Shown here: piece by piece, positions 1-64,000 of the stretch
How positions within the stretch are numbered: the stretch's first letter is position 1
How the letters are laid out: every line of letters begins with the position of its first letter
Made by a program: the position numbers and the translations under genes
Assembly: GCA_001800315.1 (NCBI GenBank)
Contig: MGVE01000014.1
Coordinates: 49,358 to 113,357 of the forward strand
Direction: 5' to 3'
DNA from: Elusimicrobia bacterium RIFOXYA2_FULL_47_53
GTDB lineage: Bacteria > Elusimicrobiota > Endomicrobiia > Endomicrobiales > XYA2-FULL-47-53
DNA length: 64,000 bases
Notes under the pieces: generated by a model
What the model saw: only the letters and a program-made list of their open reading frames with translations
Databases searched by the model: none
What the model was told of the DNA's origin: nothing

Positions 1-15
1 TTTATCGTCGATAAA
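1..15. repeat. Perfect 7-bp palindrome, copy 1
   Basis: TTTATCG and CGATAAA arms around one central base form a perfect inverted repeat. The same palindrome, differing only in the central base, recurs at 459-473. In both places a shared 17-base stretch beginning TTTTAGGCCCC follows about 15 bases later. Length and symmetry resemble an operator for a dimeric regulator, but no adjacent gene identifies one. Confidence 0.6.
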
Positions 16-646
16 CGCGCATATTTGCGATTTTAGGCCCCTATTTTTGCGTTTTGGTAATCGTATACCCCCTGTTTTTTGGTGTTTTTTTGAGTATTTT
101 GCAAGTATTAATTGCCTCCTCATGGTTTTTTTAGCAAGCCCTCCAAAATCGCAATTTCTTTCCTGCTATGCCGGTTCCAATGCCCGTATTTTACGATGGT
201 GGTTTTCTGTGGATAAGTTGCCTTGATGGTCTTTTTGGCAGTACTCAAATTCCCTGTGACTGTGGCATCCCCTGCCCTGTCCGGGCTCCAATTCCTCTCA
301 TGGTTTTTTTGGCAAGCGCTGAATTTAGGGCATTTTCTCTGATTCCTCCCGCCTTCCGGCCTCTGCTCCTTTCGTGGTCTTTTTGGGTTTGGCTGTTTTT
401 GGGGTAATTCTATCCTCATTTGTGCCGCTTTTAGGGCAAATTGGCATGTTTTATTACATTTATCGACGATAAATCAATGAATTTTTGATTTTAGGCCCCT
501 ATTTTATCTTTTTAGGGGGTTAGGTGCGGGGGTATTTCATGGTTTTTTTGAGGAATCTCCGTTTTAGTGATATTTGGTCTTAGTGTTCCTGGTTTGAAAT
601 CAGTTAAACGATGTTATCGCTGTTAGTCTGTTTTGGTTTTATGAAA
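16..646. other. Gene-free region with spaced T-rich motifs
   Basis: I see no convincing gene. Open frames exist on both strands but show low-complexity, basic translations, no ribosome binding site and no recognisable motif. A T-rich motif of the form (C/G)ATGGTYTTTTT recurs near 121, 225, 299, 373 and 538, with related text at 195; several spacings are about 74 bases. It may be degenerate repeat DNA or the remains of a gene reading on the minus strand. Confidence 0.4.
459..473. repeat. Perfect 7-bp palindrome, copy 2
   Basis: Second copy of the TTTATCG/CGATAAA palindrome seen at 1-15, with A instead of T at the centre and the same downstream TTTTAGGCCCC text at 489-505. Two copies of palindrome plus flank about 458 bases apart suggest a duplicated regulatory or repeat module rather than chance. 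Confidence 0.6.
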
Positions 647-687
647 AGACCATCAGGCCCCAAAAGGGCCCCAGATGGTCTTTTTTT
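647..687 (+). terminator. Strong rho-independent terminator
   Basis: GACCATC pairs with GATGGTC and GGCCC with GGGCC around an AAAA loop, giving a long GC-rich stem followed by seven T on the plus strand. The other side has a shorter run that could act on the minus strand. It ends a plus-strand transcript whose gene is not recognisable inside the window, or a non-coding RNA from the preceding 600 bases. Confidence 0.8.
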
Positions 688-1337
688 ATGCCAAATTTTT
701 GACAGGATCCCGGCTTAATTTTCGCAGTAAAATCAATTTTTTGCCAACAATTTGCCAAAAAAAGTTGAACATATTTCTTTCCGAAAAAAATCCGCGCCAA
801 AAATCAAAATTAACCATCCGCTAATTTATATTTATTAAAGTAATGCTTTAAGTTGATTTGTATTTCATATATAAAATAGCGTAAAAGCAGCGCAATTTAA
901 AGTATTTTATATTAAGGTTACGGAGGTATTCATATATGATTAACTTAACATAATATAGCTTATCGGAACCATAATGTATAGGGTAAAATGACGGTTCGCG
1001 GCAGTAAATATCGCGATCCAGTTCAGTTTAATGTTATTTTGCAATTAATAAAGTCAGGTAAATTACTTTTAGTTAGAGGTTTTTGGCTGAAATTTGCCTG
1101 GTGAGAGAGCAAAAATGCGTTGTATTGCGAGTTTATATTGTACTTGAGGTTGGGTTTACTTGTCCACAAAATTTGATGAGTTTTCCACATAAATTTGCGG
1201 ATGTGTATTATTCTTAAATATATATGAAAATACAGCGCATTTTTAATATGCTTCTTTCCGGCATGCATTTTTCCGGAACATACTATCCACTGTAAAAATG
1301 TACGCTTTAATTGTTTAAAGAAATGCGTGAGATTTGG
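688..1337. other. AT-rich intergenic region, no gene seen
   Basis: This stretch is AT-rich and has no open frame with coding character. A GGAGG at about 922 precedes an ATG with only five codons before a stop, which could be a leader peptide or chance. I find no RNA gene or clear promoter pair. Confidence 0.4.
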
Positions 1338-3512
1338 TCAAACAGACCAGTTTTTGAGAGTGAATTCTTTGGTAGGTTTTGGTAGTATTACAGAGCTTTC
1401 ATAGGGCCAGCGTTCCAGTTCCATCCCGTCGCGCTCAACAATGATAACAAACTCAAGAGTTTTGCTGTCATCAGTTAGTTTAAGTTTTTCAATGGGGATG
1501 GCAAGTTCCAATACCCTGCCGTAAGCCACCTTTTCAAGCTTTTCGGAGGCTCCGTTAGCGGAGAGATGAAGCCGCGGAATATCCCATTTTTTACCCAAAA
1601 CTACTTCGGCTGAGGTATTTTCAGGGTTTAAGAAGACAACCTTTATGCTGATACCGGCCTCCTGGCCGTCCTTTGTTTCATTTTTAGGATCAAATCTGAG
1701 GTAAAGGTTTTCCAGGTCAAAACCGTAGTAGAACATGTCAAGAAGCGTGTCAACCTGGTGCATTGAGCCGCCGCTGTGCCCGACTTTGTAGGAGCCGGCT
1801 GCCTGCCATTCAAAGTAGTTGGTAACCTTGCCGTCAATTACCGGGGTTATGAAATCTATCGGTTCAAGAGTCGGAGATTTATGGATAATTCCTTTTATTG
1901 ACTTATGCAGGTAGTCGGGTGTTTTTTCGCGGAGCAGCTCGTATACGCTTATCAGGTTTTGCCTGAACAGAAAATCAAAGGTTTCATCGTTATCTGAACC
2001 GTGGTCGTCTCCGTACCACCAGTTCCAGTCTGAGCCTTCGGCTATGTAAATTCTTTCCCAGGCCGCTTTGACCTCCGGAGCTTCGGCCTTATCCGGATGG
2101 TTCTGGCAGTAATTGGAAAGATAATGCCTTGTTTCCCTGAGATAGTCCCAGGCGGTATTGTCCTCGGCGTGGCCTATCCATATGGCATAGTTGGCGTTTA
2201 TCCAGGAGCCGGGCCATATCTTTTTAAGAGTTGTCTGCGGCGCGTGTTTTTCAATGAAATCGCTTACTCTGACGGTTTCAATGCCCGGGTCATTGCTCAG
2301 GGCATGGTAAAGCTTCCTTAAGAAATCCCAGCCGTCGTTTGAGTAATACTCCCAGCAGTTCTCGCCGTCTAAAATAACAGAAACCAGGGCATCTTGCGTG
2401 TTCTCCGGCATGATGTCGCGTATGTGGTGCAGTTTTTTAATAAAATCGGCAGCCGCGGCCGCTGGGTCCCATTTTTGATAAATAAAACCTATGGCATCCG
2501 AGAGCGCGTGGTCTCTGAATATCATGGCGACATTGGAACCCTGAATTTCGGCGTTGTAAGCGTGATATAACTTGTGGCGCTGGCCGTTTATTTCTTTATG
2601 GCTTAAAAAGAGAATAGATTCATCCGTGGCTATCCATTTTACGCCGGCATCAGACATCAGCGTCACCACTTCATCGGAAACAGAGCCCTCCGAGGGCCAC
2701 ATCCCATTAGGGGAGCGGCCGAAACAGCGGTTATAATATTCAACCGCTTTTTGAATCTGGGCCTTGGCGTCTTCTTTATGCTGGAAGCGTTTACGGGGCA
2801 GTTTGGCGTGAGGCATGGCGCCGGCGGCGTTATTTGTATCGCATAAAAGCGGGAGAATCGGATGGTAAAAAGGCGTTGTGGAAACCTCTATCTGCCCCGA
2901 ATCCTGCATCTGCTTGTATTTGCCCGCGATAAGGCCGCAAATTTCAAGCTGTTTGTTTATAAGAGCTGTTTTTTCCTCTTCCGTGAAATCGCGCCCTTTT
3001 GCGTAGAGGGATTTAACGAGGCTGTCTTTCTCGCGCCAGTAAGGGTCCATCCAGGACAGGTTAAACCAGACCTGCAGGTCTCTTATGTCGGCAGGCTTGA
3101 AGTATGTTTGAATCCTTCTGAGCTCGTCAACGGAGGCGTGCCTGCCTCTTTTTTCAAGGAGCTGGGCGTACCTCGGATACGGTTCAACCATAGTTTCCCA
3201 GTTGGCCATGAAAAAGTTTCGCAGTATAAAAACCCGTTCTTCTTCCGTTAGCGTTTCGGCAACCTTTAAAGTAAGGTCTAAATATCTGTCCCGGGCGATG
3301 CCCTGGGAATATTCTGAAAGCTGGGCCAGAAGCGAAGGCACAAGGTTAAAATTTGCTTTTATGGCAGGGAATTCTTCAAGGATGGCGACGGTATCGTAAT
3401 AATCTTTTGTGGCGTGCAGGCGCACCCAGGGCAGTTCGTAAACGCCTGTTGAAGGGTTTTTGTACATCGGCTGGTGCTGGTGCCACAGAAAAGCCAGGTG
3501 TATTTTTTTCAT
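1338..3512 (-). CDS. Glycoside hydrolase family 57 (alpha-amylase type)
   Basis: A 724-residue GH57 enzyme, predicted to hydrolyse or rearrange alpha-glucans such as starch or glycogen. Visible family motifs are HQHQP at residues 11-15, the YHP motif near 216, the likely nucleophile Glu275 in WPSEG and the likely acid/base Asp297 in TDES. A C-terminal beta-rich part follows, as in many long bacterial GH57 proteins. The open frame extends 38 codons further upstream, but that part overlaps the preceding gene and lacks family similarity; ATG at 3512, 1 nt after the upstream stop, is the better start. There is no signal peptide, so it is probably cytoplasmic and acts on storage glucan. It is the last gene of an operon with two outer-membrane proteins. 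Exact substrate cannot be told from the sequence. Confidence 0.9.
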   Translation of the reverse strand: MKKIHLAFLWHQHQPMYKNPSTGVYELPWVRLHATKDYYDTVAILEEFPAIKANFNLVPSLLAQLSEYSQGIARDRYLDLTLKVAETLTEEERVFILRNFFMANWETMVEPYPRYAQLLEKRGRHASVDELRRIQTYFKPADIRDLQVWFNLSWMDPYWREKDSLVKSLYAKGRDFTEEEKTALINKQLEICGLIAGKYKQMQDSGQIEVSTTPFYHPILPLLCDTNNAAGAMPHAKLPRKRFQHKEDAKAQIQKAVEYYNRCFGRSPNGMWPSEGSVSDEVVTLMSDAGVKWIATDESILFLSHKEINGQRHKLYHAYNAEIQGSNVAMIFRDHALSDAIGFIYQKWDPAAAAADFIKKLHHIRDIMPENTQDALVSVILDGENCWEYYSNDGWDFLRKLYHALSNDPGIETVRVSDFIEKHAPQTTLKKIWPGSWINANYAIWIGHAEDNTAWDYLRETRHYLSNYCQNHPDKAEAPEVKAAWERIYIAEGSDWNWWYGDDHGSDNDETFDFLFRQNLISVYELLREKTPDYLHKSIKGIIHKSPTLEPIDFITPVIDGKVTNYFEWQAAGSYKVGHSGGSMHQVDTLLDMFYYGFDLENLYLRFDPKNETKDGQEAGISIKVVFLNPENTSAEVVLGKKWDIPRLHLSANGASEKLEKVAYGRVLELAIPIEKLKLTDDSKTLEFVIIVERDGMELERWPYESSVILPKPTKEFTLKNWSV

Positions 3513-3513
3513 A

Positions 3514-4845
3514 TTAAAATTTTGTGGATACTTCCAGCTGATATCTGCTCGCGGGGTTGCTTTTAGGCCAGAAGATGGCGAAATTCGGCGGGGTATAGCG
3601 GGCATAAGAAAATTTAAATTCGGCAAACTTTGAATGGATATATTTAGCGCTCAAGTCCATTTCAACACCCATGGCATATTCCGCGCCGAAAATGCGTTCA
3701 AACCCGGAGGCTGTAGGCGCTCCGCGCGGCCCCTGGGAAGCGGAATAAAGGTAGTATGTCACATCAAAGGTCCACGCGTAGAGCGGAGAAAAAGCGGCTC
3801 CGACACTAAGCGTGTTTATGCCGGAGTAGTTTTCGGGAACCTCAAAAAACATTCCCATCGGCGTCGCGGCGCAGAGCTCGCCGTACCCGAATTTTTCCAG
3901 GCCGTCGCTGCGCCGCATAAGAGTCGGTGTGAAAGATTCATCCGTGTCATCCAGAGAAAGCGTGTTGTCATCTCCAGTTGAGCATTGAAAGAGGGCGCGC
4001 GCCACAACCTTGCCGAGTTTTGTGTTTTCGCCGACAAGTTCACCCTGCAGGATATAACCGAGGCCGTCCAGCGCAACCTTTGTCCTGTCGGGTTTTAAAA
4101 TATAACCCTGCTGTTTGGCTATTTCAACATGGTAATTGGCGAACTTTTCCCGCCTTCCCACCCTGAAGTCATAGTATTGTTTTACAATATCTCTTGTGTC
4201 GGCCTCAAGAAGGCCCTGCCTGTATTTAGACCCGGAAAAATCCCGGTCCTCAAAATAGCCCGCTTCCCACAGCAGTTTGCTCCAGGTAAGGCCCGCAACA
4301 GCTCCGTAAATGTCATGGTCAGAGTCTGGTTTATAAGCCTCGCTTATTTTAGCGGTAAATACTTCGGCCTCCCATGGGATGGGTTTTTCAAGCCTTCCAA
4401 GGAGCCTTAAGGCCATAAAACCATTGCCGTTGTTTCCTATGATAAAACCGTCGCCGTATTGCAGGTTCTGCTTGCCGGCGTAAATATCAATAGGAGCGTC
4501 CCCGAGATTGGAAATTTTCAAATAGGCACTGTCAACAAAAGGCGTGAAATTTGTGGCGGGGTAAGCCGGGACATCCAGAATAGTGTATGTTGAGCCCGCG
4601 ACGCCAAGAGCCGAAAGGCTCGCGGCAATCTCCACGCCGGGAGCGAAATTACCCTTAACGGAAAGCTTTAAGTTCTGGGAATAGTAATTGACCGCGTCCG
4701 TAGATGTTGTGGCGTCAAAATCGTTGTTGGCAAAGCTGATTCCCCTCAAGCGGTATTCCGTGTCTATACTGAGCGAAGCGGCCACCAAGGGCGCGCCGGC
4801 TGAGATCAGCATAAATAGTGCAAGAAGAGTATTTTTTATCCGCAT
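3514..4845 (-). CDS. Outer-membrane beta-barrel, alginate-export/porin-like
   Basis: A 443-residue protein starting with a typical Sec signal peptide (MRIKN, hydrophobic core, cleavage near AAS at about 24). The body alternates polar and apolar residues with many aromatic girdle positions and ends in a C-terminal Phe, as expected of an outer-membrane barrel. Phrases such as YAGKQNLQYGDGF resemble the alginate-export/porin class. It lies 19 nt downstream of another small outer-membrane protein and directly before the GH57 gene, so the three are probably cotranscribed. Substrate is unknown; a role in carbohydrate passage is only an inference from the neighbour. Confidence 0.7.
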   Translation of the reverse strand: MRIKNTLLALFMLISAGAPLVAASLSIDTEYRLRGISFANNDFDATTSTDAVNYYSQNLKLSVKGNFAPGVEIAASLSALGVAGSTYTILDVPAYPATNFTPFVDSAYLKISNLGDAPIDIYAGKQNLQYGDGFIIGNNGNGFMALRLLGRLEKPIPWEAEVFTAKISEAYKPDSDHDIYGAVAGLTWSKLLWEAGYFEDRDFSGSKYRQGLLEADTRDIVKQYYDFRVGRREKFANYHVEIAKQQGYILKPDRTKVALDGLGYILQGELVGENTKLGKVVARALFQCSTGDDNTLSLDDTDESFTPTLMRRSDGLEKFGYGELCAATPMGMFFEVPENYSGINTLSVGAAFSPLYAWTFDVTYYLYSASQGPRGAPTASGFERIFGAEYAMGVEMDLSAKYIHSKFAEFKFSYARYTPPNFAIFWPKSNPASRYQLEVSTKF

Positions 4846-4864
4846 AGTTTTTTGGCCGTTGTTT

Positions 4865-5425
4865 TTACTGGTAATAATATCTTATGCCGACGCTTGAGAG
4901 CCAGTGGCCGATTGTGCCGAACAATTTCGTGGAGCTGTTGTAGCCGACGCCGAATTCGGCGCCAAACCCGAGGTTGGGCAGGCCGCTTAAGAAAAATTCA
5001 ATGCCTAGGCCTCCGCCGACAGTCAAGGCCGTTTCGCTTTTGTCTTCCGTTGTTGTGGTAATGCCCGAAGCTGTAACGGCGGTGCTGGTTACCTTCGTCG
5101 TAGTGTTTTCCATCCCGATAAGGCCCAAGGCGTAGAAATTGAGGTTTTGTTCTTTCTTTATTACCGAAATGAATTTGCCGCCCAAGTCAAAAATTTTGTT
5201 GTCGCCAAAAGCGAAACCAAGAAAGCCTTCAGCGGCCATGTCTTCCGAAAGCCAGTAGCGAAGCGCCAGCGACTGCATCCCCGCGTTTGAAAGCTGAGAA
5301 TCAAAACCTATGCCGATTCTTGCGGGTGACTTGGGTTGATATGGTTGTCTTTTGGGTGCGTTAGCGGCGAAAGAAACGCCGGCCAATAAGGCGGTTGTAA
5401 CGGTTATTAGTATCAGCTTTCTCAC
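4865..5425 (-). CDS. Small outer-membrane beta-barrel protein
   Basis: Predicted 186-residue outer-membrane protein with an N-terminal signal peptide and alternating strands ending in YYYQ. The first ATG in frame (5437) overlaps the ribosome binding site of a better start: GGAGGA lies 5 nt before a GTG at 5425, so translation should begin VRKLILITV. Length and pattern are like OmpW/OmpA-barrel-sized eight-stranded proteins, but no named family is evident. A clear promoter lies at 5466-5494. It is the first gene of the operon leading to the porin and GH57 genes. Confidence 0.7.
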   Translation of the reverse strand: MRKLILITVTTALLAGVSFAANAPKRQPYQPKSPARIGIGFDSQLSNAGMQSLALRYWLSEDMAAEGFLGFAFGDNKIFDLGGKFISVIKKEQNLNFYALGLIGMENTTTKVTSTAVTASGITTTTEDKSETALTVGGGLGIEFFLSGLPNLGFGAEFGVGYNSSTKLFGTIGHWLSSVGIRYYYQ

Positions 5426-5465
5426 GGTATCCTCCATCCTAAATTGATTCGTGCAATTTTAAGTG

Positions 5466-5494
5466 ATTATAACAGAATTGAATGCAAAAATCAA
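5466..5494 (-). promoter_or_regulatory. Sigma-70 type promoter for the 5425 operon
   Basis: On the minus strand TTGATT (5494-5489) and TATAAT (5471-5466) are separated by 17 nt. The start codon at 5425 is about 35 nt downstream of the expected transcription start, a normal leader length. Confidence 0.75.
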
Positions 5495-5539
5495 TCAAAG
5501 ATCAGCTCCCTAATTCTCAGGCAGCGCCCGATGCCTGAC

Positions 5540-6150
5540 GGTGAATATTTCACCGATTAAGTTATAAGTGAACGGAGGACTTCTTTGTGTCGTCATACCA
5601 GCGGACAGACTGTGTCGTAATGTCATCCTGAGCGTTAGCGAAGGATCGCGAAGTTATTGTTACCGTCGAGATGCTTCACTGCGTTCAGCATGACAACAGC
5701 TCAAAGCCCTCGTTTATGGCAGTTGCCACACAGTCTGGGAAGCTGGTATCCAGCGGTTTTTCTGGATCCCTGTGTGTGCTCACATCTCGCCCCGTTGCAA
5801 GCTTGTGCGGCTTATTCGCCGCACGCTGTCATTCCGGAATTGTTCAGTCCCGCGGCAAAAAATCACCCGTCTTTGGACGGGTGAAAAATGCTTCGCATTC
5901 GCCTGGGAGGCCGGCTGATTTTATTCAAAGCATTGGGCCGCCACTCCGGAATACAGGACAATGGCATTTTGTTTATGACTCAAAGTAGTGGATCCCAGAC
6001 TACTGCCTCTGGGATGACGGGACCGTCTTTGCCTGCCCGCCGAAGATTCAGTGGTGGGAAGCAATCTCGTCATTTCTGACGGAACAGCAAGATTGCTTCT
6101 CTCCCTGCGGGAGATCGCAATGACAGAGCGTTTTTAGGTGGGACATGCGG
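5540..6150. repeat. Composite dispersed repeat island 1
   Basis: Non-coding stretch built from modules that recur in other islands of this window: an AAGTTATAAGTGAACGG edge, the palindrome ACCAGCGG plus a TGGTATCCAG half, a block running from GGAATTGTTCAGTCCCGCGG through the CACCCGTC/GACGGGTG hairpin to TGCTTTGAA (inverted relative to other islands), and the stem CTCCCTGCGGGAG. The short frames inside it are repeat translations, not genes. Modules occur in both orientations, so the island looks assembled by repeated insertion or recombination. Confidence 0.8.
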
Positions 6151-6164
6151 GGTTCTTAATAAAA

Positions 6165-6204
6165 GAAAAAAGCCCGTGTACCTCATCGGCACACGGGCTT
6201 TTTC
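6165..6204 (-). terminator. Rho-independent terminator of the 688-aa gene
   Basis: AGCCCGTGT (6171-6179) pairs perfectly with ACACGGGCT (6191-6199). The stem is flanked by A and T runs on the two sides, so it could act bidirectionally. It lies about 20 nt beyond the stop codon of the minus-strand gene ending at 6226. Confidence 0.9.
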
Positions 6205-6225
6205 TTAATCTTTTAAGTATTCCGC

Positions 6226-8292
6226 TTAGAAGTGGAATACAGCCTGTAGCGAAAGGCTTCTGTATGTATCAAGGTCAAATATGGTCTGCTCTCTGGTAGC
6301 CGCGCCCACATTCGCCGGTGTGTCAAGAACGGCATTTGCCGCCACCGAAAGGCTCTTGGACACATTCCACTGTATACCATAGGTATAAAGCGTTGTGTGT
6401 GTTTCAGCGTAAGTCACTGAATCATTTGAGCTCGGCTGTGTGTCGGCATAAGTTGAAGGAGTTACGACAGCCGCTCCGGCCGGAGAAACGCTTGTTATCG
6501 TTCTGGCGGATTTGGTCACATTCTTCGTGACTGTCTTTGTTTTTGCCATTGAGTAAGATGTGCCGGCTCTGAAAAGCCATTTATCTTTGTAGAGAGGTAT
6601 TTCCACGCCAACAGGCACTGTGTAGGTGACGGTCTGAGTCTCAGTTTTGGAAGCAATTTCGCCTTCCATAGTCTGGGACCATGAACCTTCGCCGAAGCCT
6701 ACATCAGTTCCGAATCCATCTCCGCCGACGGGGCCGGGTTTGTTGCCAATGCCCACTGTGCCGGCGTTGTTTGCCGCGTTGCCGTCATCATAGACATAGC
6801 TGGTGGATGTGTTGAATTTCATTTTTGTGGCATCAGTCAGGGCAGTGTTTGTCTGAATAAAACCGCCAAGAGCAAGCTTGACATTTTCAAGCGCTTTGAA
6901 CTCAATCTTCGCGCCGAGGTCAAGGTTTGTATTGGTGACATTGCCTTCAGTTGTTATTGTTTCGTTGTATTCTTTTGTCCAGGTTCTGACTTCAGTAGTC
7001 ACGGCCGGATTAACCGTTCTTGTATTGACATAATGACGGCTGGTCTGGCTGGCATCAAGCGGCTGGTTCACTGAGTCGTAGTGAACGACACCGGTGACAT
7101 TAACTTTTTCCAGCTTGTAGGCGCCTTCAAGGTCAACCATGGGGCCCATGCCCGAACGGGTGTCCTTGAAGTCTGTTGTGGCTTTGCTGGCGGCAAGCAA
7201 ATTGTATACGCCGTTCGCGGCAGCAGCAATATTGGCGGCTGAAGGAGCGGTAGCATAGTCAAATTTGCTTCTGTTTACTATGGATGTGGCGTAATCATAA
7301 TACTGAGTGAGAACTGCAGCCGCGTTGTTGTATCCCTGGTCGTCTTTTGCGGCAACTGTTATAGCATTTTTCTCAAGTGTTCCCTGAGCAGCTCCGGTGA
7401 TGTCAACAAGGCCGCCGGGGTTGATTGAAGTCCGGTATCTGGCGCCAAGGCCTACGGTGACCAGGAGTTCGTCCATCACGGGGTATCTGCCCTGAATTTT
7501 AAGATCCGTGGTAGCTGTTGAAGCTAAATCAACGCTGTTGTCGTCATACGCAATGTTGACCGTGTCGCCTTCACGGGCGCTTCCGGGCATACCTGCGTCT
7601 GTCGCTCCCTGATCCATAAGGTAACGGTCGGTGTAGGTCTTTGTGCCGCCGGTGGTAAGGATACTGGAGTTTGTTATGCGTGAAAGCCCGAAGCCGAGGT
7701 CAAGCCCCCTAACTATAAGGTCTTTTTTGGCTATTCCGGCGTTCCACTGAGTGTTTGTGGTGTTGGTCCAGTATTTAACATCGGTGTTCTCTGTCTTAAC
7801 ATCTTTTTTAGCGGTTTCAGTCGCTACGAAGGCGGTAAAGGTTTCACTTAGTATTTTGCCTTCTGAATCATTTCCGGCTACGCCGTCAAGGTTGTAGGTG
7901 GTTGATTTTCCGCCGTAATTCTGGAAAACAACTCCGACTTTGGAACCTTCAATCCCGAAATTGCCGAGAAGGTCGCCTGTGACGCCGATGAGCAGCGGGC
8001 TTAAGTTCGCGTTGCCCACATTGGAACCCCATTTAAGAGCTGTGGGATAGGTTGCATTTGAAGCAGCATAGTTTCTTGCGTTTGACCAGTTTGTGTAAAG
8101 GTTGTTGCCTGCGAAATCAATTAATTCAACGGGATAAATGCTAAGGATGTCAAGTTCGTTGTAGAACATGCCACCGGTTGCATTGTTCTGGTAGGAACCC
8201 AGGTTGTTTTGCGCGCTTGAGAGCGGAACATAGGCATATGAGTTTCCGGCTACAAACGCGAGAAGCGTGAACAGAGCTATTAGTTTCCTCAT
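6226..8292 (-). CDS. Large outer-membrane beta-barrel protein, unknown role
   Basis: A 688-residue protein with a clear signal peptide (MRKLIALFTLLAFVAGNSYA), very rich in Thr, Asn, Ala and Gly, with long runs of alternating residues and the C-terminal signature AVFHF expected for an outer-membrane barrel. No enzymatic motif is visible. It has a strong ribosome binding site (AGGAGG, 8 nt spacing), a near-consensus promoter at 8408-8436, a leader of about 100 nt and its own terminator, so it forms a single-gene, probably highly expressed unit. It may be a major surface protein or porin of this lineage; I do not recognise the family. Confidence 0.65.
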   Translation of the reverse strand: MRKLIALFTLLAFVAGNSYAYVPLSSAQNNLGSYQNNATGGMFYNELDILSIYPVELIDFAGNNLYTNWSNARNYAASNATYPTALKWGSNVGNANLSPLLIGVTGDLLGNFGIEGSKVGVVFQNYGGKSTTYNLDGVAGNDSEGKILSETFTAFVATETAKKDVKTENTDVKYWTNTTNTQWNAGIAKKDLIVRGLDLGFGLSRITNSSILTTGGTKTYTDRYLMDQGATDAGMPGSAREGDTVNIAYDDNSVDLASTATTDLKIQGRYPVMDELLVTVGLGARYRTSINPGGLVDITGAAQGTLEKNAITVAAKDDQGYNNAAAVLTQYYDYATSIVNRSKFDYATAPSAANIAAAANGVYNLLAASKATTDFKDTRSGMGPMVDLEGAYKLEKVNVTGVVHYDSVNQPLDASQTSRHYVNTRTVNPAVTTEVRTWTKEYNETITTEGNVTNTNLDLGAKIEFKALENVKLALGGFIQTNTALTDATKMKFNTSTSYVYDDGNAANNAGTVGIGNKPGPVGGDGFGTDVGFGEGSWSQTMEGEIASKTETQTVTYTVPVGVEIPLYKDKWLFRAGTSYSMAKTKTVTKNVTKSARTITSVSPAGAAVVTPSTYADTQPSSNDSVTYAETHTTLYTYGIQWNVSKSLSVAANAVLDTPANVGAATREQTIFDLDTYRSLSLQAVFHF

Positions 8293-8407
8293 GTATCTTC
8301 CTCCTGTTAGAATTGATGCTGCAAACTAGTCTTTTTTTGAGCAATGCTGCCTGCTGATGCATCCCTCCTTTCTCTAAAGAGTAAAATTGCTGACGACTTA
8401 TGGGTTA

Positions 8408-8436
8408 ATTCTATGAAATTAAATTTTTGTTGTCAA
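8408..8436 (-). promoter_or_regulatory. Near-consensus sigma-70 promoter
   Basis: On the minus strand the consensus TTGACA (8436-8431) is followed by exactly 17 nt and TAGAAT (8413-8408). It drives the 688-residue outer-membrane protein; the predicted 5' leader is about 100 nt, long enough to hold regulation although I see no conserved structure. Confidence 0.85.
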
Positions 8437-8476
8437 CACTTGAAAAAAAATAAAGTACCGTTAAAAAACAATGAGT

Positions 8477-9154
8477 TTACTTATCGGAAGAACCGGCTGA
8501 TTTTGAAAGGATAATAAGCCTTTCCTGGGCTCTTACGGCCCACTGGGTGGCGGGGTAGAGCGAGGCTATTTTTTCGTAGGAGGCCCTGGCCTCGTCGGGC
8601 GAGTTGGTGAGTTCATAGACCCGCGCAAGGGACTCAATTATTTTTGGCGCGATGAAATTGTCCGGGAATCTCGCGATAAAAGAATTGTAAGTCGCTATGG
8701 CCTGCTGGTATTTGCCGGCATCTTCCTGAGCCGAACCTAAAGCCGAGATGACCATGGGCATCAGCTCTTTCGGTTTTTCCCTTTCCGCCACAGGCAGCAG
8801 AATCTGTTCGGCTTCTTCAAATTTTTTCTGGGAGGAAAGATATTCGGATTTTATCAGCCTGGCCTGTACCGAGGACGGAGTTCTCTGGTACTGGTTAATA
8901 ACTTCGCTGATAAGTTTGTCCCCCTGTTCCGCCTGCCCCTGATACAAAAGGCTCTGGCCGAAAGCAAGCTTTTCGCCGGCCCTCGCGTTAAGCGTGTAAA
9001 ACCGCGTGAAGAAAAAAATAACAAAAATTATAATTCCGGCGGCAGAGCCGGCGATGCTTAAGAAAAGCGTCCTGTTGGCTTTAATCCACTCCGCTGAGTT
9101 AAGCGCGAAGTCTGTAAGAGCGTCTTTCCTGATCTGTTTAGAAAACTCTGACAT
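8477..9154 (-). CDS. Membrane-anchored TPR protein
   Basis: A 225-residue protein with a cytoplasmic N-terminus, one transmembrane segment around residues 29-52 and several tetratricopeptide-like helical repeats after it (for example YQQAIATYNSFIARFPDN and SPDEARASYEKIASLYP). Organisation and length resemble the YfgM-type ancillary translocon/chaperone proteins, which expose TPRs to the periplasm, but the match is by architecture only. It starts 2 nt after the PHP phosphoesterase stop with AGGAGA upstream, so the two are cotranscribed. Confidence 0.7.
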   Translation of the reverse strand: MSEFSKQIRKDALTDFALNSAEWIKANRTLFLSIAGSAAGIIIFVIFFFTRFYTLNARAGEKLAFGQSLLYQGQAEQGDKLISEVINQYQRTPSSVQARLIKSEYLSSQKKFEEAEQILLPVAEREKPKELMPMVISALGSAQEDAGKYQQAIATYNSFIARFPDNFIAPKIIESLARVYELTNSPDEARASYEKIASLYPATQWAVRAQERLIILSKSAGSSDK

Positions 9155-9156
9155 TA

Positions 9157-9813
9157 TTATTTTCTCCTTGTTGCTTTTCTTATTATGTTTTCCGAATTGC
9201 GCCGCATCTCTGAAAAATCGGCGGACTTAAGGCCGGACACAGAAAGAATCTTTTTTATTTTCCCGGCATCAAGCAGATCGTCAGGCGAATGCGAATCGGT
9301 ATTCAGCACAAGTTTTGCGCCGCATTCTTTTGCCCGCGCCGCGACATGTTTGTTTGTTTTGTTGTGCCCGCGCCTGGTGGTTATTTCAAGGCAGACATTA
9401 TTTTTCTTGGCCAGCAGGGCGTCCTGAGCGGAAATAAGCCCCGGGTGAGCCAGTATATCGGCTCCGGACAGGGCCGCGCTGCGGTTTGTGCCCGGAGGGA
9501 CGGTTTCAGCCGTGGTTTCACCGTGGACTACTACGACTTTCGCGCCAAGCGCGCGGCATCTGGCGACGGCTTTTTTAATAAGTTTCGGAGGAACATAGGT
9601 GATTTCTATGCCGGGCAGAACGATTATGTTATAGTTTTTGGAAAGTTCGGCGGCCACGCGCCTGATCCTCGGGATAATAAAATCAAAATTTGAGAAATCC
9701 CCGTGGTCCGTAAGAGCCAGGCAGGAATAGCCCTTGACTTTCGCGCGGTAGACAAGCTCGGAAGGGATAAGGACGCCGTCAGAGAAGAATGAGTGGGTGT
9801 GTAAATCTATCAT
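9157..9813 (-). CDS. PHP-domain metal-dependent phosphoesterase
   Basis: A 218-residue PHP-fold protein. Metal-ligand motifs are all present: HTH at residues 5-7, LTDHGD near 36, GIE near 69, HGE near 96, AHPG near 123 and NTDSH near 171. This family hydrolyses phosphoesters with two or three metal ions (histidinol phosphatase, YciV-like RNA/nucleotide phosphatases). Size and motif layout suit a small standalone histidinol-phosphatase-like PHP enzyme; substrate is not determined. It is the first gene of a pair with the TPR protein. The surrounding region has no histidine genes, so a role in histidine biosynthesis is not supported by context. Confidence 0.8.
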   Translation of the reverse strand: MIDLHTHSFFSDGVLIPSELVYRAKVKGYSCLALTDHGDFSNFDFIIPRIRRVAAELSKNYNIIVLPGIEITYVPPKLIKKAVARCRALGAKVVVVHGETTAETVPPGTNRSAALSGADILAHPGLISAQDALLAKKNNVCLEITTRRGHNKTNKHVAARAKECGAKLVLNTDSHSPDDLLDAGKIKKILSVSGLKSADFSEMRRNSENIIRKATRRK

Positions 9814-9831
9814 TTGAGTGTTTTGAAATTA

Positions 9832-10311
9832 CAAAAACTGCTTTTCAAAGTATGCGCCCCAGAGAGGACTTGCCCGCCATTAAAGCATTGGCGGGTCCGC
9901 CGGAGTTGTTTTGCCGATAAGCCGAACAGGCTTGAATATTGGCAAAACAGTTAACGGCGGCGGAAACCTCACCTTCGGAACCTTATCCTTAGGACAGCGA
10001 GTGTTGCGACGAACAGGAGCAACGAGCCACGAGCGGGCACCGCAGCGGAGCGAGGATGCCCCAAAGATATCAAAAACTGCTTTTCAAAAAGTATGCGCCC
10101 CAGAGAGGACTTGCCCGCCATTAAAGCTTTGGCGGGTCCGCCGAAGTTGTTTTGCCGATAAGCCGAACAGGCTTGAATATTGGCAAAACAGTTAACGGTG
10201 GCGGAAACCTCACCTTCGGAACCTCATCCTTAGGACAGCGAGTGTTGCGACGAACAGGAGCAACGAGCCACGAGCGGGCACCACAGCGGAGCGAGGATGC
10301 CCAAAAGATAT
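9832..10311. repeat. Tandem ~240-bp repeat carrying tRNA-Arg fragments
   Basis: Two nearly identical units (9832-10070, 239 bp; 10071-10311, 241 bp) lie next to the intact tRNA-Arg gene, whose own 3' side starts with the same unit edge at 10312. Each unit contains the tRNA 3' end (GCGCCCCAGAGAGGACTTG), then about 130 bp of inserted palindromic DNA, then the anticodon-arm text (AACCTTATCCTTAGGAC), then diverges. The insert has nested stems such as GTTTTGCC/GGCAAAAC around AAGCC/GGCTT. The two long frames across the units are artefacts of the duplication. Confidence 0.85.
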
Positions 10312-10335
10312 CAAAAACTGCTTTTCAAAAGTATG

Positions 10336-10409
10336 CGCCCCAGAGAGGACTTGAACCTCCAACCTTATCCTTAGGACGGATCTGCTCTATCCAGTTGAGC
10401 TACCAGGGC
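10336..10409 (-). tRNA. tRNA-Arg (anticodon CCU)
   Basis: Full cloverleaf on the minus strand: acceptor GCCCTGG with CTGGGGC, D stem GCTC/GAGC, anticodon loop GTCCTAA giving CCU (reads AGG), T arm GGAGG-TTCAAGT-CCTCT and discriminator G. CCA is not encoded. The anticodon stem has one mismatch at its base (27-43), so function is very likely but folding is slightly weaker than usual. Its 3' part is duplicated in the tandem repeat beside it and its first 11 nt are duplicated about 115 bp upstream. Confidence 0.93.
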
Positions 10410-10527
10410 ATACGCAATCTTTCAAATAACCTGCATCAGAATATTTTGGCGCTCACCAACTCGCGCCTGCCGCTGACTTGCGCTCGTTATTCCTCGCGCA
10501 GCGGCTAATTTCGCTACCAGGGCATAT
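10398..10527. repeat. Direct repeat of tRNA-Arg 5' end flanking a palindromic insert
   Basis: GCTACCAGGGCATA, which includes the tRNA-Arg 5' end, occurs at 10398-10411 and again at 10513-10526. Between them lies about 100 bp with alternating CGCTCA/CTCGCG/CCTCGCG text like the cores of the foldback elements elsewhere in the window. This is the pattern left by insertion or slippage at the tRNA 5' end. Confidence 0.7.
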
Positions 10528-10548
10528 GAGCAAGTTTTAAGCTCACCG

Positions 10549-10600
10549 GGTTTTGACTTACAACTTACAACTTACAACTTATAACTTATAACTGTCAACT
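10549..10600. repeat. Short tandem repeat (AACTTAYA)n
   Basis: Six or so near-identical 7-9 bp units of ACAACTT/ATAACTT in tandem. The reverse complement (AAGTTATAAGTTGTAAG) forms the edge of the dispersed repeat islands at 21480, 34487 and 52080. Confidence 0.75.
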
Positions 10601-10606
10601 GTCTCA

Positions 10607-11134
10607 CTAATATTGTATCAAAGAATATACTTCGTATTCTTTAAGGTTTTTTCGGCCTTCAAGGAAGTTCAGTTCAATAACAAAGGCTACGCCCTCAATT
10701 TTCCCTCCGAGCTTGTTCACAAGTTCGGCTGTAGCCTTGGCGGTTCCGCCTGTCGCGAGCAGATCATCAACAATCAGCACCTTCTCGCCTTTTGAAATGG
10801 CGTCTTCGTGTATCTCAAGGGTGTCCGTGCCGTATTCCAGCTGATATGTGGCTGAAACTGTTTTTGAGGGGAGCTTGCCTTTTTTTCTGACCGGTACAAA
10901 ACCGGCGTTCATGGCGTAAGCTACGGGAGTTCCGAAAATAAACCCCCTGGATTCCATTCCGACCACTTTTGTTATGCCCTTGTCCTTAAATTTCGCGGCG
11001 AGCATATTCACCGTGCTTTTCAGGTGTTTCGGATTTTTTAAAAGAGTTGTTATATCTTTAAATAAAATGCCTTTTTTCGGGAAATCCGGCACATCTCTTA
11101 TTGAATTTTTTAATTCCTGAAGATTATTGTCCAT
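10607..11134 (-). CDS. apt: Adenine phosphoribosyltransferase
   Basis: A 175-residue purine salvage enzyme that makes AMP from adenine and PRPP in the cytoplasm. The PRPP-binding motif VLIVDDLLATGGTA is at residues 119-132, and the family N-terminal phrase (RDVPDFPKKGILFKDIT) and GMESRGFIFG are intact. Length is normal for Apt. It starts 10 nt after the sigma-factor stop, so it is the last gene of tRNA-Pro(CGG)-acyP-sigma-apt. Confidence 0.97.
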   Translation of the reverse strand: MDNNLQELKNSIRDVPDFPKKGILFKDITTLLKNPKHLKSTVNMLAAKFKDKGITKVVGMESRGFIFGTPVAYAMNAGFVPVRKKGKLPSKTVSATYQLEYGTDTLEIHEDAISKGEKVLIVDDLLATGGTAKATAELVNKLGGKIEGVAFVIELNFLEGRKNLKEYEVYSLIQY

Positions 11135-11144
11135 AACCGGCCTC

Positions 11145-11972
11145 CTACATCATTTTTAGCCGTAAAGCGGTGGCTTTAAGGCGGCGCAGAGCTCTTTCCT
11201 CAAGCTGTCTGACCCGCTCGCGGGAAAGCTTCATTTTTTTGCCGAGCTGTTCAAGAGAAAACTGTGTTTTACCGTCCAGGCCGAAACGAAGCTGTATTAT
11301 TTCTTTTTCTCTCGGAGGGAGCTTTTCAAGGGCTTGGGAAATATCCGCGTTCTGGCGGGATGTTTCCGAGGCAAATTCCGGCGTTGCCGTGCCCTTGTCG
11401 GTGATAATGTCTTTAATAAATATGCTCCCCTCTTCGTCAATGGGAGTTTCTATTGAGCTCGCGCCCTGTGAAACTTTGGACGCTCTCATAAGGCTTTCAA
11501 TCTGTTTAAGCGAAAGGTGCAGGCGCTTCGCCATTTCAGCCAGGGTCGGGTTGCGTCCGAGCTTTTCCTGCATTCTCTTCCAGTTTTTTATCCAGCGGCT
11601 CAGGGCGTCCCAGACATGCGGAGGGATTCTAATGGTTTTCCCCTGCTCTTCCACGGCCCTTCTGACAGCCTGATCAATCCAATAAGTCGCGTAGGTTGAA
11701 AAGTGAATATTCTTTCTCGGGTCAAATTTTTCCACGGCCCTTATCAGACCCATATTCCCCTCTTCAATCAGATCAAGGAAATCAAGGCCGGCCCTGAAGT
11801 ATTTTTTCGCGGTCGGTATTACAAGGCGCAGATTTGCTTCTACCAGGCGTTTCTGGGATTTCTTGTCGCCCTTGCTTGCTTTTTTCCAAAGCGCCGCAGT
11901 TTCCTCTTTTGAGAGGATGCCCATTCTTTTTATTTCTTTGAAGTAAAGTTGTACGGAATCAAACTTTTCCAT
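11145..11972 (-). CDS. RNA polymerase sigma factor, sigma-70 family (group 2-like)
   Basis: A 275-residue sigma factor with regions 1.2, 2 ([45 protein letters not shown]), 3 and 4 ([35 protein letters not shown]). It lacks region 1.1 and the long non-conserved insertion of housekeeping RpoD, so it is more like a short RpoS/SigB-cyanobacterial-type alternative factor. With full regions 2.4 and 4.2 it should recognise promoters close to the TTGACA/TATAAT type. It follows acyP by 5 nt and precedes apt by 10 nt. Confidence 0.92.
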
Positions 11973-11977
11973 AATAA

Positions 11978-12259
11978 TTAAAATATAATCTCAAATCCCG
12001 CCGTAGCGTTTTGCGGGGGCAATTCCAGCAGTTCTATTTTCTCCACCCTTGCCCGCGGATGCCCGGTTTTCAACTGCAAAATGAAAGTATCAATTTCCTT
12101 TGCGCTTCCCTGAGCCTCAACTTCCACGGCGCCGTTTGACAGGTTTCTGACGGATCCGGAAATGCCGGCGCTTTGCGCGGCTTCCTGAACAAACCAGCGG
12201 TAGCCTATTCCCTGAACCAATCCCACGCAGGTAATTTTATATCTCTTTGTTTCAGGCAT
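11978..12259 (-). CDS. acyP: Acylphosphatase
   Basis: A 93-residue acylphosphatase, which hydrolyses carboxyl-phosphate bonds. The signature [12 protein letters not shown] carries the catalytic Arg (VQGIGYR) and the catalytic Asn is in [11 protein letters not shown]. The open frame can be extended to 12304 but that part would translate the tRNA 3' end, so ATG at 12259 is chosen, giving the normal family length. Only 12 nt separate the tRNA-Pro(CGG) 3' end from this ATG and no Shine-Dalgarno sequence fits in the gap, suggesting cotranscription with the tRNA and near-leaderless translation after tRNA processing. Confidence 0.93.
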
Positions 12260-12271
12260 TTTATAAGAATA

Positions 12272-12345
12272 TCGGGGTGACTGGATTTGAACCAGCGGCC
12301 TCACGGTCCCGAACCGTGCGCTCTAGCCAACTGAGCTACACCCCG
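12272..12345 (-). tRNA. tRNA-Pro (anticodon CGG)
   Basis: Minus-strand cloverleaf with acceptor CGGGGTG/CACCCCG, D stem GCTC/GAGC, anticodon stem CACGG/CCGTG around loop TTCGGGA giving CGG, T stem GCTGG/CCAGT and discriminator A. CCA is not encoded. Three nt upstream of its 5' end begins a foldback element, and 12 nt downstream starts acyP. Confidence 0.95.
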
Positions 12346-12348
12346 ACT

Positions 12349-12507
12349 ATTTTGGCAAGGCCATATTTTTTTCTGTTGCAGAAACAACATTTGGGCTACG
12401 GCTTCGTCTTTCTCAGCTAACATAGCGATGCTATGTTTCGCTTCGCAATCCTCGCCTCGCCACAAATCTTGTTTCTTCACTACGAAAACATATGGCCTTG
12501 CCAAAAT
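12349..12507. repeat. Foldback element E1 next to tRNA-Pro(CGG)
   Basis: A 159-bp element bounded by perfect 18-bp inverted repeats: ATTTTGGCAAGGCCATAT at 12349-12366 and its complement at 12490-12507. The core alternates GGCTTCG, TCTCAGCT, the hairpin ACATAGC-GAT-GCTATGT, CGCTTCG and CCTCGCCTCG, a style shared with the cores of E2, E3 and E4, which have different termini. Non-coding. Confidence 0.8.
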
Positions 12508-12661
12508 ACCGGAAAACCAGAAACTTCGCTACGAAAACATATGGCTTTGCCAAAATAACCGAAAACCGAAAAACTTGAGATCCGCTGCAAAACCGATCCC
12601 CTTTGCCAAAATACCGGAAAACCAGAAACTTCACTACGAAAACATATGGCCTTGCCAAAAA
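12508..12661. repeat. Array of alternating element right ends, locus 1
   Basis: Three units of 49, 56 and 49 bp follow E1 directly. The 49-bp unit ends in CATATGGCCTTGCCAAAAT, the right end of E1; the 56-bp unit ends in CGATCCCCTTTGCCAAAAT, the right end of element E2. Order is P-Q-P. No coding potential. Confidence 0.85.
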
Positions 12662-12799
12662 TAGACGGCAACTACGGAATCCGGTTTTGCCTGATTCGCG
12701 AATTAGCCGATACTTCAATGAGCAGGAAAGGATTCTACTAAATATTCACTGCAAGGTCAATCTAAATTGAATCCAGCGAGTTCAATGTGCCCAAGGTCT

Positions 12800-13260
12800 G
12801 ACGGTGGAGATTTCACCAGGCATGTAAAGTCACCCTGAACGAAGTGAAGGGTCTCGTTTTTCATCCAACGACGAGATTCTTCTCTCCCTGCGGGAGATCG
12901 GAACGACGGCGTTTGTGGATTCGGGACAGAATATTTTAAGTTGTAAGCTTTAAGTGAACGGCGAACTTCGTCGTGTCGTCATACCAGCGGAAGCTGGTAT
13001 CCAGAGGTTTTTCTGATCCCAGACTGAAGATTTTTGGGATGACAGCTTTTCTGGATTCCTGCTTTCCAGACTGTGTCGTAACTGTCATTAACGAGGGCTT
13101 TGAACTGTTGTCATGCTGAACGCAGTGAAGCATCTCTACGGTAAAAATAACTTCGAGATCCTTCGCTTACGCTCAGGATGACATTGCCACACAGTCTGTT
13201 CGCAGGAATGACAGACTTTCTTTATGTCATTATAACCAGAAGGTAGTAGTCTGGGATCCA
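12800..13260. repeat. Composite dispersed repeat island 2
   Basis: Non-coding. Contains CTCCCTGCGGGAG, AGTGAACGGCGAACTT, the palindrome TACCAGCGGAAGCTGGTA with CCAGAGGTTTTTCTG after it, GCTTTGAACTGTTGTCATGC with GCAGTGAAGCATCTC, and GGGATCC edges. Several modules are inverted relative to island 1. Confidence 0.8.
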
Positions 13261-13283
13261 CAAATAAAGTGAGAGGCCCCAAG

Positions 13284-13775
13284 CTACCATTTTTTGAACA
13301 TGAAGAATGTGGCGCCAATTATCATTAAAAAACTTACAAGATAGTTCCATCTGAAATCTTCCTTCAAATAGAAAAAAGAAAATACGGCAAAAATCACTAA
13401 AGTTATTATTTCCTGAATCGTTTTTAACTGCGCGGCGGAAAACTGATAATGGCCGATGCGGTTTGCCGGCACCTGAAAGCAATATTCCACAAACGCTATC
13501 CCCCAGCTGATGAGCACAACTTTTAACCCGGATTTTGCAATAGAGAGCGGTATTCTTCAAGCGATGCCGGATTTTTGTGTCCGCAAATAGCTCAACCGAT
13601 GTCCCTGCATCGCTTTCGCTTTTTACGTCACAAAAGCCTCGGCCTCACTCGCCTCGGTACTCGCTTCTATTGCAAAACCCGGGTTTAAAAGCGGAGAGCT
13701 TTTATATTTTAAATGGCCGTACCAGGCGACGGTCATAAAAATATTTGAAATAGTCAGAAGGATTATCGTTCTCAT
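13284..13775 (-). pseudogene. DUF486 membrane protein split by an insertion
   Basis: DUF486 proteins are roughly 110-residue, four-helix DMT-like membrane proteins. The N-terminal part (MRTIILLTISNIFMTVAWYG, then HLKYKSSPLL) reads from 13775 to about 13686 and the C-terminal part (VVLISWGIAF...CFQVPANRIGHYQF...FMFKKW) from about 13525 to 13284. Between them a 170-bp foldback element (E4) introduces stops and a frame change. Removing the element with one copy of TTAA restores SPLL-KVVLISW, which is the family sequence, at about 109 residues. The gene lies 20 nt after panD and was probably cotranscribed with it. The second half might still be translated alone but would lack the first helix. Confidence 0.88.
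13521..13690. mobile_element. Foldback/MITE-like element E4 inserted in DUF486
   Basis: A 170-bp non-coding insertion with imperfect inverted termini of about 28 bp: TTTTAACCCGGATTTTGCA at the left and the complement of TTTTAAACCCGGGTTTTGCA at the right. The junctions share TTAA, so a TTAA target duplication is likely. The core has the same GATGTCCCTGCATCGCTTTCG and GCCTCGGCCTCACTCGCCTCG style as E1-E3. This is the copy that shows the class is, or was, mobile. Confidence 0.82.
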
Positions 13776-13795
13776 TGATGGGCAGCCGGGGGTGT

Positions 13796-14137
13796 TTAGA
13801 GGAATTTTGTAAATTTGTTGTTTTTGTCCACATGGACATTCTGCGGTTTTACCTGCTTGTCGGAAAGCTCAAACCCCATGACAATTATTTCCTCGCCCTT
13901 TTTAATCAGATGGGCGGCCGCGCCGTTCATGCAGATTATCCCTGAATCGCGTTTGCCTGTCATTACATAGGTTTCAAGCCGCTGGCCGGTGGTATTGCTT
14001 ACAACGAGCACTTTTTCCCCGGGCATAAAGCCGGCTCGCTGGATTAAGTCCTCGTCAATAGTAATGCTTCCGATATAATTTACATCGGCTTCAGTTACAA
14101 TTGCTTTATGAATTTTTGACCGTAAAAACCATCTCAT
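13796..14137 (-). CDS. panD: Aspartate 1-decarboxylase proenzyme
   Basis: A 113-residue PanD, which decarboxylates L-aspartate to beta-alanine for pantothenate and coenzyme A synthesis. The self-cleavage site is Gly23-Ser24 in NYIGSITID, which yields the pyruvoyl group; the start MRWFLRSKIHKA is typical. A longer frame reaches into the tRNA gene and is rejected. The ATG lies only 20 nt from the tRNA-Pro(GGG) 3' end with no Shine-Dalgarno sequence; a CCCGAA/TTCGGG stem using the tRNA end spans the gap. No other pantothenate gene is nearby. Confidence 0.95.
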   Translation of the reverse strand: MRWFLRSKIHKAIVTEADVNYIGSITIDEDLIQRAGFMPGEKVLVVSNTTGQRLETYVMTGKRDSGIICMNGAAAHLIKKGEEIIVMGFELSDKQVKPQNVHVDKNNKFTKFL

Positions 14138-14157
14138 AATTATTTGCCCGAAAAAAT

Positions 14158-14231
14158 TCGGGGCGGCCAGATTTGAACTGGCGACCTCTCCCACCCCAAG
14201 GGAGTGCGCTAGCCAGCTACGCTACGCCCCG
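14158..14231 (-). tRNA. tRNA-Pro (anticodon GGG)
   Basis: Minus-strand cloverleaf with acceptor CGGGGCG/CGCCCCG, D arm GCGT/GCGC, anticodon stem CTCCC/GGGAG around TTGGGGT giving GGG, T stem GCCAG/CTGGC and discriminator A. CCA is not encoded. A foldback element starts 3 nt upstream, exactly as at the other tRNA-Pro gene. Confidence 0.95.
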
Positions 14232-14234
14232 ACT

Positions 14235-14393
14235 ATTTTGGCAAAGGGGATCTTGTTTTTACTGCGGAGTCAATATTTGAGTTTCAACTTCGTCATTCTC
14301 GCCTTGCGTAGCGTTGCTACGCCGCGTCTTGAATTCCTCGTTTCACTTCAAATCTTGACTCCTCGCTACAAAACCGATCCCCTTTGCCAAAAT
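14235..14393. repeat. Foldback element E2 next to tRNA-Pro(GGG)
   Basis: A 159-bp element with perfect 18-bp inverted termini ATTTTGGCAAAGGGGATC (14235-14252; complement 14376-14393). Its length equals E1 and its first nine bases are the same, but the rest of the terminus differs. The core contains AACTTCGTCATTCTCGCC, the hairpin GCGTAGCGTTGCTACGC and TTCCTCG. Non-coding. Confidence 0.8.
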
Positions 14394-14603
14394 ATCGGAA
14401 AACCAGAAACTTCACTACGAAAACATATGGCCTTGCCAAAATAACCGAAAACCTAAAACTTGAGATCCGCTGCAAAACCGATCCCCTTTGCCAAAATACC
14501 GGAAAAACCAGAAACTTCACTGCGAAAACATATGGCCTTGCCAAAATAACCGAAAACCGAAAAACTTGAGATCCGCTACAAAACCGATCCCCTTTGCCAA
14601 AAT
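14394..14603. repeat. Array of alternating element right ends, locus 2
   Basis: Four units of 49, 55, 50 and 56 bp in the order P-Q-P-Q, followed by a broken fifth unit up to about 14620. P ends as E1 ends, Q as E2 ends. Units match those at 12508-12661 almost base for base, so the two loci exchange or share a common source. Confidence 0.85.
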
Positions 14604-14657
14604 ACCGGAAAAACCAGGAATTAAGGCAAAAAAACAACAGAGTTTTGGTGGATATAA

Positions 14658-15035
14658 TTATTTCAACAATTCAAGCAGCTCTTCAAGTTCTTTTTTTGCT
14701 TCCGCTATCGTTTCACCGTAGCCGGAATTATCCTGCGGTTTAACTTCCATGTTGAGCTGTACGCCTTCTTCGGGCGATGTTTTCTTCCTGCCAAACAGCG
14801 CCTTGCGGGCTCCGGCGATAGTAAATTTTCTTTCGTACAAAAGCCCCTTGATCTGGAAAATAAGTTCAAGGTCTTTCTTTGTGTATTTTCTCTGGCCCGA
14901 ATTCCTTCTGGCGGGGCGCAGCTGCTTAAACTCGCTCTCCCAGTAGCGTAAAACATAAGCCGGGAGCTGCGAAAGCCTGCTTGCTTCTCCTATAGAAAAA
15001 AATTCCTTGTCAGGGAAAATTGGTGTAAGTTCCAT
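14658..15035 (-). CDS. MerR-family DNA-binding protein
   Basis: A 125-residue protein with an N-terminal MerR winged-helix domain: FSIGEASRLSQLPAYVLRYW is the helix-turn-helix and the wing/second helix follow (RRNSGQRKYTKKDLELIFQI, FTIAGARKAL). The C-terminal 40 residues are acidic and probably coiled-coil, with no metal-binding cysteines. Such short MerR-like proteins often sit beside HU/IHF genes. Here it lies 131 nt downstream of the HU gene and may be cotranscribed with it. Target genes are unknown. Confidence 0.85.
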   Translation of the reverse strand: MELTPIFPDKEFFSIGEASRLSQLPAYVLRYWESEFKQLRPARRNSGQRKYTKKDLELIFQIKGLLYERKFTIAGARKALFGRKKTSPEEGVQLNMEVKPQDNSGYGETIAEAKKELEELLELLK

Positions 15036-15166
15036 TATAGTTAAAGTAAAACTTTAGACCATTAAACCAAAGAGCGAAATAAAAGTCAAGTTTCCGACGA
15101 TAACAAAAATAAGCGCTCCGGCGCGAAGCAAAAACTACGCGTCAATGAAAATTCTCAGGCGCCGGC

Positions 15167-15424
15167 TTAAAAAAGCTCCTTGGACTGCTTGAAACGCACC
15201 TTTTTCCTCGGAGAAATATGAACCGTCTGCCCGGTTTTTGGATTTCTGGCTTTTTTCGCACGGGAAATGTAAGGGGTGAATGTTCCGAATCCGGAGATGA
15301 CAACTTTTTCCCCCTGCGAAAGCGATTTGGCGAGCAGAGAGAAAACGCCTTCCACGGCATCTCTGGCCTCTTTTTTCGTGCTTAGCACCTTAAGAAGTGA
15401 TTCTATTAAATCGTTCCTGTTCAT
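15167..15424 (-). CDS. HU/IHF-family DNA-bending protein
   Basis: An 85-residue histone-like protein. The family signature GFGTFTPYISRAKKARNPKTG includes the DNA-clamping arm with RNPKTG and the Pro that intercalates. The open frame begins at a TTG (15430), but ATG at 15424 has GGAAGG 8 nt upstream and overlaps the gpsA stop as ATGA, so it is the start. It closes the hflX-pgsA-der-plsY-gpsA series. Whether it forms homodimers (HU) or IHF-like heterodimers cannot be told. Confidence 0.93.
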   Translation of the reverse strand: MNRNDLIESLLKVLSTKKEARDAVEGVFSLLAKSLSQGEKVVISGFGTFTPYISRAKKARNPKTGQTVHISPRKKVRFKQSKELF

Positions 15425-16452
15425 ATACAAAGCCTTCCAATCTCTAACACCGTTTCGGATTTTGCCTCTCTTGACATAAGTTCCATAAGGGCTTCCCGCG
15501 GCGATTTATTCTCATAAAGAATCCTGTAAACCTGCTCAATTATCGGCAGCTGAATAGAGTATTTTTTGGCGAGTTCCACCGCGCTTTTGGAGGTTTTCAC
15601 TCCCTCGGCGACCATAATGATTTCTTTCTCGGATTCGGAAAGAGTTTTGCCGGCTCCTATTTTTTCGCCGAGGCCGCGGTTGCGCGAGTGTTTTGAAAAG
15701 GCCGTGACAATGAGGTCCCCGAGCCCGCTCAGCCCGAAAAAGGTTGAAGGATTCCCGCCCATTTTAATTCCAAGCGCGGCTATTTCCCTGAGGCCCCGGG
15801 TCACGAGCGCGGCCTTGGTGTTGTCTCCGAGGGCAAGTCCGTCGCAGATGCCGGCGGCTATGGCAAGAACATTTTTAAGAGCGGCGCCGGTTTCCACGCC
15901 GGCTATATCCGGGCTTGAATATACCCTGAAATAGTCGCAGAGAAAAAGCTCCTGCGCGGCCCTGGCTGCCGCCTCGTTTTTTGAGGCCGCGGTTGCCGCC
16001 GTAGGAATTTTTTTTGCCACTTCCTCGGCGTGGGTGGGGCCGGACAATACCGCGACCCCTTTTGTCCCCGAGCCGAGTTCCTCTTCCAGGATCTCGGACA
16101 TTCTTTTAAGCGTTGTATTCTCTATCCCTTTTGTGGCTGATACGATAACGGTGTTTTTTAGATCAGCGCCGCAGGCCGATACTTTTTTTGCCGTGGCCCG
16201 AAGCGTGTGCGACGGGACTACGAAAACCACGAAATCCATATTTTTTACCGCGGAGGAAATATCGCTGGTTATAATTAATTCCTTGGATAGCGTTATATAA
16301 GGGAAGAAAGAAAGCGAGCGGAACATGGCGAGTTCGCGGGCTTTTTTTTCGTCAAATTCCCACAGCGTCACGGAACAGCCTTTTTCAAAAAGCAGGTTCG
16401 CGATAGTGGTTCCCCATGATCCCGCGCCGAGAACTCCGATCTTTAAAGTCAT
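15421..16452 (-). CDS. gpsA: Glycerol-3-phosphate dehydrogenase [NAD(P)+]
   Basis: A 343-residue GpsA that reduces dihydroxyacetone phosphate to sn-glycerol-3-phosphate for phospholipid synthesis. The Rossmann motif is GVLGAGSWGTTIANLL, the catalytic Lys lies in TGAALKNVLAIAAG and the NGRG-like region appears as SRNRGLG. It overlaps plsY upstream by 4 nt (ATGA) and HU downstream by 4 nt, so product and user of glycerol-3-phosphate are translationally coupled. Confidence 0.97.
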   Translation of the reverse strand: MTLKIGVLGAGSWGTTIANLLFEKGCSVTLWEFDEKKARELAMFRSLSFFPYITLSKELIITSDISSAVKNMDFVVFVVPSHTLRATAKKVSACGADLKNTVIVSATKGIENTTLKRMSEILEEELGSGTKGVAVLSGPTHAEEVAKKIPTAATAASKNEAAARAAQELFLCDYFRVYSSPDIAGVETGAALKNVLAIAAGICDGLALGDNTKAALVTRGLREIAALGIKMGGNPSTFFGLSGLGDLIVTAFSKHSRNRGLGEKIGAGKTLSESEKEIIMVAEGVKTSKSAVELAKKYSIQLPIIEQVYRILYENKSPREALMELMSREAKSETVLEIGRLCI

Positions 16453-17060
16453 TTTGAGCCGCCCTTTGAAGAAAAATTGATTTTATTTTCAGTGCCGTTC
16501 AAAAGCCTTTTTATGTTGCTTTTATGCTTATAGACTATGGCGGCGGCAGCCAGGGCCGCGAAGGCCGTGAATTCCCAGGGTGCCTTAAAAACCGCGGAGG
16601 CCGCGGGCAGGCATAAAGCCGAAATTATTGACCCCAGAGAAACATATTTTGTAACCGCCAGTATAAGCGCGAAAATTATCACGCTTGTTAGCGTCGGAAC
16701 GGGCAGCAGCGCCAGGAAAACTCCGGCCGCGGTCGCCACGCCTTTGCCCCCTCTGAAATTTAAAAAAACTGTCCAGATATGCCCTGAAATGGCGCAAAGC
16801 CCCGCGAGCAGCCACAGAGCGGGGCGGTCCGGAAAAAATATTTTTGCGGCAAGCATTACAGGGACAAAACCTTTTAAGGCGTCAATTAAAAGCGTTATGA
16901 TGCCCGGGACCCTGCCCGCGACCCTTAAAACATTGGTGGCTCCCGGGTTGCCGGAGCCAAGCGTCCTTATGTCGGCTCCCTTGAGAAGCCTGACCGCGAT
17001 GTAGCCAGTCGGAATGGATCCGGATAGATACGAAAGGACAGCGAGCAGCAGTATGTTCAT
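16449..17060 (-). CDS. plsY: Acyl-phosphate:glycerol-3-phosphate acyltransferase
   Basis: A 203-residue integral membrane enzyme that acylates glycerol-3-phosphate at position 1. Conserved loops are visible: SGSIPTGYI near the start, the SGNPGATNVLR phosphate-binding motif and FRGGKGVATAAG. Five to seven membrane segments fit the family. It starts immediately after the der stop and overlaps gpsA by 4 nt. Confidence 0.97.
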   Translation of the reverse strand: MNILLLAVLSYLSGSIPTGYIAVRLLKGADIRTLGSGNPGATNVLRVAGRVPGIITLLIDALKGFVPVMLAAKIFFPDRPALWLLAGLCAISGHIWTVFLNFRGGKGVATAAGVFLALLPVPTLTSVIIFALILAVTKYVSLGSIISALCLPAASAVFKAPWEFTAFAALAAAAIVYKHKSNIKRLLNGTENKINFSSKGGSK

Positions 17061-18365
17061 TTATAGGCTCTTAAACTTAAGCACAAGCGGAGTTCCCTGA
17101 AAGCCGAAACGGTCCCTGATGGCGTTCTCCAGGTACCTGCGGTAAGAGAAATGCACAAGTTCCACCGAGTTTACCGTAAAGACAAAACACGGCGCCATCG
17201 CTCCGTGCTGAACGACTTTGTGAACGCGCAGAATTTTCCCTTTTCTGGAGAGCGGCCTGTTTCTCAGGGCCGAGTCAATAGTGTCCTTAAGCTCCTGTTC
17301 TGGCACGATTCTGGTGTACTGGTTGTAAACCTTGTTTACCTCGGTTAAAATTCTTTCCGTGCGCTGGCCGGTTTTTGCCGAAATAAATATCATCTCCGAC
17401 CACCAGAGAAACTGAAGCTTTTGTTCAAGCTGCCGTTTTATATCTTTAACCGCGTCTTCTCTCTCCTCAACCAAATCCCACTTGTTCAGGGCAATAATGC
17501 AGCCCCTGTGATTTTTCAAAATCAGTTCGGCTATTCTGGCTTCGGTTTCGCCCACGCCTATGGTCGCGTCTATAACAAGTATCGCGACATCCGCTCTTTC
17601 CAGCGCCCAGTTCGCGCTCAGAGTTGAGAGGTACTCCATGTCATTTTTAAATTTATGTTTTCTGTGAAGCCCTGGGGTGTCAATGATAACATACTGCTGG
17701 CCGTCTCTTTCTATGGTTATGTCTACGGCCTCCCGCGTCGTGCCGGGTTGATCGTTTACTATCACCCGGTCCTCTTTCATGAGCTTGTTTAAAAGAGACG
17801 ACTTGCCGACATTAGGTTTTCCGACGAGAACTATTGATATAGGCCGGCCCTTTATGTCAAGCAGTTCGCTCTTGGTATTTTTAACGCTTGCGCTTATTTT
17901 GTCAAGCAGCGTGTTGATATTCAGTCCGTGAGTGCCGGAAACGGTTATATAGTCGTCAAAGCCGAGCCTGAAAAAATCGCTGGCTTTTACCTCTTCTTTT
18001 TCGGTGTCTATTTTATTGATCAGCAGTATGACTTTTTTCGCGTACTTCCGCAGGATCGCCGCGATGTCGCCGTCCAGCGGGTGGTACCCGTTTTTTCCGT
18101 CTACCGCGAAAAGCACAAGACCGGCTTTTTTCAGCCCCTCCTCCATCTGGCGGCGTATCTGGGCGGAAATATAATTCGTATTATCTTCCCAGCCGCCGGT
18201 GTCAATGAGCTGGAACTTTTTGCCGTTCCATTCAACCGGCATTTCATTGCGGTCCCTGGTGGTTCCGGGTTCATGGTGAACTAACGCCCTTTTCTTCCCG
18301 CAGATCCTGTTAAAGAGGGTGGATTTTCCGACATTGGGCCGGCCGATTACGACGACATTTTCCAT
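17061..18365 (-). CDS. der: Ribosome biogenesis GTPase Der (EngA)
   Basis: A 434-residue protein with two GTPase domains in tandem and a C-terminal KH-like domain, essential for 50S subunit assembly. G1 motifs are GRPNVGKSTLFN (first) and GKPNVGKSSLLN (second); G3 motifs are DTGGW and DTPGLHRKHK; G4 motifs NKID and NKWD. Length is normal. It lies 2 nt from pgsA and abuts plsY. Confidence 0.98.
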   Translation of the reverse strand: MENVVVIGRPNVGKSTLFNRICGKKRALVHHEPGTTRDRNEMPVEWNGKKFQLIDTGGWEDNTNYISAQIRRQMEEGLKKAGLVLFAVDGKNGYHPLDGDIAAILRKYAKKVILLINKIDTEKEEVKASDFFRLGFDDYITVSGTHGLNINTLLDKISASVKNTKSELLDIKGRPISIVLVGKPNVGKSSLLNKLMKEDRVIVNDQPGTTREAVDITIERDGQQYVIIDTPGLHRKHKFKNDMEYLSTLSANWALERADVAILVIDATIGVGETEARIAELILKNHRGCIIALNKWDLVEEREDAVKDIKRQLEQKLQFLWWSEMIFISAKTGQRTERILTEVNKVYNQYTRIVPEQELKDTIDSALRNRPLSRKGKILRVHKVVQHGAMAPCFVFTVNSVELVHFSYRRYLENAIRDRFGFQGTPLVLKFKSL

Positions 18366-18367
18366 AG

Positions 18368-18877
18368 TTATAGCCTTTTGCTTCCGCTGATGAAATAATC
18401 AAGCCCCGAGATAACCGTAAAGCCTACGGTCGCCAGAAGCAGCGGCTCCGTTACAGACTGCGGGATTCCCAGGATAATTATCCATACGGTAAACATTTGA
18501 AACACGGTTGTTATCTTGCTTAAGACCCGCGGTTTAATTTCCGTGGAGCCTTTAAGAATGTAAATTACTGTCCAGCCCAGGACGATTATGATATCGCGGC
18601 TTAAGATTACCACGAAAATCCAGAGCGACAATTTCCCCAGGAAGGCAAGCGTGAGATAGGATGAGAGCATAAGCAGTTTGTCGGCCAGCGGGTCTAAAAA
18701 CGAACCGAGCTGGGTCTTCTGCTTTTTGTAGCGCGCCACAAAGCCGTCAAGAGCGTCGGATAAAATGGTGAAAGTGAAAATTATTGCCGGCCACGGGGCA
18801 AGGCCCTGCAAAAGCAATACAATAAAAACCGGAATTAAGAAAATCCTGACCAGCGTAATTTTGTTTGCGAGAGTCAT
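18368..18877 (-). CDS. pgsA: CDP-diacylglycerol-glycerol-3-phosphate phosphatidyltransferase
   Basis: A 169-residue CDP-alcohol phosphatidyltransferase making phosphatidylglycerol-phosphate. The family motif D(x)2DG(x)2AR(x)8G(x)3D(x)3D is present as SDALDGFVARYKK...GSFLDPLADKLL. Several membrane segments follow. The frame can be extended upstream, but ATG at 18877 overlaps the hflX stop as ATGA and gives the normal N-terminus MTLANKITLVRI. Together with gpsA and plsY it makes this operon a phospholipid supply unit. Confidence 0.95.
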   Translation of the reverse strand: MTLANKITLVRIFLIPVFIVLLLQGLAPWPAIIFTFTILSDALDGFVARYKKQKTQLGSFLDPLADKLLMLSSYLTLAFLGKLSLWIFVVILSRDIIIVLGWTVIYILKGSTEIKPRVLSKITTVFQMFTVWIIILGIPQSVTEPLLLATVGFTVISGLDYFISGSKRL

Positions 18878-20124
18878 TTTTTTGGCCTTCCGAGGATAGA
18901 TTGAATTATGCTCCACTGTTCGGAGCTGCACTCTATTTTAAGCCTGATCCTGTTTTTATCGTATTCCTGCTTTTTTACCACTGAAATGGAATGAATTTTA
19001 TTTACCAGCGCGCTCTCGCTGTGATCCAAAGACAGCGTGTGCGCGAAAAGTTTCGGTGTCACTATTTTTTCAACGGCCTTAAGCAGCGCGCCGACGCCTT
19101 CGCCGGTTTTAGCCGAAATCGCTATGGCCTTGTTTCCTCTAAGCCTCTCCAGCCTGTTTTTGGCAAGCAGGTCAGCTTTGTTAAACACGGTTATCATGGG
19201 GATGTTTTGAGCGCCCAGTTCCTTTAAGACATTTATAACGGTTTCTTCCTGCGCCGAACAGGCGGGGTTTGACGCGTCTATAAGGTGAATAAGGCAGTTT
19301 GCGCCGCTGATTTCCTCAAGAGTGGCCTTAAAGGAAGCCACGAGCATGTGAGGCAGTTTATTTATAAAGCCCACCGTGTCGGTGAAAAGAACCGTCCTGC
19401 CGTTTTCAAGTTTCACCTGCCGCGTCGTAGGGTCCAGCGTCGCGAAGAGTTTATCGTCGGCGTAAATCTCGCCGCGTTCGCAAAGCAGGTTCAGCAGGGT
19501 GGACTTGCCGGCGTTTGTATAGCCGACGATTGAAATCAATGCCTGAGAGTTCTGAGCTCTTTTTTGCCTGAGCACCTTGCGGTGTTCGGAAATAAGCTCT
19601 ATCTCGCGGTCAAGGAAGGCCATGCGGTCGCGAATCTTTCTCTGGTCAATCTCAAGCTTCTTCTCGCCGGGGCCGCGCCTGGTGCCGATTCCGCCGGCCT
19701 GGCTGTCCAGCGAAAGGCCTCTTTTAGAAAGCCTGGGAAGGTAATACTCAAGCTGGGCCCTTTCCACCTGCAGGATTCCCTCTTTTGAACGCGCCCTGCG
19801 GGCGAATATGTCAAGGATCAGCCTTGTTCTGTCTATAATTTTCAGGCCCGTTATCTCTTCAAGGTTTTTCTGCTGAACGGGTTTGAGTTCGTCGTCAAAT
19901 ATTATTGAAACAATTCCGAGTTCTCTGGCCAGGGCCGCTATCTCCGCGGCTTTCCCGCGCCCGATAAAACAGGCCGAATCTATAGAGGCTCTGTTCTGGA
20001 CTATTCTTTTTTCAACCCGGGCTCCGGCGGTTTCCGCGAGCCTGGAGAGTTCGTCCAGAGAGTCGTTTATGTCTCTTAGTTTTTGTCCGGGCAGGCAAAC
20101 GCCCGCGAGCAATGCTTTTTCCAT
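18874..20124 (-). CDS. hflX: Ribosome-associated GTPase HflX
   Basis: A 416-residue HflX, which splits or rescues stalled ribosomes under stress. The N-terminal HflX domain (LDELSRLAETAGARVEKR, FIGRGKAAEIA) and the glycine-rich RRGPGEKKLE linker precede the G domain with G1 GYTNAGKSTLLN, G3 DTVGFINKLPH and G4 NKADLL. It is the first gene of the operon and starts about 80 nt downstream of the candidate promoter at 20208-20237. The ribosome binding site is weak. Confidence 0.97.
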   Translation of the reverse strand: MEKALLAGVCLPGQKLRDINDSLDELSRLAETAGARVEKRIVQNRASIDSACFIGRGKAAEIAALARELGIVSIIFDDELKPVQQKNLEEITGLKIIDRTRLILDIFARRARSKEGILQVERAQLEYYLPRLSKRGLSLDSQAGGIGTRRGPGEKKLEIDQRKIRDRMAFLDREIELISEHRKVLRQKRAQNSQALISIVGYTNAGKSTLLNLLCERGEIYADDKLFATLDPTTRQVKLENGRTVLFTDTVGFINKLPHMLVASFKATLEEISGANCLIHLIDASNPACSAQEETVINVLKELGAQNIPMITVFNKADLLAKNRLERLRGNKAIAISAKTGEGVGALLKAVEKIVTPKLFAHTLSLDHSESALVNKIHSISVVKKQEYDKNRIRLKIECSSEQWSIIQSILGRPKK

Positions 20125-20144
20125 TTATATAGACTAAAAAATCC

Positions 20145-20213
20145 GCGCGGTTCAGTCGGCGGACACTTTGAAATTGTAGCCCGAAAGAGGTTTTTCAACC
20201 GACTCAAATTATA
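20145..20213. repeat. Short copy of an E3-type foldback terminus
   Basis: On the minus strand this leader starts TATAATTTGAGTCGGTTG and continues AAAAACCTCTTTCGGGCT, matching the left terminus of element E3 at 39988-40021 except for single bases. A complementary CCGACTGAACC lies near 20145. It looks like a foldback element reduced by internal deletion, and its outer edge supplies the TATAAT of the proposed hflX promoter. Confidence 0.6.
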
Positions 20214-20237
20214 CTATATTTTAAATACTTTTTGCAA
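20208..20237 (-). promoter_or_regulatory. Candidate promoter for the hflX operon
   Basis: On the minus strand TTGCAA (20237-20232) is followed by 18 nt and TATAAT (20213-20208). The -35 lies inside the end of miaA; the -10 is the outer edge of the foldback terminus. Position relative to the hflX start at 20124 is reasonable. Confidence 0.55.
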
Positions 20238-21150
20238 TTTTAGACGCGGTTGAGACAGGGTCAAAACTCCGGCCAGAAACTTTGATCCAGCGGATATTCG
20301 GATTTTTTCTAAACCATGTCATCTGTCTTTTGGCGTAATGGCGGGTGTCCAGGCTGATCAGCGCCGCGGTTTCATCAAGAGATATTTTCTCCTCAAGAAA
20401 ATCTATAACGCGCGAATAGCCGATACCGCTTAAGCCGGGGCAGTCCTTCTTAAATCCGAGGGATAAAACTTTTTTTGCCTCGTCTATCATGCCGTTTTTC
20501 AGCATTTCCGCGCTTCTTTTCTCAATATTTGAGTAGAGTTCCTCTTTATCCCAGAGCAGGCCGAACTGCAGAAACTCCCCCGCGGGTTTTTTTGGTTTCT
20601 TGTGCCACTCCGAAATGGGAACTCCGCTTATTCTGTAGACTTCAAGTGCTCTGATAAGCCTCTGGGGGTTAGACTTGTTTTTCTCTGCCGACTCGGCGTC
20701 AACGGCCGAAAGCTTGTCGTAGAGGTATTTCGCGCCGTGCTTCTCAAACATTTCTTTTAGCTCGTTTCTTATGGCGTCGTCTTTTTCCGGGAGTTCGTTT
20801 AAGCCTTCGCTTAACGCCTTTATGTAGAGCCCCGTGCCGCCGGCAATAATAGGGAGCCGCGATTTTTTTTCAATTTTTTTAATGGCGGAAACGGCGGCTT
20901 TCCGGAAATCGCCGGCGCTGAAATAGCCGTCCGGCTCTATTATATCGGTGAGGTGCTGAGGTATTCCTTTATAAACACGCAGAGATTTTTCCGCGTCCCA
21001 TTGCCCGGCTTTATTGGTCCCGATATCTAAATATCTGTAAACCTGCCTTGAATCGGCGGAAATTATTTCCCCTTTTAGTATTTTTGCGAGTTCCGCGCCG
21101 ACAGCTGTTTTTCCGGATGCCGTGGCCCCCGTTAATATGATATTTACCAT
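20221..21150 (-). CDS. miaA: tRNA dimethylallyltransferase
   Basis: A 309-residue MiaA that transfers a dimethylallyl group to A37 of tRNAs reading U-starting codons. The P-loop is TGATASGKTAVGAELA, followed by SADSRQVYRYLDIGT and the family motif PIIAGGTGLYIKAL. The C-terminal tRNA-binding part ends with DTRHYAKRQMTWFR. Its partner miaB, which methylthiolates the same base, is in the window at 27647-28972. It follows the small lipoprotein but behind a terminator. Confidence 0.97.
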   Translation of the reverse strand: MVNIILTGATASGKTAVGAELAKILKGEIISADSRQVYRYLDIGTNKAGQWDAEKSLRVYKGIPQHLTDIIEPDGYFSAGDFRKAAVSAIKKIEKKSRLPIIAGGTGLYIKALSEGLNELPEKDDAIRNELKEMFEKHGAKYLYDKLSAVDAESAEKNKSNPQRLIRALEVYRISGVPISEWHKKPKKPAGEFLQFGLLWDKEELYSNIEKRSAEMLKNGMIDEAKKVLSLGFKKDCPGLSGIGYSRVIDFLEEKISLDETAALISLDTRHYAKRQMTWFRKNPNIRWIKVSGRSFDPVSTASKIAKSI

Positions 21151-21180
21151 GCGCGTTATTTTAGCTTATTAGGAAATAAA

Positions 21181-21214
21181 AAAAAAGCAGGGAAAAAATT
21201 CCCTGCTTTTTTTC
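21181..21214 (-). terminator. Rho-independent terminator after the small lipoprotein
   Basis: AAAGCAGGGA pairs with TCCCTGCTTT around an A-rich loop and each side carries six or more A/T, so the hairpin could work in both directions. It lies 8 nt after the lipoprotein stop and before miaA. Confidence 0.9.
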
Positions 21215-21221
21215 TAAAAAC

Positions 21222-21371
21222 TTATTTCGCCTGATCAGCGGCGGGTGTTGCCGGAACGGCCGGCGCTTCAGCCGCGGGGGCAGCCTGTTCTGCGACAGGA
21301 GCCTGTTCGGCTTTTTTGCAGCCTGCGAAAATCGCGGCGGCAAGAATTGCAAGAAGAGCTATCTTTTTCAT
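21222..21371 (-). CDS. Tiny Ala/Pro-rich lipoprotein (49 aa)
   Basis: ATG at 21371 follows GAGAGGTG at a good distance. The protein starts MKKIALLAILAAAIFAGC, a complete lipoprotein signal with lipobox FAGC and lipidated Cys18, followed by KK and about 28 residues almost entirely Ala, Pro, Glu, Val and Gln. It ends 8 nt before a strong terminator, so it is a compact independent gene although it is below the size of usual ORF lists. Short proline/alanine-rich lipoproteins are common abundant surface or periplasmic proteins; no specific function can be given. Confidence 0.85.
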   Translation of the reverse strand: MKKIALLAILAAAIFAGCKKAEQAPVAEQAAPAAEAPAVPATPAADQAK

Positions 21372-21477
21372 TTTGTTCACCTCTCTTTCTTTTATTACTT
21401 TTGAGCCAGCACTATTTTTTAATCCGCCGATTATACAAAGAAACTCAAAACTAAGTCAAGTTTTTTACACCCCTTTT

Positions 21478-21760
21478 TTTAAGTTATAAGTTTTAAGTTG
21501 TAAGTTATAAGTGAACGGCGGACTTCGGTGCCGTCATACCAGCGGAAGCTGGTATCCAGAGGTTTTTCTGGATTCCGGAGTGGCGGCCCAATGCTTTGAA
21601 TAAAATCAGCCGGCCTCCCAGGCGAATGCGAAGCATTCTTCACCCGTCCAAAGACGGGTGATTTTTCGCCGCGGGACAAAACAATTCCGGAATGACAGGG
21701 CTGGGCCGAGATGGCGAGGCGCCGCCTAACCGGAGGATCAGGAAAAAAATTCTGGGTGAA
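21478..21760. repeat. Composite dispersed repeat island 3
   Basis: Non-coding. Clean example of module order: AAGTTATAAGTTTTAAGTTG tandem edge, GTGAACGGCGGAC, the ACCAGCGGAAGCTGGT palindrome with CCAGAGGTTTTTCTGG, then the GGAGTGGCGGCCCAATGC block running through GAATGCGAAGCATTC and the hairpin CACCCGTCCAAAGACGGGTG to GCCGCGGGAC and CGGAATGACAG. The same order occurs at 37050-37230 almost unchanged. Confidence 0.85.
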
Positions 21761-21763
21761 TTC

Positions 21764-23503
21764 TCAGGTTCTTCCGAAATGCTTTCTTAATTCGCTGAGC
21801 GTTATTTTCAAGACGGTCGGGCGTCCGTGAGGGCAGGTGAAGGGAGCCTGGCATTTGAGAAGATCGGAAATAAGCCTGCTCATTTCCTCGCAGGACATAT
21901 GTTCCCCCGCCTTGATACTGCCGCGGCAGGCTGAGCGGATAATCAGTTCAAGCTTTCGCGCGGAAGGAATATTCCTTTCTTCAGAGAGAGATTCTATTAT
22001 GGCGCCGAGAATGTCTTTAATGTCTCTTAAATTACCCAGCACCGACGGCACCGCTGATATCCTGAAAGTGTTAGAGCCGAATTCTTCAATTTCCCAGCCC
22101 GTTTGTCTTAAGTCCGGCAGAATGCCTTTCAAAAGAGAGGCGGCCCCGGGATTAAAATCAAGCGTCTGCGGCATCAGGAGCCCCTGAACCGCGATTTTTT
22201 TGTCTTTAAACTCGCTTATATAGCGTTCATACCGTATCCTCTCGGCGGCGGCATGCTGGTCAATAATTACGAATTCTCCCTTTATGGAGGCGGCGATAAA
22301 AGAGTTGAAGAACTGGCCGATAACTTTCGTGTCGCTGGCGGTATTGTCATCGGCGCCTACCCGGGCGGCTTCGGAGGAAACGGCGAATATATCGCTTTGA
22401 TTGAGTTTTGCGCTATTGAATTCATCGTAGCGCAGGGCGGTTTCAGAAACAAAATCGCTCCTCCGCGCCGCTATGCCATCAGACGGAACATTTCCCGGCA
22501 TTCCCATGGAAACAGGCGCCGCGGTAAGAGCGTTTTTTACGGCTCTATAAATGAAATCGTGAAGCTCTCTTTCTTTGGAGAACTTAACTTCTCTTTTCGT
22601 GGGATGGATATTCGCGTCAATCTCGGCGGGGTTGACCTCAATAAATAACACGGCTCCGGGGTGCCTGCCGGAAGGAAGGTTTTCGCGAAAAGCTTCGTAG
22701 AGCGCGTGGCCTATGTTTTTCCCGAGGTTTACGGGCCTTTTATTTACAAAAAGATACTGATAATTTTTTGTGGGCAGGCTGTGCTCGGTTTTTGTCACAA
22801 AACCACTTAAGGATATCATCGGATTGGAAGCGCTTACCGCGGTAAGCGAGGAGGTAAAATCATTGCCGAAAACATCAACAAGGCGTTCAAAGCCGCTTTT
22901 CGCCGACGGAGCGTTTAACAGTATTTTGCCGTCCACGGTAAGCTTAAAGGAAATAGCGTGGTGTGAGGCGGCGAGCTCCTCAACGGTTGAAATTATGCGG
23001 GACCGTTCCGTGGCGTCGCTTTTAAGAAATTTTGCCCTCGCGGGAGTGTTGAAAAAAAGGTTGGCGGTCTCAACTACGGTGCCCGGCGAGCCGGCCCAGG
23101 CTTTGCTTTCAATTAATTTTCCGCCGGAGAGTTTTATCTCCCAGCCGTTGGCCGCGCCTCTTTCCTGGGTTTGAATGGTCAGGTTGGACACCGCGGCTAT
23201 GGAAGGAAGCGCTTCTCCGCGGAAACCCATGGTGGATAAGTTATAGATATCGTCAAAACCCGATATTTTGCTGGTCGCGTGCCTGGTCACGGAAAGCGCG
23301 AGGTCTTCTCTGGACATCCCCGTGCCGTCGTCGCGCACGCGCATAAGTGTTTTCCCCGCGCCTTCCACGGTTATGTCAATTGTTTTGCTTCCTGCGTCAA
23401 TAGAGTTTTCTACAAGCTCTTTTAAGGCGTTTGAGGGCCTTTCTATCACTTCGCCGGCCGCTATTTTATTGATTGTTTCGCTGGTGAGTATTTTAATCGC
23501 CAT
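21764..23503 (-). CDS. mutL: DNA mismatch repair protein MutL
   Basis: A 579-residue MutL. The GHKL ATPase has ELVENSIDAGS (catalytic Glu), RDDGTGM and TMGFRGEALPSI. The C-terminal endonuclease motif DQHAAAERIRYE is present along with ACRGSIKAGE and CPHGRPT, so this is a nicking MutL of the MutH-lacking type. The linker is short. It lies in the same direction as mutS but separated by the PilZ gene and a hairpin. Confidence 0.97.
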   Translation of the reverse strand: MAIKILTSETINKIAAGEVIERPSNALKELVENSIDAGSKTIDITVEGAGKTLMRVRDDGTGMSREDLALSVTRHATSKISGFDDIYNLSTMGFRGEALPSIAAVSNLTIQTQERGAANGWEIKLSGGKLIESKAWAGSPGTVVETANLFFNTPARAKFLKSDATERSRIISTVEELAASHHAISFKLTVDGKILLNAPSAKSGFERLVDVFGNDFTSSLTAVSASNPMISLSGFVTKTEHSLPTKNYQYLFVNKRPVNLGKNIGHALYEAFRENLPSGRHPGAVLFIEVNPAEIDANIHPTKREVKFSKERELHDFIYRAVKNALTAAPVSMGMPGNVPSDGIAARRSDFVSETALRYDEFNSAKLNQSDIFAVSSEAARVGADDNTASDTKVIGQFFNSFIAASIKGEFVIIDQHAAAERIRYERYISEFKDKKIAVQGLLMPQTLDFNPGAASLLKGILPDLRQTGWEIEEFGSNTFRISAVPSVLGNLRDIKDILGAIIESLSEERNIPSARKLELIIRSACRGSIKAGEHMSCEEMSRLISDLLKCQAPFTCPHGRPTVLKITLSELRKHFGRT

Positions 23504-23520
23504 TTGTAGTTTGAGTTTGA

Positions 23521-23547
23521 GAAAACCCCGGTGCGATGACCGGGGTA
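23521..23547 (-). terminator. Probable terminator after the PilZ gene
   Basis: CCCCGG (23526-23531) pairs with CCGGGG (23540-23545); four T follow on the minus strand. It is short in the U tract, so readthrough into mutL is possible. Confidence 0.6.
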
Positions 23548-23585
23548 AATAAATTGAGCTCGCGCGTAAGCCGCCTGAAATCGGG

Positions 23586-24023
23586 TTAGCGGGTTTTGGT
23601 TGTTTTCGCTAGCCTCGCGGATTTCTGGCAGAGCTCAAAATACGAGCATTTCTCGCTGCAGACATCGGTTACGCCAAGAGAAAGTTTTGTGTTGCAGTCC
23701 GCGTAGTCAAATCCCATGCGGTTAATATGGCGGAAATCAACGGGGTCAATGGTCGTAAAGGAAATGCCCAGGCGCCACATCTCGCCTTTCGCGAGCGCCC
23801 ATACGATTTTTCCGGACAACGGTTTAGTTTTTAAGCCCGGCAGGTCCAGGGAAAGATTTACTTCGGTTCCGACCGAGATAGAAGCGAAGGTCAGAATTGC
23901 CATTCCGCCCGCGGAAAGCTCAACTAACACTCCGGGGAGCACCTTTTCATTTAAGGCGATTTGAATGGTTTTGTCTATTTCGTGCAGAACCGGATAGCGT
24001 TTGTATCTGCGCTTTTCGTCCAT
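23586..24023 (-). CDS. PilZ-domain protein with C-terminal cysteine cluster
   Basis: A 145-residue PilZ protein, the usual cyclic-di-GMP receptor fold. The RxxxR motif is RRYKRYP near residues 5-11 and the (D/N)xSxxG motif appears as ELSAGG, with Glu replacing the first position, so nucleotide binding may be altered. After the barrel a tail holds Cys110, Cys122, Cys126 and Cys132 (Cx11-Cx3-Cx5 spacing), suggestive of a bound metal or cluster, which is not part of the basic PilZ fold. Strong ribosome binding site AGGAGAG. It lies between mutS and mutL without obvious functional link. Confidence 0.8.
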   Translation of the reverse strand: MDEKRRYKRYPVLHEIDKTIQIALNEKVLPGVLVELSAGGMAILTFASISVGTEVNLSLDLPGLKTKPLSGKIVWALAKGEMWRLGISFTTIDPVDFRHINRMGFDYADCNTKLSLGVTDVCSEKCSYFELCQKSARLAKTTKTR

Positions 24024-24102
24024 TTTCTCTCCTTGGCCGCCCCTCGGGCAGCCGGTTGGCGGAAGTAATTTTTATTTTCCCGATAACGCTCCCGGGAGCT
24101 TA

Positions 24103-26757
24103 TCAGCCTTCGTTTTTCTTAATTTTCTCTTTCCATTCCGAAAGAAGCTTCAAAGCTTCCAGCGGAGTTAGATTGTTTATATCAATTTTTTCTAATTCAA
24201 TCAAGATTTTTGGAGATGGAACTGAAAATAAATCAGGCTGGCTTTCGGCCGCGCCCGGCAGTTCGCTTACGGATCTCTCTTCAAGACCCGCGAGAATCTG
24301 GTTGGCTCTTTTTATAACTTCCTTCGGCAATCCGGCCAGTTCGGCCACATGAATGCCGTAGGAGCGGTCCGCGGCGCCCGGCGCTATTTTATGCAGAAAA
24401 AGCACGGCGCCCTGCCACTCGCGCACGGAGACATTAAAATTCTTTATTCCCGCGTATTTTTCGCTTAGGTCCGTGAGCTCAAAATAATGTGTCGCAAACA
24501 ATACTTTGGCTCCCGCCCCGTTTTTTCTGCCGCGCGCGAAAAATTCAACCACCGAACGCGCAATGGAAATTCCGTCGTAGGTGGAAGTTCCCCTGCCGAT
24601 CTCGTCAAGTATTATCAGGCTTCTGTCCGTGAACTGGTTTAAGATGCTGGCGGTTTCGTGCATTTCCACCATAAAAGTGGATTCGCCCCCGGCCAGGTTG
24701 TCGGAGGCTCCGATACGCGTGAATATCCTGTCAATAATTCCGACCTCGGCTTCCGCGGCCGGCACGAAGGAGCCTATCTGGGCCATTACCGCTATCAGGG
24801 CCGCCTGTCTGAGGTAGGTGGATTTGCCCGCCATGTTCGGGCCGGTCAGTATAACAATCTGCTCGGAATCCCCGTCCAGGGAGATGTCGTTAGGCACGAA
24901 GGAGCCGCTTTTTAAATTCTTCTCTATTACGGGGTGCCTGCCGTCTTTAATTTTGAAATCGCGCCCGTCGCTGATTTTAGGAATGCAGTAGCGGTTCAAG
25001 GCCGCGTTTTCCGCGAAAGCTATAAAGACATCCAGTTCCGAGACGGCTGCGGCGGCTCTCTGAATATCGGCGCAGTAGGAAAGAAGTTTCTGGCGCAGGC
25101 GTTTGAAAAGCTCGTCCTCAAGCTTAAGTATTCTTTCCTGTGCAGTCAGTATTTTTCCTTCCAGGTTTTTAAGCTCTTCGGTTATGAAGCGCTCGCCGCC
25201 TGCCACGGTCTGTTTCCTGATATAGGACGCCGGCGCCAGGTGAAGGTTTGATTTCGTTATTTCTATGTAGTAGCCGAAGACCGATGTGTAGCCGATTTTA
25301 AGCGAAGAAATTCCGGTTTTAGCGCGCTCGCTGCTTTCAATTTCAGAAATGAGTTTTTTTGAGTCCCTGCTCAAAACTCTGAGCTCGTCAAGGTTTTTGT
25401 CAAAACCGTCTTTAATAACCCCGCCGTCTTTTAGGGTGGCTGGCGGCTCCGGCGTCAGCGCTTCTTCAATAGCTCCGGCTATTTCCGGCGGGCAGTCAAG
25501 CCTGCGCTTTAAATCCTCAATGGTGTCCGGCAGAGGCAGAATAGTTTCCTCGGCTTTCAGGCAGGAGATAACTTCCGGCAGAGCCCTCATGGAGTTTTTA
25601 AGGCCGATTAATTCTCTCGGGCCCGCCGTGCCCGACGAAAGCCTGCCTAAAATTCTTTCTATGTCGGAGATGCCAGTTATAATTGTTCTTAATTTGCGCC
25701 GCGCGAGGCCCTCTTCCAGGAAGAAAGAGACCGCCTTCTGCCTTTCAATAATCTCCCCGTGGTTTAGAAGAGGTTTAAGCAGCCAGCTTCTTAAAAGCCT
25801 CGCTCCCATGGGCGTCTGGGTTGAGTCAATAGCCTCAAGCAGTGAATTCTGCGGCCCGCGCGAAGTCAGCCCTTCCACAAGCTCCAGGTTGTTTACGGCG
25901 GTTTCATCCAGATGCATATAGTTGTTGAAAGGCTGGAATTTTATCGGGCAGAGCGCCGGCATATTTTCTTTCTGCGTTTTTTCAATGTAGCCGAGCAGGG
26001 CTCCGCAGGCGCCCTGAGCCAGAGGGTAATTTTCAAGGCCGAAGGGCTTAAGAGAAACGAGCTTGTAAAACGTCTTAATTTTATTCTGGGCCTCGGCGGG
26101 CAGAAAAAGCCATTCATCAAGCGGCGAGATAGAAACGCCCAGCCGCCCGGAAACGGTTTTAAAAAAATCGTCCTGCGCGTAATTGGCGGGCACTATAATT
26201 TCGCCCGGTTTTATTCTGAAAGTTTCGCTCTGCAGGCTGTCTTTAGCTATCACAGCCGCCGTGAAATGGCCCGTTGAAATATCGCAAAACGCTATGCCGA
26301 ACGATTTGAATTCCGCGTCGGGCAGCAGCGCCATCAGGAAGTTGTTCTTTTTTGAGTCCAGCAGGTTGTCTTCAAGAATCGTGCCGGGGGTGATTATCCT
26401 TACGACATCGCGCCTGACTATTTTTTTACCCGCGCCGGCTTCCTCCATCTGCTCCGCGACGGCCACCTTGAGCCCGGCTTTGATGAGTTTTCTTAAGTAA
26501 GAATTTACCGCGTGGTGCGGTATGCCGCACATGGGAACTTCTTGTCTTTTTGTCAGCACGACATCCAGAATTCGGGAGGCAACCTTCGCGTCTTCCCCGA
26601 ACATTTCGTAGAAGTCCCCCAGCCTGAAAAATAAAATCATGCCGGGATACCTGGATTTTATATCCATGTACTGCTGCATGAGAGGCGTCAGCTGCTGGGC
26701 GGCAGAGCCGTCTTTTGGTTTTTTATCGCTGTTCTTTGAGTTGTCTTCCATTATCAT
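24103..26757 (-). CDS. mutS: DNA mismatch repair protein MutS
   Basis: A MutS of 884 residues (882 if the second ATG at 26751, better spaced from GGAAG, is used). The mismatch-contacting motif is FFRLGDFYEMF with Phe and Glu of FYE; Walker A is GPNMAGKSTYLRQ, Walker B region LIILDEIGRGTSTYDG, and the conserved FATHYFELT follows. All MutS1 domains including connector, lever and clamp are present. With MutL at 21764 it gives a complete MutH-independent repair pair. Confidence 0.98.
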   Translation of the reverse strand: MIMEDNSKNSDKKPKDGSAAQQLTPLMQQYMDIKSRYPGMILFFRLGDFYEMFGEDAKVASRILDVVLTKRQEVPMCGIPHHAVNSYLRKLIKAGLKVAVAEQMEEAGAGKKIVRRDVVRIITPGTILEDNLLDSKKNNFLMALLPDAEFKSFGIAFCDISTGHFTAAVIAKDSLQSETFRIKPGEIIVPANYAQDDFFKTVSGRLGVSISPLDEWLFLPAEAQNKIKTFYKLVSLKPFGLENYPLAQGACGALLGYIEKTQKENMPALCPIKFQPFNNYMHLDETAVNNLELVEGLTSRGPQNSLLEAIDSTQTPMGARLLRSWLLKPLLNHGEIIERQKAVSFFLEEGLARRKLRTIITGISDIERILGRLSSGTAGPRELIGLKNSMRALPEVISCLKAEETILPLPDTIEDLKRRLDCPPEIAGAIEEALTPEPPATLKDGGVIKDGFDKNLDELRVLSRDSKKLISEIESSERAKTGISSLKIGYTSVFGYYIEITKSNLHLAPASYIRKQTVAGGERFITEELKNLEGKILTAQERILKLEDELFKRLRQKLLSYCADIQRAAAAVSELDVFIAFAENAALNRYCIPKISDGRDFKIKDGRHPVIEKNLKSGSFVPNDISLDGDSEQIVILTGPNMAGKSTYLRQAALIAVMAQIGSFVPAAEAEVGIIDRIFTRIGASDNLAGGESTFMVEMHETASILNQFTDRSLIILDEIGRGTSTYDGISIARSVVEFFARGRKNGAGAKVLFATHYFELTDLSEKYAGIKNFNVSVREWQGAVLFLHKIAPGAADRSYGIHVAELAGLPKEVIKRANQILAGLEERSVSELPGAAESQPDLFSVPSPKILIELEKIDINNLTPLEALKLLSEWKEKIKKNEG

Positions 26758-26857
26758 ACACTTCCAATTTGTCCGGCACGCTTAGACGAAAACCGCATTA
26801 TGAGATTTTAAGCCCCTCGGGTCTTTTTGTTTTAACACCCCTTAGAGCCGGTTATGA

Positions 26858-27004
26858 GTAAAAGTATTTTGGGAGGTCTTCAGTCTTGCCTGTTTGACCT
26901 GCCGACAGGCAGGGAGTTTGCAAGACTGCCTAAAATACTTTTACGAATGGCTATCGGGCGTCGCGTTTCTTTATTAACTTTCTTGCGCGCCCAAAGAAAG
27001 TTAA
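26858..27004. repeat. Nested palindrome element A
   Basis: Outer arms GTAAAAGTATTTT (26858-26870) and complement (26932-26944) are perfect; inner arms CAGTCTTGC/GCAAGACTG and the core hairpin CCTGCC-GACA-GGCAGG follow. A second hairpin TTAACTTTCTT/AAAGAAAGTTAA at 26974-27004 completes the element. A relative in reverse orientation lies at 59315-59508. Fills the space between mutS and the transglycosylase; no gene. Confidence 0.8.
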
Positions 27005-27087
27005 ATCAGCTGTTGGGATCCCCGACGAACATACTCGGGTATGACTTCTAAAGAGCTAATTTGGACAGCCATGTTCAAGGAGACTGA

Positions 27088-27654
27088 TTAAACGCGTCCC
27101 CGTATGAGATTTTTGAATTCCTTCAACAGCTTGAGCCAGCGGTAAGTCTTTGTAACGGCGTCCACATAATTTCTTGTTTCTTTGTACGGAATATCGGAAA
27201 TCTCAATTTCAATAAGCGGGTTTTGCAGATACCAGCTCTGAACTTTTCCCTTTCCCGCGTTGTAGGCCGCGAGGGCCAGCGGCAAACTGCCCCTGAATTC
27301 CTTCTGAAGCTGCGAGATGTAATAAGCTCCGAGACGGATATTTGTGTCCGGGTTCTCAAGGTCTTTTATGTCAAAACCTTTTATCTCCAGTTCTTCGGCC
27401 AGCTCTTTGGCGGTTGATGGCATGAGCTGCATAAGCCCCACGGCTCCGCTGTGCGAGCGGGCAAGCCTGGCAAAGTTGGATTCCACCTTTATCATGGCGC
27501 TTATCAGCAGAGGGTCCATGCCGTACTGTCTTGAATAAGTGTCCACGGTGTCTTTGTGAAATACCGGTTTAAGAAGGTTAAACGGAAGTTCAAAGTAAAA
27601 AAGGGCAAAAACAGCCGCAATAAATATCAGGGACGCTATAATTATTTTATGCAT
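27088..27654 (-). CDS. Lytic transglycosylase, SLT family
   Basis: A 188-residue membrane-anchored lytic transglycosylase that cleaves peptidoglycan glycan strands. One N-terminal membrane segment (IIIASLIFIAAVFALFYF) precedes the SLT domain with catalytic Glu in ISAMIKVESNF, then SGAVGLMQLMPSTA and ALAAYNAGKG. A GTG three codons upstream is possible, but ATG at 27654 fits the GGTG spacing. It overlaps the end of miaB by 8 nt, so the two are cotranscribed. Confidence 0.93.
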   Translation of the reverse strand: MHKIIIASLIFIAAVFALFYFELPFNLLKPVFHKDTVDTYSRQYGMDPLLISAMIKVESNFARLARSHSGAVGLMQLMPSTAKELAEELEIKGFDIKDLENPDTNIRLGAYYISQLQKEFRGSLPLALAAYNAGKGKVQSWYLQNPLIEIEISDIPYKETRNYVDAVTKTYRWLKLLKEFKNLIRGRV

Positions 27655-28972
27655 TTTTTTCACCGATAAGAGAGTTGAACTTGGCCTGAAGTATTTTTAC
27701 TTTTACGAGCGAACCGGGTTTTATCCGGCCGGAGCTGAAATATACTTTTTTATTGGTTCTTGTCTTGCCGAAATATTTTCCGTCCGCCGCGCCTTCCACC
27801 AGAACCTCCTGCGCGGAGCCTATGAGCTTTCTGTTAAGGTTCTCGGCGGCCTTATTTAATTTTTCAAGCAGAATAGCGTGCCTGCCTTCCTTGGTTTTAA
27901 GCGAAACGCTGTCTTTTAGTTCCGCGGCCTTAGTGCCCGGCCTCGGCGAATACTTAAAAGCAAAAATAAAATCGTACGAGGCCCTGTCGGTGACGGCGAG
28001 CGTTTTCTCAAAATCCTTTTTTGTTTCGCCCGGGAACCCTACCATGATGTCCGTGGTAATGGCCGCCGCGGGCATCTCTTTTCTTATTGTATCAATAATT
28101 TTCAGGTAATCGGAAGTTTTGTAATTGCGGTTCATGGCTTTTAGTATCCTGTCGGAGCCGGACTGAAGCGGCAGATGTATGTGCTCGCAGACTTTTTCAA
28201 GGCCCGCTATGGTTTTAATAAGCTTTTGTCCCAGATCTTTCGGGTGGCTGGTCATAAAGCGGATCCGATCCAAACCTTTGACCGAGTTTACCTTGGTTAA
28301 TAGCGAAGCGAAATCCTGTTTTTTGCCGTGTTTGTCTGCTCCGCGGTATGAATTTACATTCTGCCCGAGAAGCGTAATATCTTTCGCGCCAAGCTTTACC
28401 CTTGTTTCAATCTCCGATAATATTTCGTCAAAGGGGCGCGATAGCTCGGGGCCTCTCACCGAGGGCACAATACAGTAAGAGCAGAAATTCTCGCAGCCGC
28501 GCATAATGGTCACAAAATCGCAGACATTGCCTTTGCCTCGGTTTTTGCCTTCATTCTTGCCATGTCTGCTGTCATCCCCGGCCCTTTTGTTGTCATTCCC
28601 GCGAAAGCAGGAATCCAGCTCACATATTTTGTTAAACTCTTTTTTGAAATTCTCAATATTTTTAGCCCCCACCACCAGGTCAATTATCGGGAAGCGTTTT
28701 TTAATATTCTCTCCCACTCGCTGGGCAGCGCAGCCGGCCAAAATAACTTTTAAATTCGGGTTATCGTTTTTAAACGGCTTGAGCCTGCCGACATAAGACA
28801 TGGCGGTATGTTCCGCGTGGTCGCGCACCGTGCAGGTATTTACGACGACGGTGTCGGCATCCGAAAGATCTTTTGCCTGAACCATGCCGAGGCTTTCAAA
28901 ATGCGCCTGCATAAGGTTTGAATCAGCCACATTCATCTGGCAGCCGAATGTTTTAATATAGTAAGTTTTCAT
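27647..28972 (-). CDS. miaB: tRNA-2-methylthio-N6-dimethylallyladenosine synthase
   Basis: A 441-residue radical SAM methylthiotransferase. The N-terminal MTTase domain carries cluster ligands Cys11 (KTFGCQMN), Cys47 and Cys81; the radical SAM motif is RGCENFCSYC (Cys160, 164, 167); a TRAM domain ends the protein. Between the two cluster domains, about residues 117-147 (ELDSCFRGNDNKRAG and a Lys/Gly-rich stretch) are foreign to the family and correspond to an in-frame copy of the dispersed palindromic repeat. The frame is open and all catalytic residues remain, so it is probably functional. It acts on the i6A37 made by MiaA. Confidence 0.96.
   Translation of the reverse strand: MKTYYIKTFGCQMNVADSNLMQAHFESLGMVQAKDLSDADTVVVNTCTVRDHAEHTAMSYVGRLKPFKNDNPNLKVILAGCAAQRVGENIKKRFPIIDLVVGAKNIENFKKEFNKICELDSCFRGNDNKRAGDDSRHGKNEGKNRGKGNVCDFVTIMRGCENFCSYCIVPSVRGPELSRPFDEILSEIETRVKLGAKDITLLGQNVNSYRGADKHGKKQDFASLLTKVNSVKGLDRIRFMTSHPKDLGQKLIKTIAGLEKVCEHIHLPLQSGSDRILKAMNRNYKTSDYLKIIDTIRKEMPAAAITTDIMVGFPGETKKDFEKTLAVTDRASYDFIFAFKYSPRPGTKAAELKDSVSLKTKEGRHAILLEKLNKAAENLNRKLIGSAQEVLVEGAADGKYFGKTRTNKKVYFSSGRIKPGSLVKVKILQAKFNSLIGEKNA
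28570..28622. repeat. Dispersed palindromic repeat inside miaB
   Basis: GTCATTCCCGCGAAAGCAGG plus AATCCAG (28592-28618) is the palindromic module seen in intergenic islands as GTCATACCAGCGGAAGCTGG plus TATCCAG. Its translation, LDSCFRGND on the minus strand, is the kind of peptide such repeats produce. A related shorter repeat (GTCATCCCCGGCCC) precedes it. Confidence 0.8.
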
Positions 28973-29086
28973 TGTATTTTAGGTTAATTGTTGTAAATTT
29001 ATGCAATTCAACAGCAGTTGAGTGTATGCGATCTGTACTCATGGATCACATAGTGACCTCTAGATTATGACCAAAACATTCTAATT

Positions 29087-29857
29087 TTAGAAATTTAATT
29101 TATATTTGTTTTTCAAACTTCTACTTAATCCATCGATATCTGGGAATAAAGTCATTTCATTTATATTCATTAGATCCAATTCTTTAAGTATTTCATCTTT
29201 CTCGGAAGTTAAAATTTTAGACACATATACATATCTTTCGTTTTTTGTTTTGAATATTTCAGCAAAGTGTTTTTCAATGTCTGGAATATTTGTAGCCGTA
29301 TACAATGAACTTTGTGCAATTTGTCTCGCGTTGTCCCATGCAAAAGGCCGAACTATGCTTATATATGGATAATTATTAATAAGTTTATTTGGCTGATCGT
29401 AATTCTTTTTCCACAATTGAAGATCAAATCCATAAACACTAACTTCAGCGCATTTTGAAACATCGCAATTACGCAAAGCAAAATATGTGGCAACATAAGG
29501 TGATTCTGTCCAATCCAAAAGCGGTGTTGGTATACCATGATTCTGTAACAACGCCAAGAAAGAACCATATTCTAATTCATCCGCAACATTAATCTTTTTA
29601 TTTAATCTAGAAGAAAAATAATAACACAAATCATTTCCTAAAAATTCTAGATACTTTTCCAATGTTACACCTGTAATCTCTGAATATCTTTGAAAAGATG
29701 TTTTTATTGGCCAATTTGCATTTGGTTGTCCTCTATAAATTAACCCTGCATTATTTTTAGATAGCACGCCAACTAGTTTTTTAAACTCGCTCCAAGGGAT
29801 AGGTTTTATAGTATTATCTTCAACAATAACATTCTTTACAACCATGTTATCTTCCAT
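29087..29857 (-). CDS. FRG-domain protein
   Basis: A 256-residue protein with the FRG domain signature: LIYRGQPNANWPIKTSFQR near residues 39-57, LQNHGIPTPLLDWTESPYVA near 103-122 and the later VRPFAWDNARQIAQSSLY region. FRG domains are widespread in mobile and defence-linked loci; their activity is not settled, though a nucleotide- or ADP-ribose-related enzyme has been suggested. Base composition is clearly lower in GC than miaB. AAGGAG lies 7 nt before the ATG. It stands alone at the edge of an AT-rich island with a RAYT transposase and a nucleotidyltransferase pair, which makes an accessory, possibly defensive role plausible. Confidence 0.8.
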   Translation of the reverse strand: MEDNMVVKNVIVEDNTIKPIPWSEFKKLVGVLSKNNAGLIYRGQPNANWPIKTSFQRYSEITGVTLEKYLEFLGNDLCYYFSSRLNKKINVADELEYGSFLALLQNHGIPTPLLDWTESPYVATYFALRNCDVSKCAEVSVYGFDLQLWKKNYDQPNKLINNYPYISIVRPFAWDNARQIAQSSLYTATNIPDIEKHFAEIFKTKNERYVYVSKILTSEKDEILKELDLMNINEMTLFPDIDGLSRSLKNKYKLNF

Positions 29858-29925
29858 TTACTAGCTCCTTAGTTGACAGAGTGATTGTGAAAGTATCCTT
29901 GCCACTGTCAATAAATTCCATGGCT

Positions 29926-30855
29926 ATTGGGGTCAGGTCTTTAGATTTAACATTAGGGATTATTGACATTGACAATCCTGCTCACGGTTACATAATGTAA
30001 ACCTAAATGTTTTGCTATATCTGCCTGCTTGTATCCAAACTTAATGTGCGCCTCAATAATCTTTATGTTTCGTTCTTTTATAGATTTAACATCAGCAAAT
30101 AGTTCCTTAAGTTTCTGTCGGTTTGCGTGCCGCTGTTCCCTTGGGATCTCAATCTGATTGTATTTCTCGGCAACTTTTACGCCCATATCTTCCATGAACG
30201 CTTCTCCACCCATAAAGACTTGACCCACCACATCTCCCCAAGGAGCTTTTTGACCCATTTGTTCTGCCACAAAGATTTGATACCGCTTTATTGATTCTCT
30301 CAGAGATGCGCCAAATTGCTCAGCAATGTAACCGGTATCCAGCCATTTAGGTGGAAGTTCTCTTCCGATTGTGGCGCGATAACTGCTCCACTGCCAATCA
30401 TCTGGCTGGCACACCATCTTTGCCCGCACAGGATTAAGAACAATATATGCGCTTAGGGCCATCAAATAATTCTGTTTTTCAACAATAAATGCTTTGTAGC
30501 GCCCCTGAAACACATGCCCGGTTTTCTTGTGTTTACGATTAAAAAATTGAGTATACACACCGTTCAGCTGGCGCATACCAAGACTAAGATTGGGCATAGT
30601 GGTTTCTATCAGAAGATGATAGTGATTATTCATTAAACAATATGCGTAGCATTTCCATTTATAACGCTCAACTACAAGTCTAACTGTGCGCAGGAACATA
30701 TTCTTGTCTTCATCAGACAAAAAGATTCTCCCTCGAGCATTGCCGCGCGAAGTTATATGATATAGTGCTCCTGCATATTCTATTCTTAAAGGGCGTGCCA
30801 TAATATTGTTATGCTATAAAACTAAATGCTAAATGTAAAGACCTGACCCCATTGT
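29926..30855. mobile_element. RAYT transposase unit bounded by inverted repeats
   Basis: The transposase gene is flanked by about 28-bp inverted repeats: TTGGGGTCAGGTCTTTAGAT at the left (from 29927) and its near complement ending in AAAGACCTGACCCCATTG at the right (to about 30854). The right end lies just upstream of the gene and probably includes its promoter; the left end abuts the stop codon. The compact layout suggests one transposable or REP-like unit. Confidence 0.75.
29953..30801 (-). CDS. REP-associated tyrosine transposase (RAYT, HUH superfamily)
   Basis: A 282-residue Y1-type single-strand DNA transposase. The family start MARPLRIEYAGALYHITSRG is intact, the HUH metal site is His60-Tyr-His62 in NNHYHLLIE, and the catalytic Tyr is among those in QNYLMALSAYIVLNPVRAKM (Tyr112 or Tyr119). 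A C-terminal helix-turn-helix (YKQADIAKHLGLHYVTVSRI) marks the long RAYT subgroup. RAYTs nick and move palindromic REP DNA. The reading frame is complete, so it may be active. Confidence 0.93.
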   Translation of the reverse strand: MARPLRIEYAGALYHITSRGNARGRIFLSDEDKNMFLRTVRLVVERYKWKCYAYCLMNNHYHLLIETTMPNLSLGMRQLNGVYTQFFNRKHKKTGHVFQGRYKAFIVEKQNYLMALSAYIVLNPVRAKMVCQPDDWQWSSYRATIGRELPPKWLDTGYIAEQFGASLRESIKRYQIFVAEQMGQKAPWGDVVGQVFMGGEAFMEDMGVKVAEKYNQIEIPREQRHANRQKLKELFADVKSIKERNIKIIEAHIKFGYKQADIAKHLGLHYVTVSRIVNVNNP

Positions 30856-30903
30856 TCGTCTTGCTGCAAAACCATTTATCAAGATTCCTCCCTGTGCTGA
30901 TTC

Positions 30904-31299
30904 TTATTTTTGTCCCGGCAATTTACCCAAATGAAGCAATCTTGGAATAACTCCGGATATACCACAAATTGAAATCAAAGTTAAAAAAATAAGGAAAGTC
31001 GTCGTTCCCAAACTAATTCTGGAATAATCAATTATCTTTATAATAATTTTAGCCTCAGTATATAATGCAACAAAACCGCTAAATGAGCAAATACCGTTAT
31101 ATAAAGCATCTTGTATTCTAAAAACATAAATTCTTTTGAATTTACTGATAGCTTCTTTTGTGTTTTCATCTAAAGTGACATTTCTATCTTCATATATCGT
31201 TTGCCATAGATAGCCACGAATAGTAAAGTAAAGAACAACAATAAGTGCTATAATCCAAAACCAATTATTTTCTACTATAAAACTAGGAAAAGAAATCAT
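30904..31299 (-). CDS. Small membrane protein of unknown function
   Basis: A 131-residue protein with about three hydrophobic segments: residues 11-29 (WFWIIALIVVLYFTI), 68-85 and 95-118. The loop after the first segment is charged (YEDRNVTLDENTKEAISKFK). AAAGGAGGCAAATT precedes the ATG, a strong ribosome binding site, supporting a real gene. AT-rich like its neighbours. I do not recognise the family. Confidence 0.7.
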   Translation of the reverse strand: MISFPSFIVENNWFWIIALIVVLYFTIRGYLWQTIYEDRNVTLDENTKEAISKFKRIYVFRIQDALYNGICSFSGFVALYTEAKIIIKIIDYSRISLGTTTFLIFLTLISICGISGVIPRLLHLGKLPGQK

Positions 31300-31434
31300 A
31301 ATTTGCCTCCTTTAAATATCTAAATAAACTTAATCAAAATGTAGATGACCTTCCCCCGTGTTATGTACCAGTGTTAGGTAGAGTCATTAGTGCCGTTTGA
31401 TGTTGCTGTTCGCCTTTGTTTTGATCTTTGAAAT

Positions 31435-31550
31435 TGTCTTTAAGAGTAAGTCTCCGGACTATCAGGGACGGTTCTGTTTATTTTTTCGTTTGAAAGCGGT
31501 TGCACTTTGGACTAATGGGGACGGTTCTATTTATATTGTCCCTTTTTTGA
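31435..31550. repeat. Duplicated GGGACGGTTCT remnant
   Basis: GGACTATCAGGGACGGTTCTGTTTA (in two parts, 31455-31480) and GGACTAATGGGGACGGTTCT (31509-31528) are direct repeats; GCGGTTGCACTTTGG and AACAGTTGCACTTTTC flank them. Text of this kind often marks ends of RAYT-like elements. The second copy runs into the 3' end of the nucleotidyltransferase gene, whose last codons come from it. Confidence 0.55.
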
Positions 31551-32255
31551 GTTTTCCATTTTGGAAACAGTTGCACTTTTCATGAAATTCAAAATCTCCA
31601 CTTCTGTTTCTTCCTCCAAAGATTTCAATATCATCTTTTGCCATTTTTTCGGTAAAGGTTTGAATACTTCTAGTAATGCTTGATCTTCTTTATTCTCAAA
31701 AATATTTCTTATAACAGAAATGGCATCCCTTTTGTCTTTCAGAGCTTTTTCTTTATATCCTCTTCTCTGGGCAATGAGTAGTTTATGCAAGGCATAAGGA
31801 GCGGGATGAGGTAAAATTACGGGAATATCTTCAAGTCGGACAGTTATTGTTTTGGAACTGAGTAAATCAAGAAATCGCAGGGTTTGCGCGTTTAATCCTA
31901 ATTGCGGCAATGAAAATGGTTTATCTGTCCCTTTGCCTTTTTCAGGGACTAAAAACTCTACCATCAAAGTGGGATGTTCTAATTGAATAAATCCATAGGT
32001 GCCTTTAAACCCAACTACATACCCAAGATCCTTAAGCAAAGCAGGAATATCAACATTTTCCTTAATTTTGTTCGGAAAAGGGATAAGGAAGTCAATATCT
32101 CTGGTTCTCAAGGGTGCCGTGAAGTCTGAGATTGAAAAGTACTGCTTATACAGCGGTATGCACCAACTGCCGATCAGTATTATTTTATTTAATATGCCGG
32201 CAGTATTCAGCCGTTTTAGTATTTCAGCACACAGTTTATATTGGTTCTCTTCCAC
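31527..32255 (-). CDS. Nucleotidyltransferase-fold protein (GSU2403/AbiEii-like)
   Basis: A 242-residue protein with the minimal nucleotidyltransferase motif: IGSW at residues 28-31 (Gly-Ser) and RDIDFLI with Asp53 and Asp55. A third acidic strand is seen as MVEFLVPE. This suits the GSU2403-type family, related by fold to AbiEii/MenT toxins that nucleotidylate tRNA or proteins. Start codon is GTG with AAAGGAAC 6 nt upstream, and it overlaps the upstream small gene by 20 nt, so the two are coupled. The C-terminal tail (SKMENSKKGQYK) comes from a repeat edge. A toxin role is inference. Confidence 0.78.
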   Translation of the reverse strand: MEENQYKLCAEILKRLNTAGILNKIILIGSWCIPLYKQYFSISDFTAPLRTRDIDFLIPFPNKIKENVDIPALLKDLGYVVGFKGTYGFIQLEHPTLMVEFLVPEKGKGTDKPFSLPQLGLNAQTLRFLDLLSSKTITVRLEDIPVILPHPAPYALHKLLIAQRRGYKEKALKDKRDAISVIRNIFENKEDQALLEVFKPLPKKWQKMILKSLEEETEVEILNFMKSATVSKMENSKKGQYK

Positions 32256-32553
32256 GAAGTGTTCCTTTAAGGAATTTAATCTGTTTCTTTACTTTTGACA
32301 ATAGGTTACGGTACTTCGCTCTGTATTCTTTCGCATTTTTGTATTTTTCTATTAATTTATCTGATACTTTCTTTCCCTTGTAAGAGAAATGAACCTTTCC
32401 ATTATTTCGTGTAATTATGTAGTAATAGTCACTACCCTTAATTTTCTTTCGGATAAGGCTACCTTTGGGAAGTTTTTTAAGTTCCCTTTTGTAGCTGGTT
32501 TTCATTTTTTTTGAATTATTTAGCTCTTCTTTTAAAACATCTTTTATAACCAT
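32236..32553 (-). CDS. Small basic partner protein of the nucleotidyltransferase
   Basis: A 105-residue lysine-rich protein. Helical segments at both ends (VLKEELNNSKKMKTSYKREL; KNAKEYRAKYRNLLSKVKKQ) flank a beta-hairpin-like centre (KGSLIRKKIKGSDYYYIITR, then NGKVHFSYKGKK). No classic helix-turn-helix is visible. ATG at 32553 is preferred over the one at 32574 because GGGAGA lies 6 nt before it. It is the first gene of a two-gene operon with its own promoter and an overlapping palindrome, the usual layout of an antitoxin that represses its operon. Similar small proteins of unknown function occur next to nucleotidyltransferase genes. Confidence 0.7.
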   Translation of the reverse strand: MVIKDVLKEELNNSKKMKTSYKRELKKLPKGSLIRKKIKGSDYYYIITRNNGKVHFSYKGKKVSDKLIEKYKNAKEYRAKYRNLLSKVKKQIKFLKGTLRGREPI

Positions 32554-32567
32554 ATCCATTCTCCCAA

Positions 32568-32607
32568 TTACCATACAAACATAGGAGTATTATATATTGT
32601 ATGGTAA
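32568..32607. promoter_or_regulatory. Palindromic operator of the nucleotidyltransferase operon
   Basis: TTACCATACAA (32568-32578) and TTGTATGGTAA (32597-32607) are perfect 11-bp inverted arms separated by 18 nt. On the minus strand one arm lies between the -35 and -10 hexamers and the other just downstream of the transcription start, so a dimer bound here would block RNA polymerase. Confidence 0.8.
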
Positions 32608-32618
32608 CTTGATGTCAA
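32589..32618 (-). promoter_or_regulatory. Consensus sigma-70 promoter of the nucleotidyltransferase operon
   Basis: Both hexamers are exact: TTGACA (32618-32613) and TATAAT (32594-32589), separated by 18 nt on the minus strand. Such a strong promoter covered by an operator implies tight repression. Confidence 0.88.
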
Positions 32619-32678
32619 GATAAATATGACTTCAATTAATTCATAACACCTTCTAAAAGTATCCTTGCTTTTACAGGG

Positions 32679-34448
32679 TTATCGCGGTTTTAATTTATTT
32701 TCCAGCGCTTTTTGAAACTCCGGATTAACGCTTCCTGATATTTGCCGCAGGGTCAGCACATCATCCCAGGATTTTTGATACTCCCCCGCGTAGAAAAATG
32801 CGTAAGCCCTGTTCTGAAGCGCTTCTGTTGAGTAGGGTTTTATTTCCAGCGCCTTTGTGAAATCCGCCGTTGCCTGCCTGAAATCCCCGAGTTTTCCGTA
32901 CAATACCCCGCGGGTTACCCATTCCTGCCACGAGCGCGGATTCAACTCAAGAAACGCGCTGTAATCCCGAAGCGCGGCTTTGTAATTTCCCTGTTCCGAG
33001 AGCAAGGCGGCGCGGCGGGCATAAGCTTTGGTAAAAAACGGATTGGCGCGAAGAGCCTCTGTGTAAGCCTGAAACGCTTTTTCGTTTTCTCCCGAGGAAT
33101 GAAACAGGCCGCCCATACTGTTATGAGCCGGAGCGTATTTCGGGTTAGCCGTAAGAGCAAGCTCGTAGTCGCGAAGCGCGGATACATTATCTCCGCGCCT
33201 GTTGTAAATGTCTCCGCGCATGCAGAGCGCGATTTCTGAAAGCGGATATTTTGTTATGGCGTTATTAAGCAGAGTTATACTGTCGTGCCACAAGGATGCC
33301 GTTTTCCAGGTAGCCGCGGAGAGCAATAATACGCACACAACGCCCGCGGTAGTGAGCAGTCTTTTTGCGCCCGCGGAGTCAATGGTTGACAGCGCGGCCG
33401 ATAGAATGAAGAGTAATCCGACGGAAGGCAAATACAAATACCTGTCGGCGTGCGTTCCTATGCCAAACGGTATCAACTGCAGAACAGGCGCTAAGGTAAT
33501 TACAAAAAACAAGGCGCCAAATACTGCCCTCCGGTTATTTCTGTATTTAGTCAGCATTACCGCGGCGATTAGACAGAGCGCCGCAAGCGAAACTATGCCC
33601 GCCGCCGCGGAGATGTTTCCCGCTTTAAACGGATAAACGAATGAAAGGCCAACAGGCGCCACGAATTTCCCGGCATAAAATAGCAGTCCGAAAGCCGCGA
33701 AAAGCGCCTGAGAGGCGATGCCGCCCGCGAACAGCGGGCCGGAATAGAATTCTGTGGAGTATTGGGCGCGCAGAGCAATAAATGTAAATAGCGCGGAGAG
33801 AGCGAAAAACGGCAATTTTTCCAACAGTATTTTAGAAACATCTTTTCTTTCGCGCAGATAATCCAGAAGTATAAGCGCCGCGGGCAGTGTTACCGCCATA
33901 GGTTTTGATAAAAGAGACAGCGCAAAAATAAATGCGGATGCGTAAAGGTATTTTTTGTCGCGCCGGTCCAGGTAGTTAAGATAGGCAAGAAGGCTGATTA
34001 AGTAGAAAAAAGCGCTCAAGAGATCTTTTCTCTCCGATATCCACGCGACAGACTCAACATGGACAGGGTGCGCGGCAAACACCAGGGCGGCAAAAAGCGA
34101 TACCCGGAGCGGGAAAGCAGTTTTTAAAAACAGCAAATACACAAGAATACTAATGAAAATATGCAAAGCCAGGTTTGTCGCGTGAAATGCCGAAGGGTTC
34201 ATTCCGAAGGCTCGGTATTCTATCATGTACGAGAGAGTGACAAGCGGGTGGTAGAGCCCCATGTAAGGTTTGAGAAATAAATCCCCTATTTTGTTCGGCG
34301 AAGCTTTCACAACAAAGGGATTCTCGGTTACCAGAACCGTGTCGTCAATTTCCAGAAAATTGTTGCGCAGAGACGGCAAATAGGAGAACGCGCCGACAAT
34401 TGCTATTATCGCTATGGAGAGAAGCACAGCTTTTTTTATTGGAATCAA
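32679..34448 (-). CDS. Membrane glycosyltransferase-like protein with TPR domain
   Basis: A 589-residue protein: about ten membrane segments in residues 1-390 followed by at least five TPRs (SEIALCMRGDIYNRRGDNVS, KYAPAHNSMGGLFHSSGENE and so on). An early luminal/periplasmic motif LEIDDTVLVTEN and AHPVHVESVAWISERKDLLS match the TMTC/DUF1736-like protein O-mannosyltransferase relatives of the GT-C fold. It probably transfers a lipid-linked sugar to proteins or glycans at the outer face of the inner membrane. Start codon is TTG with AAGG 6 nt upstream. No glycosylation partner is adjacent. Confidence 0.82.
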   Translation of the reverse strand: MIPIKKAVLLSIAIIAIVGAFSYLPSLRNNFLEIDDTVLVTENPFVVKASPNKIGDLFLKPYMGLYHPLVTLSYMIEYRAFGMNPSAFHATNLALHIFISILVYLLFLKTAFPLRVSLFAALVFAAHPVHVESVAWISERKDLLSAFFYLISLLAYLNYLDRRDKKYLYASAFIFALSLLSKPMAVTLPAALILLDYLRERKDVSKILLEKLPFFALSALFTFIALRAQYSTEFYSGPLFAGGIASQALFAAFGLLFYAGKFVAPVGLSFVYPFKAGNISAAAGIVSLAALCLIAAVMLTKYRNNRRAVFGALFFVITLAPVLQLIPFGIGTHADRYLYLPSVGLLFILSAALSTIDSAGAKRLLTTAGVVCVLLLSAATWKTASLWHDSITLLNNAITKYPLSEIALCMRGDIYNRRGDNVSALRDYELALTANPKYAPAHNSMGGLFHSSGENEKAFQAYTEALRANPFFTKAYARRAALLSEQGNYKAALRDYSAFLELNPRSWQEWVTRGVLYGKLGDFRQATADFTKALEIKPYSTEALQNRAYAFFYAGEYQKSWDDVLTLRQISGSVNPEFQKALENKLKPR

Positions 34449-34482
34449 TTTTGGCCTTTTGGCGGAAGGTGCAACCGCGCTT

Positions 34483-34860
34483 TTAAGTTATAAGTTTTAA
34501 GTTGTAAGTTATAAGTGAACGGCGAACTTCTGGGTCGTCATATCTTTTCCTGACAACAGAGATCCTTCTCTCCCTTCGGGAGATCAGGATGACGGCTTTT
34601 TCGTTGTCTTCGCGAGCGGAGCGTGGCGATCTCGCAGTTTACGCCGAGATTGCTTCGTCGTTGCACTCCTCGCAAAGACGGACTTTTCTGTGTCGTCATA
34701 CCCGCGGAAGCGGGTTCCAGTGGTTTTTCTGAAACCAGAATTACACCCCGGGGGTGTAATACGGATAAACCATTTAACTGCGAGATTGCCCCGCCACTTA
34801 ACCTTTGGCGAACTGACGCGCCGTTTCGGGTTTGTTAAGCCCTGCTCTGAGGTTATAAAA
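34483..34860. repeat. Composite dispersed repeat island 4
   Basis: Non-coding. Starts with AAGTTATAAGTTTTAAGTTG, then GTGAACGGCGAACTTC, CTCCCTTCGGGAGATC, a TACCCGCGGAAGCGGGTTCC palindrome variant, CCACTTAACCTTTGGCGAAC and TGACGCGCCG. The palindrome here has CCCGC/GCGGG instead of CCAGC/GCTGG, a compensatory change that keeps the stem. Confidence 0.8.
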
Positions 34861-34862
34861 AC

Positions 34863-34902
34863 AAAAAAATCCTCCCGCAAAAAACGCTGGCGGGGATTTT
34901 TT
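34863..34902 (-). terminator. Rho-independent terminator overlapping the rsgA stop
   Basis: ATCCCCGC and GCGGGAGGAT pair with one bulge around a T-rich loop, followed by seven T on the minus strand. The first bases overlap the rsgA stop region. Confidence 0.85.
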
Positions 34903-35983
34903 AATGTTCGTATTTTCTTTTATGCTCTTGCATCTGTTTGGTTAGTTTACTTATATTCTTTTCCCAGACGACTTTCGCATTGCGGGATTTTATTTTTTCC
35001 TTGCGGGTCGCTAAATATCGGAGTTCCTTTTTGACCTTTGTGTAGTTATTAAACCGTTTGGGGTCTAACGCGCCGTTTTCCATCGCCGCCCTGACGGCGC
35101 AGCCCGGTTCATCGGCATGTTTGCAGTCCTTGAACCTGCAATTAGCCGCTATGTCCTTAATATCGTTGAAGGTAGTGTCAAGGCTATCTTCTTCTGCCCA
35201 CAGGCGGAGTTCGCGAAGCCCTGGATTGTCAATGACGATCCCTCCGCCGGGAAGTAGAATAAGCTCCCTGTGAGTTGTTATATGTTTACCTTTACCGTCA
35301 CTTTCCCGGACTGTGCCGACTTTTAATCTTTCTTCCCCCAGCAGGCGGTTAATTATTGTTGATTTCCCCACTCCGGAAGAACCAATGAAAGATACGGTAA
35401 CGCCTTTTGTGATGTATTCATCAAGGAATTCAATCCCCATATTATTCGCCGCGCTCAAAGTGTGGATTGGATGTCCGGTAGCAATAGATTTTACCTCTTC
35501 CACTCTTTCCTGCAAATTGTCGCAGAGATCTGTTTTGTTCAGCAAAATAACAGGTTTTATGCCGCTGTTGACCGCAAGTATCAGGTATCTTTCTATGCGC
35601 CTTAAGTTAAAGTCGGTATCAAGCCCGTTTACCAGAAATACTATATCAATGTTTGACACTAAAACCTGCTCTTCCGTTATTTCTCCGGGTGATTTTCTGG
35701 AGAATTTTGTTTTCCTCGGCAGGATAGCCTCAATTACCGCCAGATTGCCTTCAGGCGATAACCGGGCCATTACCCAGTCGCCAACCACAGGCAAATCGCT
35801 TATTGACGCGGCATTAAAGCGTATTTTGCCCGTTATTTCCGCACGATATTCACCCGTCTCGCTTAAAATGGAGTATATTTCTCTCTGAGCTGTTGCGACT
35901 CTCGCGGGAAAGACATTCTCGCTTTTTACCGCGTTAAAACTGTCGTTAAATTGATTATTCCAACCCAGCTCTGTTAATTCCAT
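34901..35983 (-). CDS. rsgA: Small ribosomal subunit biogenesis GTPase RsgA
   Basis: A 360-residue circularly permuted GTPase that matures the 30S subunit. Order is OB domain, then G4 (LLNKTDL), G1 (GSSGVGKSTIINRLLG) and G3 (DNPGLRELRL), then the zinc site NCRFKDCKHADEPGCAV with Cys-Cys-His-Cys. The C-terminus is rich in Lys and helical (KSRNAKVVWEKNISKLTKQM), as in the RsgA subgroup of this length. Single gene with its own terminator. Confidence 0.96.
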   Translation of the reverse strand: MELTELGWNNQFNDSFNAVKSENVFPARVATAQREIYSILSETGEYRAEITGKIRFNAASISDLPVVGDWVMARLSPEGNLAVIEAILPRKTKFSRKSPGEITEEQVLVSNIDIVFLVNGLDTDFNLRRIERYLILAVNSGIKPVILLNKTDLCDNLQERVEEVKSIATGHPIHTLSAANNMGIEFLDEYITKGVTVSFIGSSGVGKSTIINRLLGEERLKVGTVRESDGKGKHITTHRELILLPGGGIVIDNPGLRELRLWAEEDSLDTTFNDIKDIAANCRFKDCKHADEPGCAVRAAMENGALDPKRFNNYTKVKKELRYLATRKEKIKSRNAKVVWEKNISKLTKQMQEHKRKYEH

Positions 35984-36030
35984 TTTAATTTATCCAGTCC
36001 GTTTGCCGGCTAAACGGGAGTGCCATAGGG

Positions 36031-36951
36031 CTATTTCTTTTTGCCGTTTGCTTTTTTTGATTTCAGGAAGAAGAATAAGACGACGCCGCAGGTTACCACC
36101 GTGGATGCCCACTCCGGAATGTGAACCCCGAAGCTTTTGAGTATCATAAAAGAGCCGAGGAAAAGTATGGAGTACATGGCCCCGTTTTTAAGGTAAATGT
36201 ATTTTTTTACGCGCTCAATGTTGCCTATCGTCAGCTGTCTGACTACCACCGCTCCCAGGCCGTTGCCGAGTAGAATTATCGGGACCGACATCGTAAAAGC
36301 GAAGGCGCCGAGTACGCCGTCTATGGAGAAGGTCGCGTCTATGACTTCAAGATAGAGTATCTTGCTCAGGTCCGAGGCACCGGAACTCAAAAGCTCTTTC
36401 TCCGACTTCTCGGCGCTGCTCTTAAACCCGTGAGTTATAAAAAAAGCGCTGGAACCGATTACGGCGCTGAAAGCCATCATGGGGTGTTTTTTAAGCGAAA
36501 TCCAGACTATGACAGTCAGGAGCACGGATACCACGGAGTAGAACCACAGGCCGTTGGCATAAAAGAATTTTTCAACGACAGGCAGTCCGAAGTTCTTGGA
36601 TTCAAGGAAAAGCCAGTGCAGGAACAGGAAAAGCAGGAAAATTCCGCCGCCCATCATAAGTATGGGGGCCGAGCTTTCAATGGCTTCGGCGACCTTCGGG
36701 TCGCTTGAGAAAGTGGCTGTCAGCGCGCCTATAAAGCTAAGGGACGGCGTAGTCATCCACACGATAACCCACGGCAGTAGCCCTCGCACGACAAAAACGG
36801 CGAATATTATTCCCCAGAACAAAAACCACCGGCGCGCCCTGGCGCTCATTCCGGAAAGCACCTCGGCGTTTATAATGGCATTGTCAATGCTGGATATTGT
36901 TTCAAAAAGGGATAAACCGATAATCGGTATAAGTAATGAAAATAAGTCCAT
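36031..36951 (-). CDS. DUF475 / TerC-like integral membrane protein
   Basis: A 306-residue protein with about eight membrane helices. Acidic intramembrane motifs ETISSIDNAIINAEVLS near residue 17 and EVIDATFSIDGVLGAF near 200 are those of the DUF475/TerC family, thought to export metal ions such as Mn2+ or to act with tellurite-resistance proteins. The C-terminus is basic (KSKKANGKKK). GAGGTG lies 6 nt before the ATG. No ter gene lies nearby. Confidence 0.88.
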   Translation of the reverse strand: MDLFSLLIPIIGLSLFETISSIDNAIINAEVLSGMSARARRWFLFWGIIFAVFVVRGLLPWVIVWMTTPSLSFIGALTATFSSDPKVAEAIESSAPILMMGGGIFLLFLFLHWLFLESKNFGLPVVEKFFYANGLWFYSVVSVLLTVIVWISLKKHPMMAFSAVIGSSAFFITHGFKSSAEKSEKELLSSGASDLSKILYLEVIDATFSIDGVLGAFAFTMSVPIILLGNGLGAVVVRQLTIGNIERVKKYIYLKNGAMYSILFLGSFMILKSFGVHIPEWASTVVTCGVVLFFFLKSKKANGKKK

Positions 36952-37039
36952 GACACCTCGCCTTGTTATGTTTTATGCCGCTCGTAAACTGGCTCAAATT
37001 TTACCATTTTATCAAGGAAAATCATAGCTTCCGGTCGTC

Positions 37040-37530
37040 AAGCGAGGCAGCTCTTTTGTGTCGTCATGCCAGCGGAAGCTGGTATCCAGAGGTTTTTCTG
37101 GATTACGGAGTGGCGGCCCAATGCTTTGAATAAAATCAGCCGGCCTCCCAGGCGAATGCGAAGCATTCTTCACCCGTCCAAAGACGGGTGATTTTTCGCC
37201 GCGGGACAGAACATTTCCGGAATGACGGACTTTACGGAACGCGCAGCAAGCTGCGCCGCTACAAAACCATTTAACTGCGAGATTGCCCCACCACTGAACC
37301 TTCGGCGGACTGTCGCCCGCCACTGAACCTTCGGCGGACTGTCGCCCGCCACTGAACCTTCGGCGGACTGTCGCCCGCCACTGAACCTTCGGCGGACTGT
37401 CGCCCACCACTGAACCTTCGGCGGACTGTCGCCCGCCACTGAACCTTTGGCGTGCTGACGCGTCCCTTCGCTCGCAACGATAGACTTTTTTAGTGTTGTC
37501 ATCCCAGAGGCAGTAGTCTGGGATCCATTA
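37040..37530. repeat. Composite dispersed repeat island 5
   Basis: Non-coding. Repeats the order of island 3 (palindrome, GGTTTTTCTGG, GGAGTGGCGGCCC block, CACCCGTC/GACGGGTG hairpin, GCGGGACAGAACATTTCC) and then continues into AACCATTTAACTGCGAG, a 29-bp tandem array and CCCAGAGGCAGTAGTCTGGG. The apparent proteins across it are translations of repeats. Confidence 0.85.
37292..37461. repeat. 29-bp tandem repeat, about six units
   Basis: Units start at 37292, 37321, 37350, 37379, 37408 and 37437, each CACTGAACCTTCGGCGGACT plus GTCGCCCGC; the last unit diverges after ten bases. Each unit holds a small CCGCC/GGCGG stem-loop. Units are nearly identical and contiguous, so this is not CRISPR. Confidence 0.92.
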
Positions 37531-37557
37531 CAAAAAGCCATTAATAATGGCCTAAAA

Positions 37558-37592
37558 TAAAAAACCGCCCGGTTAAAGGCGGCTTTTTACAT
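37558..37592 (-). terminator. Rho-independent terminator of the polyamine operon
   Basis: GCCGCC pairs with GGCGGT around CTTTAACCGG; on the minus strand it is followed by TTTTTT. It lies about 20 nt after the stop at 37611. Confidence 0.88.
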
Positions 37593-37610
37593 TTAATATT
37601 GTGCTCTTTG

Positions 37611-38864
37611 TTAAGAAGTCTTGGTGTTGAGTTTTTTCAGCTTATAGCTGGATATTTTCTTTACTTCGGTCGGGAGGCCCATTCCGTTTAAAAGCTCTAT
37701 AAAAGGATCCGGGTCAAGCTCTTCCACATTTACCATGGTTTTTACATCCCATTGGCCTTTAGCGATAAGGATGGCCGCGGCAACCGGCGGAACGCCGGCG
37801 GTGTAGCTTATGGCCTGGGACTCAACCTCGTTGTAGCATTCTTTATGGTCGCAGACATTGTAGATGAAGAGTTCTTTTTCCTTCTCCCCCTTTTTGCCTT
37901 TTACAAGACAGCCTATGCAGGTTTTTCCGGTATAGTTAGGAGCCAGGGTTTTCGGATCCGGCAGGCAGGCCTTTACTGCTTTAAGAGGCACCACTTCAAG
38001 CCCTTCCGCGGTTTTTACGGGTTTTTCGGACAGGAGCCCGATATTTTTTAAAACCGTGAAGCAGTTGATGTAGTGGTCGGAAAATCCCATCCAGAAGCGT
38101 ATGCTGTTGGCGTCAATGTTTTTGGAGAGCGAATGCAGTTCGTCGTGCCCGGTCAGGTAAACAGGCTGTTTCCCTACCACCGGGAAGCTGTAAACGAGCT
38201 TTTCGGTGTGCGTGGGAAGGCAGACCCATTTGCGGTCTATCCAGGTCCAGACCTTTACGAATTCCCTGAAGTTTATCTCGGGGTCAAAATTCGTGGCAAA
38301 ATACTTGCCGTGCGACCCGGCGTTAACATCCATGATATCAATCGTGTCTATTTTATCAAAGTAGTGTTTCAACGCGAGCGCGCAGTAGGCATTGACCACG
38401 CCCGGATCAAAGCCGGCTCCGAGTATCGCGGTTACGCCTTTTTCCTTGCAGCGGTCTTTCCTTTTCCACTCATAATTTCCGTACCAGGGCGGATCCTCGC
38501 ATACCTTGTCGGGTTCCTCGTGTATGGCGGTGTCTATGTAGGCCGCGCCGGTTTCTATGCAGGCTTCAAGCACCGACATGTTGACGAAAGCGGAAGCAAG
38601 GTTGACGACGATTGAAATATCGTTTTCCTTGATTAGTTTTACTGTCGCTTTTACATCCTTCGCGTCAATCTGCTTGGCCGTAATCGTGTTCTTGGGGTCT
38701 TTGTAGCTGTTTTTGTTTTTCACGCTCGCAAGAATGTCTTCGCAGTGTTTCGGCGAACGGGAAGCGATATAAATATTGCCGAATATGTCGTTGTTCTGCG
38801 CGAACTTGTGCGCCGCCACATGAGCAACTCCCCCGGCTCCTACGATAAGCACATTTCTTTTCAT
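37611..38864 (-). CDS. Carboxynorspermidine/carboxyspermidine dehydrogenase
   Basis: A 417-residue enzyme of the saccharopine dehydrogenase family. Rossmann motif GAGGVAHVAAHKFAQN is at the N-terminus; AILGAGFDPGVVNAYCALAL and later PVYLTGHDELHSL are typical of the carboxy(nor)spermidine branch. It condenses aspartate semialdehyde with putrescine or diaminopropane and reduces the product. GGGAGA precedes the ATG by 7 nt. It lies 15 nt downstream of nspC, which confirms the polyamine assignment over lysine metabolism. Confidence 0.9.
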   Translation of the reverse strand: MKRNVLIVGAGGVAHVAAHKFAQNNDIFGNIYIASRSPKHCEDILASVKNKNSYKDPKNTITAKQIDAKDVKATVKLIKENDISIVVNLASAFVNMSVLEACIETGAAYIDTAIHEEPDKVCEDPPWYGNYEWKRKDRCKEKGVTAILGAGFDPGVVNAYCALALKHYFDKIDTIDIMDVNAGSHGKYFATNFDPEINFREFVKVWTWIDRKWVCLPTHTEKLVYSFPVVGKQPVYLTGHDELHSLSKNIDANSIRFWMGFSDHYINCFTVLKNIGLLSEKPVKTAEGLEVVPLKAVKACLPDPKTLAPNYTGKTCIGCLVKGKKGEKEKELFIYNVCDHKECYNEVESQAISYTAGVPPVAAAILIAKGQWDVKTMVNVEELDPDPFIELLNGMGLPTEVKKISSYKLKKLNTKTS

Positions 38865-38879
38865 TGTTTTTCTCCCTGG

Positions 38880-39983
38880 TTACGATAAACTGCCGGTAAA
38901 ATCCTTATATGTAAATTCGCGGACAACTTTAATTTTCCCGTTTAACTGCCTGAGGACAATCGCGGGCATCTGCAGGCCGTTAAACCAGTTCTTTTTAACC
39001 ATTGAATATCCGGCCGCGTCGGCGATACGCACGATGGAGCCGGGTTTTAAGCGCGCTTTGAATTTGTAAGTTCCGAAAATATCGCCGGCGAGGCAGGAGC
39101 GCCCTGCCACGGTATATTTATATTTTCCGTTTTCAACGCCTTCCATTTTTGCCGGTGTTCTGTATATAAGAAGGTCCAGCATATGGGCTTCGGTTGAGGC
39201 GTCCACAATGGCTATGTCAACTTTGTTATGAACTACATCAAGAACTTTCGTAACAAGCTCTCCGCCCTTTGTTATGCTGGACTCGCCGGGTTCAAGGTAA
39301 ACCTGCAGGTTGAATTTCGCGCCAAACGACTTTAGTTTCGCGCAAAACTTATCCAGAGGATAGCCCTCTTTAGTGAAGTAAAGGCCGCCTCCGAGGCTCA
39401 CCCAGCTGAGCCTGCGCAGTATTTCGCCGTATTCCGAGGCTATGTAGTCAAGCGATTTTGAGAAATTAGGAAAATCGTCGTTTTCGCAGTTGAAGTGAAA
39501 CATCGCGCCGCTGATCTTGTCTATAACCTTAAGCACAGCTTTTTTGTCACTGACGCCCAGCCTGGAGTGCTTTCTGGCCGGGTCGGCGAGGTCAAAATGC
39601 GAATAGCTTATTCCGGGATTTATTCTAAGGCCTGTTTTAACGCCCCTGCAGTGCTTGGCGAAGGCCTTTAACTGCGAGACCGAATTGAAAATGACTTTAT
39701 CGGAGAATTTTGCCGTTTCCCGGATGTCGTTTTCGGAGAAGGCCACGCAGTAGGCGTGAGTCTCTTTGCCGAATTTTTCAAAGCCCAGCTTCGCCTCGTA
39801 GAGCGAACTGCTGGTGGTTCCGTCCATATAGCGGCGCATCAACGGAAAAACAGACCAGGTTGAAAAACATTTCAGGGCAAGCACCGACTTAGCGCCGGAG
39901 TGTTCCCGGACATACCTGATTTTTTTCAGGTTTGAAAGAAGCTTCCTTTCATCAATAAGGTAATAGGGCGTAGTTAGCCGCAT
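38880..39983 (-). CDS. nspC: Carboxynorspermidine decarboxylase
   Basis: A 367-residue PLP enzyme of the alanine-racemase-fold decarboxylases. The PLP Lys is in VLALKCFST, followed by HFNCEND, SLGGGLYFT, EPGESS and the active-site AGRSCLAGDIFG. It releases CO2 from carboxy(nor)spermidine to give (nor)spermidine. The frame runs further upstream, but that part translates a foldback element; ATG at 39983 gives the family N-terminus RLTTPYYLIDERKL. The start lies only 2 nt past a TATAAT belonging to element E3, so initiation of transcription is unclear. Confidence 0.95.
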   Translation of the reverse strand: MRLTTPYYLIDERKLLSNLKKIRYVREHSGAKSVLALKCFSTWSVFPLMRRYMDGTTSSSLYEAKLGFEKFGKETHAYCVAFSENDIRETAKFSDKVIFNSVSQLKAFAKHCRGVKTGLRINPGISYSHFDLADPARKHSRLGVSDKKAVLKVIDKISGAMFHFNCENDDFPNFSKSLDYIASEYGEILRRLSWVSLGGGLYFTKEGYPLDKFCAKLKSFGAKFNLQVYLEPGESSITKGGELVTKVLDVVHNKVDIAIVDASTEAHMLDLLIYRTPAKMEGVENGKYKYTVAGRSCLAGDIFGTYKFKARLKPGSIVRIADAAGYSMVKKNWFNGLQMPAIVLRQLNGKIKVVREFTYKDFTGSLS

Positions 39984-39989
39984 GATTAT

Positions 39990-40163
39990 AATTTGAGTCA
40001 GTTGAAAAACCTCTTTCGGGCTGCAATTTCGGTCTTTGGCCTGCGGCTTCGTTGGCCTCAGCTTACAGATACTCCGTGGAGCATATGCTCGCTTCGGCCG
40101 TCTTGCCTCGGCGCAAAGCCCAAAATTTCGCTCCTGAAACAGGCTTTTCAATTGACTCAATTT
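39990..40163. repeat. Foldback element E3 upstream of nspC
   Basis: A 174-bp element with inverted termini AATTTGAGTCAGTTGAAAA and the complement of AAATTGAGTCAATTGAAAA (17 of 19 match). The core contains CTGCGGCTTCGTTGGCCTCAG, ACTCCGTGGAG, GCTTCGGCCG and CTTGCCTCGGCG (given in parts), the same style as E1. Non-coding. The following 230 bases to 40395 are AT-rich and hold nothing I can identify. Confidence 0.78.
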
Positions 40164-40395
40164 ACGGAGCAACCGATTAAAAAATATTGCCCGTCAAAAA
40201 TATGGATGTTAATAATATATTGATATTAAGTGTTTTTGAGGAAGGATATGAGTGAGAACAAAAGATTTTCATTGAAGTGATTTTATGTATTTACAGGATG
40301 CTTCTTGAGTTAAATTATCATCTCCTTGCGGTTTTAATTTTGCATAAGTTTATAAAATATTACAATTTGTGTCAATACTTCCGTCATAAAAACTA

Positions 40396-41097
40396 TTACA
40401 GCTCCGCCACTTCTGCGTTGGAGAGAGGCGACCATTGGAGCCGCGGAATAACCGCTTCGGAGCAAATCACCGGCGAGCCGCTGTCCTCGGCCCTGAAAAG
40501 AGAATAATAATCGCCGTTTCTGGTGTAATCCCGGAAGGCCAGCAGGGTTTCGCCGTCGGTCAGCAGAGAGTTCAGCGCGGAATATTCCATTTTTTTTATT
40601 TCCCCGAGAGCCCTGTTAAACGCGGCTTTTAACCCCATTGAGCCGTACTGGGCAATGTATCTGAAAAACACTTCAGTGTCGTAAGGGTCGCTTTCGGGCA
40701 GATATTCGGATTTAATGTGTTTGAGCATTTCGCTGAAGTCATTTTTTGAGATTGTGCCGTTGTGAGCGAAAATCATATTTTTAAACTCAAAAGGGTGGGC
40801 GTGGCGTGTCGTGGATGTGTCGTGCCAGGCGGATTTTCTGAGGTGGCAGACAAGAACTTTAGATTCTCCTATTTCTCTGAGCTTGCTTAGAATACTGGTT
40901 TTTTCCTGCGCCGCCGAACCGCCGCTTTTTAAAACCCTCGCCGAGCCGTTTTCATACCAGCCTATTCCCCAGCCGTCATAGTGGCCCTTTGAGTTTCCGG
41001 GCGGCACATTCCCTTCTACCGCAAGCTCCCAGAAGGCTTCCAGCAGATCGCTGTTTTTCAGGTAATTAAAATTCTTTATGCCCAGCAGTCTGCACAT
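40396..41097 (-). CDS. Class II glutamine amidotransferase (YafJ-like)
   Basis: A 233-residue Ntn-hydrolase: Met is removed to expose Cys2 (MCRLLGI), with the family motifs HYDGWGIGWYENG, LVCHLRKSA and FAHNGTIS. It releases ammonia from glutamine; stand-alone proteins of this class (YafJ, EgtC-like) have varied or unknown partners. AAAGGAAA precedes the ATG. It is the last gene of a run with ldc, spmA and spmB, 8 nt after spmB. Confidence 0.88.
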   Translation of the reverse strand: MCRLLGIKNFNYLKNSDLLEAFWELAVEGNVPPGNSKGHYDGWGIGWYENGSARVLKSGGSAAQEKTSILSKLREIGESKVLVCHLRKSAWHDTSTTRHAHPFEFKNMIFAHNGTISKNDFSEMLKHIKSEYLPESDPYDTEVFFRYIAQYGSMGLKAAFNRALGEIKKMEYSALNSLLTDGETLLAFRDYTRNGDYYSLFRAEDSGSPVICSEAVIPRLQWSPLSNAEVAEL

Positions 41098-41105
41098 GGT
41101 TTCCT

Positions 41106-41633
41106 TTAAAAAATAAGTTTAACAACTGCGATAGCGGTGATTATGCCGAAAATGTCCGCGATGAGGCAGACGGGCACCAGATACTTTGTTTTCTTTATTC
41201 CCACCGCGCCGAGGTAAACCGCCAGCACATAGAAAGTGGTTTCGGCGCTGCCGATTATTACAGCCGAGATTCTGGAAGCCATGGAATCCGGGCCGGTAGT
41301 TTTGACGATATCGGTAAATATTCCCAATGCGGCGCTGCCCGAGAGAGGCTTTATTATGGCGATAGAGAATACATCAACGGGTATGTTGAAAATCGGAGAA
41401 AGCCACGCGAGCATCGCTTTCATGGAGTCATAGGCGCCGGAAGCCTGGAAGGTCTTTATGGCAAGAAAAATTGCCAGGATATAAGGAAAAATTTTAATAA
41501 TTACATCTATGCCGTCCTTGGCTCCCGAGACAAAAGAGTCGTAGAGTCGGACTTTCTTGAACAGCCCGTAGGCAACGGTGAAAAGAATAAATACCGGTAT
41601 AAGGGCCTGAGAGAAATAATTTAAGAGGTCCAT
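41106..41633 (-). CDS. spmB: Spore maturation protein B-like (nucleoside-recognition/Gate domain)
   Basis: A 175-residue membrane protein with four to five helices and the family phrases VSGAKDGIDVIIKIFPYILA, IKPLSGSAALGIFTD and SAETTFYVLAVYLG. SpmB and SpmA form a pair; in endospore formers they affect spore core dehydration, but homologues occur in many non-sporulating bacteria. It overlaps spmA by 13 nt. No sporulation gene is seen in the window, so a general transport role is likely. Confidence 0.92.
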   Translation of the reverse strand: MDLLNYFSQALIPVFILFTVAYGLFKKVRLYDSFVSGAKDGIDVIIKIFPYILAIFLAIKTFQASGAYDSMKAMLAWLSPIFNIPVDVFSIAIIKPLSGSAALGIFTDIVKTTGPDSMASRISAVIIGSAETTFYVLAVYLGAVGIKKTKYLVPVCLIADIFGIITAIAVVKLIF

Positions 41634-42211
41634 TTAGATATTTTCCTGAAAGCAAAAAGTACGGTTATGGCAACCGCGGTTGAAATAAGCGTGGCAACTA
41701 TGGTCGGCAGAACAATGGCGCTGGGAGCCTGCGAGCCGTAATTCGCCAGAAGCCCTATAACGGTAAAAGGGATCAGCTGTATGCTTGAAGTGTTAATTAC
41801 GATAAACAACATCATCTCAAAGGATATGTTGTCTTTTTCTTCCGGAGGATTTAGACTCTGCAGGTCTTTCATGGCTCTTATTCCAAGAGGAGTAGCGGCG
41901 TTGCCGAGCCCGAAAATATTTGCCAGCAGGTTCAGGGTTATGGATGTTATGGACGGGTGGTCGTCAGGGATATTTTTAAAAAGCCTGGATATCAGGGGCT
42001 TGAAAAAATGCGAGAGCTTATAGATGAGGCCCGAATCCTCCAGTATCTTAGTCAATCCGAGCCAGAGCGATACGATGCCCAACAGGTAAATGCTTACTTC
42101 AACGGCCGACTTGCTCGCCTCAAACATGGCCTTTGTGAAATCGTCAAACCTGCCGTTTATAACGGAAAAGGCCACGCTGACGGCGATCAGTAAAAACCAG
42201 ATAATATTCAT
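41621..42211 (-). CDS. spmA: Spore maturation protein A-like
   Basis: A 196-residue membrane protein, partner of SpmB. Conserved phrases FEASKSAVEVSIYLLGIVSL, LTKILEDSGLI and NIFGLGNAATPLGIRAM identify it. It overlaps the LD-carboxypeptidase stop by 4 nt (ATGA) and spmB by 13 nt, so all three are translationally coupled, which hints at a cell-wall link. Confidence 0.92.
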   Translation of the reverse strand: MNIIWFLLIAVSVAFSVINGRFDDFTKAMFEASKSAVEVSIYLLGIVSLWLGLTKILEDSGLIYKLSHFFKPLISRLFKNIPDDHPSITSITLNLLANIFGLGNAATPLGIRAMKDLQSLNPPEEKDNISFEMMLFIVINTSSIQLIPFTVIGLLANYGSQAPSAIVLPTIVATLISTAVAITVLFAFRKISKWTS

Positions 42212-43059
42212 ATTTTCTTTATGAGAAGAGTTTTCCCGCGGGTGTCCAGCTCAACTTTAGCTCCCACCGGAAGAGTAATCTTGTTTCTGACATGCCCGAT
42301 GTTTTCGCAGAAAACAACCGGAAATTTAACTTTCATCTGTTCTGTTATGACTTTGTAAACATCGCGGGGTTTAGAGCCCCTGAAATCTCCGAGAATAAGC
42401 CCTCTGATGTTTTTGAATTTGCCCGCGATAATCCAGTGAGTCAGGCAGCGGTCTATTTCGTGGAGTTTCTCGTCCACATCCTCAAAAAAAACAACGGCGC
42501 CGGAGGTTTCGGTTTCCCATTGAGTGCCTAAAAGCGCGCTGAGCGTAATAAGATTCCCGCCTTTGAGTGTCCCGCTGGTTTTGCCATGCTTAAAAACCTC
42601 TATACGGGAGCCGGCGAACAAATTTCTATCCGGAAAGCCGCTTAAGGCGTTGAGAAAGGATTTTACCGTGAAACGCGAAGGTTTTTCAAAATTAATAATC
42701 ATCGGGGAATGCAGGGTCACAAGGTTGCATCTTTCGTACAGGGTGTTTAGTAAAGTAGATATATCGCTGAAACCCGCGAAAATCTTGGGATTGCGCCCGA
42801 TGAGTTTATAGTCAATATACGGCAGAGCTTTCATGGAACTGTAGCCGCCGCGCCTCGCGATGATCAGCTCCGCTTTACTGTTTCTGAAGGCGGCGTGTAT
42901 TTCGGCGGCTTTTTCCTTTGGAGAAAGCAGGCGGGTTTTGAACTTTCTGTTTAAGACCGGGAAGCCCAGCTTTTCAAAATTTTTCAGGCAGGCATTAAAC
43001 TCTTTTCTGCTTTTCATAGGCCAGCTGGGCGATATTGTGGCCGTCAGTATCTTTCTCAC
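42208..43059 (-). CDS. LD-carboxypeptidase (peptidase family S66)
   Basis: A 283-residue serine peptidase that trims the terminal D-Ala from murein tetrapeptides during recycling, or a MccF-like relative. Nucleophile Ser is in FAGFSDIST, the catalytic Glu in FFEDVDEKLHEIDRCL and the His in NIGHVRNKITLPVG. The start is GTG at 43059: it has GGGAGCG upstream, overlaps the kinase stop as GTGA, and gives the expected first strand (VRKILTATISPSW). No signal peptide, so cytoplasmic. Confidence 0.93.
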   Translation of the reverse strand: MRKILTATISPSWPMKSRKEFNACLKNFEKLGFPVLNRKFKTRLLSPKEKAAEIHAAFRNSKAELIIARRGGYSSMKALPYIDYKLIGRNPKIFAGFSDISTLLNTLYERCNLVTLHSPMIINFEKPSRFTVKSFLNALSGFPDRNLFAGSRIEVFKHGKTSGTLKGGNLITLSALLGTQWETETSGAVVFFEDVDEKLHEIDRCLTHWIIAGKFKNIRGLILGDFRGSKPRDVYKVITEQMKVKFPVVFCENIGHVRNKITLPVGAKVELDTRGKTLLIKKI

Positions 43060-46055
43060 AGGCTTGTCGCTCCCAGTATATTGAACAGGGCTTTGCTCAT
43101 GTCCTCTATTTTGCACGGTTTTGGCAATACGCCCGAGAATCCGTACTCTTTAAAATTCGCCACAATAGGGTCGTTGGAATAGCCGCTGAACACCAGGGCC
43201 TTTACGGACGGGTCCATTTTGAGCATTTTGGCCAGCACATCTTTTCCTCCGAAACCTCCGGGGATGGTCAGGTCTAAAATTACGGCGTCAAAGGGCTGCC
43301 CGGAATTTCTGGCTTCCGAAAATACGGAGATAGCTTCCTCGCCGTTCCTAGCAAAGCCCGCGGAGTAGCCGAGGTGATTGAGAATCCTTCCCATGGTGTT
43401 TCTTATCAGGTCCTCGTCGTCCATAATAAGGACTTTTCCGTGGCCCTTTATCTCCCGCTGTTCGGTGGCGGCTGGGTATTCCTGCGTTTTAGCCGTTTTC
43501 GCGGTGACGGCAGGAAGATAAATGTTTATGGTTGTTCCGACGCCAACCTCGGATTCGGCGCCGATAAATCCGCCGTGCTTATTTATTATGGAAAATGAAA
43601 CCGCAAGCCCCAGACCGCTGCCTGTTTCCTTGGTGGTGAAATACGGATAGAATATTTTTGAAATTATGCTTTTCTCTATGCCGTTCCCGTGGTCCCGTAT
43701 GGCAATATGAATGTAATTCCCGGGAGCCAGCGCCATGCTGTTTTCCGCGGAATATATTCTAATGTTCCTGGCTGAAATCTCAATCGCGCCGCCGTCCGGC
43801 ATGGACTGGTCGGCATTTATGATAATATTGTTAATTACCTGGGCCATCTGGCCGACATCCATATCGGCGTCCCACAGCGAATCTTCTATAAAATAATCGC
43901 ATCTGGATTTTGAGCCCCTTAGCATGAAAGTCGCCGAATCGCGCAAAATGCTCACAATGGAGGCTTTTTGCTTTACTGGCACGCCTCCTTTTGAAAATGT
44001 CATAAGCTGTTGCGTAAGCCCCCTGGCCTCAAACGACGCTTTTTCGCTCTCGCTGAGCAGGTCAAAGAGCACGCTGTCGGGAGCCGCGTGAAATTTCGCG
44101 AGGCCGATATTACCCAGTATGGCGGTCAGAAGATTGTTGAAATCGTGAGCTATACCGCCGGCAAGAATGCCGACAGCCTCTATTTTATGGGCTTTGGTTA
44201 TATTTTCTTCCATTTTTAGTTTCTCTGTTATGTCCCGAAAGACTATAACGACGCCGGTAATCCTGCCTTCATTGTCTTTTATCGGTGCGCCGCTGTAGGT
44301 AATATTTCTTTCAGCGCCGTCCCGGGCAATTAAAATCGTTTCACCCGGCATATCGGTCACAGTGCCGGAATTTAATACCCGAACATACAGGTTTTCGCAG
44401 GGTTCCCGCGAATCTTTACAGATTATGTGTAAAACCTCGGCGATATGCCGTCCTATAGAGGAAGCGAAGGACCAGCCGGTTAAGTCCTCGGCAACCTTGT
44501 TCATAAGCGAAATGCGTCCGGCTGAGTCAACCGAAATGACGCCGTCAGCGATGGATCTTAAGGTCACGGCAAGATGTTCTTTTTCCGCAAGAAAGGCCGC
44601 CAGCATGGCTTTTCTCGCGGTGATATCTTTGGCTATAAGGATAATGCTGTCTAAGTCTACATTGCCCTCTTTTCTTTTCAAAAGGGAGCTTGAAAGCATT
44701 ACCGGCAGCAGCTTCCCGGTTTTGGTTCTAAAGTTAAGCTCCATGTCACTTAAGAAACCGTCGGTTGAAAGCCTGGTGAAAAACTCTTTCCTTGTTTTCT
44801 CGCCGTCTTCAAAAATTGTGTTAATACTCAGGCCCGTTAGTTCGGATTCCGAGTATTCAAGCGCTGCCATGGCCGCGTAGTTGGTGGTTTTAATCACGGA
44901 ATTAATGTCAATTACGAATATCATGTCCGCGATAGAATGCAGGATATTGTCAACATAATCTCGGGAAACCGTTGTATTTTTAAGCTCAGCGGACATTTTG
45001 TTGAAATTCTCAACAAGCATTCCTATTTCGCCGCCGGTACTTGAATCAACCGTCGCGGCCAGGTTTCCGGACGCGAGGTTTTTTGAGGCGGCGGCAAGTT
45101 TAATTATCGGCCTTGAGAATTTTCTGGACAGCGCGAAGGCAATGAGTATTGAAATCACCGCGGAAGCTGTAAAAATAAGAAGGTAAAAATGCCCCATGCT
45201 CCGGGTATCTTTAAAAATGACCGCAAACGGGACTTTTGCCGCAACGCGCAGAAATGGTTTGTCGGGAACAAGCGAGTAGTCGGAGTAGGCTATAATGGAG
45301 TTGTCTAATGTTTTGAAAATCAAAGACTTCTGAAATTCTTTTGAAAAGGCGGATGAAATTTCAGCAGAGGCGCTTGACCCCCGCGGCGCGTAAAAGTTGG
45401 CATTATCCGGCCCGTAAGCCCAAACCAGCTGCTCCTGGTATATCTTGATTCCGGAAAGATATTCAAAAAAGTATTTTAGATCATAATCAATAGCGATGAA
45501 CCCGCCGGTGTCTCTGCCGCCCGACTTGTGCGCCGCTATTGTAAAATAGGTCGTATTTTTATTCTTAAACGGGCCGGCTACGGCGAAACCGTCAGAATCC
45601 GCGTTTAACTTGTTAAACAGCTCCGATTTTGAGAAATCTCTGTAATTCTTTAGAACACCGCTTCGGTCAACTCTGGCTATTTCCCTGCCGCGACCGTCAA
45701 CGCAGTAAAGGCTTAGAAAGGTTTTTTTGCTGAGCAGATATCTTGTAAGAAGCTTTTCCAAGGGTGGATAGGATATTTTGTTATTCCGAGGAGCATCCAG
45801 ATTCACCTGCCTGAAGATGTCGTTTGTGGATAAAAGCCTGAGCGTATTTTTAAGGTCTTCATTGAAATGGAAATTGAAATTATCGGTTATGGACCTGAAT
45901 TCGTACACCAAATGTCCGGTCGCGTGATTAATATAGGATTGCCTGCTGAAAAAATAATAAGACAGGGAGACGGCGGCCGTCATAAAAAGCGTGCTCCCCG
46001 TAAGGATTAGAAGGAGGCTTTGAAAAAAACTTAGACCTTTTATTTTTTGAATCAT
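43056..46055 (-). CDS. Hybrid sensor histidine kinase
   Basis: A 999-residue membrane kinase. Order: transmembrane segment about 13-36; periplasmic dCache-like sensor 37-288; second transmembrane segment 289-309; HAMP 310-362; PAS 366-480; PAS 492-612; dimerisation/phosphoacceptor domain with His637 in GGIAHDFNN; ATPase with NADQSMPDGG, DHGNGIEK and GSGLGLAVS; receiver 874-995 with Asp928 in VILDLT and Lys979 in LPKPCK. The internal receiver suggests a phosphorelay or self-contained output, since no DNA-binding partner is adjacent. It begins 2 nt after radC and overlaps the LD-carboxypeptidase gene, so its signal may concern the cell wall (inference). Confidence 0.95.
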   Translation of the reverse strand: MIQKIKGLSFFQSLLLILTGSTLFMTAAVSLSYYFFSRQSYINHATGHLVYEFRSITDNFNFHFNEDLKNTLRLLSTNDIFRQVNLDAPRNNKISYPPLEKLLTRYLLSKKTFLSLYCVDGRGREIARVDRSGVLKNYRDFSKSELFNKLNADSDGFAVAGPFKNKNTTYFTIAAHKSGGRDTGGFIAIDYDLKYFFEYLSGIKIYQEQLVWAYGPDNANFYAPRGSSASAEISSAFSKEFQKSLIFKTLDNSIIAYSDYSLVPDKPFLRVAAKVPFAVIFKDTRSMGHFYLLIFTASAVISILIAFALSRKFSRPIIKLAAASKNLASGNLAATVDSSTGGEIGMLVENFNKMSAELKNTTVSRDYVDNILHSIADMIFVIDINSVIKTTNYAAMAALEYSESELTGLSINTIFEDGEKTRKEFFTRLSTDGFLSDMELNFRTKTGKLLPVMLSSSLLKRKEGNVDLDSIILIAKDITARKAMLAAFLAEKEHLAVTLRSIADGVISVDSAGRISLMNKVAEDLTGWSFASSIGRHIAEVLHIICKDSREPCENLYVRVLNSGTVTDMPGETILIARDGAERNITYSGAPIKDNEGRITGVVIVFRDITEKLKMEENITKAHKIEAVGILAGGIAHDFNNLLTAILGNIGLAKFHAAPDSVLFDLLSESEKASFEARGLTQQLMTFSKGGVPVKQKASIVSILRDSATFMLRGSKSRCDYFIEDSLWDADMDVGQMAQVINNIIINADQSMPDGGAIEISARNIRIYSAENSMALAPGNYIHIAIRDHGNGIEKSIISKIFYPYFTTKETGSGLGLAVSFSIINKHGGFIGAESEVGVGTTINIYLPAVTAKTAKTQEYPAATEQREIKGHGKVLIMDDEDLIRNTMGRILNHLGYSAGFARNGEEAISVFSEARNSGQPFDAVILDLTIPGGFGGKDVLAKMLKMDPSVKALVFSGYSNDPIVANFKEYGFSGVLPKPCKIEDMSKALFNILGATSL

Positions 46056-46057
46056 GT

Positions 46058-46762
46058 TTAGTAGGTTATGCCTTTTTCCCTGAAACTGAAATATCCGGAA
46101 TCGGAAACGATTATATGGTCCAAAAGCGCTATTTCAACGGTATCAAGGGCTTTTTTTAACGCTTTCGTGGCGGAGATGTCGTCCTGGGACGGTTCCAGTG
46201 AGCCTCCGGGATGGTTGTGCGCCACTATTATTCCGGAGGCCTTCGCTTCAATCGCTTTTGCGGCGATCTCTCTTGGATAAACCGCGGAGCGGTTTATGGT
46301 TCCCTCAAAGACGGTTTCGGTTTTTATGAGCCGATTGCCGTTATCAAGAAAAATTCCAACAAATTCCTCTTTGCTTTTGTCTTTTAAGTAAAGGTTTAAA
46401 TAATTTATTACGGCGGCGGGGCTGGAAAGCAGGTCCTTCTTTCTCATTCCCCTTTCAGCGCGAAGTTCTGCTAGGTCGCCTACAAGCCTTAGGAAAACAG
46501 CGATGTGTTCCGAAGCGCCGCCCGATCTGAGTTCGGTATCAGACGCTTTTAAAATCATGTCCAGGCTCTTGAACTTTTCCAGGAGTTTTTTGGCTGTATT
46601 TTTCGTGTCCCTGCGCGAAACCGCATAAAACAACGCCAGCTCAAGAACTTCATAATCCTGCCAGCCTTTTATTCCGGTTTCAATATAGCGTTGTTTTAAG
46701 CGGCTCCTGTGGCCGTGGAAACTCTTTTTCAAATCATCCCCCCAAACAACAGCGTAAGTCAT
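46058..46762 (-). CDS. radC: RadC/JAB-domain protein
   Basis: A 234-residue RadC-family protein. An N-terminal helix-hairpin-helix-like part (GHRSRLKQRYIETG, LELALFYAV) precedes the MPN/JAB domain with the metal motif HNHPGGSLEPSQDD and the upstream catalytic Glu in EFVGIFLDNGNR. The radiation-repair role once assigned to RadC is doubtful; the family looks like a metal-dependent hydrolase. It lies 21 nt after the release-factor-like gene. Confidence 0.93.
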   Translation of the reverse strand: MTYAVVWGDDLKKSFHGHRSRLKQRYIETGIKGWQDYEVLELALFYAVSRRDTKNTAKKLLEKFKSLDMILKASDTELRSGGASEHIAVFLRLVGDLAELRAERGMRKKDLLSSPAAVINYLNLYLKDKSKEEFVGIFLDNGNRLIKTETVFEGTINRSAVYPREIAAKAIEAKASGIIVAHNHPGGSLEPSQDDISATKALKKALDTVEIALLDHIIVSDSGYFSFREKGITY

Positions 46763-46783
46763 CGGCTCATTTCAGGCACAGAT

Positions 46784-47191
46784 TTACCAGTGAACCTGCG
46801 CCCTGAGCTGTTTTTTTTCCGAAATATGTTTTTTTTGCGCGAGCATTTTCTCTTTGGCTCTTTTGGAGCGTTTGCGTTTCTGCCTTCTTATCTTTTCAAT
46901 TCTCTGCTGTTCGCGGCTAAGCCTTCCTAATACCGCGGATTCAACTTTATCGCAGAGGATCCTTCTCGCGAGGAACCTGTTGAGGGACTGCTGGCGCTCG
47001 CTCTGGCACTTGACATCCGTTCCGGTAGGCAGGTGTTTTAAATAAACACAGGTAGAGGTTTTGTTGACATTCTGCCCGCCCTTGCCGCCCGACCTAATAA
47101 AATTTTCCAGCAGGTCGCCCTCCGAAATGCCCAGCCTGCGCATCCTTTCTTCAAGCTCGCTCTGTTTCGCGGGATTTACGCCAAAATCCAT
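46784..47191 (-). CDS. Peptide-chain-release-factor-like protein (GGQ domain only)
   Basis: A 135-residue protein with only the catalytic RF-1 domain: GGKGGQNVNK has the GGQ tripeptide at residues 38-40, followed by CVYLKHLPTG and a long basic C-terminal tail (RRQKRKRSKRAKEKMLAQKK). No codon-recognition domain is present. Proteins of this type (YaeJ/ArfB, C12orf65-like) hydrolyse peptidyl-tRNA on stalled ribosomes and the basic tail enters the mRNA channel. Its start codon overlaps the HAD stop by 1 nt. Confidence 0.9.
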   Translation of the reverse strand: MDFGVNPAKQSELEERMRRLGISEGDLLENFIRSGGKGGQNVNKTSTCVYLKHLPTGTDVKCQSERQQSLNRFLARRILCDKVESAVLGRLSREQQRIEKIRRQKRKRSKRAKEKMLAQKKHISEKKQLRAQVHW

Positions 47192-47841
47192 TAAGAAGTC
47201 CTCGTATTTAACAAGCTTCTTTCAAAAAACACAATGCCCGCGCTTTTAAGGTCTGTCACCAGCTGTTCGGCCGATTTGAAGTGAAATGCGTTTATGCCCT
47301 GCTCTCTGGCAGAGAGCACATTCTCAAGTATGTCGTCTGTGTAGAAAATTCTTTCCGGAGCGGTGCCGTAAAAATTTATCAATTGTTTGTAAATCTCAGA
47401 ATCCGGCTTAAGAAGTTTAAGGCGGTAGGAAAGGTGGTAATCTTTAAAATGCCTCATGAGAGGGTAGGCGCTCTGAATATGCTCAAAGTGCATCTTGTTG
47501 GTGTTTGAGAGAATACCAAGCTCAAAATGATCTTTTAAGCTTTTTATAATGGAGTTAATCGCGGGTTTTTCGGTGAATATATCGCAGGCGATGCGCCTGA
47601 AATTTTCATAACTCAGGTTCATGGGAAACCTGGCTGTCACCGACGAGTAGAACTCCTGTTCGGAGATCTCACCCCTGTCAAAAGATTCGCTGAGACCGGA
47701 ACGAAAAATATAACTGAATATTTCGTCTCTTTCCCGTCCGGAGCATTCTGCGAAACCGTTTGCTATCGGGGCCAGGTCAAAATCCAGAAGAACATTGCCG
47801 ATATCAAAAATTAGAACTTCCGTTTTACTTTTCACTTTCAT
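47191..47841 (-). CDS. HAD-superfamily hydrolase (YihX-like)
   Basis: A 216-residue HAD hydrolase. Motif I is FDIGNVLLDFD, where Asp13-x-Gly replaces the usual DxD of phosphatases, a feature shared with several YihX-like members; motif II is ILSNTN, motif III Lys in KLLKPDSEIY and motif IV YTDDILENV. Likely a cytoplasmic phosphatase or haloacid-like hydrolase of unknown substrate. Coupled to the release-factor-like gene. Confidence 0.88.
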   Translation of the reverse strand: MKVKSKTEVLIFDIGNVLLDFDLAPIANGFAECSGRERDEIFSYIFRSGLSESFDRGEISEQEFYSSVTARFPMNLSYENFRRIACDIFTEKPAINSIIKSLKDHFELGILSNTNKMHFEHIQSAYPLMRHFKDYHLSYRLKLLKPDSEIYKQLINFYGTAPERIFYTDDILENVLSAREQGINAFHFKSAEQLVTDLKSAGIVFFERSLLNTRTS

Positions 47842-47856
47842 TCCTCTGAACAGCAG

Positions 47857-48636
47857 CTAATTCCTGCTGATCCAGGATAATAATTTGTTTGTGAAAACCT
47901 TATCCTCAAACATCTGGACACCGTGCCTGCCGCCCGCGGCGGAAAGCATCTCGGAGCGTTTATTTGATTTAATTTTGGCGTAGAGAAGAGAGGAGCTCTG
48001 GTAAGCGTAAGTATCGCCGGGCGAAGCCGCTATGAGCACAGCTCTCTTTGAATATTCTAATACCGGACCGGACGCGGCAAAACCCGCGTAATTGAGGCCC
48101 GGAGAGAGCAAAACCACGGCAGGAATGGATTTGTCCATGGATCCGTAAATCAGACAGACATTGGCGCCGAGGCTCGCGCCGGCAAGCGCTATTTTTTTAG
48201 CGGGTGTGCCGTATGTGGTTTCAAGAGTTTTAACGGCTTTCTCCAGATCGGAGACCATTCTCTCCCATTCCGAGGCAGGCCCCGGAGGAGAAAAATTTGC
48301 ATAACTTATCTTTTTGCCTTTAATATCCCTGGTGCTTTCACCGTGGCCCCGCGCGTCGTAGGAAAGGAATCCGTAGCCGAGGCGCGCGAGATTGTGCGCG
48401 AACGGCTGCCACTCTTCCTGATTGCTTGCAAGGCCGTGCAAAAGTATAAAAGTCTTCATGCTTTTGCTTGCGGGAGGATAGTAGAGGGCCGAAATAATAA
48501 CACCGTCATTTGTGATAAAAGTAATCTTTTTGCCGATCTTCGCGCCTGGTTTTACGGCGTAGCTATGGGCGTTAAAGGAAAGCAGCAGGATCGCGGCTGA
48601 TAAAAGGATTCTAAAAAAGCTTATTTTTTTGGTCAT
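47857..48636 (-). CDS. Exported alpha/beta hydrolase
   Basis: A 259-residue alpha/beta hydrolase with an N-terminal signal peptide (MTKKISFFRILLSAAILLLS, cleavage near SYA). Oxyanion/HG motif is LLHGLASNQEEW, the nucleophile Ser is in LAGASLGAN, and the catalytic His in GGRHGVQMF. DARGHGES is the usual strand-4 region. A GTG at 48675 overlapping the upstream stop is an alternative start, which would add 13 residues before the signal. Substrate unknown; it follows a sugar-binding protein gene. Confidence 0.85.
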   Translation of the reverse strand: MTKKISFFRILLSAAILLLSFNAHSYAVKPGAKIGKKITFITNDGVIISALYYPPASKSMKTFILLHGLASNQEEWQPFAHNLARLGYGFLSYDARGHGESTRDIKGKKISYANFSPPGPASEWERMVSDLEKAVKTLETTYGTPAKKIALAGASLGANVCLIYGSMDKSIPAVVLLSPGLNYAGFAASGPVLEYSKRAVLIAASPGDTYAYQSSSLLYAKIKSNKRSEMLSAAGGRHGVQMFEDKVFTNKLLSWISRN

Positions 48637-48671
48637 AAATTTTACATTCCGTAAAAGGTTCTCGGCAGGCT

Positions 48672-50009
48672 TCACTTTTGTTTCAGTATTTTATTTACTT
48701 TAACTGCCACTTTAGCGAGGCCTTCTTTAACCGGTACCGTATTGTGGACGATCAGATCCATCTCCGGCCCGATATATTTGTCCGATGCCTCTCTCCAGAG
48801 AGGATGGAAAGGTTCGTAGTACACATATTTTACAGCCTCGTTAAGCATTTTCTTGTTCTGCGGCGGATTAAGATCCCCCGCCCAGTGTTTGCCGCCCGCG
48901 ATCTTCCTGTTGGCGGGCTGGGCAAGGCCCGTATCGGCAAGCATCTCCTGTCCCTCGTCGCCGGCAAGGCATTTTACAACTTCCCACGCCTCTTTGGGAT
49001 TTTTGCAGGTTTTCAGTATAGCGTACCCGGAGCCGCCGGTACCAAAGCCTCTTTTGCCTTTCGGGCCCTTAGGAAACATGGCGACATCCCACTTGAACTT
49101 GTCACCGACAAGCTGTCTTAAATTGGGAGTTTCCCAAATCCCGGACTGGAACATGGCGAGCCTGCCCATTATAAAGAGCTGGTTTATGCTCATACCGGAG
49201 TTTGTGAGCGCGTCTGGTTTCGGAGAGACGAAATGCCTGTAAGAGAGGTCCACAAACGCCTGCACGCCGTCAACGGCCTCTTTTCTGTCAAGAAGGCAGG
49301 TCTTGGGGTCATCAATATCATCCACGAGTTTCCCGCCATAGGAATAGACAAAGTTGTGCCAGGTCCAACCCCAGTAACCGTAGCAGCTGATTTTCTTTTC
49401 GTTAAACTCCGGGTCGCCGGGATGCCTTCCTTTGTCGTCAATGGTAAGTTTTTTAGCCGTGGCGAGGAATTCGTTCATGTCCCAGTTGTCTTTCGGGAAG
49501 GGCACATTGCTTTTTTCAAAAAGGTCTTTGTTGTAGTAAATGCAGGCGAAAGGAGCGGTGTCTCGGGGTATGCAGAATAATTTGCCGTTTCGCGTGAACC
49601 TGGAAACGACCTCCGGAAAGAAATTATTTATGCTGAATCCCTTATCCCCGCTTAAAAACGGCGTCAGGTCCAGAAGCGCGTTTTTGTAAAAAAAGGTCAC
49701 GAAAATATTAACTTCGCAGAAAATAATGTCCGGCGGATTGCCTCCCGCGATCTCCGTGAGCACTTTGTCGGTATAGGTGCCCGAAGGGATGTGTTCCAGA
49801 ACGACTTTAATCCCGGGGTTGTTTTTCCCCCAGTTTGAAATGGTTTTGTTTATTATTTCCTTCTCGGAAGGCGCTCCCCAGTACGCGACGCGGATTTCGG
49901 TTTGTTTTCCCGCGCCGGCGCTGTTTTCCTTTTTGGAGGAACAGCCCGTTGAAAATATAGCCGAAAGCATAAGCGCGGCCGCAAAACAGATTTTTAAGTT
50001 CTTTGACAT
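48672..50009 (-). CDS. ABC transporter sugar-binding lipoprotein
   Basis: A 445-residue family 1 solute-binding protein. The lipobox FSTGCSS puts lipidated Cys near residue 23; the mature part begins with RVAYWGAPSEKE and has the family phrases GNPPDIIFCEVN and GGSGYAILKTCKNPKEAWEV. It captures an oligosaccharide or related solute for the two permeases encoded just upstream. The order permease-permease-binding protein is reversed compared with most sugar importers. Confidence 0.92.
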   Translation of the reverse strand: MSKNLKICFAAALMLSAIFSTGCSSKKENSAGAGKQTEIRVAYWGAPSEKEIINKTISNWGKNNPGIKVVLEHIPSGTYTDKVLTEIAGGNPPDIIFCEVNIFVTFFYKNALLDLTPFLSGDKGFSINNFFPEVVSRFTRNGKLFCIPRDTAPFACIYYNKDLFEKSNVPFPKDNWDMNEFLATAKKLTIDDKGRHPGDPEFNEKKISCYGYWGWTWHNFVYSYGGKLVDDIDDPKTCLLDRKEAVDGVQAFVDLSYRHFVSPKPDALTNSGMSINQLFIMGRLAMFQSGIWETPNLRQLVGDKFKWDVAMFPKGPKGKRGFGTGGSGYAILKTCKNPKEAWEVVKCLAGDEGQEMLADTGLAQPANRKIAGGKHWAGDLNPPQNKKMLNEAVKYVYYEPFHPLWREASDKYIGPEMDLIVHNTVPVKEGLAKVAVKVNKILKQK

Positions 50010-50038
50010 TAAGTCGTCTCCCTGAAAAATAATTTTTA

Positions 50039-50884
50039 CTAACCTTTAAGGCCGGTCAACGCTATGCCCTGTGTTATAAAGCGCTGGTTGAGAATGAACA
50101 CAATCAGGGCCGGCGCGAGAACGATGACGGAGGCCGCCATAAGAAGCGTCCAGTTGGTGGAATAGATGTCCTGGAAGTATGAAAGCCCGATAGGCAGTGT
50201 TTTCATGTGTTCCGACGATGTCACAATAAGAGGCCAGAAGAAACTCTGCCAGTTTCCGAGAAATGTAAAAGTGGCGAGTGTCGCTATGGCAGGCTTTGAA
50301 AGCGGCAGGATTATCTGCCAGTAAATCCTCCACGAACTGCAGCCGTCAATTCTCGCGGCGTCCTCAAGGTCGGTCGGCAGAGTCATGAAAAACTGCCTCA
50401 GCATGAATGTTCCGTACGCCGAGAATATACCGGGAAGTATCAGGGCCTTGTAAGTGTCAAGCCAGCCGAACATTTTAAGAAGAATAAACACGGGAATAAG
50501 GGTTACCATGCCGGGTATCATCATGGTGGCGAGGTAGGCAAAAAACAGCTTGTCTCTGCCGGGAAATTTGAGCCTCGCGAAGGCGTAGGCGGCCATGGAG
50601 CTTGTCAGAATCTGTCCAAAGGTGACGGCAACCGCCACAAAGATACTGTTTAAATAAAACTTGCCGAAAGGGATCGCGTGCCAGGCCTCAATGTAGTTGG
50701 ACCACATTATCGGGGTGGGCCATAGCTGGAGCGTGGAAGTGAAGATCTGGGACGGCTCCTTTAAGGATGTGGAAAGCATCCACAGGAACGGAAAAATCAT
50801 TGATATGCCGAATAGCGACAATACCAGGTAGACAAAAAATTTATTAATCATGTCCCGAATCAATTTTATCTGGTGCAGTGTCAT
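50039..50884 (-). CDS. ABC sugar transporter permease (MalG type)
   Basis: A 281-residue inner-membrane permease with six helices. The EAA loop that docks the ATPase is DLEDAARIDGCSSWRIYWQI-type (residues about 185-204), and the C-terminus ends FITQGIALTGLKG as in MalG relatives. AGAGG lies 6 nt before the ATG. Pairs with the MalF-type permease 110 nt upstream. The ATPase is not in the window and is probably shared (MsmX/UgpC type) from elsewhere. Confidence 0.95.
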   Translation of the reverse strand: MTLHQIKLIRDMINKFFVYLVLSLFGISMIFPFLWMLSTSLKEPSQIFTSTLQLWPTPIMWSNYIEAWHAIPFGKFYLNSIFVAVAVTFGQILTSSMAAYAFARLKFPGRDKLFFAYLATMMIPGMVTLIPVFILLKMFGWLDTYKALILPGIFSAYGTFMLRQFFMTLPTDLEDAARIDGCSSWRIYWQIILPLSKPAIATLATFTFLGNWQSFFWPLIVTSSEHMKTLPIGLSYFQDIYSTNWTLLMAASVIVLAPALIVFILNQRFITQGIALTGLKG

Positions 50885-50993
50885 GTAAACCTCTAAAGTG
50901 GTAAGAGATAAGGGGTACGGGGTAAGTTAACAACAGGGCAAATCATTTAGGTTTGGCCTTAACTTAACACTTACCACTTAGCACTGTATTTTT

Positions 50994-51968
50994 TCAAATG
51001 TACTGATACTGAACTTTTTTGCCGCCGTACTTCCAGTTAAACATCGTGACAAGCAGAATGATTAAGAATAAAAACCAGGCTAACGCCGAGGCCTTGCCCA
51101 TGTAAAACCATACAAAGGCGTTGTTGTAAATATAGTACTCAATGGTTGTGGTCGCTCCGCCGGGCCCGCCCCTTGTCATAAGGTAGGCGCTCTGGAATCC
51201 GCCCTGAAAGGCGCCGATGACGCTCATGATGAATATGAAAAAAGTCGTCGGAGAAAGCATCGGAATCGTGATATGAACAAATTTTTGCCAGGGGTTGGCG
51301 CCGTCAATCTCGGCCGCTTCGTATAGATGCAAAGGTATTCCCTGCAGAGCCGCGAGGTATAAGAGCATATTGTAGCCGCCTACTCCCGACCAGAGTCCCA
51401 TAAGCACAAGACTTATTTTTGCCCAGACCGGATGATTAAGCCAGGCAGGGCCCTGAATGCCGACATAGGCAAGCATCGTGTTCAACAGGCCGTAGTCAGG
51501 GTTATAGATCCACCGCCAGAGGAGCGCGACGGCAACGATAGACGAAATTGACGGAAGGAAGTATATGGTCCTGAAGAACATTATCCCCCGGAGGCTTCTA
51601 TTCATAACTATCGCCATGAAAAGGGAGCCTATCATGCCCAGCGGTATGCCAACCATGAAAAACAGGGTGTTGTAGAGGTAATACCAGAACTCAAAATCGT
51701 TGGGCCTTAGATAATTCCAGAAAATGATGTAATCCGAAAGGGTTGAAAACCTGAAATCGGGAAGTATGTGAAATCCGAATACATCAATAAAGTTTTTAAA
51801 CCAGACAAATTTCGGCGGGCTGAAAAGGTCCCAGGTTGTAAAGCTCAAAAGCAGGGAGGCGACCACGGGGATTGAAATAAAGAGAAGAAAACCGATTAAA
51901 TTCGGGAGTATGAAGCAATAACCTATAAATGTCTCACTGTTTATCAATGAAATTAATTTTTTTTTCAT
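50994..51968 (-). CDS. ABC sugar transporter permease (MalF/UgpA type)
   Basis: A 324-residue inner-membrane permease with about six to seven helices. The EAA loop is HLYEAAEIDGANPWQKFVHI and the typical LMTRGGPGGATTTIEYYIY follows. The frame extends 23 codons further upstream, but ATG at 51968 gives the usual MKKKLISL start. First gene of the importer operon; the space between the two permeases holds a small GTGGTAAG/CTTACCAC inverted pair. Confidence 0.94.
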   Translation of the reverse strand: MKKKLISLINSETFIGYCFILPNLIGFLLFISIPVVASLLLSFTTWDLFSPPKFVWFKNFIDVFGFHILPDFRFSTLSDYIIFWNYLRPNDFEFWYYLYNTLFFMVGIPLGMIGSLFMAIVMNRSLRGIMFFRTIYFLPSISSIVAVALLWRWIYNPDYGLLNTMLAYVGIQGPAWLNHPVWAKISLVLMGLWSGVGGYNMLLYLAALQGIPLHLYEAAEIDGANPWQKFVHITIPMLSPTTFFIFIMSVIGAFQGGFQSAYLMTRGGPGGATTTIEYYIYNNAFVWFYMGKASALAWFLFLIILLVTMFNWKYGGKKVQYQYI

Positions 51969-52077
51969 CGCGAAATAGGTCTCAGGTAAATATCCATTAT
52001 TGACGGCGCTAAAGACACTTAAGTATAGTAAATTCAATATGTTCGGTCAAGGAAATAAGCTCAGAAATATTCCCCGT

Positions 52078-52590
52078 TTAGTTATAAGTTTTAAGTTGTA
52101 AGTTGTAAGTGAACGACCGCTTTCTTTGTGTCGTCATACCAGCGGAAGCTGGTATCCAGTGGTTTTTCTGGATCCCAGACTGAACGGTTCCGGGATGACG
52201 GATTTTACGGAACGCGCAGCAAGCTGCGCAGCTACAAAACCATTTAACTACGAGATTGCTTTTCGCCACTGTGTCGTTGGCGGACTGTTGCCCGCCACTG
52301 TGTCGTTGGCGGACTGTTGCCCGCCACTGAACCTTTGGCGTGCTGACGCGTACCTTCGTTCGCAATGACAGACTTTTTTTGGTGTCGTCATCCCAGAGGT
52401 AGCAGTCTGGGATCCAGTCTTTTGGTTTTTTGATGGATTCCGGAGTGGCGGCCCAATGCTTTGAATAAAATCAGCTGGCCTCCCAGGCGAATGCGAAGCA
52501 TTCTTCATCCGTCCAAAGACGGGTGATTTTTCGCCGCGGGACTGAACATTTCCGGAATGACAGCGTATGGCGGGAATGACAGGGCCTTAT
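52078..52590. repeat. Composite dispersed repeat island 6
   Basis: Non-coding. AGTTATAAGTTTTAAGTTG edge, GTGAACGACCGC, the ACCAGCGGAAGCTGGT palindrome, AACCATTTAACTACGAG, a short 29-bp tandem array, CCCAGAGGTAGCAGTCTGGG, and the GGAGTGGCGGCCC block ending with the hairpin at 52510 and GCCGCGGGACTGAACA. It runs up to the end of the PorV-like gene. Confidence 0.85.
52267..52350. repeat. 29-bp tandem repeat, three units
   Basis: Units start at 52267, 52296 and 52325. The unit CACTGTGTCGTTGGCGGACT plus GTTGCCCGC is a variant of the unit at 37292-37461, with the same 29-bp period and the same last divergent unit (CCTTTGGCGTGCTGACGCGT). The stem CCGCC/GGCGG is kept. Confidence 0.9.
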
Positions 52591-52592
52591 TA

Positions 52593-53561
52593 TCAGAAAC
52601 CGCAGGAGAGTGATACTCTGTGCGAGCCGGTGGTAGAAATGAGCTGAAGCGGCCAGAGAAGCGCGTAATCAAAAATAATATCGTAATCGCCGAAGTTTTT
52701 CTTAACTCCAAAACCGCAGGTAAGACCGCCTGAGTTACCGCCGAGCCTTGCCGCGAGCATTTCGTTTAGGAACCAGGCTTCGGCGCCGAGGCTGAGGCTG
52801 ATGTTTTTCTCCCTCTGTTCAGTAACAATGTTTCTGTAAACCAGGTCCGAGGCGATAATCAGGTTTTTCATTGAGCCAAGTTTTCTTATTTTATACGCGG
52901 CGCCTACCCTTGTCTCGGCCGCGGCGTTGTCTTCCGTTAATATGCCCATATCGGGTTGGGTGATGTTTTTAACGGCAATGCCGGCAGACGCCACTCCGAA
53001 TTTGTTGGCTTTGAGTTTTGCCCATAAGCCTAAATCGGCCGTGAAATTGGATTTTGAACTGCCGGATGCGAAAACCGGGTCGTTCCTTGAATAATCGTCT
53101 AAAATATAGGAATGGGACAGATATTTGGCGTTCGCGCCGAACGATATTTCCGGCCAGTTTCCCTTAAACCTGAAAAGCCTTTCAATACTGCGCGCGTAGG
53201 TTATATTTACAGTATTTTCCCTGTGGTAATTCGCGCTGAAATCCGTCCAGCTTATCCCGAAACTGCCTATCTCGCCATACGGATATAGGGCCGAGAAATA
53301 CTGCAGGCTCAGATCCACATTTTCAAGGCCTGAAAAAAGTTTGGCGTAGGAAAGCCCGATCTGCGGATTCCCGGCCTGGGTGATTCCGGCGGGATTGTAC
53401 AGCGGCGCGTTTGAGTCGTCTGCCACAGCCGTAAAGGCTCCGCCCATGGCCATGGGCCTGGCGCCAAAGCCGGGGTCTTTAAAAACGGCGTAACTATCGC
53501 TTAACGCGAATAGGGCGCTTAAATTAATCAGCATTAGAATTTTTACGGTTCTTGATCTCAT
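52593..53561 (-). CDS. PorV/PorQ-like outer-membrane protein
   Basis: A 322-residue protein with signal peptide (cleavage near SYA at 24). The N-terminal motif GFGARPMAMGGAFTAVADD followed by YNPAGI is characteristic of the PorV/PorQ (UPF0164, FadL-related) barrels, and the chain ends in CGF with a terminal Phe. In Bacteroidota PorV shuttles type IX secretion substrates at the cell surface; in other phyla related proteins lie beside secreted proteins with FlgD/CTD-like tails. Here such a partner is encoded immediately upstream, 5 nt away. Confidence 0.85.
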   Translation of the reverse strand: MRSRTVKILMLINLSALFALSDSYAVFKDPGFGARPMAMGGAFTAVADDSNAPLYNPAGITQAGNPQIGLSYAKLFSGLENVDLSLQYFSALYPYGEIGSFGISWTDFSANYHRENTVNITYARSIERLFRFKGNWPEISFGANAKYLSHSYILDDYSRNDPVFASGSSKSNFTADLGLWAKLKANKFGVASAGIAVKNITQPDMGILTEDNAAAETRVGAAYKIRKLGSMKNLIIASDLVYRNIVTEQREKNISLSLGAEAWFLNEMLAARLGGNSGGLTCGFGVKKNFGDYDIIFDYALLWPLQLISTTGSHRVSLSCGF

Positions 53562-53566
53562 AATAT

Positions 53567-56023
53567 TTATCTTGCCACGGTTATGGTTCCGGAATATGTT
53601 TTGCCGTCTAAATTAAACTGGTAGATATACACGCCGGTTTCAACCAGTTCGCCTATGTCGTTTTTTCCGTTCCAGAGATTGCCCGCGGAAAGTATTTCAA
53701 CGGTTCTTACTTTGTTCCCGGTCACATCAAAAATATTCACCTTAAGGTCCTGCCCGGAGAGGCCGTCAAAGCTCGCGAAATCGTTAATGTTGTCTTTAGT
53801 GTAGGGGGTTATGATATTTTCTTTAGGCTTATAGGTGGACGAGTCTACGGCTTTTGAAGGGAACAGAGCGTACTTTGTGAAATGAAGCGTCTGGCAGGAG
53901 ACAGTATTTTTTTTCTCCGCTTCCGTTGAATTGAAATCTTTTACCGTTCCCCCGAGCAGCCTCCAGCCTATGCCGTCCCACCAGAAAACCTTTAAGTCGC
54001 CGACTGCAGCGCCGGTGGTGTCTTCCCTCCCGTCTTTCGGGTTTAAATCCGTATAAAGCAGAGTCAGCGTTACGGGTTTTCTGAAAGTAAGCCCTGACGG
54101 CCCAAACTCGTAGGCCGCGACGGCTTTGGCGCTGTTGGACAGGGCGGGCGCGGCGGGGAGCGAATCAACTGAAAGTTTTGTTATTGTAATGGCTTCGCCG
54201 TTCCTTAAAGCGCCTGCCGGCAGTTCAACCGATGTCTGGCCGTCGTCGGGGTTAAGGTCCTGAAGCGAGAGCGTTCCGCTTGTAATGACAACAGCCGCGG
54301 AAGCCGAAACGCTTATTTCCGCGGGGTTAGCGGAGGATTTGTAGTAACCGATATTGCCTAAATCGTCCGTTGCTGAAGCATAAAAGTATATTTTTCCCAC
54401 AGCCAGCCCGGCCGAAGGTATTGAAACGCCGAAATACCGTGATGTGGAAATAGCCTCGCTTGATGCCATTGCAAGAGTTGTCCACTCGCCGGTATTTACC
54501 TTGTAGTAAAGGCTGGCGGAGGCTATGTTCCTTGTCCCGTAGGCTACGATTTTAACAGGTATGTCTTCCGAAAGCGAGTAGACCGCGCTTGGGGCGGCCA
54601 CGGCTGAAAAAGCCGGAATAGTGGCTGAGATTTTTATGCCGGTATAGGGGCCGAGGACGGCCGTATTTCCAGCGTAATCCTCTTCCACGACGCGCAATTG
54701 ATAGGTCGTTCCCGGGGCAAGGCCGTCGGTGTTCCATGTTGTGTTATAAGTTGTATCAGCCGTATCGGTATCTTTCCCGATGGTGTACCATTTGGACCCG
54801 CCGGAGAGCCCGTCATGCTCAAAGCGCACATGTTCAACAAAAGAGTTTGAAGCGGAAGACTGTGCCGTGGCGGTTAAATTGATAATTGTTGTAGTTGTTG
54901 AATCAAATATGGCTCCGTCGGCAAGCGCATAAGAATTGGCGGTGGCTGCGCTGGGAGCGGAGGGCGCTGTGCTTGAGACGAGCCTGAACTCGTCAATATA
55001 GCAGGTGGCAGTGGAATTAGCATTAAAATACACAATATTTATCTTAGCGATGCTTGATGACATTATTGCGCTGAAGTTCGTGAAAGAGTTTAAGTTAAGG
55101 CTGTATTCCGTCCATGCGGCTGAATAAGTTATGGCGCTGGAGGTGGCTCTGGCAGAGGCGGTGTCGTCAATCTCAAACTTAAATTCTGTAGTTGAGCCTT
55201 CCGTAGGGCCTTTTTTTACCGCTATTTTAAGTGTGTCGCAAGACGAGATATCCATTGGCAGAGGATTAGACAAGTCGGTAAAAAGTTCACCCAAAGCGAC
55301 CCACCCGGCAGGGCCGGATATGTAATTGATTTCCAGAGCTTTTGAACCCGAGTAAGTTTCGCTGGTAACATAGACGATATTTTTGATTATGCTTCCGGTT
55401 CCGAGGTCATAGTATGTTCCTATCCCTCTTTTATAGGCGTTTTCGCTGAAGCCCTGATCAAAGTTGTCTATCCATATCGTCTGAAGCTTATCGCTTAGTA
55501 CAATATCGTCAATATAGACAGTTTCGGCGCCCGGAGAGTCGGTGGAAAAATCCAGCACTATGCCGCCGGTTTTTGCCGTCGCGGTTGAGGTCAGCGGAGC
55601 CTGGGAAATGGCGGACAGGGGTATTACGACCTTCTTCCAGGAGGTTGTTACTCCGCCGGGAAGAAAATCGCGGACATTAGGCCTTATGGTGGGTTCGGTG
55701 TTGTCTTCGGTCCTGAGATTGACGCAAAAAAATTCTCCGCCGGAAGCGCCCCTGACCCAGAAAGAAAGCGATTTGTAAGCGGAGAAATCTTTTGTGGACG
55801 CGAAATTAAACTGAAGCCAGCCGCCGGAAGTATTTGTTATAGCGTAGGATTTTCCCGTATTGCCGTGGGGCTCGGTGGATGCGAGGGCGCCCGATACATT
55901 GCTTATGGCGGTTGGAGTAACGGAGAGAGCGCCGTCAAAATTTTCAACGACTATCGCGGCCGCTCCCGCTGTCGCGGCCTGAATAAGAGCTGCTGCTGTT
56001 AAGGCAAAAAAACTTTTTCTCAT
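53567..56023 (-). CDS. Secreted multidomain protein with FlgD-like C-terminal domain
   Basis: An 818-residue exported protein. Signal peptide about 1-21; two carbohydrate-binding-like beta-sandwich modules (IVVENFDGALSV near 25; TIWIDNFDQGF near 185) each ending in VYIDDIVLSD or CYIDEFRLVSS; Ig-like modules with CGI-type NYAGNTAVLGPY; a ZU5-like region; and a last domain LKVNIFDVTGNKVRTV...NGKNDIGELVETGVYIYQF that matches the FlgD Ig-like/type IX CTD style. It probably sits on the cell surface, with the PorV-like protein as partner. The ATG is 1 nt after the gcvPB stop with no clear ribosome binding site. Confidence 0.82.
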   Translation of the reverse strand: MRKSFFALTAAALIQAATAGAAAIVVENFDGALSVTPTAISNVSGALASTEPHGNTGKSYAITNTSGGWLQFNFASTKDFSAYKSLSFWVRGASGGEFFCVNLRTEDNTEPTIRPNVRDFLPGGVTTSWKKVVIPLSAISQAPLTSTATAKTGGIVLDFSTDSPGAETVYIDDIVLSDKLQTIWIDNFDQGFSENAYKRGIGTYYDLGTGSIIKNIVYVTSETYSGSKALEINYISGPAGWVALGELFTDLSNPLPMDISSCDTLKIAVKKGPTEGSTTEFKFEIDDTASARATSSAITYSAAWTEYSLNLNSFTNFSAIMSSSIAKINIVYFNANSTATCYIDEFRLVSSTAPSAPSAATANSYALADGAIFDSTTTTIINLTATAQSSASNSFVEHVRFEHDGLSGGSKWYTIGKDTDTADTTYNTTWNTDGLAPGTTYQLRVVEEDYAGNTAVLGPYTGIKISATIPAFSAVAAPSAVYSLSEDIPVKIVAYGTRNIASASLYYKVNTGEWTTLAMASSEAISTSRYFGVSIPSAGLAVGKIYFYASATDDLGNIGYYKSSANPAEISVSASAAVVITSGTLSLQDLNPDDGQTSVELPAGALRNGEAITITKLSVDSLPAAPALSNSAKAVAAYEFGPSGLTFRKPVTLTLLYTDLNPKDGREDTTGAAVGDLKVFWWDGIGWRLLGGTVKDFNSTEAEKKNTVSCQTLHFTKYALFPSKAVDSSTYKPKENIITPYTKDNINDFASFDGLSGQDLKVNIFDVTGNKVRTVEILSAGNLWNGKNDIGELVETGVYIYQFNLDGKTYSGTITVAR

Positions 56024-56024
56024 T

Positions 56025-57476
56025 TTATTTTGGAGCGTCGGCCCATTTTAATATGGGTTTTCTGGCAGCTTCAACTTCATTGAGCCTTGAAACTGGTGTT
56101 GTTGTCGGCGTGTTCTTTACCGTGGCCGGGTTATCAGCCGCTTCCTTGAGTATTTTAGCAAAAACGGAGGCGAATTTATCCAGTTCGTCCTTGCTTTCCG
56201 TCTCGGTCGGCTCTACCATCATGGCTTCTTCCACAATGAGCGGAAAATATATGGTCGGAGCGTAGTAGCCGTAATCCAGCAGCCTTTTGGCTATATCAAG
56301 GGCCCTGACGCCCTTTTCGGCGCAGGGTTTGGCCGAGAGAACAAACTCGTGCATACACCTGTCGCCCGCCGGTGCGGGAAGCTCTTTTTTTAATATGGAA
56401 AGAAGATAGTTGGCGTTAAGCACAGCCTGCTCGCTGACATTTCTCAGGCCCTCGGCTCCGAGAGCGAGAATATAAGCGTAGGCTTTTATCAGAACGGGAA
56501 CATTCCCGAAGAAGGAACGAACCCTGCCTATGGATTTGGGGATATTATAGTGCAGTTTATAGCCGAATTCTTTTTTCTCTATTTTAGGCACCGGGAGGAA
56601 TTCCTCAAGGTGTTTTTTTACCCCCACCGGGCCCGAGCCCGGGCCGCCGCCGCCGTGAGGCGTTGAAAAGGTTTTGTGAGGGTTGACATGCATTATGTCA
56701 AAGCCGAAATCGCCGGGCCTGGCGTTGCCCAAAATAGCGTTTAGGTTGGCGCCGTCATAATAAAGAAGGGATCCGTTTTTGTGTGCGATCTCGGAAATTT
56801 TAAGAATTTCCTTTTCAAACACCCCCAGTGTATTGGGCACCGTAAGCATGATAGCGGCGATATCTTTATTTAAGGTTTTCTCTATAAGCTCAAGGTCCAG
56901 GCAGCCATCAGCCTTTGATTTGACGGGTATTATCTCAAACCCCGCCAAAGCGGCTGACGCGGGGTTGGTGCCGTGAGCCGAGTCCGGGACGATTATTTTA
57001 GTGCGCGCTTCGCCTTTTGCTTTAAAATAAGCGTGGATGATCAACAGCCCAGTAAACTCGCCGTGGGCTCCCGCGGCCGGTTGAAGCGTGAAGGCATCCA
57101 TACCGGTAATTTCGCAGAGCGATCTTTCCAGTCCGTAAAGCAGTTCCAAAAGGCCCTGGAGAGATTCTTCGTCCTGATAAGGATGCAGGTCGGCAAAACC
57201 CGGCAGCTGGCTTAATTTGTCGTTGACCGGCGGATTATATTTCATGGTACAGGAGCCGAGCGGATAAAAATGCGTCGTCAGGGAGTAGTTTCTGTGAGAA
57301 AGCCTGGTGAAGTGCCTTCGCAATTCCGGCTCACTTACCTGCGGAAGCTCCGGCTCAGACGAGCGGAGAGCTTCTTTATGTATGTATTTCTCAATATTTT
57401 CGTGTGGCACATCAATCTCGGGCACTGAATACCCGGAAAGGCCTTCGTGTGAAATTTCGTTAAGTAGTTTTTCCAT
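56025..57476 (-). CDS. gcvPB: Glycine dehydrogenase (decarboxylating) subunit 2
   Basis: A 483-residue PLP-bearing half of the split P-protein. The PLP Lys is in [18 protein letters not shown], and [15 protein letters not shown] and [13 protein letters not shown] are characteristic. With gcvPA it decarboxylates glycine and passes the aminomethyl group to lipoyl-GcvH. Starts 4 nt after gcvPA stop; the C-terminal Pro/Thr-rich stretch [20 protein letters not shown] is usual for the split enzyme. Confidence 0.97.
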
Positions 57477-57480
57477 ATAT

Positions 57481-58818
57481 TTATGCCCGCTCCAGAATTT
57501 CAGCCATTTTGTCTATTTCGGATTTGGTGCGGTTTTCCGTCACGCAGAAAAGCGCGCAGTCCGCCATTTCCGGATAAAATCCGGAAAGAGCCAGGGGCCC
57601 GATTATTTTTTCGGCGAATAGTTTTTTATTAAGGTGCGAAATGTCTTTGGTGGTTTTAACGGCGAACTCGTTGAAGAACTGCTGTCCCTCAAAGGCCGGA
57701 GAGAAGCCCGGTATCCTGATTATCCTCTCATAGGCGTAGCGGCTTTTGGCGAAATTGGCCAGAGCGAGATTTTTTATTCCGTTTTTCCCCCAGCCCGCGA
57801 GATAAACGCATCCGGCCAGGGCGTTAAGAGCGGCGTTGGTGCAGATGTTTGAAGTGGCTCTCTCGCGCCTTATGTGCTGTTCCCTTGACTGGAGCGTCAG
57901 CACAAAACCGCGCCTGCCGTTTGAATCCACGGTCTGTCCTACGATTCTGCCCGGTATTTTCCAGGAAAGCTCTTTTTTGACCGACAGAAAGCCGAAGGTC
58001 ACCCCGCCGGCGCCCGTATGGTTGCCCAGCGGCTGTCCTTCGCCAAAAGCAATGTCGGCGCCTATTTCGCCGGGCGATTTTAGCGCGCCCAGAGAGATCG
58101 GGTTGACGCTTAGCGCCAGAAGCGCGCCATACTCTCGGGAAAGCGCCCTGAAGCTGGAAAGCTCCTCTATGGTTCCGAAAAAGTTCGGAGATTGTAATAT
58201 GACGGCAGCGGTATCATTGCCTAATTTATGCCTTGCGTCGTCAAGAGAAGTAAAGCCGTTTTTGGAGGATATTTCCACAACTTCTATGTCCGTGCCCTGC
58301 AGGTATGTTCTTAAGACCTGCCGGTATTCCGGATGGGATGCCGATGAAACAAGAATTTTTTTTCTGCTAGTGGCCCTGACCGCCAGAAGCGCGGCTTCCG
58401 CCATGGCGCTTGAACCGTCATACAGCGAGGCGTTGGAAACATCCATTCCGGTCAGCTCGCAGATCAGGCTCTGATATTCAAATATGGCCTGCAGTGTTCC
58501 CTGGCTCGCCTCCGGCTGATAAGGCGTATAGGCGGTAGAGAACTCCGAGCGGTTTACAATTTCTTCCACGAGAGCCGGAATAAAATGGTCGTATATCCCG
58601 GCGCCGCGGAAACAGGCGTAATCTTTCAGCGAAGCGTTTTTCTTCGCCATAGCTTCCAGGGTGCTCACGAGCCTCTGCTCCGACATCCCCTTGGGAAGTT
58701 TCAGCGCCGGTATCCTTGACGATGAGGGTATAACCGAGAAAAGCTCGGAAGCGTCTTTTATTCCGATGCTTTTGAGCATTTCTTTGTTTTCTTTTTCTGT
58801 TAATGGTATGTAGTTCAT
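57481..58818 (-). CDS. gcvPA: Glycine dehydrogenase (decarboxylating) subunit 1
   Basis: A 445-residue non-PLP half of the split P-protein. Family phrases [40 protein letters not shown] and [13 protein letters not shown] are intact. It forms the alpha2beta2 enzyme with GcvPB. It lies 27 nt downstream of gcvH. Confidence 0.97.
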
Positions 58819-58845
58819 TTATTAGTCCGGTAAAAAAATTTGAGA

Positions 58846-59223
58846 TCAGCCTATTAATTTTTCATAATCCTGCGCCGGAAGGAGCTTTTCCCACTCGGCC
58901 TGGTTTGAAGCTTCTATCACAAGGAAAAAGCCCTTCTCGTAGGGAGACTGGTTTACAAGCTCCGGGCTTGAGGATAGCGCGTCGTTAACTTCAACAACGG
59001 TTCCCGAAACCGGCGCGTAGATATCAAAAGCGGATTTGACGGATTCTACGACGGCGCACGGCTGGCCCTGCTCAACTTTTTTGCCGACCGCCGGCAGTTC
59101 CACATGCACTACATCGGTTATTTCGTGCTGGGCGTGGTCGCTTATTCCTACGCGCACTTTGCCGCCCTCTTGTTTGGCCCACTCGTGGCTTTTCATATAG
59201 CGCAGCTCTTTCGGGACATTCAT
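58846..59223 (-). CDS. gcvH: Glycine cleavage system H protein
   Basis: A 125-residue lipoyl carrier protein. The lipoylated Lys63 is in VVESVKSAFDIYAP, and YMKSHEWAKQEGGKVRVGIS is the usual N-terminus. It shuttles the aminomethyl and hydrogen between the P, T and L proteins. It is separated from gcvT by 340 nt of palindromic DNA (element B), so it may have its own transcription start. Confidence 0.97.
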   Translation of the reverse strand: MNVPKELRYMKSHEWAKQEGGKVRVGISDHAQHEITDVVHVELPAVGKKVEQGQPCAVVESVKSAFDIYAPVSGTVVEVNDALSSSPELVNQSPYEKGFFLVIEASNQAEWEKLLPAQDYEKLIG

Positions 59224-59314
59224 ACTGATCCTCCGGATAATATTGTATTAGCTTCTTGATATATTGATTAATATATTACAACAAATTTCCGACAAAAGGC
59301 CGGAAGCCGTTCTT

Positions 59315-59508
59315 AAGGTTTCTTTGTGTGCTCAAAGAAACCTTAACAAAGAAACGCCGCTTCACTATCTCAGCGTCCTCATGGCAATCCGCACTTATTC
59401 GTGCGGACATTCGCACCCAATGGCTACTCGCTTATGGTTTTTGGAATCTTTGCAAACTCCCTACCCGTGGGTAGGTCAAACAGGCAAAGATTATTATCCA
59501 AAAACCAT
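59315..59508. repeat. Nested palindrome element B between gcvT and gcvH
   Basis: A first hairpin AAGGTTTCTTTG/CAAAGAAACCTT (59315-59344) is followed by CAAAGAAACGC text, a CCGCAC/GTGCGG stem and a nested palindrome with outer arms ATGGTTTTTGGA (59434-59445; complement 59497-59508), inner ATCTTTGC/GCAAAGAT and core hairpin CTACCC-GTGGGTAG. It is the reverse-oriented relative of element A at 26858-27004. Confidence 0.8.
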
Positions 59509-59565
59509 TCGCTCATTGTCAGCCATAAATGGGGTAGGAAAGAACACTTACAAAATAATACAACC

Positions 59566-60639
59566 TTAGTTTTTTATTCTTTTGTAAAATGGTTTTTTGA
59601 CGACTTCAGCCGGTTTTTTCTGGCCGTGGATAAGAATTTCTATCTTCTCGCCCGGTTCAAGCCTTTTGGCGGAGAAGCCCATGCCAATGCCTTTTTTGAG
59701 CGTCGGAGAAAAGGTTCCGCTTACAACGCTGCCGGTTTTTTCGCCGCGATAGATTATATCACAATTGCCCCTTGGAATTCCACCCGACATTGAAAAAGCG
59801 GCCAGATATTTTTTCAAACCCTCATTTTTTTCTTTTACCAGAGCAGGTTTGCCGATAAAATCCTTGTCAAAAGAGACCGCCCAGGAGAGCCCCGCTTCAA
59901 GCGGAGTGGTCGCCTCGTCAATCTCATGGCCGTGGAGAGGCATGCAGGCCTCCAGGCGCAGAGTATCCCTGCAGCCGAGGCCGCAGGGTTTTGCCCCGGC
60001 TTTAAGAAGCGCCTGCCATACCTGAACCGCGCACTCTTTTGAAAACAGCAGTTCAAAGCCGTCCTCTCCGGTGTATCCGGTGCGCGCGAGGAAAGCGAAT
60101 TCAGGCTTAAACGGGACAAAATCCGGCGTTATAAAGTTAAAGTATTTTATTTTAGACAAATCCTGTTTCACGAAGGGCTGCAGCAGTTTCTCCGCCTCCG
60201 GGCCCTGCAGGGCCAGAAGACAAAGCCCGGCGCTTAAGTTCTCTAAACTTACGCTCTGCGTGATATTTTTTTTAAGCCACTCAAAATCTTTTCCGGCGTT
60301 TGAGGCGTTGACAATCAGCAGGATGTCTTTCTCCCTGCGGTAAATTATTATGTCATCTATTATGCCGCCGTTTTCATTTAAGAGCATGGAGTATCTGGCC
60401 TGGCCCGGCGCAAGCGCCGCGACCCTGGCCGGCACCAGCTTTTCTAAGAAATTTACGGCACCGGGCCCGGAAATGAGTATTTCGCCCATGTGAGAGGTGT
60501 CAAAAATACCGGCTTTGTTTCTGACGGCGTTATGCTCATCAATTATGGATGAGTAGAATACCGGCATCTCCCATCCTCCAAACTCGGTAAACCTCGCGTT
60601 TAATTTTTTGTGTTCATCGTACAGCACGGTTTGAAGCAT
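59566..60639 (-). CDS. gcvT: Glycine cleavage system T protein (aminomethyltransferase)
   Basis: A 357-residue tetrahydrofolate-dependent aminomethyltransferase that releases ammonia and makes methylene-THF. Motifs MGEILISGPGA, RYSMLLNENGGIIDD (folate Asp region), YTGEDGFELL and GLGCRDTLRLEACMPLHGHE are intact. It starts 1 nt after the lpd stop, so the two are coupled. Confidence 0.97.
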   Translation of the reverse strand: MLQTVLYDEHKKLNARFTEFGGWEMPVFYSSIIDEHNAVRNKAGIFDTSHMGEILISGPGAVNFLEKLVPARVAALAPGQARYSMLLNENGGIIDDIIIYRREKDILLIVNASNAGKDFEWLKKNITQSVSLENLSAGLCLLALQGPEAEKLLQPFVKQDLSKIKYFNFITPDFVPFKPEFAFLARTGYTGEDGFELLFSKECAVQVWQALLKAGAKPCGLGCRDTLRLEACMPLHGHEIDEATTPLEAGLSWAVSFDKDFIGKPALVKEKNEGLKKYLAAFSMSGGIPRGNCDIIYRGEKTGSVVSGTFSPTLKKGIGMGFSAKRLEPGEKIEILIHGQKKPAEVVKKPFYKRIKN

Positions 60640-60640
60640 A

Positions 60641-61999
60641 TTATTTTACCCTTTCTATGGATTTTCCAAGCGCGTCCTGGCAGGCCTCGTACAAGGTTTC
60701 CGCGGTGGCCGGGTGAAAAAACAGCTCTCTGCTCAGATCAGCGGCTGAAAGGCCGTTTTTGATGGCAAGAGCCGCGGTGGTGATCAGGTTTTCTGCGTCC
60801 GGCCCGGCCATCTGAACGCCCAGCAGCCTGCCTGATTGTTTGTCGCAGATGACTTTGACAAAGCCGCTTCGTTCGCCCTCAATAAAGGCCTTTGAGTTTG
60901 CAGAGACCAGCGACCTGCCGATTGAAATGTCTGAGGCGGCGCAGTCTTGTTCCTTTGCTCCCGCGCTTGCGGAGGGCGGAAATGAGAACACGGCCTTAGG
61001 AATGTGCTTAATGCCAAAAGAGTTTTTCTGTCCGAGAGCGTTTTCGGCGGCGGTTATTCCCTCGCCCTGCGCGGTGTACGCCAGATAAGACCTGCCGTTA
61101 ACATCACCCGCGGCGTAAATGCCTTTGGCCGAGGTTTCAATAAAATCGTTAACCTCAATGCCCTGTTTTGAATATTTCACACCGGCATTTTCCAGAGTCA
61201 GCGCGTCGGTATTGGGTTTTCTGCCGGTTGCGACCAAAACCTTTTCAAATGATTTGGCAATTGAGGATACGCCTTGCTCGCCTTCAAGAACCTTGACTCC
61301 CTGGCGCAGAAGCGTTTTTTTGACTTCGCCGGCAAGCTCCGCGTCTTCAGCGGGCAGAATATGCGGCTGTTTTTCCGCGAGAGTTACTTCGCATCCGAAT
61401 CCGGAGGCAATCGCGGCAAGCTCCACTCCAATGGCTCCTCCGCCTATCACCAGCAGCGATTTCGGCAGTTCTTTCAGAAGAAAAAAATCGTCGGAATCAA
61501 TAATTGTTTCGTGGTCAACTGTTAAGCCGGGAATTGAGTTCGGAGATGAACCCGCTGCGATTATGATTCCGGCGGCTTTTATGTGTATTTTTTCGCCGGT
61601 GCCGGGCTCAATATATTCAACAATGCCGCAGCCGGCCAGAGAAGCAGTGACATGCAATATCTTGATGGCGCTTTTTTCAATATGGCCGCGGAGATTTTTT
61701 ACAAGCAGGTCAACGGTTTTTGTCTTTTTTTCTATAACGGAGGCGAAGCTGAGGTTTACGGCCGGGGCCGTGATGCCGAAATCAGAGGCTCTCTTAATTT
61801 TTTTCTGAAAATTCAGGGACTGCCACAGGAATTTGGTCGGTATACAGCCGCGGTTAAGGCAGGTGCCGCCGAGGTCCCGCCTTTCGGCTAAAATCACCCT
61901 GGCTCCCAGCTGAGAGGCCCTGAGCGCGGCGCTGTAGCCGGCAGGCCCGCCGCCAATAACGCATATATCGCATTCCGTTTGTTTGATTTTTATTTTCAT
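60641..61999 (-). CDS. lpd: Dihydrolipoyl dehydrogenase
   Basis: A 452-residue FAD flavoenzyme that reoxidises the lipoyl arm of GcvH with NAD+. FAD motif VIGGGPAGYSAALRA, redox disulfide GGTCLNRGCIPTK, NAD motif VIGGGAIGVELAA, second FAD motif GIYAAGDVNG and active-site FHPATAE at the dimer interface. First gene of the gcv set; no 2-oxoacid dehydrogenase genes are nearby, so the glycine system is its likely main user. No glycine riboswitch is evident in the 86 nt leader. Confidence 0.96.
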   Translation of the reverse strand: MKIKIKQTECDICVIGGGPAGYSAALRASQLGARVILAERRDLGGTCLNRGCIPTKFLWQSLNFQKKIKRASDFGITAPAVNLSFASVIEKKTKTVDLLVKNLRGHIEKSAIKILHVTASLAGCGIVEYIEPGTGEKIHIKAAGIIIAAGSSPNSIPGLTVDHETIIDSDDFFLLKELPKSLLVIGGGAIGVELAAIASGFGCEVTLAEKQPHILPAEDAELAGEVKKTLLRQGVKVLEGEQGVSSIAKSFEKVLVATGRKPNTDALTLENAGVKYSKQGIEVNDFIETSAKGIYAAGDVNGRSYLAYTAQGEGITAAENALGQKNSFGIKHIPKAVFSFPPSASAGAKEQDCAASDISIGRSLVSANSKAFIEGERSGFVKVICDKQSGRLLGVQMAGPDAENLITTAALAIKNGLSAADLSRELFFHPATAETLYEACQDALGKSIERVK

Positions 62000-62085
62000 C
62001 AGGTTTTCTTCACAAAAAAATAACGCAGGCTTTATTGCCCGCGCTGAAATTCTACATTTTATGGAATGTTTTGTAAAGCATCGGA

Positions 62086-62505
62086 TTATGAGAGGCTGAC
62101 AGTATTATTTGAAGCGGCATTACCGTATAAACCGGGAATCTGCCCGGCATTTACGGCCTGTTCAGAGGCAAAACTGAGGTTGTCCCCCGCGTTGATTGAT
62201 AGTTTGTCGGCCCATCCCGCCGGCAGTTCAAGCACGCTGTTTGCGAGAGGCACTATAGGTATCATTCTCCAGGGATTAAGGTTTCTTGCTATTTTTACAA
62301 CGGTGTGCCTGGAGTCTAAAAAAACCGCGTCAATAGGGAACTTTACGAAAAAAGTATGTATCCCGTTGCATGGAAAAATAAGAAGGCCGGTGTCCGGCGG
62401 AGTTTGGGTCCACATCCAGCCCCTGAGTCGCTGAAGCGTTGTGCGGGCCAGAAGAACCGCTACCCCGGTAGAGTTATTATTGACGAACAAATATTGTGTT
62501 TTCAC
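62086..62505 (-). CDS. DUF192 family protein
   Basis: A 139-residue DUF192 protein. The family pattern is present: RLRGWMW near residue 27, LLIFPCNGIHTFFVKFPIDAVFLD near 41-64 and LELPAGWADKLSINAGD near 92-108. The fold is a small beta-barrel of unknown function. No signal peptide is present, unlike many members. It ends 86 nt before lpd and may be cotranscribed with it. Confidence 0.87.
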   Translation of the reverse strand: MKTQYLFVNNNSTGVAVLLARTTLQRLRGWMWTQTPPDTGLLIFPCNGIHTFFVKFPIDAVFLDSRHTVVKIARNLNPWRMIPIVPLANSVLELPAGWADKLSINAGDNLSFASEQAVNAGQIPGLYGNAASNNTVSLS

Positions 62506-62599
62506 GCTTCAAGTATAACCCAAAATCCGGCGGGTGTCAATAGAAAGTTCAAATAATTATCAAATATTTATTGCCGCCTGTCAGCCGCAGGCGATAGAT

Positions 62600-62760
62600 G
62601 ATTACCCCAAATCCTCAAGTAAGGCGGCGCGCTCATTCTGATCTCCCGCAGGGAGAGAAGAATCTCGTCGTTGGGTGAATAACGATTCTTCACTTCGTTC
62701 AGGGTGACTTTGCCTGACGGTGAAGATTTCATCCGTCAGTCCATGGGGACTATCTGAGGA
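62600..62760. repeat. Composite dispersed repeat island 7
   Basis: Short non-coding island with CTCCCGCAGGGAG, AAGAATCTCGTCGTTGGGTG, CTTCACTTCGTTCAGGGTGA and CTGACGGTGAAGATTTCATC, all seen in inverted form in island 2 (12800-12910). Confidence 0.8.
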
Positions 62761-62785
62761 CCCGTGAACCGGAGATTTTGAGTTT

Positions 62786-62815
62786 TTGACTTTCCAGGCA
62801 TGATATTGCTATAAT
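62786..62815 (+). promoter_or_regulatory. Sigma-70 promoter for the plus-strand sensor gene
   Basis: TTGACT (62786-62791), 18 nt, TATAAT (62810-62815) on the plus strand. The leader to the proposed start at 62903 is about 80 nt. Confidence 0.8.
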
Positions 62816-62902
62816 ATTCCAGTCTGTTGCCGTCTATATCGGCACTTTTGCTGTGCGATTTGGATGTGAATTAGTCATAATTAAGTCTTCCGGGGGGCTC
62901 TT

Positions 62903-63901
62903 CTGAAAAACAAATTATCCGTTAATTTAACTGCCGTACTTTCGGCCGTGGGCGCGATTTTGGTTATCGGGCTTCTTTTTTTATATCACCTGCCTTCGCT
63001 TTCCTCAAAATCCCTGGCCGCGCTGAACGAAAAACTCAAGGCCGTGACCCTGCTTTCCGAACCGGCCGTGGCAAAAGCGGTTTCCTCCAAGGACGATATC
63101 GCCCTCTTTTCAGAAATTGAAAAAATATCAAAAGTGGAGGATATTTCCTCCGCTTATATGCTGGATAATTCGGCCAGAGTCACTATCCACAACAATACTG
63201 CTCAGTGGGGCAGCGAGCTTTCGGACGAGTATTCCAAAAAAGCCGTCGCGTCCCCCAAAACAATTATACAGAAACTCCCCTCAGCGAATAAATACCTGTA
63301 CTCAAGCCGCGTAGCTTCATCCGCGACATTGTGCATTGAGGTTTCTTCTCAGAGAATGAAGGATTTTAATAGTTCGGAGTCAAAAAAGGCCCTTTACACG
63401 GCAGCGATAGTAATTGTTGTTTATACTCTTCTTATGATAGTTATAGTAAACAGGTTCGTGAAAATTCCGGTTCAGAAATTTGAGCAGGCGGCAGCTTCGC
63501 TTATTTCAGGTGGCGCCGCGGATTATAAAGGCGAGTACGACAGTATTTTTGAGAAAATAAAGGCTTTTGCTGTTGAGAAATCTTCAGGCCGTTCCGCCGG
63601 GGGCGCCGACGCGTCTGAGATTATCGGTTTTGGCCTGAATGCCTGGAATATCGGAATTTTAGCGGTGGATTCGCAGAACAAAGTAGTGTATATCAACGAA
63701 ACGGCCGGCGATTTGCTCGGGATTATTGACGGCGAATCTCTGAAAGGAAAGCACCTGTTGGATGCCGTGCCTGAACCCGAGCTGCTTGAAGTTATTAAAA
63801 AATCAAAAGCAATTCCGAACCAGACGGCAGAAACAAAATACAAAGAAAAAACCGCTAAGGCGGTTTCCCGCGAGAGCGGCACGGCAGTATTGTTTATTTA
63901 G
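62903..63901 (+). CDS. Membrane sensor protein with PAS domain, no output domain
   Basis: About 332 residues: a first transmembrane segment (AVGAILVIGLLFLYHLPSL), a periplasmic part of about 110 residues, a second transmembrane segment (AAIVIVVYTLLMIVIVNRFV), a HAMP-like linker and a PAS domain (NIGILAVDSQNKVVYINETA). The frame ends after the PAS domain, so there is no kinase, cyclase or methyl-accepting module. The usual GTG start (62948) would cut the first segment short; CTG at 62903, 5 nt after GGGGGG, restores a positively charged N-terminus, but a non-ATG/GTG/TTG start is uncertain. It is the only complete plus-strand gene and has its own promoter. Confidence 0.72.
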   Translation: MKNKLSVNLTAVLSAVGAILVIGLLFLYHLPSLSSKSLAALNEKLKAVTLLSEPAVAKAVSSKDDIALFSEIEKISKVEDISSAYMLDNSARVTIHNNTAQWGSELSDEYSKKAVASPKTIIQKLPSANKYLYSSRVASSATLCIEVSSQRMKDFNSSESKKALYTAAIVIVVYTLLMIVIVNRFVKIPVQKFEQAAASLISGGAADYKGEYDSIFEKIKAFAVEKSSGRSAGGADASEIIGFGLNAWNIGILAVDSQNKVVYINETAGDLLGIIDGESLKGKHLLDAVPEPELLEVIKKSKAIPNQTAETKYKEKTAKAVSRESGTAVLFI

Positions 63902-63914
63902 TTTAACTTGTCTT

Positions 63915-64000
63915 CTACCTGTTTTGAATTTTCTTCATCAGCTCTCTGATCTGCGGCATATCCTTATCGTCAGGAGCGAGCGCTACGGCCTTTTCCCAGT
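63915..64000 (-). CDS. C-terminal end of a TPR-like protein (partial)
   Basis: The last 27 codons of a minus-strand gene that continues beyond the window. The readable tail, EKAVALAPDDKDMPQIRELM followed by KKIQNR and a TAG stop, has the form of a final tetratricopeptide repeat (AxxLxPxD). Nothing can be said about the rest. Confidence 0.6.
   Translation of the reverse strand, partial: WEKAVALAPDDKDMPQIRELMKKIQNR

Follow-up and report, generated by a model that had tools for sequence, protein, structure and literature searches.

The window analysed here, a stretch of 64,000 nucleotides from Elusimicrobia bacterium RIFOXYA2_FULL_47_53, contains four foldbacks, E1 to E4, which raise the question of whether they are copies of one element and, if so, how such an element can change its arms while keeping them complementary. 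The first-pass annotation had placed all four correctly and had rightly reported that the arms pair within each copy; it had further claimed that they share a core, that their termini differ between copies and that in this they are unlike ordinary MITEs.

Two of the foldbacks, E1 (12349–12507; core 12370–12487) and E3 (14235–14393; core 14256–14373), are of a tRNA-adjacent type and lie on the minus strand. The outer arms of E1 are ∼18–24 bp long and start TATTTTGGCAAGGCCATATG, those of E3 read TATTTTGGCAAAGGGGATC, and the extreme end TATTTTGGCAA is common to both. Genes for tRNA-Pro start 3–4 bp downstream of each on the same strand: tRNA-Pro(cgg) at 12271–12346, directly downstream of E1, and tRNA-Pro(ggg) at 14157–14232, the neighbour of E3. 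The third, E4 (39994–40158, minus strand; core 40015–40138), is of a MITE type with termini TGAGTCARTTGAAAAA; reading of the sequence shows it flanked by a 4 bp target duplication, AATT, at 39990–39993 on the left and 40159–40162 on the right, and a decarboxylase gene has its start codon directly behind it. A solo 3′ end of an E4-type element is present on the plus strand at 20170–20206, as judged by pattern match and sequence. When both strands were folded, the minus strand was the better folder for E1, E2, E3 and E4 alike. The first-pass annotation mentioned neither this strand preference nor the tRNA-Pro genes beside E1 and E3, the decarboxylase gene behind E4 or the location of E2 in a gene.

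E2 (13527–13683, minus strand) interrupts a DUF486 gene, also on the minus strand, whose N-terminal part (MRTIILLTISNIF...KYKSSPLL) occupies 13686–13775 and whose C-terminal part (LKVVLISWGIAFVEYC...FKKW), for which homologues were found, occupies 13284–13526. The sequence has a 4–5 bp target duplication, TTTAA / TTAA(A), at 13522–13526 and 13684–13688. Because the DUF486 frame resumes across E2, with stops lying within the insert, and uninterrupted homologues read continuously through KYKxSPL[W/L/F]KV, the insertion of E2 is clean, with a 4–5 bp duplication. The gene is complete on both sides of it, so that an origin of its arms from the target flank was rejected. Such an origin is also unlikely for the tRNA-adjacent group, since a weak TTTTGGCAA-like end is common to arms at both tRNA ends. 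The E2 family numbers ∼8 copies in two subtypes, each with matched arms.

In order to compare the foldbacks by structure, a first covariance model (R1) was built from four copies, namely E1, E3, a BLAST relative on contig 16 and E4. In this set, 93.8% of cells were paired and 25 of the 36 pairs had changed on both sides; none of 500 shuffles approached it, whether judged by paired cells, by double changes or by covariation score. In the genome itself, R1 detected 23 copies at E≤0.001, mostly at 1e-23 or better, and among 39 relatives it matched 17, three other families of the order giving values as low as 1e-29. A second model (R2), built from 36 copies, was run on 294 genomes of the phylum and gave matches at E≤1e-10 in 57 of them; the distribution is patchy, ranging from none to >12 copies per genome, and these copy numbers are lower bounds, since up to 12 candidates per genome were scored. 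The bit scores under R1 and R2, respectively, were 131.7 and 121.8 for E1, 126.6 and 121.8 for E3, and 101.7 and 88.0 for E4. E2 reached at best 7 bits on the core model with all filters off, as compared with 88–122 bits for the other three, and its membership of their family was rejected. We conclude that E1, E3 and E4 are one structural family with a shared core; the earlier claim of a core common to all four holds for these three and fails for E2.

The pairing of the family is also evident in an alignment of 71 copies, in which 94.3% of cells were paired and all 36 pairs showed two-sided changes, with 807 double-changed cells as compared with 252 in shuffles and 99–170 with slid partners. 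Because this alignment was fitted to a covariance model, the comparison was repeated with a plain MAFFT alignment and the structure of E1 only; the other 35 sequences were then 89.6% paired, against 30–43% in slid controls. Covariance-model E-values are rough, and matches of 30–50 bits were left out as support. The models are specific: at E≤1, the only matches in type-B and E2-family foldback loci were true copies lying in those loci, and the antisense of true copies scored 22–36 bits as compared with >110 bits for the sense strand. Among 20 named genomes searched, a Chlamydiae MAG contained two related-looking foldbacks at a weak 50 and 42 bits, so the family may extend beyond one phylum. With so strongly positive a result from the covariance model and from arm covariation, the earlier description of the termini as having changed while staying complementary proved right. 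Covariation by itself would also fit a functional RNA.

What stays constant in the family is the core, a hairpin of ∼118 nt in which five fixed purine-rich internal loops separate freely varying, pairing helices. On the minus strand these short loops place GA opposite GCA, GAA, GA or TAA. The consensus of the 5′ half is roughly TTTCGTAGCGA-(8 bp)-ATTTG-GGCGAAAC-GA-GGAATCT-GAG-CGA-GCGTAGC-loop, and that of the 3′ half, after the loop, roughly GCTACGT-AAG-CCGA-AGATTCC-GAA-GTTGCAGCC-CAAAT-(8 bp)-GCAGTAGAAA. The arms outside the core are mostly 17–25 bp long and, within the order, have a median pairwise identity between copies of only 0.28; their pairs there comprise 727 Watson–Crick, 34 G.U, 12 A.C and 31 other. 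On the GA strand G.U pairs outnumber A.C mismatches (34:12), with P=8e-4 in the order and P=0.095 in the wider phylum; this is modest evidence for selection on a folded strand, which would be expected to leave such a trace. Low G.U was considered as proof of folding at the DNA level and dropped, since one-sided and two-sided changes stand in a similar ratio in tRNA stems of these genomes (12:88 vs 32:322).

Pair changes between individual copies bear on how the arms are kept matched. Between E1 and E3 there were 20 two-sided changes, 0–2 one-sided and three broken pairs; the corresponding counts were 12, 2–3 and 4–7 for copies at a tRNA-Leu(cag) site and 13–18, 3–7 and 9–19 for copies at a tRNA Lys-Glu site. 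Upstream of E1 and E3, on the minus strand, lie arrays of 5′-arm half-units without any 3′ arms, arranged U1, U2, U1 at 12508–12660 and U1, U2, U1, U2 at 14394–14617. The 5′ arms of E1 and E3 match the two half-unit kinds of the adjoining arrays, and the 3′ arms match their own 5′ arms. This arrangement is suggestive of arm rewriting, but the arrays might instead derive from the elements. Template switching in hairpins, which is known for bacterial quasipalindromes and RNA genes (PMC7202029, PMC8794818), can introduce compensatory changes of several bases that leave the stem perfectly paired (PMC8794818). Both mechanisms that the first-pass annotation had put forward thus gain support, copying of one arm from the other through the predominance of two-sided changes between E1 and E3 together with a documented mechanism, and selection on a folded strand through the conserved unpaired loops and the G.U excess.

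The ends of the elements tell a different story in different branches. E4 has ∼10 near-identical siblings in the genome with conserved termini, most of them flanked by direct 4 bp target duplications read by eye from the flanks (AACT, AATT, AAAT, TTAT, AAGT). E4-type ends gave 119 pattern matches as compared with five in a reversed control, and they also surround a second, unrelated core. Outside the order, the same core occurs with other ends, among them TGATACTGTTGAAAAAC, GAGCCTGTTGCACAAA, GGGTCTGCTGAAAA and GGAGCCTGTCCGACATAAGG. In one relative, G107, two 1.66 kb elements with GGAGCCTGTCCGACATAAGG ends encode an IS1182 transposase (NF033551, 380 bits); the foldbacks of that genome and these two IS1182 copies have 19–25 terminal bases in common, but not the core. 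Ends shared with an autonomous element were found there and not in the E4 genome, in which a search for a DDE_Tnp_1 (PF01609) transposase as a candidate partner of the TGAGTC ends found none. Terminal sequence is shared within the TGAGTC and the IS1182-type subfamilies, but this does not extend to all copies that have the core. In a tree of the core (∼119 columns), the MITE-type elements, E4 among them, formed one clade that spans six or more kinds of ends and is separate from most tRNA-edge copies; the local supports of 0.95–0.97 are moderate, and the tree suggests that ends have been exchanged on related cores. DNA comparison of E4 with plasmids and of E1 with phages found no relatives.

These observations qualify two of the earlier claims. 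That the termini differ is true between subfamilies, but E1 and E3 share their extreme end and the termini of E4 are conserved in its ∼10 copies. That the elements are unlike ordinary MITEs was too strong: E1, E3 and E4 are short and non-coding with terminal inverted repeats, and target duplications are found in the E4 branch, which combines them with fixed termini, and in a relative the foldbacks have the termini of an IS1182.

The tRNA-edge copies are placed in a regular manner. A tRNA gene lies 19–26 nt from the core, so that the outer arm nearly touches it, in nine of the 14 copies of the genome that lack TGAGTC ends and in a further seven copies in relatives. In all 16 the 3′ end of the element is towards the tRNA, which it adjoins at the tRNA 5′ end in five cases and at the 3′ end in 11; this strict orientation hints at a targeting rule. 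Comparison with relatives, as proposed in the first-pass annotation, revealed both empty and filled orthologous tRNA sites. At a tRNA-Leu(cag) site that has the same response regulator as its neighbour, the element is present in G000 and G003, G005 has a displaced one next to the 3′ fragment of a tRNA, and in G007 the site is empty; at a tRNA Lys-Glu site it is present in G005 and G002. Orthology of the sites is based on one or two neighbour genes each, with identities of 63% at the Leu(cag) site and 79% at the Lys/Glu site. At such sites in different families the arms differ between copies and still pair. Vertical descent is the simplest reading of the shared sites, which may also reflect repeated insertion into a hot spot. 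Most tRNA-adjacent copies have no clear target duplication; one possible duplication, TCGG, was seen at Leu(cag).

We consider it probable that the foldbacks are MITE-like, non-autonomous mobile elements whose family identity resides in the folded core rather than in the sequence of the ends, the ends being exchanged and the arms re-matched. The occurrence of the core in many families of the phylum, patchily and in multiple copies, is in keeping with this. It is unlikely, in our estimation, that the family is instead a functional structured RNA, or a leader or trailer, selected for its fold, present in many copies and often beside tRNA genes by chance. Conserved loops, helices that covary at a level like that of tRNA stems, the preference for G.U over A.C on the GA strand and copies at the same tRNA in different families would all be expected of such an RNA; yet copy number is patchy, with 57 of 294 genomes positive, copies bear the ends of an IS and are flanked by target duplications, in copies at tRNA 3′ ends the conserved strand runs antisense to the tRNA, and the Rfam models had no match to the foldbacks. 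If the element were moved as single-stranded DNA by a Y1/HUH transposase of the IS200/RAYT-like kind that recognises its shape, as the shape of REPs or attC sites is recognised, this would account for conservation of shape and unpaired bases with free arm sequence, and the genome has five Y1_Tnp genes, one of them in the window at 29953–30801. REPs carry GTAG beside the hairpin, and GTAG adjoins the hairpin here too, which serves as a lead only. We nevertheless find this reading improbable, since none of the five genes has an element beside it, E4-type copies have 4 bp target duplications, which Y1 enzymes are not known to make, and the ends in G107 are those of the DDE-type IS1182.

Two further readings do without selection on the fold or without a common core. 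Were the foldbacks neutral palindromes, their fold unselected and their arms matched by template switching alone, the few one-sided changes between E1 and E3 would follow from a process that is documented elsewhere (PMC8794818, PMC7202029), but the same process would erase internal mismatches, while the letters of the GA-type loops are retained from family to family and the asymmetry of G.U and A.C indicates a folded strand; we regard this as very improbable. The last, that these are unrelated MITEs with only common GC-rich words and no shared core, is apt for E2, which is truly unrelated at the level of the model. For E1, E3 and E4 it is already refuted, and for the set it is extremely improbable, given that the model is specific and has negative controls, that it matches other families with values down to 1e-29 and that it leaves the other foldbacks of this genome unmatched.

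How might MITE-like elements come to keep a core and change their ends? Non-autonomous elements are normally considered bound to the transposase that reads their ends. We suggest that the outer arms serve as transposase binding sites and would be swapped upon a change of the resident transposase; after loss of a transposase, elements whose ends match another would survive. One arm may change first, and hairpin template switching during replication would then rewrite the other, with pairing further kept through selection on the folded single strand, be it ssDNA or RNA. Because arm rewriting alone would erase internal loops, the loops must be under selection; they may be read by a putative protein or be needed for stability or transposition. 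It is possible, and we propose it tentatively, that this amounts to an element class that owes its heritable identity to a folded single strand, with loops read by an enzyme or host factor and with disposable, mutually rewritten arms, so that the ends can adapt to a new transposase or to tRNA edges. A core that persists through many changes of ends would illustrate how such parasites survive once their helper is lost, and it would provide a natural system for following arm-to-arm hairpin rewriting, a source of compensatory change that has been proposed but seldom followed.

No description of the E1/E3/E4 family was found in the literature, and the elements are best placed by comparison with known systems. 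Integron attC sites are recognised as folded single strands in which the unpaired bases are conserved while the arm sequence is free; the foldbacks share the latter two features, an analogy of working only, no integrase or cassettes having been noticed. Template-switch hairpins likewise acquire multi-base compensatory changes that keep the stem perfect (PMC8794818), but they represent a mutation mechanism rather than an element, one that here would act on mobile DNA. REP and REPIN sequences, with their TnpA-REP, form hairpins whose mismatches are conserved and which are recognised in single-stranded form (PMC8266576); the foldbacks resemble them in their mismatched hairpins, single-strand recognition being a feature of REPs, and differ in a much longer hairpin, target duplications, ends of a DDE-type IS and the lack of an adjoining Y1 gene. 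ERIC/IRU elements, imperfect palindromes of ∼127–170 bp, are likewise intergenic, mobile and stably folded with lineage-variable copy number (PMC10969869), but ERIC is marked by its sequence, whereas the foldbacks are marked by loops and shape with free arms, and on this description the two are set apart. The IS-derived bacterial MITEs, here of IS1182 type, are also non-coding, 100–200 bp long and bounded by terminal inverted repeats, and the 4 bp duplications of the E4 branch and the identity of ends with a resident IS1182 in a relative correspond to them. Unlike these, the foldbacks have a core that does not belong to the interior of the IS and that occurs more widely than any set of ends, and arms that covary between copies.

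The TGAGTC ends that bound E4, a MITE-type foldback (39994..40158, minus strand), are also found on the foldbacks at loci L032, L035, L039, L043, L045, L047, L049, L057 and L060, where they enclose a different core, which holds repeat text of the TCATTGCGAG/GCAATCTC type. Cores and ends are interchangeable. At 20170–20206 of the window, an E4-type element is represented by a solo 3′ end adjoining the IPP transferase gene. At locus L055 (contig 8, 217699–217908), an element of type B, another foldback kind in this genome, has apparently inserted into an E4-type 3′ arm or recombined with it.

Next to full elements, at 12508–12660 and 14394–14617, are arrays in which half-units of 49 and 56 bp alternate; these copy the 5′ arms, and no other part, of the tRNA-adjacent E1 and E3 types. 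At the tRNA-Leu(cag) site compared among relatives, L298 (756–800) and L102 are one site; the L298 element is directly adjoined by 16 nt that repeat the 3′ end of tRNA-Leu, and tRNA-Leu(cag) is present in intact form ∼120 nt away.

The window also carries 29-bp tandem repeats (CCCGCCACTGAACCTTCGGCGGACTGTCG; 37287–37452 and 52264–52340) and, at 29953–30801 on the minus strand, one of the genome's five Y1_Tnp (RAYT-like) transposase genes, in whose surroundings no adjoining foldbacks were found. Short palindromes at 12800–13240, such as TCACCCTGAACGAAGTGAAGGGTCT and TCATGCTGAACGCAGTGAAGCATCT, show GA/GA mismatches and variable flanks that match each other; this is the behaviour of the foldback elements on a smaller scale.

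Follow-up and report, generated by a model that had tools for sequence, protein, structure and literature searches.

Two tRNA-Pro genes in the genome studied here, 1.9 kb apart, are each bordered by a foldback and a run of short alternating repeats, which raises the question of what these repeats are and how they came to lie at the edges of tRNA genes. We analyzed the locus within a window of 64,000 nucleotides (the whole stretch of DNA under study), in the remainder of the genome (G000) and in genomes of the same and other phyla. The repeats at the Pro loci are part of a family of ~160-base DNA hairpins that had not been catalogued before; this large family, and the arrays that accompany it at other tRNAs, had been overlooked in the preliminary description of the locus. 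Coordinates are listed in Table 1.

Table 1. Hairpins, repeat arrays and associated features, in window coordinates.
Feature	Position	Strand	Basis and details
tRNA-Pro(CGG), docking gene 1	12271..12346	(-)	ARAGORN
Type A hairpin, CGG locus	12348..12508	(-)	Inverted repeat; covariance model 171.7 bits; tRNA-proximal end 12348, distal end 12508
CGG array, P-Q-P	12509..12661	(-)	P 12509-12557, Q 12558-12613, P 12614-12661 (+ order)
Promoter-like TTGACC-17-TAGAAT beyond CGG array	12732..12760	(-)	10/12 match; weak alone
tRNA-Pro(GGG), docking gene 2	14157..14232	(-)	ARAGORN
Type A hairpin, GGG locus	14234..14394	(-)	Inverted repeat; covariance model 162.7 bits; tRNA-proximal end 14234, distal end 14394
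GGG array, P-Q-P-Q and truncated P	14395..14620	(-)	P 14395-14443, Q 14444-14498, P 14499-14548, Q 14549-14604, stub to ~14620
Promoter-like TTGAAG-18-AATAAT, TG extension, beyond GGG array	14657..14686	(-)	9/12 match; weak
Type B hairpin, same structural family	39994..40159	(-)	Covariance model 90.7 bits

Both tRNA-Pro genes are on the minus strand, and the foldbacks and arrays therefore lie upstream of them, in the order array, hairpin, tRNA when read in the tRNA sense. The two hairpins are ~161 bp long, with arms of 46-47 nt that are 85% and 83% complementary. A foldback does adjoin the 5′ end of each gene as previously described, but the exact 3-nt gap reported then is not present: the hairpins start 1 nt past the tRNA end called by ARAGORN, or 2 nt from the mature 5′ C. 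The promoter-like site beyond the CGG array would place that array in the tRNA leader, although six such sites were found in the region against 4.4 expected. No such hairpin was detected in the tRNA-Pro flanks examined in relatives, and we rejected inheritance from the tRNA-Pro loci of those relatives. A separate, unrelated palindrome of ~169 bp (13521-13689) with TTAAA repeats at its flanks was identified inside a DUF486-like gene, whose frame is continuous on either side of this insert with two stop codons.

The array units are of two types, P (about 49-50 bp) and Q (55-56 bp). Coordinates, unit alignment and tandem repeat analysis (TRF) all bear out the previously described order of units at both loci, as well as the assignment of P to the distal end of the CGG hairpin and of Q to that of the GGG hairpin. 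TRF reported a period of 49 bp at the CGG locus (3.7 copies, score 225) and of 106 bp at the GGG locus (2.4 copies, 95% matches, score 466). P units are 92-96% and Q units 95-98% identical among themselves, no closer within a Pro locus than between the two. An 11-mer, TATTTTGGCAA, opens every unit (one with an extra T). It occurs 14 times in the 2.41 Mb genome, ten times at the Pro arrays and four times elsewhere; the reversed control pattern occurs seven times, and the four occurrences outside the Pro loci are background.

The first genome search revealed a third hairpin, in front of tRNA-Val(GAC). A survey of the 44 tRNA genes of the genome, focused on the flanks of the best-scoring loci, added three others: one precedes tRNA-Thr(GGT), and one each immediately follows tRNA-Tyr and tRNA-Gly, which are clustered with tRNA-Thr beside a tuf-like gene. 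Aligned by sequence only (MAFFT), six copies fold into one long hairpin, with double compensatory changes in 48 of 59 pairs. In an alignment of 47 rows such changes occur in 57 of the 59 pairs, and 93.4% of cells are paired, compared with 64% in shuffles and 34-46% in slid controls. The element consists of a conserved ~120-nt hairpin core and terminal arms of ~20 bp, and is mostly 160-170 bp long. In the type A form, to which both Pro hairpins belong, the arms are variable yet complementary (roughly NNN-TTTGGCAA and about 9 variable nt), and the core carries a conserved TTTCGTAGCGA/GCAGYAGAAA internal-loop motif followed by a GTAGC-nnn-GCTAC tip. A search with 4227 Rfam covariance models returned only tRNA matches and a sub-threshold sX4 match near tRNA-Tyr, ruling out a known RNA family, and a literature search returned no description of such an element.

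The covariance model detected 24 loci in G000, and 14 (G005), six (G003) and five (G002) in genomes from three other families of the order. Overall, family members are present in four other genomes of the order and in other families and classes of the phylum. The core pattern was also found in metagenome-assembled genomes (MAGs) labelled Gribaldobacteria, Patescibacteria, Thermoanaerobaculales and unclassified CSMAG_488, with 19 and 14 copies in two of these, although MAG binning errors may account for copies in other phyla and the Thermoanaerobaculales scores are low (40-50 bits). Carriage by viruses or plasmids was considered and rejected, as IMG/VR contained no match to the core pattern and PLSDB none to two copies.

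Two kinds of copy can be distinguished. Type B comprises about nine copies that are almost the same throughout the genome; most of them are flanked by target duplications of 5 bp (AAATT, AACTT, AAGTT, AATTT or ATATT), and the type looks like an ordinary, recently mobile miniature inverted-repeat transposable element (MITE). Its terminal repeats also bound other short elements of the genome. Among 30 loci examined out of 53 type B-like ends, most ends pair at 58-237 bp, and no transposase was identified between partners within 1.5 kb. In the window, the type B hairpin extends over the start of an ORF of 430 aa whose C-terminal domain is that of PLP decarboxylases. Type A copies have diverged, with a core identity of about 63% (0.637 within and 0.626 between genomes), and show no clear target duplication, the one possible case being CCGA at a tRNA-Leu gene. 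Given the equal identity within and between genomes and the lack of clear target duplications, recent movement of type A is not seen.

Type A hairpins meet genes in a consistent manner. In G000, nine of 13 lie 0-2 nt from a tRNA gene (binomial tail for chance placement, 8.6e-28): two Pro, two Val, and one each of Thr, Tyr, Gly, Arg and Leu, four docked at the 5′ end and five at the 3′ end. The earlier suggestion that a shared insertion point at two tRNA-Pro genes reflects targeting is thus supported and extends to nine tRNA genes and to ORF ends. Docking is not proline-specific, and we ruled out targeting confined to tRNA-Pro since the docked genes serve seven amino acids. Across four genomes, the proximal end of the hairpin lies within 5 nt of a tRNA end in 16 of 32 type A copies and the distal end in none. 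The proximal end also meets the stop codons of ORFs (offsets of -2 to +11 nt) assigned, partly from C-terminal sequence, to B12-type ribonucleotide reductase (RNR; two genomes), glmS, ftsW and rubrerythrin. Docking at tRNAs is rare beyond the order: two small-genome MAGs of other groups each contain one hairpin with the same end 4-5 nt from a tRNA (2/33 copies), and none of the loci examined in other classes is docked at a tRNA. By eye, two hairpins adjoin terminator-like hairpins. A role as transcription terminator is unlikely, as in one cluster hairpins separate tRNA-Tyr, tRNA-Gly, tRNA-Thr and the tuf-like gene, and four tRNAs have a hairpin immediately upstream.

Several other arrangements were observed at gene ends. 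At six loci from other classes (L206, L207, L208, L230, L238 and L239), hairpins are flanked by CTAG-like sequence (CTAG/CTAA) in which the adjoining ORF terminates, mostly with the stop TAG, a neat gene-sparing target. At another locus (L086), a cobalamin riboswitch match (RF00174, 1310-1701) spans the hairpin (1501-1662), which may extend one riboswitch stem. In L060, the full tRNA-Thr(GGT) gene is followed by an incomplete repeat of its 3′ half (1689-1731), as if another small element had inserted and restored the tRNA. A distinct element of G005 seems to have split or duplicated the 3′ ends of tRNAs at their T arm (L134, 2180-2380; L131, 2346-2551; L136, 2028-2248), and appears to separate one docked hairpin from its tRNA-Leu.

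Searching with a distal-end profile revealed extra copies at Pro-CGG, Pro-GGG, Val-GAC, Thr, Val-TAC and Arg, and at a tRNA-Lys gene of G002, so that arrays occur at several tRNAs in two bacterial families. The copies have the same orientation as the hairpin and lie only on its gene-distal side. By eye, two unit types alternate at both Pro loci, both Val loci and Lys; three types are mixed at Thr, and a single repeat unit of one type is present at Arg. At Val-GAC the units are 63 and 64 bp, and TRF reported a 127-bp block repeated 2.3 times with 96% matches. Alternation at Pro-GGG and Val-GAC thus amounts to a two-unit block (106 and 127 bp, respectively) in tandem, which weakens the proposal of ordered accumulation as opposed to slippage: ordinary tandem duplication of such a block yields alternation, and ordered unit-by-unit growth is not required. 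This leaves the make-up of the units to be explained: within a locus, the types largely agree over their outer ~11 nt but diverge over the ~9 nt that follow, much as if a single site had been docked by two different elements.

The hairpins could instead act as RNA, as structured leaders or trailers of the tRNA transcript involved in processing, protection or regulation, with the array units as alternative partners of the tRNA-proximal arm. In line with this, hairpin and tRNA fold as separate neighboring units (z = -7.2), and three loci have a promoter-like site on the far side of the array (an 11/12 match at Val, weaker at Pro). However, selection on RNA predicts more GU than AC combinations in the transcribed strand, and the arms in transcript orientation contain 17 GU and 27 AC, compared with 15 GU and 2 AC in tRNA acceptor stems. 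Arm pairing thus seems to be kept at the DNA rather than the RNA level. One DNA orientation faces tRNAs at both their 5′ and 3′ ends, so that the transcribed strand differs; the type B copies, nearly identical and bordered by target duplications, behave like mobile DNA; and there is no Rfam match. We consider the RNA reading improbable. Template switching, which can create and maintain perfect stems (PMC8794818), could underlie a rival history devoid of insertion targeting, in which chance palindromes near genes grow during replication, selection fixes the gene-facing arm, the far arm is overwritten and the arrays arise by slippage at stalled forks. The process is documented in microbes (PMC8794818, PMC7202029), and would accommodate both the Watson-Crick rather than wobble complementarity of the arms and the restriction of arrays to the gene-distal side. 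It also fits the RNR locus of G003, where the proximal arm consists of the last 11 nt of the ORF, which encode a C-terminus (KCW-stop) that the RNR of G000 shares, and an exact inverted copy of these 11 nt opens the distal arm; this distal arm is evidently matched to the gene end. Left unexplained are the conserved core motif and near-constant length of ~160 bp over several phyla, as well as the near-identical dispersed copies with target duplications, and we regard this history as unlikely.

Known mobile systems offer two further candidates. REP/BIME palindromes contain GTAG, recognized in the folded strand by Y1 transposases (RAYT/TIRYT), and GTAG is present in the core and tip of the hairpin described here. 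Y1 transposases occur in most hairpin-bearing genomes, with matches in those of the order that were searched (G000, 5; G001, 9; G002, 15; G003, 8; G005, 4), and G004 has neither Y1 nor hairpin matches. This correlation is loose, since G084 has 14 hairpin copies and no Y1 match and G007 has seven Y1 matches and no hairpin match. The surroundings of 30 Y1 loci contain no hairpin (one weak, unrelated match), and the Y1 genes examined are flanked by inverted repeats of other kinds. REPs are also only 20-40 bp long (PMC3733652), whereas the hairpin is about 160 bp, carries its GTAG internally and docks on gene ends. We set RAYT/Y1 mobilization aside on the absent linkage to Y1 loci and rate it as quite improbable; across these loci and the type B-like ends examined, no transposase was linked to the family. 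The window itself encodes a Y1 transposase-like gene (30442-30765, minus strand; G000:C14:79799-80122) with imperfect inverted repeats TGGGGTCAGGTCTTTAGATT.. on both sides. The hairpins might alternatively be attC-like recombination sites of a dispersed cassette system. As in integron attC sites (for example, PMC11641012), recognition of a folded DNA hairpin is plausible, structure is conserved more than sequence, and hairpins directly follow stop codons at ORF ends. This reading is already disfavored by the missing RYYYAAC/GTTRRRY boxes in the arm/end consensus NNNTTTGGCAA; the hairpins lie outside cassette arrays, beside housekeeping genes (tRNA, glmS, RNR) and also at tRNA 5′ ends, making it scarcely credible.

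The closer likeness is to MITEs: the hairpin is short and non-coding, has terminal inverted repeats (arms of ~20 bp) and is scattered through the genome (24 loci). Tn7 inserts at attTn7 beside glmS, a safe site at a conserved gene end. One hairpin similarly lies 2 nt after a glmS stop codon (L139), but the family is non-coding, lacks Tn7 ends and uses many genes. Bacterial MITEs such as Correia/NEMIS and ERIC share its small size, lack of coding sequence, terminal inverted repeats and dispersal, and type B copies mostly carry 5-bp target duplications; a review of MITEs mentions attTn7 and makes no mention of tRNA in its text (PMC10969869). Type A differs from these in its variable but complementary arms, a single fixed end flush with tRNA and gene ends, its distal-end arrays and the lack of clear target duplications. 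Taken together, the hairpins form a new, MITE-like structural family that is unusual in docking by one end.

We give an even chance to the account in which the foldbacks are dispersed, non-autonomous, palindromic MITE-like elements that were docked by a putative enzyme, whose end blocks were tandemly duplicated and whose arms are kept complementary at the DNA level. The enzyme would insert the element in the form of a folded DNA hairpin, or by way of one, and would set one end at the border of a tRNA or coding gene, a placement that would allow the gene to survive. The pattern of the distal ends suggests that a single site was docked first by one element and then by a different one; in the simplest history, the core of the older one would have been lost after the second docking. 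Tandem duplication next to the palindrome may then have amplified the resulting two-end block on the gene-distal flank, as duplication on the gene side would presumably harm the gene. The arrays of the two Pro loci may also have exchanged sequence, as suggested by the 92-98% identity of P and Q units across them. The arms could remain complementary through template-switch copying, a need for a folded DNA intermediate, or both, rather than through selection for an RNA stem.

Small palindromes in bacteria are commonly regarded as debris; here, a single structural family extends over several phyla. Because its members dock strictly by one end on tRNA and gene ends, the idea that a non-coding hairpin targets safe sites becomes testable. 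Strong covariation with no excess of GU is a warning that compensatory changes can arise at the DNA level and need not indicate a functional RNA. More speculatively, and with a small though appreciable probability, the family may be multi-phylum mobile DNA that is recognized by its folded shape and not its sequence, integrates in one orientation at the ends of tRNA and protein genes and gains its own arm by copying the gene edge in inverted form, the arrays being a record of successive dockings. If so, each insertion would carry an address matched to its locus.
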